Assembly: GCF_949628265.1 (NCBI RefSeq)
Contig: NC_088786.1
Location: forward strand, 5,704,001 to 5,768,000
DNA: 64,000 bases
Source of the DNA: Cloeon dipterum
Lineage: Eukaryota > Arthropoda > Insecta > Ephemeroptera > Baetidae
Direction of reading: 5' to 3'
The first letter of the stretch is position 1. The number at the start of each line of letters is the position of its first letter. Shown here in pieces: positions 1 to 64,000 of this stretch. Position numbers and translations under genes: made by a program. A model generated the notes under the pieces. That model saw only the letters and a program-made list of their open reading frames with translations. It did no database searches and had not been told where the DNA came from.

Positions 1-400
1 TAATTTTTTCTTCATGAAAGCAGTATTGGACATAAGATTATTAAAATTTCATTTTCATGCGTGATCCGTTGAAGTTTAAAAGATGATATCGTTGATTTTA
101 GTTGGAAAAAATTAAGAATTGACTGTGCTGGTAATTATTTTAGTAATAGTTACATCCCAAGTATCCACGCAGATATTTCATGAATTTGTGCACGCAGAGA
201 GTTTGGAGCATGATAAAAACGAGTCATTCTACTAATTTAAGTATGATATCAAACACATTTCACCTCAACAATGCGCAATTTGAACTATCTCTGATATTTT
301 TTACCTCTCTCACACATTGTCATTATGGAATTTCCGGCCTTTGAGAGTAATTTCCAAGGCTGCAGTTGAAATAAAAACATTTAGAGTATTTGAAGTGTAT
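1..400. other. AT-rich intergenic DNA
   Basis: I see no open reading frame, RNA gene or repeat with a partner elsewhere in the window. The stretch is AT-rich and full of stops in all frames. Confidence 0.5.
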
Positions 401-883
401 CTGTTGTACAACGTTCTGGCCTGCTACGGACCTTAGGGGCGCCATGACAAGGCGCCCAGGCTGACAAATAGCACCGTAACCAACCACCGTATTATGTATG
501 AATTATTGGCACTTTATTTTTCTCTAAACGACAAGCGAGCACTGTTTAAATTTAACGTTGCTTTCGCGCACTGAGCGCACGATCTCTTGGAGCCAATCGC
601 TGACTGACGCATAAAGCGGCCGCCAAATGCACCCTCTCCCCGAGTTATCGAGGAGGCTGCATTTGGCCTGTTTCACAGAAGGTTTTCCGACCTCTTTCGA
701 GCAGCAACCCCTGTGCGCCAGCCAGTCCGTCAGCATTTTTTGGAGCGAAGTACTCCGCCTCAGGGTTATTTTTTTTTAATGAATACCTCCCTACCAGCGG
801 GTGGTTACGGTGCTATTTGTCAGCCTGGGCGCCTTGTCATGGCGCCCCTAAGGTCCGTAGCAGGCCAGAACGTTGTACAACAG
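401..883. mobile_element. Foldback/MITE-like element, about 483 bp
   Basis: The first roughly 85 bases (from CTGTTGTACAACGTTCTGG) recur as a near-perfect inverted copy ending at 883. A second, inner inverted repeat lies near 617-667, where GCCAAATGCA pairs with TGCATTTGGC. There is no coding capacity beyond small shadow frames. Terminal inverted repeats with no gene indicate a non-autonomous DNA transposon. I cannot define a target-site duplication, so the superfamily is open. Confidence 0.7.
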
Positions 884-1112
884 TACCTTCTGCTAGCCTG
901 CCTAAGTCGTCACTAAATTTCCACTCAAATATTTTTTTTGCAGGTTTTGTCCCGAGCAACGCCGTAGTTTTCAAACTACATTGAAATAAAGGACCCTAGG
1001 AAGCAAATTATTTCAATTACTGTAAGATTTAATTGTTTTTTAATTTAATAATTTTAAGATTCTAAATTTAATTTATTTACAGGAGAAATTCATCCGAGTC
1101 TTCTGAGATTTA

Positions 1113-2129
1113 ATGAAAATGAGGCCATTTATGGGTAGCGAGGACACCAAACATTTTGAAGATAAATTGAAAGAGGGTAAGAAACACCCTTTCATGGTTG
1201 AGGCCTACAAAGGAAACCTGACAGACTTCCTCGATTCGATATCAAACAATGACAGATATCTTGATGTAACCACATATTCCGGCCTCACGGTTATGCATTT
1301 CGTCGCTCTGAACACAGAGCACAACATTCCCATGGCCATCTATTTAGAAAATCGACCATATTTCAATGCCTCGCATCTCTCGAAGAAAGACTGCGACGGA
1401 GAAGAGCCGATCCACTACGCCATCAGAGTGGGAAACTACGAATTCGCTCGATATGTGATCAGAATAAGGTGGCCGAAGCCTACAAACTTGCTGCACTTCT
1501 TTGTGATGCAGGACAACCTGAACTTTGCCAAGTTGGTGCACTCTGAGTCTAACCGCGAAATAAGATTCCTCAATTCTAAAAGGAAAACTCTGCTGCACTA
1601 CGCGGCACAGTACTCTGGAAGGGAAATGTGCGAGTGGCTTGTCGAAAAGGGTGCAAGTATCCATATCAGGACGCTCGGGAGAGGAGCTACGGTGGTCCAC
1701 TTTGCCACGAAGAATAAAAACATCAATCGCAGGCACAGCATCATCGCTTTCTTCAAATCTTTGGATAAGAACTTGCTCGACGTTGCAGACGCCAATGGCG
1801 AGACGCCACTGCACTGGGCACTCAGACATGAGTATCTTCCGATTGCTGACTCCCTTCTTGAAATTGGCGGCCATCATTGCGCCAAAAACAAAAAATACAA
1901 GGATCTGTTACTTTTGAGCGAAAGCAAGGACCAAATAAAACAGGTCGAATTAGTGCTCCAAAGGCGCAAGGGTTCCATCAAAATAGTGTGCATGAAAGGG
2001 CGGACAACCGCGACACACAAGAGACACTTGAAGAACAGGAAGCAGTGGCTCATCAAGAGAAACGTCAAGCCCTCACATTTTAGAAAGATGATCGGCGCTA
2101 ACTTTCTTCAAAAACCTCTCAGCTTATAA
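1113..2129 (+). CDS. Ankyrin-repeat protein, 338 aa
   Basis: This is a single long open frame with host-like composition. Ankyrin-type units are visible at about residues 56-80 (GLTVMHFVAL), 95-118 (GEEPIHYAI), 156-188 (RKTLLHYAA), 190-215 (GATVVHFAT) and 227-258 (GETPLHWAL). The basic C-terminal tail (about 260-338) has no recognised domain. Ankyrin stacks bind other proteins, so the partner and function cannot be named. Upstream, TTTTTTTGCAG at about 944 and TTATTTACAG at about 1081 look like splice acceptors of 5' untranslated exons. The frame just before the ATG is closed, which supports the start at 1113. An AATAAA signal lies at 2232. It is probably a member of a lineage-expanded ankyrin family. 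No signal peptide or membrane segment is seen. Confidence 0.85.
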   Translation: MKMRPFMGSEDTKHFEDKLKEGKKHPFMVEAYKGNLTDFLDSISNNDRYLDVTTYSGLTVMHFVALNTEHNIPMAIYLENRPYFNASHLSKKDCDGEEPIHYAIRVGNYEFARYVIRIRWPKPTNLLHFFVMQDNLNFAKLVHSESNREIRFLNSKRKTLLHYAAQYSGREMCEWLVEKGASIHIRTLGRGATVVHFATKNKNINRRHSIIAFFKSLDKNLLDVADANGETPLHWALRHEYLPIADSLLEIGGHHCAKNKKYKDLLLLSESKDQIKQVELVLQRRKGSIKIVCMKGRTTATHKRHLKNRKQWLIKRNVKPSHFRKMIGANFLQKPLSL

Positions 2130-2467
2130 GATGAAAACATCAGAAACTATCTCATTCAACGACGCATATTCTGTGACTCCACTAGATTCTGAGGCATTTA
2201 CAATTTTAAAATATGTTGGTGGTTTTCTTTAAATAAAATGTCACACAATAGCAGAACAATTTGATTGCATTTTATTTGCTGTATATGCCATACTTGTTTT
2301 CTCGACATCGTATTTTAAACGTAACCATTTTAATTAAACAAAATTTTCTTTAAATATTTTCATAATAAGTTATAGACATGATAATTTGAACGGTCTTTAT
2401 ATACTTCATCAGAATTTTATTTAATATTGAAAAATATCAATAACTTAAAAGACCTAATGGAGATGGA
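2130..2467. other. 3' untranslated and intergenic DNA
   Basis: It contains the AATAAA signal of the ankyrin gene at 2232-2237. Otherwise it is AT-rich DNA without recognisable content. Confidence 0.5.
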
Positions 2468-2557
2468 GGCAGATCACGGCCACTTGACCTTAAAACACTG
2501 TACAATGCTATCCAGCGTTGCCATTTTCTTTCAAGGTCAAGCTGCCGTGATCCGCCT
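2468..2557. repeat. Inverted repeat of a dispersed family
   Basis: Two arms of about 25 bases (GGCAGATCACGGCCACTTGA and its imperfect complement near 2530-2557) flank a core around 2494-2525. Related sequence, including the ACACTGTAxAATGCTA core and the CATTTTCTTTCAAGG segment, recurs near 32,820-32,930 and 55,640-55,750. Confidence 0.6.
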
Positions 2558-2640
2558 CCTGAAACCAAATTTTCCCATACATGTTCCTATCGATTCATGT
2601 GGTTCTCACAGTGTATGGGGTAAATAATATATAATATATT

Positions 2641-2900
2641 TTTCGACCCCTTAAATTTGATTTGACGTGCGAGCGCGCGCATTGCTTGAACCTTTCGCTA
2701 CTGCACAAGCGTCACCCCTCTGACGTCACAGCCATGCTTCTTGGCATTGGCAGCTGAGAGAGCTGTGACGTCAGAGGGATGAGGTTCATGTCTTGCGCGC
2801 GCCAAAGCAACGTACGTTTTGCCTTGCGCCTCTGCTCGCATGTAACAAAACATTTTTCGGTCGGAAAAATAATTTACCCCATCTATATCGACCCTTAGGA
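2641..2900. repeat. Palindromic GC-rich MITE-like segment
   Basis: The core 2713-2782 is an inverted repeat in which CCCCTCTGACGTCACAGC pairs with GCTGTGACGTCAGAGGG. Outer arms are weaker (alternating GC runs near 2670 and 2798; a CGACCC motif at 2645 and 2888). The layout, and the CGACCC motif near each end, resemble the TTAA-flanked palindromic element at 56,481-56,953, so it may be a decayed relative. Confidence 0.45.
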
Positions 2901-2973
2901 ATTGATTGGAACGTTAAAAAATGTGGTATAAATTTGTGCAAGAAATACCGAATATTGAAATGAAAGCAATTGA

Positions 2974-3407
2974 CCAGTTGCATAAACCCTTAGTGTTCAA
3001 AGAAGCCGCCAACAGATGGCGCAACCACAGACTTTCTTAAAAACTTTTGTTTTAAGCAGTATTAAGGCATTTCCGCTGCGATTTCAGACTCAATCTAGCT
3101 ATATTGCATTCTTTAATTAATTTTCTTTTTTATTTGACGTGCTGATAACCAAAATCGGTTCAGCCATTCGCCGTAGAAACGTTGGAAAAGATTTTTTTTT
3201 ATTTCAAAAAATAGTTTTTCACGATTCTACGGCGATTGGCCGAGCCGATTTTGGTTTTCAGAACGTCAAAAAAGCATATTATAATTATTGAAGAATGCAC
3301 AGTAGCTAGATTGAGTCTGAAATCGCAGCGGAAGTGCCTTAAAAGCGAAAGTCTACGGTGGCGCCATCTGTTGGCGGCTTCGAACACTTAAGGGTTTATG
3401 CAACTGG
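2974..3407. mobile_element. Palindromic MITE, about 434 bp
   Basis: Both ends carry CCAGTTGCATAAACCCTTA in opposite orientation, followed by GCCGCCAACAGATGGCGC. The palindrome extends inward through CTGCGATTTCAGACTCAATC and ACCAAAATCGGTTCAGCC. A second copy lies inside the hAT-like element at 51,883-52,250 and a fragment at 50,427-50,505. There is no coding content. Confidence 0.8.
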
Positions 3408-3589
3408 TGAATTTGCCGGGATCTTCATGTGTCCTTTTTTTCTTAGTGAGAAAGTGGGAATCCCGGCCGATATATATGACCGAATTTCTGTGCAAGACCT
3501 ATTAGTCAAGACTCGATATTTTCGAGGTATCTTTCGATGTGGTTATCTTCTTCGTGCATGGACGACCGCATGTCGCTTTTGAGTGGTGT

Positions 3590-3848
3590 TTTCTTCGAGC
3601 AGGTGGAGCAGATAAAAGTTCATTACCCATCGCGCGGTGGTGATTGGTGATCTTTGGTTGCTTGGCTTTGCGCAGATCACGCCGAGGATAGCCACGAAAA
3701 GAATTATATAAAATCACTGCCGTTTCAACTTTCTAATTTTAATTTATACCCAAGAATTTGTGCTTAATCTTAACACAATTAAAATCGAATAATAAATTTG
3801 ATTAATAGACTCGCTAGAAAAGTTAATAGTCATAATCAATTACAAGAG
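3590..3848. repeat. Dispersed host repeat, part left of the giant insertion
   Basis: This segment matches 54,369-54,629 almost base for base. Its continuation is found at 31,404 on the other side of the 27.5-kb element. It ends in AGAG (3845-3848), the direct repeat that borders the insertion. Confidence 0.85.
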
Positions 3849-3860
3849 TATTTGAGTAGT

Positions 3861-3986
3861 GTCACTTATAGCATCATTTCTGTCACTTGTGGCATCTGTT
3901 GTTAAAATTCTGTCACTTATAGCATCCTATCAAAGATGCCATAAGTGACGGAAAAGATGCTATAAGTGACAGTCACTTATGGCATC
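3861..3986. repeat. Left terminal cluster of the 15-bp motif GTCACTTATRGCATC
   Basis: The motif occurs six times in 126 bases: forward at 3861, 3882 (variant GTCACTTGTGGCATC), 3912 and 3972, and reverse at 3935 and 3956. One reverse copy closes the right end (31375-31389). These are the obvious candidates for terminal recognition sites of the element's recombinase or DNA-binding proteins. Confidence 0.8.
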
Positions 3987-4289
3987 ACGCGAAAAATACA
4001 TAAACAAACGATTTCTTAGGTTGGCAGCACTTAGGCGTGGCCTGTGGTGGGGCGGTACTGGGCGGAGCTACTATTTCGGTTCGCGACGCGTTCACCGGCC
4101 GGAAGAACCGTTGCGCAATAATCGTAACCGGTTTTTTATACGGGATCACCGAGTTGGAGGTGGGTGCTGCATCGCTGAAACAACTGAGCATCGGCATCCG
4201 CACCACCATTTTGTGCTTCGTTGTCAGCGTTTTTAGACCGCGTGCGGCTGCATTTTTTATTATTTCGTGTGTTTTGAGTGCTTTTTGGA

Positions 4290-7200
4290 ATGGAAAACGG
4301 GCGTGATCAGTGCTCCCTGGACTGGAGGTTCGACCTGAGTCGTGTGAAGGACGCGATACAGAAGGATGAGTTGGACAAGAGGCGATGCGCGAACGAGCGG
4401 CTGCCTGGTTTCAGTGCGGTAAGTGTTGTCCCTGATTATTTGCATGCTGTTTGTAGTGTATTAGCTGATGGAGGTTAGTAATTGAAGGGTGACATTGGTT
4501 TTGGAATGTTTACAGGTGCTCCCTGGTTGTTTTTCTGCAGTGCAGATTGGGAAAATCGAGGGGTCCGGTTTGGGAATGTAAGTAGATGGAATGTATTTGT
4601 AGATGGGTGGGTTATTTAGCATGCTAAATCGTTTCAGGCGGCTCCCGGAAAGCCAGCAGGGCTACCGCGATCTGAACCGGAGGTGCCGAGAAAGACAAAA
4701 CCAATATCATACCCTGGATTCCAGGGTCCGGACAACGCACGAGGGCCGGCATCTATTTGTATCGCGCCGTAGCATTAGGATGCACGATTTGGCAATGATT
4801 CCGGCGTACGTAAAGGATGCCGAATCGGAACTGGAGTATTCGTAAGTGGTCATGGGAGACGTATTTCAATTTTAAAAGACATGAATGGTGTTATGTAGGT
4901 ACGAAGATCACCTGAATCTGCTAGGGATTGAAAATTGGGTATTCCGTGGGGATCGATCAATGCTCTTGCCAAGGTAGGATTGTAGACGAAGGGTTGTACT
5001 TTCAGTTTCTTTACCTGGCAGGTGATTGAAGGATGTCTGGAGGCATGCAGCATAATTTGTTTAATTATAATATAACCAATTGTTCTTTTCCCAGATGTGT
5101 GAGTGTGTGTGTGTGTATGTGTGTCCGAATGGATTTATTTTCAGGCATGTCAGAGTCCAGACGGTGGCACGAGAGGTGCAGTAGTCAGTCTGAGACGTCC
5201 TGCCAGCAGCCGTGCCAAGGCTGGAGCACCTCTGGGGCATGCTGCAGTGAGAGGCGGTTGCCCTGGGCGCCCTGCTAGCCGCCAAACACCTCGAAGCTGG
5301 CAGTTGGAGAGTGGTTGGCGACCGAGCTGGGTGGCGAAGGAGTTGTCTGCGTGTGGGGTGAGTGAAAACTGTTTTGCATGTGCAATATGTGTTTGGCATT
5401 CAGCTGTGGCCTTCCTTATTGCGCCATGTTGTGTTTTTTGTGCGCTGTGACTGATTCACTTTGATTTCAGGCATGTGAGAGTCCAGACGGTGGCACGAGA
5501 GGTGCAGCAGTCAGTCTGAGACGCCCCGCCAGCAGCCTTGCCAAGGCTGGGAGTCCCCAGGAGCACCTCTGGGGCATGCTGCAGTGAGAGGCGGTTGCCC
5601 TGGGCGCCCTGCTAGCCGCCAAACACCTCGAAGCTGGCAGTTGGAGAGTGGTTGGCGACCGAGCTGGGTGGCGAAGGAGTTGTCTGCGTGTGGGGTGAGT
5701 GAAAACTGTTTTGCATGTGCAAAATGTGTTTGGCATTCAGCTGTGGCCTTCCTTATTGCGCCATGTTGTGTTTTTTGTGCGCTGTGACTGATTCACTTTG
5801 ATTTCAGGCATGTGAGAGTCCAGACGGTGGCACGAGAGGTGCAGCAGTCAGTCTGAGACGCCCCGCCAGCAGCCTTGCCAAGGCTGGGAGTCCCCAGGAG
5901 CACCTCTGGGGCATGCTGCAGTGAGAGGCGGTTGCCCTGGGCGCCCTGCTAGCCGCCAAACACCTCGAAGCTGGCAGTTGGAGAGTGGTTGGCGACCGAG
6001 CTGGGTGGCGACGGAGTTGTCTGCGTGTGGGGTGAGTGAAAACTGTTTTGCATGTGCAAAATGTGTTTGGCATTCAGCTGTGGCCTTCCTTATTGCGCCA
6101 TGTTGTGTTTTTTGTGCGCTGTGACTGATTCACTTTGATTTCAGGCATGTGAGAGTCCAGACGGTGGCACGAGAGGTGCAGCAGTCAGTCTGAGACGCCC
6201 CGCCAGCAGCCTTGCCAAGGCTGGGAGTCCCCAGGAGCACCTCTGGGGCATGCTGCAGTGAGAGGCGGTTGCCCTGGGCGCCCTGCTAGCCGCCAAACAC
6301 CTCGAAGCTGGCAGTTGGAGAGTGGTTGGCGACCGAGCTGGGTGGCGAAGGAGTTGTCTGCGTGTGGGGTGAGTGAAAACTGTTTTGCATGTGCAAAATG
6401 TGTTTGGCATTCAGCTGTGGCCTTCCTTATTGCGCCATGTTGTGTTTTTTGTGCGCTGTGACTGATTCACTTTGATTTCAGGCATGTGAGAGTCCAGACG
6501 GTGGCACGAGAGGTGCAGCAGTCAGTCTGAGACGCCCCGCCAGCAGCCTTGCCAAGGCTGGGAGTCCCCAGGAGCACCTCTGGGGCATGCTGCAGTGAGA
6601 GGCGGTTGCCCTGGGCGCCCTGCTAGCCGCCAAACACCTCGAAGCTGGCAGTTGGAGAGTGGTTGGCGACCGAGCTGGGTGGCGACGGAGTTGTCTGCGT
6701 GTGGGGTGAGTGAAAACTGTTTTGCATGTGCAAAATGTGTTTGGCATTCAGCTGTGGCCTTCCTTATTGCGCCATGTTGTGTTTTTTGTGCGCTGTGACT
6801 GATTCACTTTGATTTCAGGCATGTGAGAGTCCAGACGGTGGCACGAGAGGTGCAGCAGTCAGTCTGAGACGCCCCGCCAGCAGCCTTGGCAAGGCTGGGA
6901 GTCCCCAGGAGCACCTCTGGGGCATGCTGCAGTGAGAGGCGGTTGCCCTGGGCGCCCTGCTAGCCGCCAAACACCTCGAAGCTGGCAGTTGGAGAGTGGT
7001 TGGCGACCGAGCTGGGTGGCGAAGGAGTTGTCTGCGTGTGGGGTGAGTGAAAACTGTTTTGCATGTGCAATATGTGTTTGGCATTCAGCTGTGGCCTTCC
7101 TTATTGCGCCATGTTGTGTTTTTTGTGCGCTGTGACTGATTCACTTTGATTTCAGGCATGTGAGAGTCCAGACGGTGGCACGAGAGGTGCAGCAGTCAGT

Positions 7201-9568
7201 CTGAGACGCCCCGCCAGCAGCCTTGCCAAGGCTGGGAGTCCCCAGGAGCACCTCTGGGGCATGCTGCAGTGAGAGGCGGTTGCCCTGGGCGCCCTGCTAG
7301 CCGCCAAACACCTCGAAGCTGGCAGTTGGAGAGTGGTTGGCGACCGAGCTGGGTGGCGACGGAGTTGTCTGCGTGTGGGGTGAGTGAAAACTGTTTTGCA
7401 TGTGCAAAATGTGTTTGGCATTCAGCTGTGGCCTTCCTTATTGCGCCATGTTGTGTTTTTTGTGCGCTGTGACTGATTCACTTTGATTTCAGGCATGTGA
7501 GAGTCCAGACGGTGGCACGAGAGGTGCAGCAGTCAGTCTGAGACGCCCCGCCAGCAGCCTTGCCAAGGCTGGGAGTCCCCAGGAGCACCTCTGGGGCATG
7601 CTGCAGTGAGAGGCGGTTGCCCTGGGCGCCCTGCTAGCCGCCAAACACCTCGAAGCTGGCAGTTGGAGAGTGGTTGGCGACCGAGCTGGGTGGCGACGGA
7701 GTTGTCTGCGTGTGGGGTGAGTGAAAACTGTTTTGCATGTGCAAAATGTGTTTGGCATTCAGCTGTGGCCTTCCTTATTGCGCCATGTTGTGTTTTTTGT
7801 GCGCTGTGACTGATTCACTTTGATTTCAGGCATGTGAGAGTCCAGACGGTGGCACGAGAGGTGCAGCAGTCAGTCTGAGACGCCCCGCCAGCAGCCTTGC
7901 CAAGGCTGGGAGTCCCCAGGAGCACCTCTGGGGCATGCTGCAGTGAGAGGCGGTTGCCCTGGGCGCCCTGCTAGCCGCCAAACACCTCGAAGCTGGCAGT
8001 TGGAGAGTGGTTGGCGACCGAGCTGGGTGGCGAAGGAGTTGTCTGCGTGTGGGGTGAGTGAAAACTGTTTTGCATGTGCAATATGTGTTTGGCATTCAGC
8101 TGTGGCCTTCCTTATTGCGCCATGTTGTGTTTTTTGTGCGCTGTGACTGATTCACTTTGATTTCAGGCATGTGAGAGTCCAGACGGTGGCACGAGAGGTG
8201 CAGCAGTCAGTCTGAGACGCCCCGCCAGCAGCCTTGCCAAGGCTGGGAGTCCCCAGGAGCACCTCTGGGGCATGCTGCAGTGAGAGGCGGTTGCCCTGGG
8301 CGCCCTGCTAGCCGCCAAACACCTCGAAGCTGGCAGTTGGAGAGTGGTTGGCGACCGAGCTGGGTGGCGACGGAGTTGTCTGCGTGTGGGGTGAGTGAAA
8401 ACTGTTTTGCATGTGCAAAATGTGTTTGGCATTCAGCTGTGGCCTTCCTTATTGCGCCATGTTGTGTTTTTTGTGCGCTGTGACTGATTCACTTTGATTT
8501 CAGGCATGTGAGAGTCCAGACGGTGGCACGAGAGGTGCAGCAGTCAGTCTGAGACGTCCCGCCAGCAGCCGTGCCAAGGCTGGAGCACCTCTGGGGCATG
8601 CTGCAGTGAGAGGCGGTTGCCCTGGGCGCCCTGCTAGCCGCCAAACACCTCGAAGCTGGCAGTTGGAGAGTGGTTGGCGACCGAGCTGGGTGGCGACGGA
8701 GTTGTCTGCGTGTGGGGTGAGTGAAAACTGTTTTGCATGTGCAAAATGTGTTTGGCATTCAGCTGTGGCCTTCCTTATTGCGCCATGTTGTGTTTTTTGT
8801 GCGCTGTGACTGATTCACTTTGATTTCAGGCATGTGAGAGTCCAGACGGTGGCACGAGAGGTGCAGCAGTCAGTCTGAGACGTCCCGCCAGCAGCCGTGC
8901 CAAGGCTGGAGCACCTCTGGGGCATGCTGCAGTGAGAGGCGGTTGCCCTGGGCGCCCTGCTAGCCGCCAAACACCTCGAAGCTGGCAGTTGGAGAGTGGT
9001 TGGCGACCGAGCTGGGTGGCGAAGGAGTTGTCTGCGTGTGGGGTGAGTGAAAACTGTTTTGCATGTGCAAAATGTGTTTGGCATTCAGCTGTGGCCTTCC
9101 TTATTGCGCCATGTTGTGTTTTTTGTGCGCTGTGACTGATTCACTTTGATTTCAGGCATGTGAGAGTCCAGACGGTGGCACGAGAGGTGCAGCAGTCAGT
9201 CTGAGACGCCCCGCCAGCAGCCTTGCCAAGGCTGGGAGTCCCCAGGAGCACCTCTGGGGCATGCTGCAGTGAGAGGCGGTTGCCCTGGGCGCCCTGCTAG
9301 CCGCCAAACACCTCGAAGCTGGCAGTTGGAGAGTGGTTGGCGACCGAGCTGGGTGGCGAAGGAGTTGGGAGGAAGGCAGGGTTAGTACGAGCTGTTCGAT
9401 AGCAGCGTGCCCTCCCGGTGTGCTTGCCTGCGGTGTTCCTTTTGCTTGTGGTTGACCGACTGAGTGGTAATGCTTTTCTGCGTGACCTAACGTTTAGCAG
9501 GTGGAAATGTGAAATTGTTTTACTCCTGTACGATTTGCTGAAAATGATTTAACCCAGTGTGCCAATGT

Positions 9569-9606
<38 letters not shown>

Positions 9607-11916
9607 TGTGCATTTAGGTGGTAGCTGAAATGGTTGCTGAGCAATTTTCATTTTGCGGGGGATGTATGATATGTGGGGAAACGATTGTTGTGGTATCCTT
9701 TTGAAATAATTGTTTTTCTCCAGCGTCATCACCGGCCTGTACCTCGACCTCGCGAAGCTGGAGACCCTCCTGGACAGAGCTGGTGGCATTGCCAAGGTGA
9801 CATGCATTGACCAAGGCCGACCAGACCGACGAGCTGTATGGGAGGCACGACTGGAAGTGGAGCCGACACCTGAAGTCTACGTCTGCCTCGAAGCAACTGT
9901 TGGCGAGTGGTGTCAGCTCGAGGTTATTGGCGGCAGGCCCGTTGGTGGTACGTATCATTTTTTTAATTGACTGCTTAGGTGTAATTGTTGCAACTGCAGG
10001 CAAGATGCTGGTGAGGAGCCATGACCGTGGGACAGTTACGCTCACCGAGGGTGACGGAGCCAAGCTGTTGGACCGGGAGCTCCTTGTTGCCCTGTGGAAC
10101 CAGCGGTGCCGCCTGCAGTTCCTGCCAACCTTGGTGGGGCACCGTCTTAGGGTCACCGGCTCCGTCGATGGATTGAGTGCCCTTGCCGACTACTTCCAGG
10201 GAGGTGGCTTGGGAACAAAGGAGTGCGGCATCCCACTGGTGAGAAATCACTTTGATTGTGTGTTGATAGCTTTACTGACCCAATTGTTTCTGCCGCAGGT
10301 TGACGACCACCATCTTGCAGCGCTGAAGCGAGGAGAGGGATTCATGGACGAGATGCTCAACCAGGAGCAGAGGAGGGCTGTGGTGGAGATCCTGGAGCAC
10401 AGGCGGCCCCACGTCCCATACCTGCTGGTCGGCCCCCCAGGAACGGGAAAATCCGCAACCTTGGACGAGGTCGTGCTTCAGTTGGCTACCCACCACAAGG
10501 AGAAGAGGACACTTGACGCTCTGTGAGATCTTATTGGTTTGTGTAACTTGTTAACTAATTGATTTTCCTTTGTTTTCAGCATCTACTACGTGGTCCCGTC
10601 CAACCTGGGGGTTCGGTCGACCGCCGAAAGGTTGTTGCGGTTGGGAATGAGGAGCGAGCAACTGGTGCGCCTCTACTCGGAGCATGAGCACGTGAAGGGG
10701 ACCGACCCCCTCAGAGACATCTCGCAGCGAGCTTCCCGGATGCAACACCTCATCACCACCAGCGTGGTCATCGGGACCCCCATCGCCATTGCTCGCATCG
10801 GGCTGACCCTTGGTGAGAGGAATCCACCGCCCCTTCTGTTGCTGGTAAGTTTTAATCAATTGTACAATTTTGTTTTGATTACATTTCATTTTTTTTTAAA
10901 CTGGACGAGGCAGCCTACATCAAGCTGGGAGAGGCCTTTGCGGCTCTGACGGCGAATGGAGAGCCTGTGCAGACTGTGCTTGCCGGGGACCGGAAGCAGC
11001 TTCGGCCACGCTGTTTCAGCAAGGTGGCCGAAAGCATGCATGGCAAGTACAGTCTGTTCGATTTGGCCGCCGACAGTGGATTCTTCGAGGATGATGGGTA
11101 AGTAGCATTGAGGCTGGATGGAACGGTAATTACCTAATCATGTTTCAGATTGAGGCCGAAGGAGGGGCTTGGTGTGATGCTGCGTCTCAACTATCGGGCC
11201 CACGAGAAGTTGGTGAGGGAGGTCTCCTGCCTGTTTTACAACGGACTGATGGTAAGCATGACATGCTCGAGTGACTGTTTTGTTATGACTTTTGTTTTGC
11301 ATTTCAGATCCCTGGCCCAGCTAGCCTCCCCTCCAACAGCCTGCTGCTGCTGCGTTTCGGGCTGGAGAGACTGGGACTCGACGCGAACCAGAGCGCCATC
11401 CGCTGGGTGGACATTGATGGTGCAATGCAACGCGACCCCCTCACCAGGTCCCTCTTCAACGTAGTGGAAGCCGACGCTGTGGTGTCCGTGGTGGACTCGC
11501 TGTGCCGGTGCATCCCCCCCCAACAGGTTACGGTGCTTGCACCGTACCGTAAGCAGGTATGTTGTGTGCCGAATTGTAACTAGTGGTGCAATGTTGATAA
11601 TTCTTCGTCTATGTTTCAGGTGGCGGTGCTCCGGGAGAAGCTCCCCCGTGACATCACTGTCTTCACTGCGGACGAGGTGATAGGCCAGGAGCGGCCTGTA
11701 ATTGTGGTGTCACTGGTACGAAGCGACCGTGGAGAAGACAACGCGCGTGATCATGGGGTGGGCTTCTTGAGGGAGCCAAACAGGGTCAATGTTCTGATCA
11801 GCCGTGCCAAGGAGATCGTGATCCTGGTAGGCTCCAGGGCCCACTTCATCAGGAGTGGTGTTGGCTTTTGGGGAATCCTCCCAACCAGGACTGAACCCCT
11901 CCCGGCACAGTTCTAA
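4290..11916 (+). CDS. SF1 superfamily RNA/DNA helicase (UPF1/MOV10-like), 12 exons, about 754 aa
   Basis: Inferred exons are 4290-4418, 4516-4577, 4638-4841, 4899-4973, 9724-9947, 10000-10238, 10299-10522, 10580-10844, 10904-11097, 11149-11251, 11308-11556 and 11620-11916. They total 755 codons. Helicase motifs appear in order: Walker A GPPGTGKS (about residue 356), Walker B LDEAA (about 475), LAGDRKQLRP, LRLNYRAHEKLV, VLAPYRKQ, TADEVIGQE and NVLISRAKE (about 711). This is the UPF1/MOV10 group of ATP-driven nucleic-acid translocases. The N-terminal exons (YEDHLNLLGIE) are divergent. Exon 4 joins exon 5 in frame across a 4,750-base intron that holds the left tandem array. The acceptor before exon 10904 reads CTG instead of CAG. 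The next AG would delete exactly the D-E pair of Walker B, so this copy may be damaged. Its likely role is replication or mobilisation of the element (inference). Confidence 0.85.
5145..9368 (+). repeat. Left subterminal tandem array, 13 units of 326 or 337 bp
   Basis: Units start at 5145, 5471, 5808, 6145, 6482, 6819, 7156, 7493, 7830, 8167, 8504, 8830 and 9156. Units 1, 11 and 12 are 326 bp. Units 2-10 are 337 bp because of an 11-base insertion (GAGTCCCCAGG region). The last is partial. Every unit has a strong acceptor (TTTGATTTCAG) and a strong donor (GGGTGAGTG), so it looks like a 213-base exon plus a 113-base intron. In 326-bp units the exon is open for 71 codons; in 337-bp units the insertion leads to a stop. 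The same unit recurs inverted at 26,862-30,690. The array lies within a helicase intron. Confidence 0.92.
9569..9606. repeat. (GT)n microsatellite
   Basis: About eighteen GT dinucleotides occur in a row inside the large helicase intron. A shorter GT tract lies at 5098-5123. Confidence 0.9.
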
Positions 11917-12292
11917 ACATGCTACTTATTTATTTCCAACTTTTCGGGACTTATTGGTGATTTCATATGGCGTGAAACGCTTCCCTTTGAATAATTACCT
12001 CGACACTGTTTTTGATACTAATCTTATGAATTTTGATAACCTTATTTTACATGTAATGATATATAATGTATTTTGAACTGACCATACTTGGTGACCTTAG
12101 ACACATAAACTAGTGAATCCTTGAAATAACTGGTTGACGGTTTTTATTACACGTACTTCCTAGGCACAACCATTCACATGAGCATTTAACAGAGGAGGAA
12201 GTAACAATTGGTAACAAATGAAAGGAGAATAAAGCGTGATCCTTACATAACTGGGCATTGGTTGGCAACAAACAAAACTTCTAGTTAGAATA

Positions 12293-15200
12293 TTACTGAA
12301 CTTTCTTTGGGCGTCCTCTTTTCTTCTCAGGCAAACTTGAAACCCTGGAGAAACATTGAGTTAACTGAATTTGTTTCAACACTTCTATAAGAAATACCTG
12401 GTAATGCTGGAACTTGCGCGCTTCTTGGGAAACCGTTTTTCCTGGTTTGAGATGTCAGCAGCAGCGTCACTGTCTGCCGTCACAGGGGCAGATGCTTCCT
12501 TTCCTTTGGCAACAGTTTTGTTCTTGGAGCCCCGCGGTCGGCCTGGGCGTCGTTTCTGTGGCACCGTCAACGTGGGAACCTGTACCTGCGCTTCTGCATT
12601 GCTAGTTTCATGCACGGATCTGTAAGGTGGTGTTAGCTTTGCGAATCTAGTCAGTTGAATTAAATTACCCTGAATCAGCCGAGATGTTGGTCTCTGCGGC
12701 GGACTCATTGCTGCTCGTTTCAGTTTCTTCTGCCTCACTTTCGGACTGCGCTGCTCTGTTAAAGTGATCATTATAAGTTACTCATCCAGCCATCAAGATC
12801 CCTTGTTATACTTTTTCGTTTTCTTGCGTAGCGTCGGTTTATTCGGAGCTCTGACCTTGTTCTTGCTCCCGGGTTTGCGTCCCCGCCGTGGTTTAGTCGG
12901 CTGTGGTTTCACAGCAAGCTCTGCCTCTGCGGCTTCCTCATCCACGTCCTCAAAGAGAATGGCATCTTGGAGGTCCTCGATGCTGAAGCTGATGGAAGAA
13001 GGAGAAAGGTAATGTTAATACGTGGAATAGGGGGAAACGTGGAAGAAGATTTTTTTCAGCCGGTAAATCATAGGCGGCTGTCCAAGTTTTGTTTACGGGA
13101 AATACACTTACTCGTCTTCCGGGTCAGCATTGTCCGGTTGGGCAGCGGTTGTTCTGATCTCTGCTGCCTGTTCCAAGGTGGTTCCCTTGTGCTTTTGAAT
13201 GTTACCATCTTGGAAAATCTCTAGTGCTCTGCCGACCATCAGATTGAAACCAAGGCCCGTCGGAAGATCGTAGTACTGGTCGTGGACCGTGATTGAGTGT
13301 CCCATCAACAGGCACAGGAGCTTCTTTGAAGGTCCGCTAAGCTCCATCTGGCCCAAAGTTGTCGCGAAGGTCGTCCTGATGGCACGCGCCCTGAGGTCAT
13401 CAGGTCGTTCTGCAAGGCACGCTTCAGCAGCTGCTTTCTGCGGCCCTCTCACGTCCATCGGTTTTCCGTTTTTCGTGCCGAACAGGTAAATGCAACTCTC
13501 CGGAATGCCCGCCGCAGCACGCACTCCTTTGTCAGACAGGGTTGTGAAGTAGTCGCGCCATTCTGGTTTTAAGAGGGAAAGAACTTTGGTAGACCCTTTC
13601 CCGGTGGAGGTAAGCACGTCGTACCGCTCGGCCAGTTCTTGTTGCGCTTTTGATAGCGCATCGCTGTTCTTCCCCGAGTAATTGTTTCTCTCCTCATAGT
13701 TCTGCAGAGTAACGAAGCTTCCCTCAGTCGCCCTGCGAGCGTTGAAGGAACAGAAAGCCAGGTTCAAATGTGTTGCCAACGCCTTGTAGTGACACTCAAA
13801 CTCTGACTCTTTCTTCGCTTTCTGCAGGTGAATGTGGTGGTAGCTGCACATTCCTTCAAGGTGCGCGTTGTAGAGTTGCAGGTCGTGGGGTGACACGTGC
13901 GTCTTGTGGAGCTTCTCGCTGTTTTTCTTCTGCTTTGCAGCCCTTGTTGTCGTATAAATACGGTACCTCTTAGTTTCCAGGTATTCGATCAGCAACCGGC
14001 ACTCTTCGGTCCACAATTTACGCTCGGCTTCGTCCTCGAACCGCTCCTGCTGCAACTCACTCGCTACTTGTCTGATGAGTGAGCTGAGCGTCATGACGTC
14101 ATTGGGCCGCTTGAAATCTACCCTGTTTTCCTCACCGCCGCAGATGGTGTGGATGACCTCGATGATTCGGTCAGTCTTGCTTGCCGGTCGGTTGCTGGGA
14201 AGCCCCTGCCAAACGGACCGCTTGCAGATGTCCCTCAGCGAGGTTACTAATCCAGGGATTTCTGCATGCACCTTGAAAGCGGTGTACAAAGCGTAGAGAA
14301 GGCGGATATTCCTCCGGCTGATTTGCACTCCGTTGTTGCCAGTTTCCTGCTGCAGGCCAAAATTTTTTACCACTCTGATCACCAGCTGATCATCTGTGAT
14401 GATGAAGCTGGCGATCCTTTTGTCACGCATGTTGTTAAGGATTTTGTCCACCGCAACCGTGTAGCTCTGGTCCAAATTTGTCCGGAGTTGCTCAATGCGG
14501 TTCAACTCGAGCAGGTCAACCGGTGGTGCTGGTTCTCGGGCCTCAACGCCTCGCCGAGTGCGGCAAATCTGCAAGTGCCTCTTGAAATTGCGGCTCGTGT
14601 GAAGTGTCAGGCAGTAGGGGCACTTGTTTGTTGTGCGAACGCTGGCTGTCTGGCTGCGCCGCGACGGTACCAGCGTGCCCTGCCTGCACTGCAATACTGT
14701 GGCGTTGTGCTGCTCGTTACCAAGGAGCCGCAATTCACTGAAGAAAGCTCTCATTCGTTCCGCGGATGGCTTCGCAGCGTACAGATCTTGGATTTCTGGC
14801 TCCTGCATGTGGCCCAACCGCAGATGCCTCATGATGTTCCCCCTAAAGTTCTTTCCGCAGAAATAGCAATATTGGTTCTTTTTCACGCCGGCGGCAAGAG
14901 CCAAGATCTTGACGGGCGTGGTCTTCACCTTCTTGTGAGGGGACAGAGTAAGGCATGAACCGCCCATGGCGGCAAATCTTCTCGAACCAGCTGCAATTGG
15001 ACAGTTGGTACCGTAAGAAAAAACTGCAGTCATTATTTTTACATTGCCTACCCGCTTTTGTGAATGTTTCGTAAACTTTTCTCGTGTGTTTCTTCAGTAC
15101 CCCGCTGAACAGGTCGAATGCTCGCCACTCCGTGCCAGCATGCACGCCAAAGATGTATACCACTCCCTCTGCAGGATCAATATCCAGGGATTGAAAGGTA

Positions 15201-16829
15201 GATGTCAGGAAAGTGGCGCCTGGTGGCACAGACTGTGCTAGCAGTTGGTCCGCAGAGAGCAGTTCATTCATCAGTGCATAAAGGGCCTCTGTTGTGATGT
15301 ACAGCTGGCCTGAAAAATTGCATCTTCACACTCCAAGGAGAGTTTACTTGGTTGCAATACTCACTGTAGACGATTTCAGCCTTACGGAGAACCTTCGGAT
15401 CACCACTTCTGTCCTGGGTCAGCCGATGCAGCTCAGGAAGCGACTGCAGTCCTGGGGACTGGCTGTCTGCGATGAGGAAGAAGTCGGGCATGTCATTCTT
15501 CCTTTCCATAGAGAAGAAAGTAATCTTGATTAAGTGCAACTTGTCATGGGGCACTGAAATGCAAATACAACGCGTGTTAGAACTGGTGTTTCATTCTTTT
15601 AATCGCGGAATGAATTTGCAAGAACCACCAGGAAGATGGAGGTATTACTTACACTCATTGCCTGGCGTCGCAGGCACCGCGTCATTGATCACTTTCTTCT
15701 CAGGTGTTTGTTGATCAGTCCGAGCTAAAAAGTGGAAATTTTAAATGTACTTTCAGTCCAGGAAGCCGAGGAACCGTAGATAGACGCAATTATTCCCTCG
15801 GAAAGACTATTACCAATTATAGCCGCCTGGTTTCCCTGCGGCTTCGAAACTCGGCTGGCAGCCGCCTCATCTGTCATTTCTTGCGACGAGGAGTCATCCG
15901 ACTCTGCTGTGTCTGTTGACGACTCGTCGAAGCCGGCTCGGATGGATTTGTGAGCGGCGCCCCATCTTGGGATTGCAACATCAGGGCCTTCCAACGGACG
16001 AGGCTTCTTCCTCTCGACCGGCTTCCACCCGCTGCATCCCGCTACTGGTTCGACTACAAACGAACGCGACACGAGGGATCGGCTTCCTTGGGTGTGTGCG
16101 CGCCTAGCACTGCCAAACTCGGCCGATTTTGTAGAGTGCGCGATGGCGGGTTCTTCACTCGAAGGCAGATGTCTCCCACACTGGCCACCAGGTGGCACAG
16201 GACTCATCAGTCTAGCGTACTCATAGTCCATTGGAGGGGAATCGAGCAGTGCGCGAGGCAGGAAATCACTTGTTCGACCAAACTGTCCCATGCTGGCGCC
16301 AGGAGTTGACAAAGCTGGCACCTGCTGGCCAGGTGTAGGTTGTGGCGCAGGCACAACCTTAGGAAGAGGCACCTCTAGAGGCGGCTCCGAAGTCATCCGG
16401 GCGCCAACAGACTGCCGAGAACTGTGCGAAATGAATTATTTTATTTTATTCGGTTCATTACATTAATTTTGTTGGCAGCGGCATTCAGCACATCAAAATG
16501 AGTTTACAGCGATTGCCAAGTAAACGGACAACTTACACTCGGGAGGCGAGCATTGCAATCAACTTCGTTTGGTAGCGGCTGATCTTCACTGCATCGTTCT
16601 TCGTCTTGCTCAGAACGCTGAAGGCGGCGCCAGACTCTGATAAAGAATGAATTGTTTCGTGCACCTTACTTGGAATTAATTCTCAAAACGGAATGTTCTT
16701 ACCGCCAGAGAAGACAACCAAACTGTCATGGCCATCTTTGTTCTTGACAACGTCATTAAAGGTCGGGGGGATCGCATTTTTTTCAATCTTCTTCAGTGAC
16801 ACAACACCCTCAGTACTGACCAGCACCAT
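12293..16829 (-). CDS. Tyrosine-recombinase-like protein with zinc fingers and three AT-hooks, 11 exons, about 1267 aa
   Basis: Inferred exons on the minus strand are 16829-16703, 16636-16537, 16421-15814, 15724-15653, 15553-15365, 15309-15052, 15023-13112, 12988-12812, 12755-12669, 12619-12398 and 12344-12293. They total 1268 codons. Two C2H2/C2HC-type fingers lie near residues 504-523 (CYFCGKNF..H) and 586-605 (CPYC..H..C). The C-terminal core has tyrosine recombinase signatures: NARRATE (first arginine, about 881), RAIRTTFATT (second arginine, about 1001, the usual His of HxxR replaced by Arg), LMGHS (His, about 1027) and HDQYYDLP (nucleophile Tyr, about 1035). This resembles animal proteins ending in a GHxxxVHxxYYxLP motif. 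AT-hooks follow: RRGRKPGSKNK, RRPGRPRGSKNK and KKRGRPKK. The gene is convergent with the helicase (TTTATT at 12143 is its minus-strand AATAAA). An upstream 5' exon is possible. It is the best candidate for the element's integrase. Confidence 0.82.
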
Positions 16830-17397
16830 GAACTTGAACTGCGCAAATCGGAACAGTTAATTAAATTCTTAAATGATACTGCGAAAGCTAGATTGACAAT
16901 TGATTGCGTTCGAGAAATTAGAAGCAGATGACAATTTTAAAAAATCATTCACTTCACGGATCGCAAACAAGCGAAAGAACAATTATTTTTAGAAAATTGA
17001 CGGTCCAAATCGATGAAACGTGCAAGTCCCAAGCAGAGATGCTTTTTCAGGTCGCTAGTAACTGCTTTCCTTATGAGGATGGCTCAAGAAATTGTTGAAA
17101 TTCTCGATTTCAGAAAATTCTCACCTTGTCGGACTGCATGGCTGAACCGATTGAGCGGGGCGCGTGTTGCTTGGCGCGTAAATCCGCAAGGGCATTGCAC
17201 ATCCGCTGCACATCCACTGCAGATCCACTGCACATCCACTGCCAGAAGGGCCTGGCGCGAAAATCAGTTCTCCAGTTGTTACCAGTTGCAGATAGTAGCG
17301 TGGCCATTGTTGCATCACTCTGACTTGACACGAGGTGCAAATCACACAACTTGGAAATCGCAACTAACGGCCATCCGCTTCTATCTGGCCCTCCAAT
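16830..17397. promoter_or_regulatory. Probable bidirectional promoter region
   Basis: This 568-base gap separates the starts of the recombinase gene (-) and the first BEN-like gene (+). It contains a small tandem repeat at about 17,192-17,243 built from a 12-13-base unit (CACATCCACTGC and variants, four to five copies). I see no clear TATA element. Overlapping open frames on both strands here look like chance. Confidence 0.5.
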
Positions 17398-18487
17398 ATG
17401 CTTCGTCGGACCAAGAAACCGTGTAACTGCACCCACTGCCTCGCGAAAGAGGAAACGGTGAGCTGTTATCCATGCAATGTCTGCGTACTGGGGCACAACA
17501 CGTTGGACTGCTCGCCATTTCAGGTCATTCCAGCCATCCCAGAGAATCTTTGGGAGACCTACAAGGACGCTAGGAGGATGGAGGTCGATGCACAGATGAA
17601 GGTGCTCCACTTGGAAGTTGCAGTTCAGAATGCTACGCAGCGGCAAATGTACGAGTGCGAAGTGGAAATGGCCACGCTGAGACATGAAAGTGAGCAAATT
17701 TCGCGTACAATCCGGTGTAATTGTAATATAATGTGCGAACATCCCTTTCCAGTTAGAAAAGAGCATGATTTTTTCCAAAACCAGTTGGAATTCAAAACCC
17801 CTGGCGACATCAGCAAGGACGGAACGAAGGTTAGTAAAATTTTGGTTATCCGTCCCTCCATCGAGTATAATTTTTCACTAAATGACGCAACAAAAAATAT
17901 TATATTGTAACACAACGCTCAAACATGTTATAATATTTGCTTACGAGTGAGTCAGTTGTTCAAAATTAGGAGGGGAAAAATTTTATTGGCCTCGTAGGGT
18001 ATTCAAAAATAATAAAATCTCAGTCAGAATTGCAAACTCCCTCAAACATGCATTGCTTTCAGGTCTTATTTGTAGAATGTTGTCAAGGGACAGCCTTCCT
18101 CGACAAGGAATATGTCAATCTATGCTCGAGAGGCGCTCGGTCAGCTCGGGAGCTGTTGTGGCGGCTCGTGTGTCGTCATTTCACGGGACCCGCCATTATC
18201 ACCTGCGGCATCGAAGAGGGACACGGCCTGCAACAACTCCATCCTCCTACGATGCACGCCATTTGCTGTCAGTAACAAAATTAATTTTGAATTTCTGTGC
18301 CCTCATTCTGGACTCACTCATGGTTTCAGCCATCGTCAGTGACGTAGCATCGAGTGTTCCGAGCTCGGACCCAAGGAAGGAGAACTTCAGCGAGGACTGC
18401 ACGAGCATTTCCACTATCAAGGAAAGCCTGCGGAGGCTCAGGCAGCACATCAGGAGTACAGACAATTATCGAAAATCACTGCACTGA
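17398..18487 (+). CDS. Coiled-coil/BEN-domain-like protein 1, five exons, 221 aa
   Basis: Exons 17398-17457, 17524-17689, 17753-17829, 18063-18267 and 18330-18487 total 222 codons. The N-terminus has a short Cys-rich stretch (NCTHC). It is followed by a helical, coiled-coil-like region (ENLWETYKDARRMEVDAQMK onward, about residues 25-100). The fourth exon encodes a segment with the BEN pattern: Ser/Ala-rich helix ARELLWRLVCRHF, a loop, then LHPPTMHAI (about 118-165). BEN domains bind DNA or mediate chromatin-factor contacts. The C-terminus is acidic to basic without a known domain. AATAAA lies at 18552. It sits head-to-head with the recombinase gene, suggesting shared control. The BEN call rests on pattern, not on a profile search. 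Confidence 0.7.
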
Positions 18488-19390
18488 TTTTCCGCATTTA
18501 AAATTCAATGTAATCTGATTTCTTCCGAAGGTTTCGTACCGTTCGTGGAACAATAAAATGTGTAATTTCTAATTAATTCGTTTTAATTGAAACTGGGAGA
18601 CGGTTCTAGGAATGAGATTTACTAAAACTTTCAATCACAATTTGCCTAAAGGCACTGGAACTTGGAAGAAACAAAGGAACATGAGCGAAAAACAAAATCA
18701 ACACCTAGCTAGGCGGCAGCACTGCCTATGCGGCAAAGCAGGCCAACACTCCCAAGTGAATGCGGTGAAGGAGCATTGCATTGAGGGCGGCAAAATTTTC
18801 ACTCTTGACACTCGCGCTATCTCCGGTCCGTCTTTGTCCCTCGGGTGCAGAAAGAGGCAACAGGTATGTAAATTTCCGTCATATAATGAGTAGAAATGTC
18901 AATTACAACAGTTCAACATCAATTTCAACCCAATTGCATTCTTTACAATTAATGCATGTGCGTTATGCATGTCATACATCCAATAAGAAATAGGAATCAT
19001 GTAAGTTAAAGTGATGCATGCCCGCGGAAAAAGCTGAATCGAATGTAATGCACAATTTCATGGCCTGCGTAATTTTGCATCTTTTGACTGCACTGAATGC
19101 GTTAGTGTTATTTATGTGTGTACGTATTTATGCATGTCTGTAGCGAAATTTGGACGAATGTATGCAAATGTAAGGCTGCATGTGAGTGAAAATTAATGTA
19201 GACTAATTTTTTTACATTCATAACGCTCAACAAGTACATTCCGAATTCGTTGGCAAAGGGTGTCAGTCCGCCGTTATGTATCGCAAGTTGTACGATTGCT
19301 ACTTTTGTAGAATTTGTGGCAGACAACGCCGCCACTTGCATTGCCGGGGCACGTTGCACTATTTTTTGACATAGGTTTCTCAGTTTCAGC
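18488..19390. other. Spacer with one exon-like frame (18612-18863)
   Basis: Frame 18612-18863 (start MRFTKTFNHN) ends in a good donor (CAACAG/GTATGT) and has a Cys/His-rich patch (HCLCGKAGQH), loosely like the N-terminus of the first BEN-like gene. Splicing it directly to 19,390 gives a stop at once. It is therefore an untranslated or alternative exon, or a remnant. The rest is AT-rich with no feature seen. Confidence 0.4.
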
Positions 19391-21070
19391 ATGCAACAAG
19401 AGTCGGAAACCATGGAAGGCCTGGCAGACTCGGTCACCATTGACATGAGTGCGCCCGAAAGGGACCCACTGGCCCTCGACTTCGTCCACAACAGTCCGTC
19501 ATGTGAGTTAAAATCAACCCCCCCTATAAGCTGCAATACTCAACTCTCATTTATTTCCACTCAGGTGATCCCCTGCATGATTCGATTACGGAGGTCGTAG
19601 TTGGTCTTGGTCAAGGAAGAGAGTCGGGTGAGTAAAAAAGTTAATTGCATGTTGTCCTATTTGTATTTAAATTTCGCTCATTTCTTTCGAACGCAGTCCG
19701 CGAAGAAACCACAGCACAGTCCCCCACCAGGCCTGACGCAGCTGTCCCCCCCCAAACCAAGCGACGACTATTCCAGGACAAGAAGCCAAGCGAAGAGGAG
19801 GGCCAGGAACAAGAGTCAGAACAGTCTGACGAATACTCCGGCAGTGAGTACGTTCAAGGTAAGCACTCTTATTTTTACTACCCAGATTGCATGACATTAA
19901 TGCTCTTCTATCCAGAAGAAGAAGACAGCCAGTCCGGTGCGTCGACTTCGAGCCACACAGACAGTGAGCGTCAGAAGCGACCTCTCCGACCACCTCCAGC
20001 TTCGGACAGTCCAGAGATGGCAGACGCTCGTATGGAGCCGGCAGAGGACGACGAACTTGCTGCGCAAGTGGCAGGTGAGCTACAGGTTATATTACTGTTG
20101 AGGAAACATCTTTTAATAACTATTGTGCAATTTTCAGCTCTGAGGACGAGGAACGCTGCGTTGGCAGCGGCCAAGTTGGAACTCGTGCAGCGGGTAGCCT
20201 CCCTAGAAGCAAAGAAGGCCCGTCTCATGGAGGAGAACCAAACGTTGCGTGACGAAGCGGCTGTCAACGATCAAAGAGTGGCTCACCTCAAGAAGGCTCG
20301 GAGGGAATTCAAGCACCAGAACCTCGAGACGGTCCACTCTCTCCAACAGGCGGTCGCTGAGCCTGGAACCAGCAAGCACACAGAGGCCACTTACTGGTAA
20401 GACCAAATTTGAAACGCTCGTCATGCTTGTACTTCACAATTCTTGTTCTAGGACCAACATGAACGCTGTCGGCCAACGACTCAGCGAGCACGGTTGGCAG
20501 AAGGTTCTGCTGAATGACCCCAACCTACCAAAAAAGGTGAGTTATACCTAACACTGAATAATTAATGATTTTAATCTTTATTTCTTTTCAGGTTCCATCG
20601 TGTGTCACTTCAAAGAAGGGCAACATCGGCATCGAGCAGGACGACATCGATGAGTGCTACGAGGATGGCAGCGGATCCTTGTACTCGGTGATGCGGCACG
20701 TGGCAATCAACCTCTTCAGGATCGAGAACCTCCTGTATTTCAGCTACGGAGGCACCAGGAGCACAAGGCGGCAAAAGGCAACCATGGCACTTCCCAAAGA
20801 GCTGAAGAATGAGTTTCTCGGTAAGTCTTTCTTGATTAAAAATTTACAATTAATTGAATAATTCTTTCCTTTGCAGACCTGGCCGGAAAAATCATTGCCA
20901 ACACCAAGTACAAGTGGTACATCAGGTCGAAAGAGGTCACCATCAAGGAAATCGACATCAAGCGCATTGCCAAGAAAGCGCTCATCAATCTGATGACGGA
21001 GCGGCGCCCAAAGTTCAAACCTACCAAAGAAGACACAAGTTCCTCAGAGTCCGAAGACGATTCGGATTAA
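19391..21070 (+). CDS. Coiled-coil/BEN-domain-like protein 2, eight exons, 420 aa
   Basis: Exons 19391-19502, 19565-19627, 19697-19858, 19916-20074, 20138-20396, 20452-20536, 20592-20820 and 20877-21070 total 421 codons. The first 165 residues are acidic and Ser/Pro-rich (runs of E/S/Q). A coiled coil follows at about 168-235 (ALAAAKLELVQRVASLEAKK and on). Then comes a BEN-like domain at about 280-385, with LYSVMRHVAINLFRIENLLY, a basic loop (GGTRSTRRQK) and helix LPKELKNEFL. The tail is acidic (SSSESEDDSD). AATAAA lies at 21162. BEN proteins bind DNA and recruit chromatin factors. Here the likely target is element DNA, perhaps the terminal or subterminal repeats (inference). It is probably paralogous in design to the first BEN-like gene, though sequence similarity is low. 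Confidence 0.74.
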
Positions 21071-21362
21071 TTTCCATGTCCGATACTGATTGGCAGCTAC
21101 CTTCAGTTACATTTTGCATTGTAATTATTTTCATATGCGTGATACACTGCTTGTTACCACAAATAAATTAACCATTCCAAAAATTTCATTGTTTTCTTTA
21201 ACATTCCATGGCATTGCTCGCAGCAAACACGATTTTAATTTCTACAGTTTGTCGCAATTTCCATATTGCTCTAATACAATTTTTTCAATTGTTCGTGCAA
21301 CACGTTTCGTTATAAACAAAATCACGCTACGTTAACCCTTTCCCTCCGTTGCTGATTGTTTT

Positions 21363-23716
21363 CCGACAGTTAAATTGAACTGGATCTGCATTGCCGTGGC
21401 AGCGTAACCGCCATGGCCGAAACAGTAATTTTCGGATTTTGGCCGACGATTTCGATAAAAATTGCTTCGCGAATTATTCCGCGAATAATTACACAAAAAT
21501 TAAGTGGATGTGGTGCGGAATTAAATTTTTTTTTTCCGACAGTTAAATTGAACTGGATCTGCATTGCCGTGGCAGCGTAACCGCCATGGCCGAAACAGTA
21601 ATTTTCGGTTTTTGGGCGAAATTTCCACATCAACTTGCTTCCCGAGTGATTCCTCAACTAACTTTACAAAAATTTTTAATGAAACAGTGAAATTTGAATT
21701 TTTTGAGCGACAATAGAAATTACACCATGCAACGCGACTAGGATCGCACTCAGCTTTATTTGGCGATCAAAGTGCTAAACTGGCAGCGGATCTGCATTGC
21801 CGTGGCAGCGTAACCGCCATGGCCGAAACAGTAATTTTCGGATTTTGGCCGACGATTTCGATAAAAATTGCTTCCCGAATTATTCCGCGAATAATTACAC
21901 AAAAATTAAGTGGATGTGGTGCGGAATTAAATTTTTTTTTCCGACAGTTAAATTGAACTGGATCTGCATTGCCGTGGCAGCGTAACCGCCATGGCCGAAA
22001 CAGTAATTTTCGGATTTTGGCCGACGATTTCGATAAAAATTGCTTCGCGAATTATTCCGCGAATAATTACACAAAAATTAAGTGGATGTGGTGCGGAATT
22101 AAATTTTTTTTTTCCGACAGTTAAATTGAACTGGATCTGCATTGCCGTGGCAGCGTAACCGCCATGGCCGAAACAGTAATTTTCGGTTTTTGGGCGAAAT
22201 TTCCACATCAACTTGCTTCCCGAGTGATTCCTCAACTAACTTTACAAAAATTTTTAATGAAACAGTGAAATTTGAATTTTTTGAGCGACAATAGAAATTA
22301 CACCATGCAACGCGACTAGGATCGCACTCAGCTTTATTTGGCGATCAAAGTGCTAAACTGGCAGCGGATCTGCATTGCCGTGGCAGCGTAACCGCCATGG
22401 CCGAAACAGTAATTTTCGGATTTTGGCCGACGATTTCGATAAAAATTGCTTCCCGAATTATTCCGCGAATAATTACACAAAAATTAAGTGGATGTGGTGC
22501 GGAATTAAATTTTTTTTTTCCGACAGTTAAATTGAACTGGATCTGCATTGCCGTGGCAGCGTAACCGCCATGGCCGAAACAGTAATTTTCGGATTTTGGC
22601 CGACGATTTCGATAAAAATTGCTTCGCGAATTATTCCGCGAATAATTACACAAAAATTAAGTGGATGTGGTGCGGAATTAAATTTTTTTTTTCCGACAGT
22701 TAAATTGAACTGGATCTGCATTGCCGTGGCAGCGTAACCGCCATGGCCGAAACAGTAATTTTCGGTTTTTGGGCGAAATTTCCACATCAACTTGCTTCCC
22801 GAGTGATTCCTCAACTAACTTTACAAAAATTTTTAATGAAACAGTGAAATTTGAATTTTTTGAGCGACAATAGAAATTACACCATGCAACGCGACTAGGA
22901 TCGCACTCAGCTTTATTTGGCGATCAAAGTGCTAAACTGGCAGCGGATCTGCATTGCCGTGGCAGCGTAACCGCCATGGCCGAAACAGTAATTTTCGGAT
23001 TTTGGCCGACGATTTCGATAAAAATTGCTTCCCGAATTATTCCGCGAATAATTACACAAAAATTAAGTGGATGTGGTGCGGAATTAAATTTTTTTTTTCC
23101 GACAGTTAAATTGAACTGGATCTGCATTGCCGTGGCAGCGTAACCGCCATGGCCGAAACAGTAATTTTCGGATTTTGGCCGACGATTTCGATAAAAATTG
23201 CTTCGCGAATTATTCCGCGAATAATTACACAAAAATTAAGTGGATGTGGTGCGGAATTAAATTTTTTTTTCCGACAGTTAAATTGAACTGGATCTGCATT
23301 GCCGTGGCAGCGTAACCGCCATGGCCGAAACAGTAATTTTCGGTTTTTGGGCGAAATTTCCACATCAACTTGCTTCCCGAGTGATTCCTCAACTAACTTT
23401 ACAAAAATTTTTAATGAAACAGTGAAATTTGAATTTTTTGAGCGACATTAGAAATTACACCATGCAACGCGACTAGGATCGCACTCAGCTTTATTTGGCG
23501 ATCAAAGTGCTAAACTGGCAGCGGATCTGCATTGCCGTGGCAGCGTAACCGCCATGGCCGAAACAGTAATTTTCGGATTTTGGCCGACGATTTCGATAAA
23601 AATTGCTTCCCGAATTATTCCGCGAATAATTACACAAAAATTAAGTGGATGTGGTGCGGAATTAAATTTTTTTTTCCGACAGTTAAATTGAACTGGATCT
23701 GCATTGCCGTGGCAGT
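21363..23716. repeat. Satellite block with 579-bp higher-order repeat
   Basis: About 13 monomers share the core GATCTGCATTGCCGTGGCAG followed by CGTAACCGCCATGGCCGAAA. Monomers of about 170, 174 and 235 bp alternate, so the full pattern repeats every 579 bp almost identically (compare 21787, 22366, 22945). The high identity indicates recent homogenisation. It fills the gap between the second BEN-like gene and the methyltransferase gene. The small frames it generates on both strands are repeat artefacts. Confidence 0.93.
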
Positions 23717-23914
23717 TGATCTGCAAGCCCAAACGGTTACTGCAGTGGGCGTGGAGTGCATCTGCAAAATCTCATGAATCACTTTCAGCAACTCTGCTCA
23801 ACCTTCCAATTTTGGACTTTTACTGCAATTCTCCAAGGCTGTCCTTCGTGCTTACACTAATTCTGCGCATAAATTGCTTCAAGTGACACACTGTTGCCAC
23901 GCAATTTCTCAAAA

Positions 23915-26723
23915 ATGCGGCCACTTGGATCATATGCCCAATTTGGCAATCAGTTCTGCAAAATTGTCAGTGCAGAGGAAGATCAGGCATTCAGGTCCCC
24001 GGCAATTTACCACATCACAGTGCTCGAGTGAGTCTTTTCGAACGAACCATTACAATATCTCGCAGCTCTAATTTATTCCCATAGGCGAGTTGCTAAGACT
24101 CTCATCCAGAACGGACCGCCAAATGAGTTGGTCCAAATTAAAGGATGCCATTACGTGGAAGACAGGGCCCTCCGTGATACTATTCGAGTTCTACCATCCA
24201 TGCAGGAGGCTTCTACAGATGCTTCATATTTCTGCAGACTCTAGTACTTATAATACACTTAAACAACAAGTTTTGCCTAATTAGCGATTAAACACTCGTG
24301 CAGTTTTGATGGATCCTCGTTCCTACCAACAATGATTTTCAACGAACAAGACAAGTGGTGCCCTTGCAGGTATTCAAGCAAACGAAAGATGCTGGCGCAC
24401 GTCACAACGGACGGATTGAATGGCCTAACTTCTGTAACACATCATTTTAATATTCAAAAGGCCAACAAAAACTCTATCAAATGTTTCATTATGGTGTCAC
24501 AGGTGCGGTTCGGCTCGTCCGTTGCTATTGAGAAGGGGACATGCTTAGCCACAACACTCAAATCAGAGCAATTGCCAGAAGTGCCTGGACAAAAATTACT
24601 CCGCGTTGTCCGCGTTGACAAAATCAAGGTCAAAAAAACCGGTGACAAAAAATCAGACCAGGTACTCGCTGCATCAAAGATTCGGTTGGCTGTCACTTGC
24701 TTTGTCAGACCTCCTGAGACCAACAGTTGTTCGCAAGAATCGCCTGCAAATCTTCTACACTTGTCTTCATACAGTGAATATACTCATTTAACAAAACCCT
24801 CCGCTTTTTTTAAAACCATCTTCACTACCATTCACAGAAACTGAAATTTCTGGTGCACTTTTCGTCGCGGTCGTTAACGTCTCGTTCCATAACACACTGG
24901 AAGTGAAGTACACAACCGACATCGATCAATACGGAACGGCCACATACATCTGCAACAGTCTCCTAGACATGCAAACCAACCAAGTTGTATTGCCTGCTTC
25001 CATCCCAAAATTAGTAATTGAATTCATTTATGCTAACAGCTTTCGATGCTTGATGGCTCCCTTGCTTCAACAAAGAGTGTTACTCCGTCACTCGAATCAA
25101 ATCCACTCCGATGCCTAGATCTGTTCTGCGGCTGCGGAGGATTATCCCTAGGGTTGGAGATGAGCCACCTGACAACCTGCCTTTGGGCAGTTGACGCAGA
25201 CCCTACAGCGTGCAAATCCTTCGCTGCCAACTTCAGACAAGCAACAGTGTACCAAAGTTCAGCCATTGACTGGTTGAAAGAACTAAAAACGGTAACTTGT
25301 TCGAGCACAACACCAAGGAAGATTAATACTCCTAAATCCAAAATAGGGAGCATTGTTCACAAAAAAGGGACAGAAGCTGCCACAAACCGGCGAGGTGGAA
25401 ATGATTATTGGAGGACCGCCGTGCCAAGGATTCTCCAAATTAAATAGATTCAAAAACAACAACACCTCAGTCACAAACGTAACTACTTAGAATTCACTAA
25501 AATCAACTTTCCATTGTTTCTTTCATGCCATTCTTCAGAAATCACAAGTTCCAGTGTTTCTGGAAATCGTCGCCTACTTCAGGCCTAAGTGCTTCTTGAT
25601 GGAAAATGTCAAATCCTTCATCACAGAGGATGGTGGAAAACACTTTCTGGCAGCGCTGCAGGCAACCAAAGACTTGGGTTATTATTTCAACTTCAATGTC
25701 TTACAGGCTGCTGATTTCGGCGCACCTCAACAACGCCCTAGGTTGTCCTCTCCAAAACTTCACTAATCCCACTAACAACATTTCCCAATCTGCTAGGTTC
25801 TTCCTGTTTGGCACCCTCGACAGCAGACGGCTGGCTGCAGCACCAATAAGCACCCATTACTCTGGTCTGGAAGTCACAAGTGTCAAAGCAGCCAGTCATA
25901 CTCTGGTACCAATTCATGCTTTCCACCACTGCCTAATTCGTAGCTTCCTTCCCCCTACAGTCATTCACGGACAAACAGGAAGCTTACTTTCAAAAAGTTA
26001 CTGTGCACCACGCCATTGCTGATTTGCCAGATGTTGAGCCACAAGAGAGCGGCAACAAAATCAGCTACAACTCAATCAACTCAACTTTCCAATTCAAAGT
26101 GAGTATAACAATCATTTCAATCCGAAACTATTAATAACATTTCTTCACAGATGAGGAATGGCAGTGACACTTTGCGATTGCATAAGCTCCCCACGTCACT
26201 GAATCCAGATGACCAAAAAAGGATCACAATGATCCCGCCAGGGTCAGACTGGCGATGCCTACCTCAGTCAGAACACGAGGAATGCTTCAAAACGTTTGCG
26301 CTAACTTCGCTTAAAATTTATTTAAAATTAATCTTCCTCTTCTCTACTTCCATTAGAGGCATGCCCCTTGCACCTAAGTCACTGGTAAAGTCCTCTCGCT
26401 CTAATGGTGACTGGAAAGGAGCTTATGGCAGACTGCGATGGTCCGACCTCTTCATGACAGTTTTAACAAGACCAACCCTTGCTTCTAAGACTGGGACAAT
26501 CATCCATCCTATCTACAATAGAACCCTGACAATACGAGAGTTTGCACGAGCACAGACCTTTCCAGACAACTTCAAATTCAAAGGGACCATAGCTCAAGTT
26601 CAGCGACAGGTAGCCTATCTAAGTCATTAAAGCCCTTTGATAATTAATAATATTGCTCTACAGATTGGAAACGCGGTACCCCCCCTTCTGGCTGAATCAC
26701 TCGGACGTGCATTCAAAATCTAA
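23915..26723 (+). CDS. DNMT1-type DNA (cytosine-5) methyltransferase with BAH-like regions, 13 exons, about 693 aa
   Basis: Inferred exons are 23915-24027, 24085-24243, 24304-24433, 24503-24773, 24838-24983, 25040-25291, 25374-25478, 25539-25741, 25797-25905, 25961-26098, 26151-26293, 26357-26609 and 26664-26723. They total 694 codons. Catalytic motifs are intact: DLFCGCGG (SAM binding, about residue 300), GGPPCQGFS with the nucleophile Cys at about 374, ENV (about 414), QQRPR, and the C-terminal [24 protein letters not shown] and [10 protein letters not shown] match DNMT1 rather than DNMT3. Upstream, divergent BAH-like regions surround a WCPC motif like the one between the DNMT1 BAH domains. 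No RFTS or CXXC domain fits, because the satellite begins just upstream. The first exon and the 24983/25040 junction are uncertain. AATAAA lies at 26773. All catalytic exons are open, so this copy looks functional. Confidence 0.88.
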
Positions 26724-26861
26724 CAAAACGTACGCCTCATTCTCCTCTTTCATAACAACACGAGTCATATTCAATAAAATTTTTACTTCATAACTGTGTA
26801 TTTATTTCCATTCATTACATTCCATTCCTGCACAGTCCCTCCAATGGCTGCCACCAGCATG

Positions 26862-29800
26862 AAGACCGAAGCATGGCCGGCGAGCAGGGCGCCCAGGGCA
26901 ACCGCCTCTCACTGCAGCATGCCCCAGAGGTGCTCCAGCCTTGGCACGGCTGCTGGCGGGGCGTCTCAGACTGCCTGCTGCACCTCTCGTGCCACCGTCT
27001 GGACTCTCACATGCCTGAAATCAAAGTGAATCAGTCACAGCGCACAAAAAACACAACATGGCGCAATAAGGAAGGCCACAGCTGAATGCCAAACACATAT
27101 TGCACATGTAAAACAGTTTTCACTCACCCCACACGCAGACAACTCCTTCGCCACCCAGCTCGGTCGCCAACCACTCTCCAACTGCCAGCTTCGAGGTGTT
27201 TGGCGGCTAGCAGGGCGCCCAGGGCAACCGCCTCTCACTGCAGCATGCCCCAGAGGTGCTCCTGGGGACTCCCAGCCTTGGCAAGGCTGCTGGCGGGGCG
27301 TCTCAGACTGCCTGCTGCACCTCTCGTGCCACCGTCTGGACTCTCACATGCCTGAAATCAAAGTGAATCAGTCACAGCGCACAAAAAACACAACATGGCG
27401 CAATAAGGAAGGCCACAGCTGAATGCCAAACACATATTGCACATGCAAAACAGTTTTCACTCACCCCAACACGCAGACAACTCCTTCGCCACCCAGCTCG
27501 GTCGCCAACCACTCTCCAACTGCCAGCTTCGAAGTGTTTGGCGGCTAGCAGGGCGCCCAGGGCAACCGCCTCTCACTGCAGCATGCCCCAGAGGTGCTCC
27601 AGCCTTGGCACGGCTGCTGGCGGGACGTCTCAGACTGACTGCTGCACCTCTCGTGCCACCGTCTGGACTCAGACATGCCTGAAATCAAAGTGAATCAGTC
27701 ACAGCGCACAAAAAACACAACATGGCGCAATAAGGAAGGCCACAGCTGAATGCCAAACACATATTGCACATGTAAAACAGTTTTCACTCACCCCAACACG
27801 CAGACAACTCCTTCGCCACCCAGCTCGGTCGCCAACCACTCTCCAACTGCCAGCTTCGAAGTGTTTGGCGGCTAGCAGGGCGCCCAGGGCAACCGCCTCT
27901 CACTGCAGCATGCCCCAGAGGTGCTCCAGCCTTGGCACGGCTGCTGGCGGGACGTCTCAGACTGACTGCTGCACCTCTCGTGCCACCGTCTGGACTCTCA
28001 CATGCCTGAAATCAAAGTGAATCAGTCACAGCGCACAAAAAACACAACATGGCGCAATAAGGAAGGCCACAGCTGAATGCCAAACACATTTTGCACATGC
28101 AAAACAGTTTTCACTCACCCCACACGCAGACAACTCCGTCGCCACCCAGCTCGGTCGCCAACCACTCTCCAACTGCCAGCTTCGAGGTGTTTGGCGGCTA
28201 GCAGGGCGCCCAGGGCAACCGCCTCTCACTGCAGCATGCCCCAGAGGTGCTCCTGGGGACTCCCAGCCTTGGCAAGGCTGCTGGCGGGGCGTCTCAGACT
28301 GCCTGCTGCACCTCTCGTGCCACCGTCTGGACTCTCACATGCCTGAAATCAAAGTGAATCAGTCACAGCGCACAAAAAACACAACATGGCGCAATAAGGA
28401 AGGCCACAGCTGAATGCCAAACACATATTGCACATGTAAAACAGTTTTCACTCACCCCAACACGCAGACAACTCCTTCGCCACCCAGCTCGGTCGCCAAC
28501 CACTCTCCAACTGCCAGCTTCGAAGTGTTTGGCGGCTAGCAGGGCGCCCAGGGCAACCGCCTCTCACTGCAGCATGCCCCAGAGGTGCTCCAGCCTTGGC
28601 ACGGCTGCTGGCGGGACGTCTCAGACTGACTGCTGCACCTCTCGTGCCACCGTCTGGACTCAGACATGCCTGAAATCAAAGTGAATCAGTCACAGCGCAC
28701 AAAAAACACAACATGGCGCAATAAGGAAGGCCACAGCTGAATGCCAAACACATATTGCACATGTAAAACAGTTTTCACTCACCCCAACACGCAGACAACT
28801 CCTTCGCCACCCAGCTCGGTCGCCAACCACTCTCCAACTGCCAGCTTCGAAGTGTTTGGCGGCTAGCAGGGCGCCCAGGGCAACCGCCTCTCACTGCAGC
28901 ATGCCCCAGAGGTGCTCCTGGGGACTCCCAGCCTTGGCACGGCTGCTGGCGGGACGTCTCAGACTGACTGCTGCACCTCTCGTGCCACCGTCTGGACTCT
29001 CACATGCCTGAAATCAAAGTGAATCAGTCACAGCGCACAAAAAACACAACATGGCGCAATAAGGAAGGCCACAGCTGAATGCCAAACACATATTGCACAT
29101 GTAAAACAGTTTTCACTCACCCCACACGCAGACAACTCCTTCGCCACCCAGCTCGGTCGCCAACCACTCTCCAACTGCCAGCTTCGAGGTGTTTGGCGGC
29201 TAGCAGGGCGCCCAGGGCAACCGCCTCTCACTGCAGCATGCCCCAGAGGTGCTCCTGGGGACTCCCAGCCTTGGCAAGGCTGCTGGCGGGGCGTCTCAGA
29301 CTGACTGCTGCACCTCTCGTGCCACCGTCTGGACTCTCACATGCCTGAAATCAAAGTGAATCAGTCACAGCGCACAAAAAACACAACATGGCGCAATAAG
29401 GAAGGCCACAGCTGAATGCCAAACACATATTGCACATGCAAAACAGTTTTCACTCACCCCACACGCAGACAACTCCGTCGCCACCCAGCTCGGTCGCCAA
29501 CCACTCTCCAACTGCCAGCTTCGAGGTGTTTGGCGGCTAGCAGGGCGCCCAGGGCAACCGCCTCTCACTGCAGCATGCCCCAGAGGTGCTCCTGGGGACT
29601 CCCAGCCTTGGCAAGGCTGCTGGCGGGGCGTCTCAGACTGACTGCTGCACCTCTCGTGCCACCGTCTGGACTCTCACATGCCTGAAATCAAAGTGAATCA
29701 GTCACAGCGCACAAAAAACACAACATGGCGCAATAAGGAAGGCCACAGCTGAATGCCAAACACATTTTGCACATGCAAAACAGTTTTCACTCACCCCACA

Positions 29801-30690
29801 CGCAGACAACTCCGTCGCCACCCAGCTCGGTCGCCAACCACTCTCCAACTGCCAGCTTCGAGGTGTTTGGCGGCTAGCAGGGCGCCCAGGGCAACCGCCT
29901 CTCACTGCAGCATGCCCCAGAGGTGCTCCTGGGGACTCCCAGCCTTGGCAAGGCTGCTGGCGGGGCGTCTCAGACTGCCTGCTGCACCTCTCGTGCCACC
30001 GTCTGGACTCTCACATGCCTGAAATCAAAGTGAATCAGTCACAGCGCACAAAAAACACAACATGGCGCAATAAGGAAGGCCACAGCTGAATGCCAAACAC
30101 ATATTGCACATGTAAAACAGTTTTCACTCACCCCAACACGCAGACAACTCCTTCGCCACCCAGCTCGGTCGCCAACCACTCTCCAACTGCCAGCTTCGAA
30201 GTGTTTGGCGGCTAGCAGGGCGCCCAGGGCAACCGCCTCTCACTGCAGCATGCCCCAGAGGTGCTCCAGCCTTGGCACGGCTGCTGGCGGGACGTCTCAG
30301 ACTGACTGCTGCACCTCTCGTGCCACCGTCTGGACTCAGACATGCCTGAAATCAAAGTGAATCAGTCACAGCGCACAAAAAACACAACATGGCGCAATAA
30401 GGAAGGCCACAGCTGAATGCCAAACACATATTGCACATGTAAAACAGTTTTCACTCACCCCAACACGCAGACAACTCCTTCGCCACCCAGCTCGGTCGCC
30501 AACCACTCTCCAACTGCCAGCTTCGAAGTGTTTGGCGGCTAGCAGGGCGCCCAGGGCAACCGCCTCTCACTGCAGCATGCCCCAGAGGTGCTCCTGGGGA
30601 CTCCCAGCCTTGGCACGGCTGCTGGCGGGGCGTCTCAGACTGACTGCTGCACCTCTCGTGCCGCCGTCTGGACTCTCACATGCCTGAAAA
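26862..30690 (-). repeat. Right subterminal tandem array, about 12 units, inverted relative to the left array
   Basis: The units are the same 326/337-bp sequence as at 5145-9368 in reverse orientation. Boundaries are recognised by CCTGAAATCAAAGTGAATCA, the complement of the acceptor region. Some units share the 11-base insertion. Others form a distinct variant with CCCCAACACGC and TTCGAAGTG. The last full unit decays at 30,690 and a worn unit continues to about 30,900. It begins only about 140 bases after the methyltransferase stop. It makes the element's two ends subterminal inverted repeats several kilobases long. Confidence 0.92.
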
Positions 30691-31374
30691 CAAAGTTAAT
30701 CAGTCACTGTCCATAAAATACATGATATAGCGCAATAAGGAAGGCCAAAAATCAATGCCTTACACATATTTCAATTTTAAAACTGTTTCCACTCACCCCG
30801 CCACGCAGCCAACTCCGTCCTCACCCAGCTCGGTCCCCTAACACTCTCCAACTGCCAAGTTAGCGGTGCTTGGCAGCAAGCAGGGCGCCCAGGGCATACA
30901 CCTGGCCCTGCTGCATGCAACGCTGGGCGCCTACGGGGACTTAAAACTTTGCCCGCGGCATAAATTCAGGGCATAAACTCAGACAACAATGGCGGCGACT
31001 TTTAGAAAAGCACTCATGGCACAATCACAAATGATGTCAAGGCGCATGCGCCAGATGGTCTGTAATCACTACCGCGCAGCGCTCACAACACCACTGGTGC
31101 TGCCACCTTCCCATACCACACTCGAAAAACCGGTTGTTTTGGCACCATCCCCACCCATTTACAACCGTCCAGCTTGGATGACGCCCATCACCTTGATAAT
31201 GCCAACCTCTGAAATTCGTCAACTTTGACCATTTTTTTCACCCCCAACCCCAACCCCAAAAAATCCAAAAAAATATTTTTTAACACCCCCCCAACCGCAT
31301 TGACGCCCACAGCAAGTATGAAGCGAATTCATTACTATCATTTTTGTAAACAAAACAATAAAAATATTCAGAAG
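30691..31374. other. Right subterminal region
   Basis: It begins with a degenerate array unit (to about 30,900), then unique sequence with a 79-codon frame at 30,989-31,228 that I do not recognise. A run of A/C-rich sequence follows (about 31,240-31,310). No gene is supported. Confidence 0.5.
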
Positions 31375-31389
31375 GATGCCATAAGTGAC
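31375..31389 (-). repeat. Right terminal copy of the 15-bp motif
   Basis: GATGCCATAAGTGAC is the exact inverse of the innermost left copy (3972-3986). It lies 14 bases inside the right border defined by the empty site. Confidence 0.85.
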
Positions 31390-31403
31390 GCTATTCTGTT
31401 TAT

Positions 31404-33049
31404 AGAGGACAATTAAATATTTTTACTATTCGTTATCGATATTTAATATTAAATGAAGGGATGTGATGGCAAAAATCATATAAAATCTCCTCAATTTCCA
31501 ATTTTAATTTGTGTTTAATCCTAATACTTTTATAATTAATAAAATGGTAAAAATTTGATTAATAAAATCAAGAAAAAAAATTAATACTTATTTACAATCA
31601 GTATCACATGAACATTTAAATCTTTTATTTACAATTTATCAAAATTTATCATAGACACAAGGGCTGTAAAAAGCAAATAGATATTTGGGAGTATGAAGAG
31701 GGTTGGAATGATGAAGACCGATTAATTCAGATTGACGAATTTGGTTGGTGGATTAGTTTACAGTTGGAAATCCGATCGGATGCTTAATAAAATACCAGAA
31801 CTGAAATTGTTTTACAATAATAAGTGATAAATTCTTTTGCTAACTGACGGTTGGACTTTGAATCGGGTTCTGCACTATTAAACGAATCACGTCAGCACCG
31901 TGTGGCTGACGGACGAAAACTGAATTCTTATTTTAAAATCATCTTTCTGCTGTTAAACAATAATGCAAAATTACAATAATTCAAACCGCCGACAATTGTT
32001 GGCTTCCAACAAAAAGCAGGACCGCGTTGTTGTACCGCTAGTCCGCTACAGATATATCCAACTTGGAAGCGCTCTGCTGCATGCGTTCAAGTCACCTCAA
32101 AGAAGTCTACTTTTTACCCTTATTTAAAAAGATTTTCATAAACTTTTTATTTGGTATTTTTGAAAAAATTTACCATCCACCAAATTGAATTTACAGAGTG
32201 GTCTATATTCGTAAAATCTTATGTGAACATTTATTCTCTAATAATTATAATATTTTATTAACTCTATCAATTGTAGAGTCGGGTTCTTTCCTCACTTTAA
32301 AAGAAAATTAAAATACACTTAGTAAATGGTGACATTGGTTTATACGCAAGAAGGCTGCCGGTCGGTTTATTCAATATGCTTTGTACAGTCACTGGCACAA
32401 AATAGACCCCAATAAATTTGTGGCAAGTTGGAAACTCTGAGGTGGGCGCATAGACATTAGTGCACTGACCTAAAGCAAAGACCGACCAGGGTGCATTCTT
32501 CCCACAGCAGGACAGCTGAAGCAACGCTTTTGTGCTTTTTGTTCTCGGCAAAGCGAATGCCTTGGTTGGGGCGAATGCACGGAGTGGATCGAAAGAGAAG
32601 GGAGAGGGAAGATTTTAGGCAATTTTTCCTCCCTCGCTCTCAATATTTTCGTCATCGTCAGTCTCACGGTAGCCGGTAGGCAAGCAAAAGAAAACACCAT
32701 ATACCCGCTGCATAATATCTCCCGCGTGACTCCCTCAACGCTCACTTACAACCTTGGTAGGTTTTTATCTGAGTTTATTTGATATTTTCCCTTCATCTCA
32801 TGCATCGCTCATGACTAAAGGGGGCGGATTACGGCACTGTTTTTTTAACTTGATACACTGTAAAATGCTAGCCTTAGCCCAGCGTTGTCATTTTCTTTCA
32901 AGGTTGCGTTGCCGTAATCCACACCAAGCTGCGAATGTTAAAAGATTGGCTAAAAATCCTCTCACGTGGGGGACGGTTGTGTCCTCCAAACACCGTATGA
33001 AGGACAAGTGCTAAAGGAGGTTTGCGCGGATTGTCTAACTCACACGTTA
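31404..33049. repeat. Dispersed host repeat, part right of the giant insertion
   Basis: It begins with the second AGAG and matches 54,626-55,879 at high identity. Relative to that copy it has about 360 extra bases between roughly 31,690 and 32,050 (bordered by AGATAT-like sequence, so probably another small insertion) and a short replacement near 32,160. It contains the inverted motif family also seen at 2468-2557. No open gene is evident. Confidence 0.85.
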
Positions 33050-33244
33050 ATCGAAATAAGAACGTGATCTCGGGATAGATACGAAACTGCTCCTATTTGT
33101 TGACACTCAGGGGTTTATTTACTAGAGTCTTGCTGTCTTCGCTGTTTTCTTTTTGAGTGCACGGAAGGGCGCATTAAACATAAAAGGGGGGCTACAAAGT
33201 TGCACTGCATTGCGATTAAAAGTATTCGTTGCATTTTATAGGAA

Positions 33245-36200
33245 ATGGCACCCTTGCAAGTGGATGTGCCAGTTCTTCTTGAACTGGTGAGGAGTAAGAC
33301 TGAGGTGAACAGCTTGAAAAGGCTTCTGATCAAATACATCTTGGAAAACCTCGGAGATTACTTAAATGGAAAGCAGACCTTAGAAAAATTGCGTAAGTAT
33401 CAACATTTTATGAGTCAAAAATGAGTTTACTTTTTTAAATTTATTAAGCTCTACTATTTGTTGGTGAAATTTTACTTCATTTTAAAATGTGCCTTATTGT
33501 TACATACGTTAGTGTTTCTCACTAATGGCACCACTGTTCATTTACAGTTTTAAAATCTACCTGTAATACGATTTGAGATGAAATCCTGGTATAAAAACAT
33601 TCTAACTTTATCAACTGACAACTGAAATCGGTTCAGCCAATCAAGAACAACACATTTTACATGAAAATAATTTATTATCTGACGTTTCCACCACAATTAG
33701 TTAGCGATTTGATTTTGGTTTTCAGTTGGATTAAATCTTAAATCGATGTGCAAGAACCTGAAATTGTGTGTTGCCATTATAGTTGGCTTCTTTTGATTTT
33801 AAATCAAGTGGAAACATTAATACACATAAATTATATTTTGTGCCTATATTCATTATTTCTAGCCACTACCCTTCGTGAGATGGTGCTGCGTCAAATGATG
33901 CAACTTCAGTGCCATGACAATTTAGGAGACCAGCAAGAAAACATAGAGAGGTTGATTCAGGCTTACTCTCAGTTGGTCAGCCCAGAAACTAAAAAAATAG
34001 AGTTGGGTGGATTCATTTCCTTCTGCTGTGAGGAAACTATCGTCCTAAATATCACAAAGGTACTTACTTTCTTTTCTGTTAAATATTTTCAGAGGAGTCT
34101 AAATAAATCTCTTTTGTGAGCAGATTCTGGAGGTGATTTCGCAAAAAGCATCCGGTTTGGAAAATCTGGATTTTTACAAAAATTCTCTATTGCAATGGTT
34201 CCAACACCCGTGCTTGGAGAACAATTCCATTGGAGCGATATTAAAAATGGAAAACCTGAAAATTATTCACTTGCCCTGTGTTAAATACATTCACGTGAAG
34301 CTTGTTTGCAAAAATTTAGAACAATTGCAATACTTAAATTGCGCCAGAATTGAATTCGCTGAAGATGATGACATAGAAGCCGATATTACGGACTTTAAAT
34401 CAAGCTTTTCTCGACTGAGAGTGTTTTTGTTTAATGTTAGTCCATTCTCAACATCAGCTAAGTTGAGAAAACAATGCATCCAACACTTGCCGAAATTAGA
34501 AATCGTCAACGATTTCGCTGACAGCACAAGGAACTTTCCTCATCAACCAGAATTGGCGATTCCAGAAGAGACTTCTTCGTTGCGTCATCTGTTCGCAGCT
34601 CCGACAACCTTTGACCTCCCAGCAGCATTTCCAAACGTGACCCATTTAAAAGTAAGCAATGGCCAAAACTTTAGCTCGCCTAACAATAATTTAAGCGTAT
34701 CGCAGAAAGTTCTGTAAATTTCTTCCCATCAATGGCATTTTAATTCAGTTTATCTCTTTCTTTCATAGCGAGAAAACTCGCAAAAACTTAATATCCTGGG
34801 AGAATATATTATTTTAACAGGCAGGAATAAATACAATTATTAAGAATTCTGTCTAGAAGGTTAAAAAAAGAAGATGTGGTGTTGATGGCACGATAATTCT
34901 TTACGTCATCTGGGCTGGCTTTGTTTTTAAATAAATTTTTTAAATTACATTATATCCAAGAGGCAGTAAAATAGCCAAGGGATAGAAAAAGATTAAAAAA
35001 TGGAGTAAATCTCTTTTAAAATAATGATCATGTTGAGCGAGCCCTAAAATTAAAGCAAACCAAATCTCATGTTACAGGCACATTGTTCCAAGGATGAGCT
35101 ACGAGACCAATGCGACTCGATCCTGAGATTCGCGAACATCGAGAGTCTAATGTTGCCATACGCTTCTCCTCTCCACTTCTTTTTAAAAGCGTATGGAGCC
35201 AACCTCCAAACTCTCATCATGACGAGTTCAAGATGTTGGCAGAAGTATTCATTCAAACAGATTTTCGATGCTTGCCCGAAACTTCAGAGGCTGGAGATGT
35301 ATAACGTGCAATTTTCGGACGACAAGAAGCCCATAGAATCTTTTTCGCAGCTTCGAGAACTTCACTTGACACTTGGGTAAGATTTTAGAGTAAATTTCTC
35401 ACTTTGGAAGCCTTTTTCAGCAGAGAATATTTTATGAAAGTTGTAAGCATGATTTAAATCGTTGAGAGTTGAAATAAAACTCAACATGGAGTTGCATTGA
35501 GAAAATTTTTAAAATAGGACCGATTTAAGTTTTTCTCTTAAAATAAACAAACGTCCCGAGTGATATGTAAGTCAAAACCAAAAAATGCAAAAGCCAACAC
35601 TTAGCAGGGGCTTGTTTGTTGAGTGCTTGATCAGTTACACAATGAAATAACATTAAGTTAAAGTGGAATGATACTGGGCAACAATTGGATATTATTTAAA
35701 TTGTTAGATGCCTTAAACAATTGACCGATAAACAATTTGTTCAACAATTTGCAATAATAAAAAAATGACCTTCCTTAATAAATTCAAATTTTGCCAATTT
35801 TCTCCAAAATTAACAGCGCTTGACCATATTTTCTTGTCATATTCCGATTCCTCTCGTCGATATCTGTCCAACGGTGTATGCCACTTATTGGGGAAACTCT
35901 TGGTTTTGAAATTAAATCGGATTTCAAGTAAGGAGACAGCTCTTACCATTTGAAAAGCACGGTAACTTTCCAGCCAATTTTCTCGAATAATTACAGCGCT
36001 TCTTAGATCAATATAGGCTTTAACTTAATCCTAAGGGAGAGTTTATGTATTAGCAACAAGCATTTTCCAAGCTTTTCCAGTATCATTCATCTTTAAAAAC
36101 AAATTTAAGAAAGTTTTTTTATAATATTGAATAGAAAATGAATGCAAGACCCACTATCATCCAATGAAATGATTAAAAAGTCACGTTTAGACTAAATAAA

Positions 36201-36711
36201 CTAATCTTAACTACCCATGGTCCATGGTATTATATATAATTATTAATACTTTTGTCTCTGTTGTTGCAGTCACTTTGTGGAACATAACATTGTGTTGACC
36301 AACATCCTGGCGGCGCCAAATCTTGAGAAATTTTCCCTTTCATGTTATCTTGAAGAGCTTGATATTGATGACCTTCGGAAACTGATGTCATTGATTGCGG
36401 ATGAGAAGATTTTGTGCACACTCACCAGTTTTAATTTGCGGCTCAGCAGAACCATCGATTACCGTAAAATCAACTATGATTTGCTGCGGACTCTAAGGGA
36501 TTTTGTTGCCGTTGCTGCTGCTTATCTGCCCAATTTAATAGATTTCACATTGGGGCTGAGCTGTAGGAATCGTGAAGATGGGTTTACGATTTCCTTGCGC
36601 AGCAATCAGGAAAAACAGCTCTGTGCAATTGGTGATCGATTTCATGAGTGGATCGGAGATAACAGCATAGCAAAGTACATTCGTGCAATAAATGCTAGAA
36701 ATAAGTTGTAG
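33245..36711 (+). CDS. Leucine-rich-repeat-like host protein, five exons, 537 aa
   Basis: Exons 33245-33392, 33863-34059, 34124-34651, 35078-35376 and 36270-36711 total 538 codons. The N-terminal about 115 residues are helical and Leu-rich (LRR-family cap or F-box-like, not a clear F-box). Irregular LRR-like units follow, e.g. LENLDFYKN, LEQLQYLNC, NIESLMLPY, LQTLIMTSS, LQRLEMYNV and LRELHLTLG. Such solenoids bind proteins, so the partner is unknown. The last intron (893 bases) carries a MITE at 35,666-36,088. The start at 33,245 follows a possible acceptor (TTTTATAG), so an upstream exon may exist. All frames are open and the gene looks intact. It resembles large lineage-specific LRR families I associate with mayfly genomes, which is only a recollection. 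Confidence 0.75.
35666..36088. mobile_element. MITE with GAATGATACTGG ends, intronic copy
   Basis: It is bounded by GAATGATACTGG and its inverse CCAGTATCATTC. An inverted, closely similar copy is at 38,639-39,065, and broken pieces lie at 50,017-50,155 and 50,500-50,600. It is non-coding. The host splice sites of the LRR gene are not interrupted. Confidence 0.8.
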
Positions 36712-36974
36712 TTTGTCGTTGAACTTATAATGAATCAAAATAGTAGGTTTTATTTTTTATTTCTTAACATCAGGATTGTTTTATTTCATTTATACGTCCT
36801 TAAGCAGCAGAGAGGTTGCCAAAGCCAATTTATTAAAGTATTCTTGAATATTAGCGTTTTTTTCTGAAACGGGGTGCATTGTACCCCGTTTCAGTTTTTT
36901 GAAATATGCCGAATAAATTTGAATAATAGCGTTTTTTTTAATTCTGAAGTATACCGTTGAATCTTAAAAAATCA
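36712..36974. other. 3' flank of the LRR gene
   Basis: AT-rich DNA with an AATAAA at 36912 and a short inverted CGGGGTGCATTGTACCCCG stem at about 36,870-36,890. Nothing else is seen. Confidence 0.4.
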
Positions 36975-38638
36975 TAATTTTTAAAAGACAACCAATTTAA
37001 TTTCCATAGAGCATATTTGTTTTCCAGTAAGTAAAAAAGCGCCATATATGTGAATGAGGGCGGTTCAGGAGCTCGACCGAGGCGCTCTCTCGTGCAGATA
37101 ATTTTTACTTTGTAGTGAAGCCTCACTGAGTCGGAAGTTTTACGTGCACGTGAAGTGGAGGTGAAGATAGGAGTTTGTATCAAGCGAGAAACCCCGGAAA
37201 GGACAGATTTCGCAACTTTAACAAGTGTGAGTGTACATATAGAAAACATTTTGAATTAGGAAATAGTGTGGTAGGCCTTAATTTTGAGCCGGTAAACTTT
37301 TTAAACTATTCAAATAATGAAACATAACGACGGCACATTATTCCCTGGCTTGGATTTTGCATAACGGGGTATTATATTTCACGTGCGTTAATCCGACTAG
37401 CGTTTAGCGTTTAGTTAATGAATTTTAAAAGCAGATTGAAACGAAAATGTTAAATCCAGCGGTCAGTATCGACCAAACGGACCAGGCCACGTTTTCATTT
37501 TATTTTTGTGCATGTTGAACGCCATGATGGAATTTTTCTTGACAATATGACGATTTTCAGTGTAAAAAGGGCTTAGTTTAATAATAGGCATGGTTCGTTG
37601 TATACAGGGAGGAAGGTCAGGGCTTTGTTAACGACCGAAAAACTGATAAATAACTCTCCTCTCAGAGCGGCACAAGCTTAAGAGCGACATAAATAAATAA
37701 ACAGAACATCATAACAATCATGTCGCATCATAAAATTTTTGACCTGATGCAACAAAAATAGAATTCAAGACCTTAAAGTGGGCATTTTACAGTGAAAATT
37801 AAAAAATAACACTTTTTCTTAATTATTCTTTGACAAATTGGACACAGTTAGAATTTCCTTACATTTTCATTTGAATTTTCCGAGAGAATTGGATCCAAAC
37901 TTTTCATGATATCAAGCGGTAAGCATAAAAATGATGTCTCTTTTTCGTAAAATCATTATATAATCATCCTGGACGGTAATTTAGCTCATAATTTGTGAAG
38001 AGAAAAAAACGTTCATATTTAAAAAAAAAATTGGCATACTCTAAAATTTCATTGTTGCACATCTTAGAGATTAACAGGATTTATAAATTCAAAAAAAAAA
38101 TACTTCAATGAACTTGTTGCTACGGTCAACAATCGTCGCGACACTCCTCGGCCTGACCTACCACAACGCGCGCTTGCAGACCAAAGGCGCGGCGGGTGGT
38201 AAGCCAAGGCGCGGCGCGGTAAGCCAAGGCGCTGCGCGCGGTAGGCATTTTAAATGGATATCAATTTTTTTACACAGTTACATAGATGCAATTTAAATTA
38301 AATTCATACCATCCACTAATTAGTACATCATGCTGTTTAGCATAATCAAACATTTTTAGTCCAGTCTGCATGAAGTGCTGAACTAATAATTTTTATTAAA
38401 TTAGGGCCGCAGAAAAGTGTTGTTACCACGTCCGTCGTCATCGCCGCCGTCGCAAATTTGTCTTGACTCATTATCAGTGCGTTGTCTGCAGGCGCATTTT
38501 GTGACAGATCACGAAAACAATGCAAAATGTTTTTAATTGTTGGCCTGCATAGCTCTACTTTAAATTGTGCTGACTGTCGACTAGAAAAAAAATCGAAAAA
38601 TTCCACACTTGCTGGAAATATTTTTAAAAATTAAAGAG
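36975..38638. repeat. 1.6-kb dispersed segment, copy 1
   Basis: It is collinear and nearly identical with 48,432-50,016. It contains the GC-rich doublet AAGGCGCGGCG near 38,185-38,235 and a 62-codon frame (38,108-38,296) shared by both copies. It has no recognisable protein. Both copies abut a GAATGATACTGG MITE end, so segment and MITE were probably duplicated together. Confidence 0.85.
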
Positions 38639-39065
38639 GAATGATACTGGAAAAGCCTGGAAAATGCTTGTTGCCAATGCATAAACTCATCCCTTAGGAT
38701 TCAGTTAAAGCCTAAATTGACCTAAGGAGCGCTGTAATTTTTTGATAAAATTGGCTGAAAAGTTACCGTGCTTTTCAAATGGTAAGGGCTGTCTCCTTAC
38801 TTGAAATCAGATTTAATTTCAAAACCAAGAGTTTCCCCAATAAGTGGCATACACCGTTGGACAGATATCGACGAGAGGAATCGGAATATGCCAAGAAAAT
38901 ATGTTCAAGCAATGTAAATTTTGGAGAAAATTGGCAAAATTTGAATTTTTACTGTAGGAAGGTCCTTTTTTTATTATTGCAAATTGTTGAACAAATTGTT
39001 TATCGGTCAACTGTTTAAGGCATCCAACAATTTAAATAATTTTCAATTGTTGCCCAGTATCATTC
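38639..39065. mobile_element. MITE with GAATGATACTGG ends, second copy
   Basis: It has the same terminal inverted repeats as the copy in the LRR intron but lies in the opposite orientation. It is about 427 bp and non-coding. Confidence 0.8.
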
Positions 39066-39680
39066 CACTTTAAACTTCGCTGTCTGTGCTGCCTGGAAAA
39101 AAATACAGATCGGTCGAGCAACGCAATTATCTAGCAGCGCCGAAAATAAATTGAAAGTCCAGAAATCCTCCATGAAATGATTTTGTAATGAATTTTTTGC
39201 TTTTTTGGAGAAAAATAAATGCGTTGATTTTAATTGAGAAGCTGAGGGGCACGAAAAGCGCGCAATTTGATTTTATTTTTATATATTATTATTTTTTTTT
39301 AATTGTAATCCGAGTTAAACACATTTTGTGTTTTGTATACTCAGCCAGTACATGTGGCGAATGCCGAATGCCCCCTGTTGGAGGGAAGTGCTGCGTGGTG
39401 GATTGGGGGATCGAAAGGCCTCTATTCCTCACTTGTTTGTCAGTCTTACGGTCAACAAGGAACGCCGAACACTTACGCGCAGCAGCTCTCTGTGAGATTC
39501 ACATCGCCAACTCTACCACGTGGTAGGTTTCTTTCACTTTTATTCTCTTTCCCCTCAATCTCTCCCAACAACGAGTAAAACTAAAATTTTAGATGATAGG
39601 ATTATTTTCCAAACAATATATAATACATACTTTAAATAGTAGCACAAATAGGGCACCGTAAAATATTACAAAACTCTCTA
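39066..39680. other. Intergenic DNA
   Basis: AT-rich. The frame at 39,188-39,526 shows no domain, splice support or repeat partner, so I see nothing annotatable. Confidence 0.4.
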
Positions 39681-42600
39681 TAGAGAGCAAATAATTCCAA
39701 ACAATAACTACTGACCAGCGCATTTTAATCCACCAGATGGACATCGGCATCCTCTCACCCCTTCCCCCTGAAATGTTTTTCTCTTCCTGCAAGTACAACG
39801 ACGTCGTGTGGAATATTCTGGAAGAGATAAAATTCTCTGGTACACGAGAAATACCTTTCAATCGAAAGTAAAAATAAACTTTTTTTCAATCAAGCAACAA
39901 CAAATTTTCCTTGATCTAAAAATATGAACTTTTAGTTCATATAGACAGATTACATAGATTTCTCCTACCATTTTTGTCTCGGTATTTTAGAAAGAGAGCG
40001 GCCTTGTTGCTTCAAAGTGGGTAGGAATATGACTGCCAGCGTGCCAGCTCAGTAGAGCATAATAATTATGGTTTCACAATGACACAGTGCATATTCTTAA
40101 AATTAACTTCAGAGTGTTCCTAGAATATTACGAAATACTTTAGTATTGCGATTTAATTGGGAATTATTTAAATAATTACAAACTTCATTTAAATTTTAAA
40201 AATATGCAAAATTTGTTAGTTATCAATCATATCACATATTATAGCTCCAAAATTTTCTATCATACGATGCCACCACCGCCCATCTTGAAGCCCAAACTGC
40301 AGAACTTAAACGATTGCATCTTTTTTCGTCGTGCAAAATGTCACCGGAAGGCTTGAAGCCAAAAAAAAGGGAGAGACTCAAAGAAAAAAATAAAAAATAT
40401 CTTTTATTTCAATTAACTTTGCTTGAAAAATGGAAGGTAGAAGTACCAAATACCAGTGTATGGCGAAGGGAAAACTGTCGGCGACACTTCCTCGAGGACT
40501 TCTTCCCAAAGTTCAAACATCATCTCGCAGAGCTTACAGTGAGAGAGCTCCTCACAATCAATCGATTCTGCCCAGTCACTGCCCACAAGCGGTGGTCTTC
40601 TGTGATACCTCCGTCGCATTTCGGAGGAGTGAATTGAATGGCCGGTTTGAAATAGGATTTGAATTTAAATTCTGGGCAGGGATGTCGCAGCAGGCCGGAA
40701 ATCCAAATTAAAAGCTGCAAAATAAATTTTATTTATTAATTATTTGACTGCAAGAAAAGATATTATCAAAAAACAAATTAATTTTACTCTCTGAAATGAA
40801 GTTATTATCTCATGTACACTGTCTCTTTCCTTGAAAATTTAAATATTGAAAGCTCCCAAAGCGAAGTTTAATTTTTAAAAATATTTCCAGCAAGTGAGGA
40901 ATTTTTCTAATATACGGTGCGATAGATAAAGCAGACTAGGAGGCAAACTAATTCCACGAATACTAAGGGATGGAACAACCTGTTCAAGACGCCAAAAATA
41001 GAGTAGAATCTGGAAAATAAATAAAAATTAGACCTGAATATAACCAACAAATGAATTACTAGGCTAAATATAAATTACTTACACAAATATAACATCCATT
41101 AATACTCCCAGCATTTTTGAAGAAGGATGAAACGTCGAGGTCATGTGCGAAATAATTAAGCCCATATATGCCGACAGATCAGAGCGTGCACTGCAAACAA
41201 ATTAAAAGAAATATGATATTTTACCGTCTGCTAAAACAAAGAGACAACATTTTTTATTAATGGTTGTGCTTTGCTATTGCCAGTTGGACTAAAAATGCAC
41301 TTATTAATAAAAATTTCTAATTCTATAGCCGTTCGCAATAGAGCCGCACCGAGGAATGATGCCTAGACTGTTTAATTATTGATATTTTACTATTTTTTGC
41401 TTATTTTTGGACTAGAATGCACAACCCTAAGTAATCCGTTTTTGTCAGATTCTCCGCGCGTTCCGGTTTTCTTCGCATTTCAGCGTCTTTTGTCACAGTA
41501 TTATCTGGAGACATGCATAGAGAGCAAATAATTCCAAACAATAACTACTGACCAGCGCATTTTAATCCACCAGATGGACATCGGCATCCTCTCACCCCTT
41601 CCCCCTGAAATGTTTTTCTCTTCCTGCAAGTACAACGACGTCGTGTGGAATATTCTGGAAGAGATAAAATTCTCTGGTACACGAGAAATACCTTTCAATC
41701 GAAAGTAAAAATAAACTTTTTTTCAATCAAGCAACAACAAATTTTCCTTGATCTAAAAATATGAACTTTTAGTTCATATAGACAGATTACATAGATTTCT
41801 CCTACCATTTTTGTCTCGGTATTTTAGAAAGAGAGCGGCCTTGTTGCTTCAAAGTGGGTAGGAATATGACTGCCAGCGTGCCAGCTCAGTAGAGCATAAT
41901 AATTATGGTTTCACAATGACACAGTGCATATTCTTAAAATTAACTTCAGAGTGTTCCTAGAATATTACGAAATACTTTAGTATTGCGATTTAATTGGGAA
42001 TTATTTAAATAATTACAAACTTCATTTAAATTTTAAAAATATGCAAAATTTGTTAGTTATCAATCATATCACATATTATAGCTCCAAAATTTTCTATCAT
42101 ACGATGCCACCACCGCCCATCTTGAAGCCCAAACTGCAGAACTTAAACGATTGCATCTTTTTTCGTCGTGCAAAATGTCACCGGAAGGCTTGAAGCCAAA
42201 AAAAAGGGAGAGACTCAAAGAAAAAAATAAAAAATATCTTTTATTTCAATTAACTTTGCTTGAAAAATGGAAGGTAGAAGTACCAAATACCAGTGTATGG
42301 CGAAGGGAAAACTGTCGGCGACACTTCCTCGAGGACTTCTTCCCAAAGTTCAAACATCATCTCGCAGAGCTTACAGTGAGAGAGCTCCTCACAATCAATC
42401 GATTCTGCCCAGTCACTGCCCACAAGCGGTGGTCTTCTGTGATACCTCCGTCGCATTTCGGAGGAGTGAATTGAATGGCCGGTTTGAAATAGGATTTGAA
42501 TTTAAATTCTGGGCAGGGATGTCGCAGCAGGCCGGAAATCCAAATTAAAAGCTGCAAAATAAATTTTATTTATTAATTATTTGACTGCAAGAAAAGATAT

Positions 42601-45560
42601 TATCAAAAAACAAATTAATTTTACTCTCTGAAATGAAGTTATTATCTCATGTACACTGTCTCTTTCCTTGAAAATTTAAATATTGAAAGCTCCCAAAGCG
42701 AAGTTTAATTTTTAAAAATATTTCCAGCAAGTGAGGAATTTTTCTAATATACGGTGCGATAGATAAAGCAGACTAGGAGGCAAACTAATTCCACGAATAC
42801 TAAGGGATGGAACAACCTGTTCAAGACGCCAAAAATAGAGTAGAATCTGGAAAATAAATAAAAATTAGACCTGAATATAACCAACAAATGAATTACTAGG
42901 CTAAATATAAATTACTTACACAAATATAACATCCATTAATACTCCCAGCATTTTTGAAGAAGGATGAAACGTCGAGGTCATGTGCGAAATAATTAAGCCC
43001 ATATATGCCGACAGATCAGAGCGTGCACTGCAAACAAATTAAAAGAAATATGATATTTTACCGTCTGCTAAAACAAAGAGACAACATTTTTTATTAATGG
43101 TTGTGCTTTGCTATTGCCAGTTGGACTAAAAATGCACTTATTAATAAAAATTTCTAATTCTATAGCCGTTCGCAATAGAGCCGCACCGAGGAATGATGCC
43201 TAGACTGTTTAATTATTGATATTTTACTATTTTTTGCTTATTTTTGGACTAGAATGCACAACCCTAAGTAATCCGTTTTTGTCAGATTCTCCGCGCGTTC
43301 CGGTTTTCTTCGCATTTCAGCGTCTTTTGTCACAGTATTATCTGGAGACATGCATAGAGAGCAAATAATTCCAAACAATAACTACTGACCAGCGCATTTT
43401 AATCCACCAGATGGACATCGGCATCCTCTCACCCCTTCCCCCTGAAATGTTTTTCTCTTCCTGCAAGTACAACGACGTCGTGTGGAATATTCTGGAAGAG
43501 ATAAAATTCTCTGGTACACGAGAAATACCTTTCAATCGAAAGTAAAAATAAACTTTTTTTCAATCAAGCAACAACAAATTTTCCTTGATCTAAAAATATG
43601 AACTTTTAGTTCATATAGACAGATTACATAGATTTCTCCTACCATTTTTGTCTCGGTATTTTAGAAAGAGAGCGGCCTTGTTGCTTCAAAGTGGGTAGGA
43701 ATATGACTGCCAGCGTGCCAGCTCAGTAGAGCATAATAATTATGGTTTCACAATGACACAGTGCATATTCTTAAAATTAACTTCAGAGTGTTCCTAGAAT
43801 ATTACGAAATACTTTAGTATTGCGATTTAATTGGGAATTATTTAAATAATTACAAACTTCATTTAAATTTTAAAAATATGCAAAATTTGTTAGTTATCAA
43901 TCATATCACATATTATAGCTCCAAAATTTTCTATCATACGATGCCACCACCGCCCATCTTGAAGCCCAAACTGCAGAACTTAAACGATTGCATCTTTTTT
44001 CGTCGTGCAAAATGTCACCGGAAGGCTTGAAGCCAAAAAAAAGGGAGAGACTCAAAGAAAAAAATAAAAAATATCTTTTATTTCAATTAACTTTGCTTGA
44101 AAAATGGAAGGTAGAAGTACCAAATACCAGTGTATGGCGAAGGGAAAACTGTCGGCGACACTTCCTCGAGGACTTCTTCCCAAAGTTCAAACATCATCTC
44201 GCAGAGCTTACAGTGAGAGAGCTCCTCACAATCAATCGATTCTGCCCAGTCACTGCCCACAAGCGGTGGTCTTCTGTGATACCTCCGTCGCATTTCGGAG
44301 GAGTGAATTGAATGGCCGGTTTGAAATAGGATTTGAATTTAAATTCTGGGCAGGGATGTCGCAGCAGGCCGGAAATCCAAATTAAAAGCTGCAAAATAAA
44401 TTTTATTTATTAATTATTTGACTGCAAGAAAAGATATTATCAAAAAACAAATTAATTTTACTCTCTGAAATGAAGTTATTATCTCATGTACACTGTCTCT
44501 TTCCTTGAAAATTTAAATATTGAAAGCTCCCAAAGCGAAGTTTAATTTTTAAAAATATTTCCAGCAAGTGAGGAATTTTTCTAATATACGGTGCGATAGA
44601 TAAAGCAGACTAGGAGGCAAACTAATTCCACGAATACTAAGGGATGGAACAACCTGTTCAAGACGCCAAAAATAGAGTAGAATCTGGAAAATAAATAAAA
44701 ATTAGACCTGAATATAACCAACAAATGAATTACTAGGCTAAATATAAATTACTTACACAAATATAACATCCATTAATACTCCCAGCATTTTTGAAGAAGG
44801 ATGAAACGTCGAGGTCATGTGCGAAATAATTAAGCCCATATATGCCGACAGATCAGAGCGTGCACTGCAAACAAATTAAAAGAAATATGATATTTTACCG
44901 TCTGCTAAAACAAAGAGACAACATTTTTTATTAATGGTTGTGCTTTGCTATTGCCAGTTGGACTAAAAATGCACTTATTAATAAAAATTTCTAATTCTAT
45001 AGCCGTTCGCAATAGAGCCGCACCGAGGAATGATGCCTAGACTGTTTAATTATTGATATTTTACTATTTTTTGCTTATTTTTGGACTAGAATGCACAACC
45101 CTAAGTAATCCGTTTTTGTCAGATTCTCCGCGCGTTCCGGTTTTCTTCGCATTTCAGCGTCTTTTGTCACAGTATTATCTGGAGACATGCATAGAGAGCA
45201 AATAATTCCAAACAATAACTACTGACCAGCGCATTTTAATCCACCAGATGGACATCGGCATCCTCTCACCCCTTCCCCCTGAAATGTTTTTCTCTTCCTG
45301 CAAGCACAATGACGTCGTGTGGAATATTCTGGAAGAGATAAAATTCTCTGGTACACGAGAAATACCTTTCAATCGAAAGTAAAAATAAACTTTTTTTCAA
45401 TCAAGCAACAACAAATTTTCCTTGATCTAAAAATATGAACTTTTAGTTCATATAGACAGATTACATAGATTTCTCCTACCATTTTTGTCTCGGTATTTTA
45501 GAAAGAGAGCGGCCTTGTTGCTTCAAAGAGGGTAGGAATAGGACTGCCAGCGTGCCAGCT
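39681..45560. repeat. Tandem triplication of a 1,837-bp unit plus a partial fourth copy
   Basis: Units start at 39,681, 41,518, 43,355 and 45,192 (start TAGAGAGCAAATAATTCC). The fourth stops near 45,560. Copies differ by very few bases, so the duplication is recent. Each unit holds a possible terminal exon on + (49 codons from ATGGACATCGGCATCCTC, e.g. 39,738-39,870, preceded by an AG acceptor). Each also holds a segment (e.g. 40,430-40,560) related to 47,310-47,410, where it reads as the end of a longer frame. Diverged pieces of the unit occur at 50,140-50,415 (inverted) and around 56,395-59,035. Confidence 0.92.
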
Positions 45561-45812
45561 CGAGGAAGAAATTCAGGTTACCGGCTGGAACCTTTATGAG
45601 GGCAATGCAATGCGATATAACAGTTACCAGCTGCGCTATATAATTAAAAAGTCCTGATTCCTCTATTTTATGGCAGGAAATATTAAATTTTAAAAGCATA
45701 AATAGGATTTCATTAGAACAATAGAGGGTGTCTTGGGCAGCGTGATGGTTTATATTTAAAGACCAAGCTGAGACAGTATTCGAGTGACATTATTCATTCC
45801 CCTTTTATACAG

Positions 45813-46967
45813 GTGGAAGTGGAATTTGCTCTTCAGGCGATGAAAAATAAAAAGGCTTTCGGCCCAGATGAGTTGCGGTATGAGGTGGTAAAGCACTTGT
45901 GGCTGGTTGTTCCCGCTGAGTTTTTCTCGAATTGGGCGCGTTTCCGAGTTCGTGGAAAACGTCCAATCTGAAACTATTTATACAAGGGAAAGGGCGGCAT
46001 CTTGGACGTGAACAACTATTGGGGTATAAGTGTTTGCTTTTGCTGCTCGTTGTACGGCCTCCTGGACCGGCTGATGAACAATCACCTCTATACCCCTCTG
46101 ATTGAACTTATTCCGCCAAACCAATTTGGTTTCGTGAGAGGGAGGTCCACTTTACAGGCTGTGCAGTTCCTGATTGATGAGATAGAATCTGTAGTGTATA
46201 TTGAAACAACAAGTCGCTGTACGCCCTTTTTCTGGACATTAAAAAAGCGTTTGATTTTGTTGATAGAGGTTTCATCTTTGACAGGATGGTGGAGACTCGA
46301 CAATTTTCGGTCAGTGAGCTTGAACTGCTGGCAGAAATGCTTGATTCAAACTGCCTGGTTGTCCAAGACGGAATCTCAAAGTCTGAGCCTATTGTCCAGT
46401 CGAACGGTGTGCGGCAAGGCGGTTGCTTTTCTCCTTTTCTCTCTATCTTTTCATTAGCAGACATAAACTCACTTTTAGAAAGGGTGCCAAATGTTAAACT
46501 CGTCCTCTATGCTGATGGCATGGTCTTGCTTTCCAATAATTTGGAGAATCTTAAGCGCTTTACACTTTTACTAATAGACTATTTAATGGAGAGGAAATTA
46601 GAACTAAATTTCCAAAAATGTAAAATCGTGAAGCTCAGAAATTAATGGAGGGCGTGGTAGGTTTGGGAAGTCTGGCTCTTTTGTGCTAAATGATGAGAAA
46701 ATCGAGTTTGTCTCTGAGTTTAACTATTTTGGAGTCACGCTCCAACCCTCTGACCGCTCATTTTCGAAACATATTTTGAAAAAAGCTAGAGCAGCAATTT
46801 TCGCCACGGCTAAAATGACCTCCCTTCTCAAAGTCATCTGTCAACACGGCCTTAAAGCTTTTAGACCTTGCAGTCGCGCCTATCGCGAGCTATGGGGTTC
46901 AGGTGATCTGGTCGTACTTTACACTGTGAAGCCCTTCCTAACTTGTGTTTGTAAACTTTGTGATTAA
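45813..46967 (+). pseudogene. Decayed LINE-type reverse transcriptase
   Basis: Recognisable RT blocks appear in shifting frames. They are KNKKAFGPDELRYEV (fingers, about 45,840), PPNQFGFVRGRST (about 46,115), SNGVRQGGCFSPF (about 46,400), and the catalytic box, which reads YADG instead of YADD (about 46,510). LNFQKCKI and FNYFGVTL follow. Several frameshifts, a stop at about 45,970 and the changed catalytic Asp show that it is dead. Endonuclease and RNase H regions are absent, so this is a fragment. A short ATT repeat near 47,050 may be the LINE's 3' end. Confidence 0.85.
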
Positions 46968-48431
46968 GAACATGGACTTTTATCATTTCCTGAGCTGAGT
47001 TGTGAGTTTGACTCAAGCTGCAAAGTTACCAGCTAAATGACTGACCCAAATTATTATTATTATAAAATCTGTTGTACACAACTGTGTGTTAATTAAAGCG
47101 ATTGATGTTGATTGATTAGAACAATAAAATACAAGAGATCTTTTAAATTATGTTTTAAAAATCAATAATTTATTTTGAGCACTTAACAGGGAGCAGGAAA
47201 ATCCTAGCTTGGCAGTCTTTACAATTTCAAAAGTTAAGTTCAGTCAGGAACAGTACCAAAATGAAGACTGGTTGGTGCTTCTGTTCGAAGTTCTCCTTTC
47301 AGATAAGCAAACTTTGCAAATACCAGTGTATGGCGAAGGGAAAACTGTCGGCGACACTTCCTCGAGGACTTCTTCCCAAAATTCAAATATCATCTCGCAG
47401 AGCTGATCGTGAGAGAGCTTATCGTGAGAGATTCAAAGTTGTCAACAGATGACGTCACCGTATTTATACAATGTTGTGATTTGGGGTTAAATCTTGATAT
47501 TGAACCCTCCACATTTAAAATTATTATTAATACCTCTCTTGCATGTATGCAGAGTGTTGACGGCATTTATTACGGTTAATTAATTATATCTACCGCAGCA
47601 GTATAATTATTATACCCATTTCGACCAGCCCAACCACCACCCCACCCACGCCCAGCCAGCAATTCGTTTTCTCCCCCATGAAAATTATTAAAAATGAAAA
47701 AAAACGTAGTGCAGACGACGACGTTGATGATGAAAGTCTGGAAGACACGCCCGGGCGATGCAGTTAGAGAATTTTTAGTGACACATACACATGAAAACGT
47801 CGAACTCATAGCTTGGAATTTGAAAACCGAATTTTTGGTCGAGCCGCTGCAGCAAAATTTATTCGCCGCCAACGCACGTTTCCGCGGCCATGGAGCTGCG
47901 TTTTGCGCCAAAGTAATCGCACACTGCAGCATGTTCATTTTCCCACTGCGCCTGTGCTGCGGGTGTAATGCAAAAACGACAACAGGGCCACACATTTTAC
48001 TAGTCGGGACTTCGCGCATTAGGACTTTAAATGTATTAGTTTTTAGACAATTATTTTAAGTCACCAAATATGGATAATTTATAAACAAAATATTTAAATT
48101 GTTAAAAACATTTAAATTTTGAAATCTTGCAGTCTCTTTAAAATAATCCGGGATGCATTTACTAACATTTTAATTATTTAAAATTTTATTTTTCTATTTC
48201 AACTGAAAGGGACGGAACCCCCCCCCCCCCCAATATTTATAATTTAATTCTGACGTTAACTAGCAAATTCGATATCGTTTCTCATCATAAAAAATTACCT
48301 TCATAATTTTACAAACAAAGGGCCAACCTGAGCGCCAAAATTTGAGGCATTTTTTTAATTTAAAAAAAAGTTCATTTACTTGATTCAATTCTTTTTTATT
48401 TCTAGGGCTGTATCGCATCAGTTTAAATGGT
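46968..48431. other. Intergenic DNA with gene fragment and homopolymer
   Basis: Frame 47,209-47,406 ends in a stretch (LFEVLLSDKQTLQIPVYGEG) partly shared with the 1,837-bp unit. It may be the 3' exon of a real gene of which the tandem units carry a copy. Frame 47,694-48,059 (121 codons) has no domain I recognise. A run of 13 C lies at about 48,217-48,230. Confidence 0.4.
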
Positions 48432-50016
48432 GAAAAACCAATTTAATTTCCCTAGAGCATTTTTTGATTTCCAGTAAGTAAAAAAGCGCCATATTTATAT
48501 GTGAATGAGGGCGGTTCAGGAGCTCGACCGAGGCGCTCTCTCGTGCAGATAATTTTTACTTTGTAGTGAAGCCTCACTCTGAGCTGGAAGTTTTACGTGC
48601 ACGTGAAGTGGAGGTGAAGATAGGAGTTTGTATCAAGCGAGAAACCCCGGAAAGAACAGATTTCGCAACTTCAACAAGTGTGAGTGTACATATAGAAAAC
48701 ATTTTGAATTAGGAAATAGTGTGGTAGGCCTTAATTTTGAGCCGGTAAACTTTTTAAACTATTTAAATAATGAAACATAACGACGGCACATTATTCCCTG
48801 GCTTGGATTTTGCATAACGGGGTATTATATTTCACGTGCGTTAATCCGACTAGCGTTTAGCGTTTAGTTAATGAATTTTAAAATAAGATTGAAACGAAAA
48901 TGTTAAATCCAGCGGTCAGTATCGACCAAACGGACCAGGCCACGTTTTTATTTTATTTTTGTGCATGTTGAACGCCATGATGGAATTTTTCTTGACAATA
49001 TGACGATTTTCAGTGTACAAAGGGCTTTAGTTTAATAATAGGCATGGTTCGTTGTATACAGGGAGGAAGGTCAGGGCTTTATTAACAACCGAGAAACTGA
49101 TAAATAACTCTCCTCTCAGAGCGGCACAAGCTTAAGAGCGACATAAATAAATAAATAGAACATCATAACAATCATGTCGCATCATAAAATTTTTGACCTG
49201 ATGCAACAAAAATAGAATTCAAGACCTTAAAGTGGGCATTTTACAGTGAAAATTAAAAAATAACACTTTTTCTTAATTATTCTTTGACAAATTGGACAGA
49301 GTTAGAATTTCCTTACATTTTCATTTGAATTTTCCGAGAGAATTGGATCCAAACTTTTCGTGATATCAAGCGGTAAGCATAAAAATGATGTCTCTTTTTC
49401 GTAAAATCATTATATAATCATCCTGGACGGTAATTTAGCTCATAATTTGTGAAGAGAAAAAAAACGTTCATATTTAAAAAAAAATTGGCATACTCTAAAA
49501 TTTCATTGTTGCACATCTTAGAGATTAACAGGATTTATAAATTAAAAAAAATACTTCAATGAACTTGTTGCTACGGTCAACAATCGTCGCGACACTCCTC
49601 GGCCTGACCTACCACAACGCGCGCTTGCAGACCAAAGGCGCGGCGGGTGGTAAGCCAAGGCGCGGCGCGGTAAGCCAAGGCGCTGCGCGCGGTAGGCATT
49701 TTAAATGGATATCAATTTTTTTACACAGTTACATGGATGCAATTTAAATTAAATTCATACCATCCGCCAATTAGTACATCATGCTGTTTAGCATAATCAA
49801 ACATTTTTAGTCCAATCTGCATGAAGTGCTGAATTTATAATTTTTACTAAATTAGAGCCGCAGAAATGTGTTGTTACCACGTCCGTCGTCATCGCCGCCG
49901 TCGCAAATTTGTCTTTACTCATTATCAGTGCGTTGTCTGCAGGCATTTTGTGACAGATCACGAAAACAATGCAAAATGTTATTAATTGTTGGCCTGCATA
50001 GCTCTACTTTAAAGAG
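48432..50016. repeat. 1.6-kb dispersed segment, copy 2
   Basis: Direct repeat of 36,975-38,638 with small indels. It includes the shared 62-codon frame (49,559-49,747) and the AAGGCGCGGCG doublet. It lacks about 75 bases present just before the MITE in copy 1. Confidence 0.85.
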
Positions 50017-50605
50017 GAATGATACTGGAAAAGCCTGGAAAATGTTTGTTGCCAATGCATAAACTCATCCCTTAGGATTCAGTTAAAGCCTAAATTGACC
50101 TAAGGAGCGCTGTAATTTTTTGAGAAAATTGGCTGGAAAGTTACCGTGAAATATTTTTAAAAATTAAACTTCGCTTTAAGAGCTTTCAATATTTAAATTT
50201 TCAAGGAAAGAGACAGTGTACATGAGAAAATAACTTCATATCAGAGAGTAAAATTAATTTGTTTTTTGATAATATCTTTTCTTGCAGTCAAATAGTTAAT
50301 AAATTTAATTTATTTTGCAGTTTTTCATTTGGATTTCCGGCCTACTGCGACATCCCTGCCGAGAATTTAAATTCAAATCCTTTTTCAAACCGGCCATTCA
50401 ATTCACTCCTCCGAAATGCGACGGACCGCTGTGATTTCAGACTCAATCTAGCTACTGTGCATTCTTCAATTAATTTGCTATTTTTTGACGTGCTGACCAA
50501 CAATTGATCGATAAACCATTTGTTCAACAATTTGCCATAATAAAAAAGGACCTTCCTACAGCAAAAATGCAAATTTTGCCAATTTTCTCCCAAATTTACA
50601 GTGCG
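50017..50605. repeat. Composite of broken repeats
   Basis: The order is: the left part of a GAATGATACTGG MITE (50,017-50,155), an inverted piece of the 1,837-bp unit (50,140-50,415), a piece of the palindromic MITE (50,427-50,505), then the other part of the GAATGATACTGG MITE (to about 50,600). It reads as nested insertions followed by deletion. Confidence 0.75.
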
Positions 50606-51415
50606 TGAACATTTTCTGAGTGTCAGGGAACTGTGACCCGCGGCAACTGTGCCCTAAGTTAAAATGGTGGGAAGAGGAGGAGTAGGGCATCAGGGTATCA
50701 TCTTTAGGGAGGGTCTTTCGAGGGTGGTTGTGGCCTAAATTTTTGTGGCCTACTTTAAATAAAAAAAAATTTGCTTACAATATCGTTGATTTCCTGCTTA
50801 ATTCGCATCGTATATCTTTAAAATGTGTGTTGATATCAAGATAATAACATGACAATCGACAGTCTAGTCTGCTCTTGGTTAATTAAATTCTGAAAATTTT
50901 ACTTTGGGCTCGATTGCCGCGAGTCACAGTTGCCGTTCACTCGCTTCAACTGTGAGACAGAGACGAGCTTGCAACGCAGCACCCTCCGATCGAGGGTGTT
51001 TAGCCCGTGCGCATATTTAGGCTGTGCATCAAAAGGGGACGCGCCGCTTCACAATTAAAAAAGTCGGTCGCAGGTCAAACTTTTCCTTCGCATCCGACCG
51101 CTTTTGTGTGCTTTGACAATAAAGCATTGACTGGCGCGATGCTGGGGGTGCGTGAAAAATAAAGAAGTGAACAGACATCCTCCTTGCTCGGGATTAACGC
51201 ACTAGAGAAATTATTTTTTTTATTTATAGCTGTTTCGATAAAGTTAAGAGTGTGAAACGGTCAATGCCTAGAGAATTCCATTATATATTTTTACTCTCTG
51301 AAGTATTTACTCGATATAAATGTTTTTATGGAAAATATGCATGCACAGGCAAATAAAAAAATCTTTGCAACAAAATAATAGCATATTTGGGAATGTCCTT
51401 ATTTTGCAAATTATG
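50606..51415. other. Intergenic DNA
   Basis: Mixed-composition sequence with a GC-richer patch at 50,920-51,150. No gene, RNA or repeat partner is recognised. Confidence 0.4.
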
Positions 51416-51423
51416 GTTATTGC

Positions 51424-52672
51424 TAGGGTTGGGAAACTCAGACTGTTTTTTTGTACAAAATAGTCGACTTTTTTAGACGCTTTTTGCCCTAAAAAAGACT
51501 GTTTTTTAGACTGTTTTTGGTGATTTAGACGGTTTTAGACTGTTTTGAGAAGGCTGATTTCTGGTGCCAATTTCATGCATTCAAAATATTTTTTCGGTTT
51601 TTCTTTCCATTATTCAAATTATGGGCCAAATAATTCACTTAAATATTACTAAAGTTTCTTGGAAAAGCAGGAAAATGTACTTATGTGATTAATTTTTATT
51701 ATTTTTTGTCACACAAATGACACCACAGACGACATATCTAATAGAGCCCTGCACGGGTGTAAGAATGCGATTTAAACCCACGGTTATCTGCACCGCGTGG
51801 CGGGTTGGTTTAATTTTTTATCGTTTCTGGTGGGTGCGGTGCGGTTGCGGGTTTATGCACTAAAAACCATGAACTATTTTGTGAAGCCGCCAACAGATGG
51901 CGCCACCGTATACTTTCAATTTTAAGGCACTTGTAGACTTAATCCTACCTGTGCATTCTTCACTTAACCTTTTTTACATGCTGAAAACCAATATCGGTTA
52001 AGCTAATCGGTGTACAATCGTGAAAAACTATTTTATACTTTTAAAATATTTTCCGACGTTTCTACGGCGAATGGCTGGACTGATTTTGGTTTTCAGCACG
52101 TCAAAAGAAAATAAATCAAGTGAAGAATGCATAGTAGCAGGATTGAGTCTGAAATCGCAGCGGAAGTTCCTTAAAATTAAATAGATTAAGAAAGTATACG
52201 GTGGCGACATCTGATGGCGGCTTCGAACACTAAGGGCTTAATGCAACTGGTGAATAGCAAAATTCATAATATGAAGAATCGGGGTTTCGGTAATGCGGTT
52301 GCGGGTTTTTGGTACACACGTCACCGCGGGTGCGGGTTAAAATTTAGAATTCCGTGGCTGGGTGTGGGTGAAAAAAATCCACCTGTGCAGAGATTGCTCT
52401 GGGAGCCTAGATAATCGCGGAAAATCAACGTTGCATTCTGTTATATTATATAATATGATAATGTCCCTAGCAACCGGCCTATTTTGGGGGATTTTAGACG
52501 GTTTTAGACTGTTTCAGGCGGGTTTAGATGATTTTTGGCAATTTAGACGGTTTTAGACGATTTTAAGTGGGTGTCAATCGTCATCATTTTTTATGATTCG
52601 TGAAGATTTCATGGTTTTGGAAAGAAATAGAGCACAGAAAAAATATTCGATCGTCTAAGTTTCCCAACCCTA
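51424..52672. mobile_element. Non-autonomous hAT-type element, 1,249 bp
   Basis: The ends are TAGGGTTGGGAAACT and AGTTTCCCAACCCTA. The flanking 8 bases are GTTATTGC on both sides (51,416-51,423 and 52,673-52,680), the 8-bp target duplication typical of hAT. The interior has repeated AGACGGTTTTAGAC motifs near both ends and a GC-rich GGTGCGGTTGCGGGTTT segment split by a nested MITE. No transposase frame is present. Confidence 0.88.
51883..52250. mobile_element. Palindromic MITE nested in the hAT element
   Basis: Copy of the element at 2974-3407, with the GCCGCCAACAGATGGCGC end and the right-hand ATGCAACTGG terminus. The left terminus is shortened. It separates two halves of the GC-rich interior of the hAT element, so it inserted later. 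Confidence 0.75.
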
Positions 52673-52680
52673 GTTATTGC

Positions 52681-54368
52681 TATCTGCGAAAAAGATTGAC
52701 CGCACGTCGCACACTTAGTGCAATGGGAAATAATGGAATCACTCGGCTCTCAATAGCCATGCAGCAGCTGCGAGAAGCGAGCACAAAGATCTCATCAGCC
52801 GCTGCAATGGGTCCATGTCTATAATTAATTATTTTTCCGATTAAGCTCGCGAAGATTTCGACGAGAGTAACATTTTTGGAGAGAACGAAAAATTGTCTTT
52901 AACTAGGTGCTAATTTAGATCGAGAGCGTAGTTTTTGCCAAGAGGGCAGTGTCTGACCTTGACCTTTGGTGGACTTTAAAAATACATTAAGTCCAAACTA
53001 CTCGTGAAATCGTACATAAACTGACCTCTATGGTGTCAATCTGTATATTCGTTGCAAAATTATAAAGCCCAAAAGCTACACGTCTTTGTAACGTTTTTAG
53101 TACATTTTAAATTAATTTAAATTCAACCAAAAACTGAGGGGGAAAATCAACGGTCGAACAAACTTCCTGAATTTTTGAGCTGCGTGCAGTATTTTTCATT
53201 AGCTATATTGCATCAACAAAAACGACTAATTAAATACACATATAAATTATAAAATTGTAGTTTAAGTCTAGATCTTTGCTTTTTTCGGCAAACTCGTAAT
53301 GAACTTTTGTTTATAGAATTGTGATTTTTATCTTGTGTAAAATATTCATTGCTTTGATTGTATGAGGGAGCGAAATAATGAGAAAAAATGAAATTTTATA
53401 CCAACTTTGCTCTTCTCGTACAAGCCCGCGTCAATTCATTCAAGAGTGCCGCTACCGGATTTTATTTTGCCCCAGATCGATCTATTTTTATCGGTTCTAA
53501 TTGGCGTAAGCGCTTTGGTCTTGAAAAAATATAGTTCAATTCTTTTAGTTTAGAAATTAATTGGTCATGAACAATTTTCCGCTTAACGTTTATAAATCGA
53601 GATATTAATTAAAAACACCAATTTTGCAATATTTAAAATATTAAATCAACTAAAAATACGACAGTTGTTTAACTAGTAAAAATATATTGCCTTCATTGAT
53701 CTGGAAATTACCAATGTCAAAAGAAAATTTTGATCTAAATATTTTCATTTTTTATCTAAACTTAGAACGCGAGAATATCAGTTCCTTCCTGATATTTTTA
53801 CGGTTCAGATTCCACTGCGCTTTACAAATGTATACTCAATTATCGTTTCGTTTGATTGCTAACTTTATAAAAACGATTTTAATTTAGAATACTGGTGTAC
53901 GGCACAAATTTTCCCGCGCTTGATATTCGATTTTTGTGGATGAGAACACAGATTCATATCGTTGGTTAAATATGAAACGGTTTACAGATAAAAAAAATAA
54001 AGATGCGTGTGAGCAAATTATTAAGACCAAAAAGTGTTCACAGAAAATGTTAAATCGAAAATTTGCGAGCGCTATATACATAGCGGCGTGCGGGTGAGGA
54101 GAAATGACTGTGGTGCAAGGCCAGCGCAGCACAATAACACAATAAAGGCGGCAAGCAAGCTAAATCTTTTGTTCCCCGTCCTCCCTCAGTTGAAGCACAT
54201 TGCTGCTCTCCCCAAAAGTGAAATCGCCACTCGCTGCGGCAGCCGAGATCCATTCGATCGTTAGGTTACTTGATTTTATGAATGGTACGTGCGGGTGAAT
54301 GCACAGCGGGAAGAAAGGGAAGGGAAGGATCTGCGATGTGAACTAGGCCACAAAATTTCCCACACTCG
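52681..54368. other. Intergenic DNA
   Basis: AT-rich. Only short frames (up to 82 codons) occur, with no domain or splice pattern. I see no repeat partner in the window. Confidence 0.45.
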
Positions 54369-55879
54369 TTTTCTTCGAGCAGGGGGAGCAGATTAAAGTT
54401 CATTACCCATCGCGCGGTGGTGATTGGTGATCTTTGGTTGCTTGGCTTTGCGCAGATCACGCCGAGGATAGCCACGAAAAGAATTATATAAAATCACTGC
54501 CGTTTCAACTTTCTAATTTTAATTTATACCCAAGAATTTGTGCTTAATCTTAACAACAATTAAAATCGAATAATAAATTTGATTAATAGACTCGCTAGAA
54601 AAATTAATAGTCATAATCAATTACAAGAGGACAATTAAATATTTTTACTATTCGTTATCGATATTTAATATTAAATGAAGGGATGTGATGGCAAAATTCA
54701 TATAAAATCTCCTCAATTTCCAATTTTAATTTGTGTTTAATCCTAATACTTATAAAAATGGTAAAAATTTGATTAATAAAATCAAGAAAAAAATTAATAC
54801 TTATATACAATCAGTATCACATGAAGTACATGAACAGTTAAATCTTTTATTTACAATTTATCAAAATTTATCATAGAAACAAGGGCTGTAAAAAGCAAAT
54901 AGATATTTCCAACTTGGAAGCGCTCTCTGCTGCATGCGTTCAAGTCACCTCAAAGAAGTCTCCTTTTTGCCCTTATTTAAAAAGATTTTCATATACTTTT
55001 TATTTGGTATTTTGGCCTACAATATTCGTACAATCTTATGTGAACATTTATTTCCTAATAAATATAATATTTTATTAACTCTATCAATTGTAGAGTCGGG
55101 TTCTTTCCTCACTTTAAAAGAAAATTAAAATACACTTAGTAAATGGTGACATTGGTTTATACGCAAGAAGGCTGCCGGTCGGTTTATTCAATATGCTTCG
55201 TACAGTCACTGGCACAAAATAGCAAAATAGACCCCAATAAATTTGTGGCAAGTTGGAAACTCTGAGGTGGGCGCATAGACAATAGTGCATTGACCTAAAG
55301 CAAAGACCGACCAGGGTGCATTCTTCCCAAAGAAGGACAGCTGAAGCAACGCTTTTGTGCTTTTTGTTCTCGGCAAAGCGAATGCCTTGGTTGGGGCGAA
55401 TGCACGGAGTGGATCGAAAGAGAAAAGGGAGAGGGAAGATTTTAGGCAATTTTTCCTCCCTCGTCGCTCTCAATATTTTCGTCATCGTCAGTCTCACGGT
55501 AGACGGTAGGCAAGCAAAAGAAAACACCATATACCCGCTGCATAATATCTCCCGCGTGACTCCCTCAACGCTCACTTACAACCTTGGTAGGTTTTTATCT
55601 GAGTTTATTTGATATTTTCCCTTCATCTCATGCATCGCTCATGACTAAAGGGGGCGGATTACGGCACTGTTTTTTTAACTTGATACACTGTAAAATGCTA
55701 GCCTTAGCCCAGCGTTATCATTTTCTTTCAAGGTTGCGTTGCCATAATCCACACCAAGCTGCGAATGTTAAAAGATTGGCTAAAAATCCTCTCACGTGGG
55801 GGACGGTTGTGTCCTCCAAACACCGTATGAAGGACAAGTGCTAAAGGAGGTTTGCGCGGATTGTCTAACTCACACGTTA
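54369..55879. repeat. Dispersed host repeat, unoccupied copy (empty site)
   Basis: It is collinear with 3590-3848 joined to 31,404-33,049 and lacks the giant element. The junction is AGAG at 54,626-54,629 within CAAGAGGACAATTAAAT. This fixes both ends of the insertion. No gene is recognised in it. Confidence 0.88.
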
Positions 55880-56026
55880 GAAATTCCGAATCCACCTTCC
55901 AACGCAGCCCAACAACTTCAGATATTTCTACAATTCTCTGAATGAATTTTTATGTGGTAAAATTTATATTTCGAGCCAGTGACATTTCTCAAATTTCATT
56001 CGCAACGAATATTTCAAAGCCACCCG

Positions 56027-56394
56027 CATACAAAAATATTGCCTGAGAATGTTCTAAGAATATACCGACTTCGCCCAGGATTAATCTAAAAAATTAATTA
56101 TATATGAACATTTGATACGGTTTTTCGTGATACTGGATTAATCTGTAGATTGTTTTCTGAGAATATTCGCAGGATGATCTAGGATTATTCTGCCGGGCTT
56201 TGTTTCAAAAAGCTTTAAAGAATGATCCTAGAACATTCTCACAATATACTTCTGGATTAATCTTTGGATTGATCTAGGATTAATATTTAGCGTATCAAAT
56301 CTTTACCTTAGATTATATTTTTAGGATAATCTTAGAATGTTCTTAAGGTTATTCTAATATCATTTTAAGGTTAGCATAAATTGTGACAAAAATT
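56027..56394. mobile_element. Left end of an element with GGATTAATCT subterminal repeats
   Basis: It starts CCCGCATACAAAAATATT and carries many short motifs of the form GGATTAATCTAGG or GAATATTC. A mirror-image end is at 61,440-61,852 (terminus ATTTTTTTATGCGGG). They could be the two ends of one 5.8-kb element or two truncated copies. Confidence 0.55.
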
Positions 56395-56480
56395 ATCCCT
56401 AAATAATTATTAAAATTAACTTCAGAGTGTTTTTAGAATATTACAAAATACTTTATTCTTGCGATTTAATTGGGAATTAA

Positions 56481-56953
56481 AGGCCCACTTTGACGAAAAT
56501 TTTGAGTACACGAATCGATTCCTGAGGGTCGAATTAGGTAAATTTGATATTTTTTCCGACCAAAAAATTCAGCGTGACGTGCGTAGCACTCGCGGAACCT
56601 TTTTTTGCCGCCAAATAATATGAACCTTTTTTGCGCGAACTACGCATGCGTCAGACCTGGTAGGGCGGCCAGCCAGCCGACAGAGATGGAGAGGGGGAAA
56701 TAAATGTGCTTCGCATCTTGTCAGCAGGCGAGCGGCGAGAGAAAATAATGTGCGTCTGCTGGCCGGCCGCCCCACCAGATCTGACGCATGCGTAGTTCGC
56801 GCAAAAAGGTTCATATTATTTGGCGGCAAAAAAAGGTTCCGCGAGTGCTACGCACGTCACGCTGAACTTTTTGGTCGATAAAAATATCAAATTTACCTAA
56901 TTCGACCCTCAGGAATCGATTCGTGTGCTCAAAATTTTCGTCAAAGTGGGCCT
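56481..56953. mobile_element. Palindromic MITE with TTAA target duplication, 473 bp
   Basis: The arms AGGCCCACTTTGACGAAAAT are inverted at the two ends and the pairing continues almost to the centre. TTAA flanks both sides (56,477-56,480 and 56,954-56,957), the piggyBac-type signature. It interrupts the 1,837-bp-related sequence, which shows that it inserted. Confidence 0.9.
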
Positions 56954-57046
56954 TTAAATTATTGCATCTTTTTTCGTCGTGCAAAATGTCACCGGAAGGC
57001 TCTTGAAGCTAAAAAAAAGGGAGAGATTCAAAGAAAAAACTAAATA

Positions 57047-58987
57047 AGGAAGGATCCATATTAAGTGAACCCCTGTTTGGCAAGTGGTCTTCAGATCTTG
57101 ATGAAATTCGGTGGAGATGATGCCCTAGGGAACCTAAGTTAAACCCTAAAATATTAGGTCAAAATTCCAAAAATTGTTCATTTTACAGGGGTTCAAAATT
57201 TGAGATTTTTGAAAAAGGTGATGTTTTCGGCGATTTGTAACTTGGACTCTGTTTATAGAAAACACAAAAATTAGGTATCCAAAATATTTTACGTTTGATG
57301 CCAAACAACTTTCCCACGATGACCAACTTCGTAGGTCAAAGGTCAAGGTCACTAAATTGGGGTCAAACTTTTCAAAAAAATCCCACATACCCAAGTACAT
57401 AAAATTTGGGAAATTCAAAATAGCCAAAATGTGCCTCATATCCATGGTAACAACATATAAAAAATTGGCGATACGTTTTTTTTTTCGTTTTCGAGATATT
57501 TTGAATTGAGTGTTTAAAATCGATGTTTTCCGAGTCTTCTGATCATCAATAAAAACACGTTTTCCGCTTAATCTCAGCTTCTATGGGTCCGATTTACAAA
57601 AACCGCACACCGTTTGATACGTAATGACCTCCCCTAGGTAATGCAAGTGATCATAAGGGTGCCCACCCCCTTCAAACCCTTAACCACCCCCTGGAAATCC
57701 GAAAAATTAATTTTTTCATATTTTTAACCTCTATCTCGACAAATTAAGCGTGACACCAATCAAGTATGTCGCAAAATAGTTACAATAATAAATATTATTA
57801 TTTTCTTTGTAGAGGAAACCTTAAAAAAATAAAATTGCTAATATGAAGATATTAAAAAAATTATTTAGGTTTATTTTAAAATAGCATTATATTTGGTTTT
57901 AGTTTATTTAAAATAACTTGATTAAACTTTATTTATTAATATTTTAAAAATAAATTAATAAATGCAACCAATTCAAATATCTGAAATTGCACACCATATG
58001 CACCAAATTATGATGGTTCTACATTTTGTATTGGTTGCATTTATTTATAATAATAAAAGAACAGTGTGAAATATTAAATTTATTTTTAAAATATTAATAA
58101 ATAAAGTTTAATCAAGTTATTTTAAATAAACTAAAACCAAATATAATGCTATTTTAAAATAAACCTAAATAATTTTTTTAATATCTTCATATTAGCAATT
58201 TTATTTTTTTTAAGGTTTCCTCTACAAAGAAAATAATAATATTTATTATTGTAACTATTTTGCAACATACTTGATTGGTGTCACGCTTAATTTGTCGAGA
58301 TAGAGGTTAAAAATATGAAAAAATTAATTTTTCGGATTTCCAGGGGGTGGTTAAGGGTTTGAAGGGGGTGGGCACCCTTATGATCACTTGCATTACCTAG
58401 GGGAGGTCATTACGTATCAAACGGTGTGCGGTTTTTGTAAATCGGACCCATAGAAGCTGAGATTAAGCGGAAAACGTGTTTTTATTGATGATCAGAAGAC
58501 TCGGAAAACATCGATTTTAAACACTCAATTCAAAATATCTCGAAAACGAAAAAAAAACGTATCGCCAATTTTTTATATGTTGTTACCATGGATATGAGGC
58601 ACATTTTGGCTATTTTGAATTTCCCAAATTTTATGTACTTGGGTATGTGGGATTTTTTTGAAAAGTTTGACCCCAATTTAGTGACCTTGACCTTTGACCT
58701 ACGAAGTTGGTCATCGTGGGAAAGTTGTTTGGCATCAAACGTAAAATATTTTGGATACCTAATTTTTGTGTTTTCTATAAACAGAGTCCAAGTTACAAAT
58801 CGCCGAAAACATCACCTTTTTCAAAAATCTCAAATTTTGAACCCCTGTAAAATGAACAATTTTTGGAATTTTGACCTAATATTTTAGGGTTTAACTTAGG
58901 TTCCCTAGGGCATCATCTCCACCGAATTTCATCAAGATCTGAAGACCACTTGCCAAACAGGGGTTCACTTAATATGGATCCTTCCAT
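57047..58987. mobile_element. Foldback element: near-perfect palindrome of 1.94 kb
   Basis: The left arm from GGAAGGATCCATATTAAGTG is repeated inverted at the right end, giving arms of about 930-960 bases around a short centre (about 57,976-58,030). The identical 99-codon frames on opposite strands (57,146-57,445 and 58,588-58,887) are a by-product. ATAA may be duplicated at the borders. It lies inside the interrupted 1,837-bp copy. Confidence 0.9.
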
Positions 58988-59040
58988 AATATATTTTATT
59001 TCAATTAGCTTTGCTTAGAAAATGGAAGGTTCAAGTATGT

Positions 59041-59494
59041 AAAAATCATGCATAATATTTTTCCATTTTCCATGCAAAGCCAATTGAATTAGAATGTCTA
59101 GTAAAAATTCTCGTAAGCGTACTACAAATGCCACCGCGATTTACATGGAAAAATTACATTTTTCATCACTGACTTACAGTTTCCGCCACCCAAACTTATT
59201 TACGGGGTTCTAATTATGATCTTAAGGACTGGCAAGAATCCATTATCGAAATATAGGAGGCAAAAACCGTACAAGTTAGCGGCGAAAAGTGTAATTTTAC
59301 GAATTTTGCCATAAAACCGTTGGATTTGAAAGTTGCGCGATCTGTTTTAATTTCTTTGGACGCTATAATCTATAAAATGAGACTTACCTTGTTAACCGCT
59401 GGATCCAGGCCATCCGTCCGAGTCCGCGGGACGTCCGTGTTGTCCCATACTGGCGGTGTCCGGCGTCCATTAATAACTTTGATTTGAACGGCGC
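59041..59494. other. Intergenic DNA
   Basis: No gene is seen. The last 100 bases are GC-rich and continue beyond the next element at 60,849, so they were one sequence before that insertion. Confidence 0.45.
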
Positions 59495-59502
59495 CCGGCG
59501 GT

Positions 59503-60840
59503 TAGGGTTGGGTATATCAACGTTGATATATCAAAGTTGATATGATATTTCAAATATCATATCAATATCAAGCCTGATATTTGATATATCATATCAGGCT
59601 GATATTGATATCTAAGTCGGATATCAAGGTTGATATCAGTTGACATTTTTGACCGACAGATGGCATTTTTCATGCCGGTTTTCGCATAAAAGTTTAGGAT
59701 TAAACTGTACTTTCCATCCCCAAACATGGGCGTAACCGATATTGAAGTTTTCGCAATGCACTAAGGCGCGAAAAATGTCTCAGCTGATCGATCACAGATG
59801 ATCTATCAGCTGTGGTCAGCTTTTATAGTAGCTTTTGTGTTGAATGAAAATTAAATTAAATTGTTTGTAAACAATGGTCAGCAACGTCAGGTAGGTCAGG
59901 TTAAGCCCTGACAACACGCCAGCTGATCGGTCACAGATGACCTCTGTCAGCTGGCAGTACCACATTTTCTTGTTGAATTAAAATGATAATAAATTGTTTG
60001 TAAACAATTAATTTTGATTTGAATGGTGAATAATTAAGAACTTATTGTAACTAATCCAATCAAAATGAGTACAAATAACGCAAATATTATTGCGAACATA
60101 ATGCTCTGCTGATGGCATAGCCCCAAATTACAAATTGAAATACTAATTAAATACAAAACAGCTACGGTTTAAGGTAATTTCATTCTGATTTCTCTTATGT
60201 GTATCAATTAAACTCAATTATTTAATACCAGATGAAGGTTGAAGAGCACATATGATGTGGAGAAAAACACTCCAATATTTTAATTTGAAGATAAATTGAC
60301 GCTCTCACATTATCAGCTGATAATGTAAACATCAAACTTAAAATTAATTTTAAAATGGCACAATTAAATTATAATATTTTATTAATTACCTAATGACAGC
60401 TATTAATTAATTAATTAATTAGACACCCATGTGGCGGGAAGGGGGAAGGGAAAGCAGCCAGATGCAAATTTTGGCGCCATATGGTGGGATCCGACACACC
60501 CCCTTCTCAAACATCTGTTTTAAAGGCGCGCAATATTTAAATTATTTGAATACTCATCCCATGACTGCGGAAAACCGCCATTTTTCAAAAGTTTTCTTAT
60601 TTAACAGATATTTATGAAAAAAATTGGTGAAAAATGCTTAAAAAATCGGTTTTTAAGCCTTTTAAATAGCCATAGCCGGTTTCGGTTGGTCCAGCAGCCA
60701 TTTTTTGATCATCTGGAAATATCAACGTTGATATATCAAATTCTGATATTTTTCGGTTGATATATCAATTTTTTGATATTTTAAATATCATATCAATATC
60801 AGATATTTGATATCGATTTTTGAGCTTGTACCCAACCCTA
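59503..60840. mobile_element. Non-autonomous hAT-type element with TATCA-rich ends, 1,338 bp
   Basis: The ends are TAGGGTTGGGTA and TACCCAACCCTA, flanked by the 8-base duplication CCGGCGGT (59,495-59,502 and 60,841-60,848). Both subterminal regions are packed with GATAT/ATATC repeats. A pair of similar segments with GTCACAGATGA and CAGCTGGxxxT lies near 59,780 and 59,930. There is no transposase frame. Confidence 0.88.
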
Positions 60841-60848
60841 CCGGCGGT

Positions 60849-61439
60849 TGACCGTTGACGCGTTAGACAAAGAGAGCGAGGCAGAATTTTGTAAGTCTCT
60901 TGCTGCTGCTGCTCGCTAGTCCTGCTGCCAGTGCTGCCAGCGCCCGTCGCCCCTCCCCCGCTCCACAACAGAGGCAGGCGGCAGCAGCAGGCATTCCATG
61001 CAAGTGCGTGCATGCATGTCTGCAGCCGCCGCTACCACGCGCACACTAAAATCGCCCTTTTAACCCATTTTAGTCCTTCTGACCTTGATTTTTAAATTTG
61101 CCCGTTTGTCGGTAGCATTAATTAAGACTCTTTGTGTTAGGAAATTAATTTTTTCAATCGAATTTATGATTTTTTTTTCTTTTTTTAATCTGAGCTGCTT
61201 CTTTGAAAAAAGGCATTATAATTTTGTGTTAAATAATGCAAAAGGTTAGGGTTTATATTCAAATTTAATCCATCAACTTAATTAAAAAATATTTCCCAGA
61301 CAAATAATTTTTGTGATAACGATTTCAAAATATTTAACAATATGGCAGTTAATTTTATTGATTAAATTATGTTTCATATTTAATTTTGTGTTTTTAATTT
61401 TAAGAAAAATATCTAAGTTCTTCTCTTTTAGGGTTTTTT
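60849..61439. other. Intergenic DNA with GCA-rich patch
   Basis: A trinucleotide-like GCTGCTGCTGC/GCAGCAGCAG patch lies at 60,900-61,000. The 82-codon minus frame across it is low-complexity and is rejected. The remainder is AT-rich. Confidence 0.45.
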
Positions 61440-61852
61440 AAATAATAATCTAGGAACATTAAAAATATAATTTTAATTAATCTGAGAATGGTCCATACAA
61501 TAATCTGGGGATAATCTATTAAACTTATATTCAAATTTCCCCTTTGGAATTATTCTAGGGATATTCTTGTAGGTTAATCTCTAGATTGACTTTAAAACAT
61601 TTTAAGGTTAATCTGGATTCATTCTAAGAAAATTCCAAAAATTATTTTTTTGGATTAATCTCAGAATGATCTAAAGAATAATCTGAGGATATTTTTTTAG
61701 ATTAATCTCTAGATTGATCTTAAACATTCATAGATTAATCTCGATTAATACAGGATTAATCCTGGAACATTTTTTTGGATTAATTTTTTCGGGTAAATTT
61801 TGATTAATCTAAGATTATTCCAGATAATCCTGGGTTATATTTTTTTATGCGG
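61440..61852. mobile_element. Right end of an element with GGATTAATCT subterminal repeats
   Basis: It has many ATTAATCTxxGGAT-type motifs and ends ATATTTTTTTATGCGGG, the inverse of the terminus at 56,027. Confidence 0.55.
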
Positions 61853-63180
61853 GCAGTGATAGATTCTTGTAATTCTTAGCTCGCCGTGAATTTGTTTAAA
61901 TTGTTAACGCGCATTCTTGCCCGCAAGTTTGTAATTTTAATCCCTTTGTGAAGCCACGTAATTCCTTGAGTGCTCCACATACGCTTTTCAACGTTCGCTA
62001 ATCGGTTTATGAGTCGAATCTTTCGCCTTCACTGCTCGCGCTACTGATGTCCTAGGGTCACGTCGCCCTGACATGCTACTGCGCTAGAGTCGCTCATGAC
62101 CTAGAGTCATTGTCGCTCTGTCGTCGCTTAACGTTTCGCCGCGGCACGCCGGGGAAGCCGAGGACTGTTGCGAGCGGCGGCCTTGAGCCCCCCAGTCCCT
62201 TCCTTACCGATTTGGTATCGTTTTGGACTCAGTCGAGTCAACGCCGCGCCGTGCCCGAAACGTTCTTTGTCTTTGATTCATCCGCGCTGCGCAACTGCCG
62301 GCTAGGACCATCATCGACACTCGCATCCTCGAACACTCACAACCATTCTGCTACCATTACAGCAGAAGTGAGATAATCTCGGTTTGCACTTCAACCAACT
62401 CTGTATGACCGTACTGTCCAGCCAAAAACAATTCATTCCTCAAGATGTATTTTGTAGAACGCAAATCGTTCCTTCCGGCTTCCAGCCTCAAAGGGGGGGC
62501 ATACTGTAGCGGTTCCCGCTCACACTCGCGTTAACTCAGTTTGTAACCTATAGATGTCGCTATTCTTTATGATTAGCTTTTCTCATTTACCCTGTATAAT
62601 TTACCTTCACTGACCGCTCACCTACGCACGCCTACGGTCATGTCACATTTACCTCTCCGGCCAGGAGAATAATGTCGTGCGCATATTTGATGCTTGTAAT
62701 AACTAATAGACCAGAAGATAATACCAGGTCTTAATTATGGATTAAATACTACGACTACAAAGGAACTAGATGCATTTCCTTTTGGCTCGAACCCAGTAAC
62801 CCACAGTTAGTTTAGTGACTGGAAATGCTCAAATTGCTCAACGGGCTGGGAGGCGACTCGCTACTTGCTGCTTTGCATTTGCACCTTTCCAGCATGCGTG
62901 ATTTGGCTTAACGGGACGAATGTTGTGGCCGTGATCCCCCTTGTTCTCGCCCGCCCTAGTCAAAAGATAAGTTGGCACTTGAGCGCAATAGGCGAGCCTA
63001 GCGCTCGCGACCAATCAGAGCGCTGCGCGCGCTAGACAGCAGTCTGGAAGAGAGTCTGGAAGCGAGCGAACGCGTGTGCAAGGTGCGCACGGCGTCGCGT
63101 CGATCCAGCGCGTTTTGTGAACGTTCAGGGCGATCCTGGCGACCGCTGTAGGTCCAGGAATAGAGTGTATTTCAAGACCA
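61853..63180 (+). mobile_element. 3' end of an LTR retrotransposon (Gypsy-like) with LTR
   Basis: A GC-rich stretch with the last part of a coding frame (62,110-62,376, Pro/Arg/Ser-rich, no motif) runs into a polypurine tract AAAGGGGGGG at 62,491-62,500. This is followed by TGTAGCGGTTCCCGC (62,507), a plausible LTR start. The presumed LTR runs to about 63,110-63,180, but its end is not defined because no second LTR is in the window. No pol domain is visible, so the copy is truncated. Confidence 0.5.
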
Positions 63181-64000
63181 AATTTTTTTATTGTCTGGAA
63201 CTTTTCTTGACGAAACTGGTATTGTTCTGGTATTGTTTCTAAAAGGAATATTTAAAATTTTCATGTCTTGTATTGTTTTTCAATCCTTCTTGTTTTGGTA
63301 TTGCTTTTCCGACAAAAAAAATCTTGTTTCGGAATTGTTTTTTTTTTGGAAAAAATTTCTTGTTTTTGGGATTCTTTCTGGAAGACATCTTTTTTAAGTT
63401 TTATATTATGAAATCTTACTTTGGCATTTTAATAAAATTGTCATTCTGCTTTATTAAATATATTTTAAAATTGAAACTAGAGAGGGGACCAGGGACAGGG
63501 ATTACAGGATTCCCGTCCCGTCCCTGAGGGACGCGGGTTGAATTTTTTTATTTCAAGACAGGGATGGGGCGGGACAGGGACAATCTTCAGCGGGACGTGA
63601 GGGACAGTTTTATCGGCAGCAATGGCAAAGTGCAGCATTAAAAGCCTAAAGATTCTTACTTTGTCAACTCGAGGAGGAAAGAAAGCGATCGGGGTTTGCC
63701 AAATTTGCAATACGCGAAAATGCAACAGTAGCCCTGGTTTTTTACGCAAAAATTAACAGCTGGAAAACACCTAGTTTTGTTTTTGTCCACATTTTTCCGA
63801 ATTTTACCCCGAAAGAGTCATTTACATATTTCGTCCCAAAATAGTCAGAAATTTTGGAATATTGCGATGAGAGATAAAATTTTCGGTCTCTTGGTATAAC
63901 CAGTGCAGGGTTCGCAAAAACACGCATTTTTTCTGAAAAAACCAACTGCATTTCATAAACTTTTTGCGGACGTTTCCGCAATTTTTATTGAAATTACAAT
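63181..64000. other. Intergenic DNA with GGGACAGGGA repeats
   Basis: A T-rich tract (63,180-63,470) with repeated TTGTTTCTGGTATTG-like words is followed by imperfect GGGAC/CGGGACAGGGA repeats at 63,483-63,610. No gene is seen to the window end. Confidence 0.45.

Follow-up and report, generated by a model that had tools for sequence, protein, structure and literature searches.

Large transposons that are driven by a recombinase are best known from fungi, where they are called Starships. Among bacteria, integrative elements of the Tn916 and lambda types insert by a conservative crossover that carries over a coupling sequence from the donor, and they have arms around the core. Part of one account defines Starships by a DUF3435 captain as the first 5' gene (PMC12134995), and passages of a paper on Cryptons report animal Cryptons without terminal repeats (PMC3212892). 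Other large animal DNA elements, as excerpts of a further article describe them, are Teratorn, with a piggyBac-like transposase and herpesvirus genes; Polinton/Maverick, with an integrase and viral genes; and Helitron, with a Rep-helicase (PMC6431247). As for mobile elements with a DNA methyltransferase (DNMT), portions of one study describe SymbioLINE-Dnmt, SymbioDIRS-Dnmt3, and KnitGypsy-Dnmt3, retrotransposons that occur in dinoflagellates and charophytes; the enzymes of the DIRS and Gypsy elements are of the Dnmt3 type, the DIRS elements also carry a tyrosine recombinase (YR), and a single sentence there mentions DNA transposons from marine viruses that encode a DNMT (PMC5890265).

The locus that we compare with these systems lies in a 64,000-nucleotide stretch (the window) of the genome of the mayfly Cloeon dipterum. 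The inserted element occupies 3849-31407 (27,559 bp, no strand assigned), starts with TATTTGAG, and finishes with CTGTTTATAGAG. The assembly holds five nearly identical copies of 24.7-28.4 kb at unrelated sites on four contigs: outside of the arrays described below they are 99.7-100% identical, and their flanks are all different. All 49 exons were recovered in each of four copies, with substitutions in 1 to 5 exons per copy. An earlier note had proposed a mobile element, and we agree: gene order and ends are the same in all five copies, and there is a collinear sister family as well. Nor are these genes, within the C. dipterum genome, at a fixed host position without terminal motifs, which is what would have spoken against mobility. 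So, going by its copies and their empty sites, this is genuine and recently active mobile DNA of about 27 kb. We also consider it probable that it is a large DNA transposon that is mobilised by its own tyrosine recombinase.

The ends carry much of this argument. A 15-bp motif, GTCACTTRTRGCATC, occurs seven times in the window (the mean in shuffled sequence was 0.01). Six of these form a cluster at the left end (3861-3986; four on the + strand and two on the - strand), and the seventh is an inverted copy near the right end (31375-31389, - strand), so the inverted terminal motifs that had been noticed are real. If the two ends of the element are joined, the 15-bp inverted arms lie 18 and 12 bp from the joint, which none of 2,000 shuffles for this family equalled, and the arm spacing in the sister family is identical. 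The joined ends, as reconstructed, form a near-symmetric site with 15-bp arms around a core.

We found empty counterparts for four copies. For copy A it lies within the window, as a paralogue of the joined flanks (about 54368-54908, + strand) that has the AGAG core once and no element; for copy B it lies among neighbouring satellite units; and the empty site was present in all four fetched relatives for copy D and in both for copy E. For copy C no empty site turned up: besides its own two flanks, the left flank had just two matches, both partial. The empty site in the window had been used to define the borders. The left end at 3849 holds, but the right end does not lie at 31403: the ends as fixed from five copies place it 4 bp further out, at 31407, because the last AGAG is part of the inserted unit. 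In the empty-site comparison, the left core AGAG (3845-3848) is the target's, while the right one (31404-31407, no strand assigned) is carried by the element.

Could the AGAG at both ends instead be a target-site duplication? On that reading the mover would be a DDE transposase, the element would end in short terminal inverted repeats and duplicate 4 bp of its target, and the YR-like gene would be cargo. This would fit copies A and B, which have AGAG on both sides, and it would fit the inverted motifs near the ends. But the left and right cores are unequal in three of the five copies (TGAG/GGAG in C, TAAG/AGAG in D, and CCAG/AGAG in E), and for D and E the empty sites reveal a clean insertion, no target-site duplication, and a right AGAG that was imported rather than copied from the target (TAAG or CCAG). 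These two sites rule out the target-site duplication, and Pfam matches of the five proteins include no transposase domain; we regard a DDE element as very unlikely. All of the cores that we read end in AG (8 of 8 left ends and 9 of 9 right ends). The target site is thus NNAG, with the terminal AGAG supplied by the element, as seen in D and E. This anatomy fits the integration of a circle by a tyrosine recombinase, and not DDE transposition.

The recombinase gene itself (12293-17139, - strand, 12 exons, 1264 aa) has its core in the exon at 13112-14990. The predicted protein has an N-terminal region, two C2H2-like fingers, a tyrosine-recombinase core, and an AT-hook-like C-terminus (we identified the fingers and the hook by eye). 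Across the recombinases of three families, RR..E, K, R, GH, and YY are invariant (R419/420, K465 or K469, R539, H565, and Y573/574, with 9 residues from H565 to Y574). The catalytic R, K, R, H/W, and Y are in order and at the usual spacing, and the histidine of HxxR is substituted. Profile comparisons gave little. PF00589 is the best Pfam match of the related recombinase P0001, at E = 0.0099, which is short of the cut-off, and there were no matches to the Pfam integrase for the recombinases of this family (family 1), of the sister family (family 3), or for P0123. A PHROGs search found no integrase, and when PDB sequences were searched with the alignment of the recombinases, the single match was irrelevant (E = 0.14). 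With hhalign against lambda Int, Cre, FimB, FimE, and part of XerD, the whole core reached a weak E of 0.12, and the C-terminal part scored 19.64, with 3 of 150 column shuffles as good or better. AlphaFold models were unusable (pLDDT 41 for the full core and 40 for the C-terminal half). The assignment to the tyrosine recombinases is the weakest link in our argument: it is based on motif order, spacing, and the anatomy of insertion, and not on a significant profile match. In two protein searches that reached fairly close relatives, the relatives of the recombinase among the matches listed were solely from Cloeon.

Next to the recombinase is a predicted helicase gene (4290-11916, + strand, 12 exons, 755 aa), which belongs to superfamily SF1 and to the UPF1/SMUBP2/DNA2 group by its AAA_11/AAA_12 core (Pfam AAA_12, E = 2e-33; AAA_11, E = 7e-14). 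In the window copy alone, the 3' splice acceptor of exon 9 is lost (10898-10900, + strand; AAA versus CAG in the four other copies), so our model takes that exon border from the other copies, and the element in the window, which had been described as self-contained, is not. A helicase gene and the lack of a target-site duplication might suggest a rolling-circle, Helitron-like element. However, the nearest PDB chains of the helicase are SMUBP-2 (E = 5e-13), NAM7/UPF1, SEN1, and DNA2, a Rep/HUH domain is missing from the Pfam matches of the five proteins, and the element has paired 15-bp arms at a fixed spacing. Such arms are not known as a Helitron trait, and we find a Helitron-like origin extremely improbable.

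Intron 4 of the helicase contains a tandem array of 12.6 copies of a 337-bp unit (5139-9367, + strand), and the same unit recurs, inverted, in 12.1 copies near the right end (26878-30896, - strand), which bears out the description of two opposed arrays. We rejected the idea that the array units serve the helicase as coding exons: the first would contribute 213 nt and most of the rest would be about 11 nt longer, a difference that shifts the frame, and the phase of exon 4 meets stops. If the array is skipped and exon 4 is joined directly to exon 5, the frame is preserved.

All five genes are multi-exon, as first described: the coding sequences of the helicase, the recombinase, gene 3, gene 4, and the DNMT are 2268, 3795, 666, 1263, and 2208 nt, each a multiple of three with a single terminal stop. 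Gene 3 (17398-18487, + strand, 5 exons, 221 aa) and gene 4 (19391-21070, + strand, 8 exons, 420 aa) have no assigned family. Both had been labelled BEN-like, but neither matches the BEN domain at E up to 1; this domain is also missing from the Pfam results of the recombinases. Between gene 4 and the DNMT are 173-bp repeats (21359-23700, + strand), whose alignments vary between copies of the element.

The fifth gene (23915-26723, + strand, 12 exons, 735 aa) encodes a predicted cytosine-5 DNA methyltransferase. By its C5 methylase domain it belongs to the DNMT1 family (PF00145, E = 3e-59; the best PDB matches are DNMT1 chains, E = 5e-63), and its activity is predicted. The model is shorter than the host's DNMT1-like protein P0016 (1193 aa). 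In a tree of the element enzymes, P0016, and 10 non-animal enzymes, the element DNMTs form one clade (100/97) next to the host DNMT1 (100/99), and they group with it against the 10 non-animal enzymes. CpG values were 0.54-0.57 in the 337-bp arrays, 0.82 in the rest of the element, and 1.03-1.05 in the flanks. Because the one host gene that we tried gave 0.88 and the 173-bp repeats 1.66, CpG depletion can at most suggest self-methylation.

Helicase, recombinase, and DNMT are linked in three Cloeon families, whose recombinases are 40-76% identical to that of the window copy. The sister family is collinear with family 1 and has five genes in common with it, including a conserved gene 4. The more distant family 2 has the three genes in a different order; genes 3 and 4 are matched in the sister family only and had no match in the 27.5 kb of family 2 that were searched. 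The ends of family 2 also differ: when joined they have no inverted arms near the joint, and just one 10-bp pair at 76/78 bp. Between families 1 and 3, dN/dS is 0.16 for the recombinase, 0.20 for the DNMT, and 0.26 for gene 3, at a high dS of 1.2-1.7.

These families bear on two other explanations. First, the element might be a true recombinase transposon that moves without any help from the DNMT, the helicase, and the two small proteins, which would be mere passengers. Cryptons are described, in passages of the paper cited above, as YR-only transposons (PMC3212892), the helicase of the window copy is damaged, and genes 3 and 4 are unmatched in family 2. Yet helicase and DNMT accompany the recombinase in all three families, and dN/dS is far under 1 for the DNMT and gene 3, so we think that the passenger reading is unlikely. 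Second, the element could be an endogenous large DNA virus, or its remnant, that was integrated by a recombinase. Its size is in the tens of kilobases, and endogenous nimaviruses with integrases have been reported from crustaceans (PMC10871703). But Pfam matches of the five proteins include no capsid, packaging, or polymerase domains, the genes are intron-rich, and the three families share a small core gene set; a viral origin seems to us highly improbable.

How might a tyrosine-recombinase transposon of this kind work? The recombinase would bind the 15-bp arms and cut the element out as a circle, whose junction would read arm, 14 bp, NNAG, 12 bp, arm, with CTGTTTAT-NNAG-TATTTGAG at the join. 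This junction would recombine with a chromosomal NNAG, which would leave the inserted element with the target's core at its left end and the core from the circle at its right end. The helicase may aid the copying or remodelling of the circle; this would account for a rise in copy number under a conservative recombinase. The DNMT1-type enzyme, presumably captured, may methylate the element's own DNA and so tune silencing or the recognition of the ends, in which case the element would persist in the germ line.

Our broadest proposal is one on which our judgement is evenly divided: giant DNA transposons of animals that form a superfamily not described before, in which a tyrosine recombinase from a separate lineage would insert a 25-30 kb circle at NNAG through a near-symmetric site with 15-bp arms, a helicase and a DNMT1-type enzyme of single origin would have been kept while at least three families diverged, and the element would write cytosine methylation on itself during its life cycle. 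In the open-licence literature, and in protein searches that reach fairly close relatives, we did not find the combination of an apparently phage-type recombinase and a DNMT described in animals. The suggestion of a new class is consistent with literature and protein searches of that scope. The working principle, a DNA transposon with a tyrosine recombinase, is already known. With this element, two questions become testable in an insect: can elements that depend on a tyrosine recombinase become large and spread among animals, and do transposons manage their host by their own DNA methylation? Genome engineers, too, may take an interest in the short NNAG target and the defined arms.

Of the known systems, Cryptons, including the animal CryptonA and the insect CryptonI, are like the Cloeon element in being tyrosine-recombinase DNA elements with a proposed circle and very short crossover repeats. 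Unlike it, they are described as coding mainly for a YR, while the Cloeon element has about 25-29 kb, five genes, 15-bp inverted arms, and tandem arrays. Cryptons are recognised by short terminal direct repeats of 4-6 bp, on which the crossover acts, and no TIR, and the Cloeon element has imperfect 4-bp NNAG cores and paired 15-bp inverted arms. Crypton-type DUF3504 had no Pfam match in the recombinases of family 1, P0001, P0122, or P0123, and neither did the DUF3435 domain (PF11917) of Starships in the scanned recombinases. Starships are likewise large, multi-gene, and driven by a recombinase, but the recombinase in Cloeon is internal and adjoins the helicase, and the element has an animal host, five young copies, its own DNA methyltransferase, and a compact recurring gene set rather than variable cargo. 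The DNMT-bearing retrotransposons are also mobile elements with a cytosine DNA methyltransferase; in contrast, the Cloeon element is a DNA element of an animal genome with a DNMT1-type enzyme, and reverse transcriptase is missing from the Pfam matches of its five proteins. Teratorn, Polinton/Maverick, and Helitron are large animal DNA elements too, but their enzymes differ. Finally, the Cloeon element shares the crossover principle, and only that, with the bacterial elements of the Tn916 and lambda types, from which it differs in being eukaryotic and intron-rich.

The element at 3849-31407 of the window is real and mobile. The genome (190 Mb in 10 contigs, of which five are called C1 to C5 here) contains five full-length matches to the DNA of its left end (3849-5000), as well as older or partial copies, and these five places are also where its right-end DNA (30900-31420) matches; both sets of matches are at 100% rounded identity. 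By these end matches, copy A, in the window, lies at C1:5707849-5735407, copy B at C5:31809790-31836191, copy C at C2:34345697-34372880, copy D at C1:37774350-37802702, and copy E, on the minus strand, at C3:6661534-6686224. The copies are 24.7-28.4 kb long, and their tandem arrays account at least in part for the differences in length. Outside the arrays, the copies share 99.7-100% identity with the window in the long alignments, while the flanks of the five copies are unrelated to one another.

All five copies start with TATTTGAGTAGTGTCAC and end with CTGTTTAT, then four bases, then flank. From A to E, the left flanks terminate in AGAG, AGAG, TGAG, TAAG, and CCAG, and the four right-end bases are AGAG, AGAG, GGAG, AGAG, and AGAG. 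The earlier note's empty site within the window was borne out: at about 54368-54908, the joined flanks of copy A align to a stretch that lacks the element and has a single AGAG. Copy B lies in a satellite whose neighboring units in the right flank are uninterrupted (the tandem unit is about 80 bp, as seen in flanking pieces L002 and L010 at C5:31.81 and 31.84 Mb). Because the target cores of A and B are themselves AGAG, these copies are uninformative as to whether the 4-bp core at the insertion point is duplicated or element-borne. Copy D sits in a dispersed repeat, and besides its own two flanks, 34 of 38 matches cross the insertion point. Four empty sites that we fetched read TTAAG or TAAAG followed, at that point, by TATTTTAG, so the target core TAAG was kept on the left and the AGAG on the right is element-borne. 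In the local repeat that holds copy E, 4 of the 6 other matches cross the insertion point, and two fetched empty sites read TTCCAG followed by TAATATC and TTCCAAG followed by AAATATC. So here CCAG was kept on the left, and again the AGAG on the right came with the element. The D and E insertions duplicated no bases and lost none. For copy C, no empty site was found among genome matches to its flanks. The element is a real, recently active multi-gene transposon whose insertion is conservative.

Older ends follow the same NNAG rule (ACAG and AGAG for two left ends; CAAG, AAAG, and AGAG for three right ends), as do GCAG and ACAG at the ends of a sister family, family 3, which were placed by likeness to family 1 (the window element and its copies). 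Among the cores read, 8/8 on the left and 9/9 on the right terminate in AG; this count covers the five copies, the two older left and three older right ends, and family 3, with piece L016 giving no end match. The window also has seven occurrences of a 15-bp motif, where 0.01 would be expected, and all of them are at the ends of the element. Joining the ends brings two copies of the motif into an inverted arrangement, at 18 bp (14 bp and the 4-bp core) on one side of the joint and at 12 bp on the other. Joined ends of family 3 have the identical 18/12 spacing with a different spacer sequence, and an arm pair of such spacing arose in 0 of 2000 shuffled family 1 junctions. We infer that the paired arms are a putative recombinase site formed on a circle.

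Movement of the element most likely depends on a tyrosine recombinase of its own, encoded by gene 2 (1264 aa, 12 exons). The earlier note had a separate protein that may overlap much of the recombinase N-terminus; the fused layout is matched by P0122 and P0123, database proteins of 1186 and 1131 aa. Across family 1, family 3, and the more distant family 2, the invariant residues are RR..E (419-423), K465 and K469, R539, GH (564-565), and YY (573-574). Their order matches that of the tyrosine recombinase superfamily, and their spacing nearly does. Profile support is weak: PF00589 is matched by P0001 only (E = 0.0099), and there is no integrase match in PHROGs or the PDB. With hhalign, the whole core aligned to five known recombinases at E = 0.12. 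The C-terminal part scored 19.64 (shuffle mean 13.9; 3 of 150 shuffles were equally high), and this alignment brings the second R, the H, and the Y into register. Two AlphaFold models were useless, probably because there are few relatives. The anatomy of the insertions gives independent support for the call.

All five spliced gene models are in frame with a single terminal stop. The helicase (gene 1; 755 aa, 12 exons) matches AAA_12 (E = 2e-33) and AAA_11 (E = 7e-14), and its nearest PDB chains are SMUBP-2, NAM7/UPF1, SEN1, and DNA2. Gene 3 (221 aa) and gene 4 (420 aa) had no family match in the domain search. Each of copies B-E retains 49/49 exons, with one exon per copy covered in part (cut by the end of a piece), and the recombinase frame is uninterrupted in all five copies, as is one exon of the DNA methyltransferase (DNMT). 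Besides the helicase acceptor, exons with one substitution relative to the window number 1 in B, 2 in C, 4 in D, and 5 in E. The acceptor of helicase exon 9 (10898-10900) is AAA in the window and CAG in the four others, two substitutions; only the window copy has lost it.

The draft model of the DNMT (gene 5; 735 aa) matched PF00145 (E = 3e-59), and its best PDB matches were DNMT1; exon borders were corrected with P0002 and P0003 after those searches. In a tree, the DNMTs carried by elements of all three families group as one clade (100/97), beside the host's DNMT1-like P0016 (100/99), and this group stands apart from 10 other enzymes (three named bacterial, seven unnamed). Given the sampling (a single further animal sequence and, for family 2, a rough row) and the midpoint root, the tree supports one capture, of DNMT1 type, and is silent on its time and source. 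The gene has been retained across the divergence of the three families. Two more DNMT matches lie outside elements (C1:5542901 and C2:6905424). The best 120 of 5954 protein matches to the DNMT comprise Cloeon element enzymes, one DNMT1-like protein of Cloeon, and, for the rest, bacterial or unnamed proteins, in a search whose length limit leaves out most full-length animal DNMT1s.

P0001 has 43 matches in its own genome. Older, partial, or deleted relatives of the element match at about 67-93%, and one has shrunk to about 9 kb. Many old or broken relatives are clustered at C2:35.68-37.10 Mb and C5:1.05-1.20 Mb, both near contig ends, whereas the five young copies are scattered. Family 3 spans C2:35676661 to about 35703040 and was read except for two stretches (about 1.1 and 1.4 kb). 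Its genes are collinear with those of family 1: helicase (+), recombinase (-; 76% identity), gene 3 (+; weak matches), gene 4 twice (+; L041:1657-5761, the second more diverged), and DNMT (+). In family 2, located at about C4:6631078-6660554 and with more copies on C2 and C5, the recombinase (40% identity), helicase, and DNMT genes are arranged differently; genes 3 and 4 were unmatched within the 27.5 kb searched. Its ends, ...CTGCAAAC and CTC(A/T)TAGATTC, are unlike those of family 1. Comparison of families 1 and 3 gives Nei-Gojobori dN/dS values of 0.16 (recombinase), 0.20 (DNMT), and 0.26 (gene 3), with dS of 1.2-1.7; dS is saturated for the helicase and gene 4. When the comparison is with the older copy L033, dN/dS is 0.46 for the helicase, 0.61 for a piece of the recombinase, and 0.32 for the DNMT (91 codons), higher values that might be expected of a decaying copy.

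Among the matches listed, the 337-bp array unit of family 1 occurs in the five copies or adjacent to element relics (lower bounds). The units have acceptor- and donor-like ends, and we treat them as non-coding because the frame is not kept. A 377-bp array lies in the same helicase intron in family 3 and was unmatched by the 337-bp unit in the genome search; family 2 has arrays of 491-bp and 368-bp units. The CpG observed/expected ratio is 0.54-0.57 for the 337-bp arrays, against 0.82 for the remainder of the element and 1.03-1.05 for its flanks, and TpG and CpA are raised in the arrays. This pattern would fit germ-line methylation, as judged from base composition, with poor controls (0.88 in one host gene and 1.66 in 173-bp repeats). 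The 173-bp repeats, inside the element at 21359-23700, are high in CpG, opposite to the 337-bp arrays.

Elsewhere in the window, a 130-aa open frame occurs three times, identically, at 1837-bp spacing (40245-44311), a local tandem duplication. Fragments resembling reverse transcriptase (45972-46645) are, by eye, presumably LINE-type. The same 20-bp tandem repeat recurs at 38184-38243 and 49635-49694, about 11.45 kb apart, which suggests a larger duplication in the element's flank.

Among 5.77 billion proteins, the recombinase had one match as a single-sequence query and two as a three-family alignment, all from Cloeon dipterum and one on a separate 20-kb contig. Each search scored about 8000 length-limited candidates sharing short words and may thus have overlooked distant relatives in other insects. 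Among the listed titles and abstract openings of open-licence papers, there was no animal recombinase transposon with a DNMT. Giant transposons are the subject of a review (PMC6431247). PMC5890265 describes algal retrotransposons that captured a DNMT and mentions DNA transposons of marine viruses that encode one, and PMC12730594 describes fungal DNA transposons with TET/JBP and oomycete ones with SET. According to PMC3212892, Cryptons have short direct repeats of 4 or 6 bp, with a circle proposed, and animal Cryptons are without terminal repeats; PMC12134995 gives Starships a 5'-end captain with DUF3435. The element's sequence family falls outside both definitions that we tested, Crypton and Starship; by its working principle it belongs among the recombinase DNA transposons.
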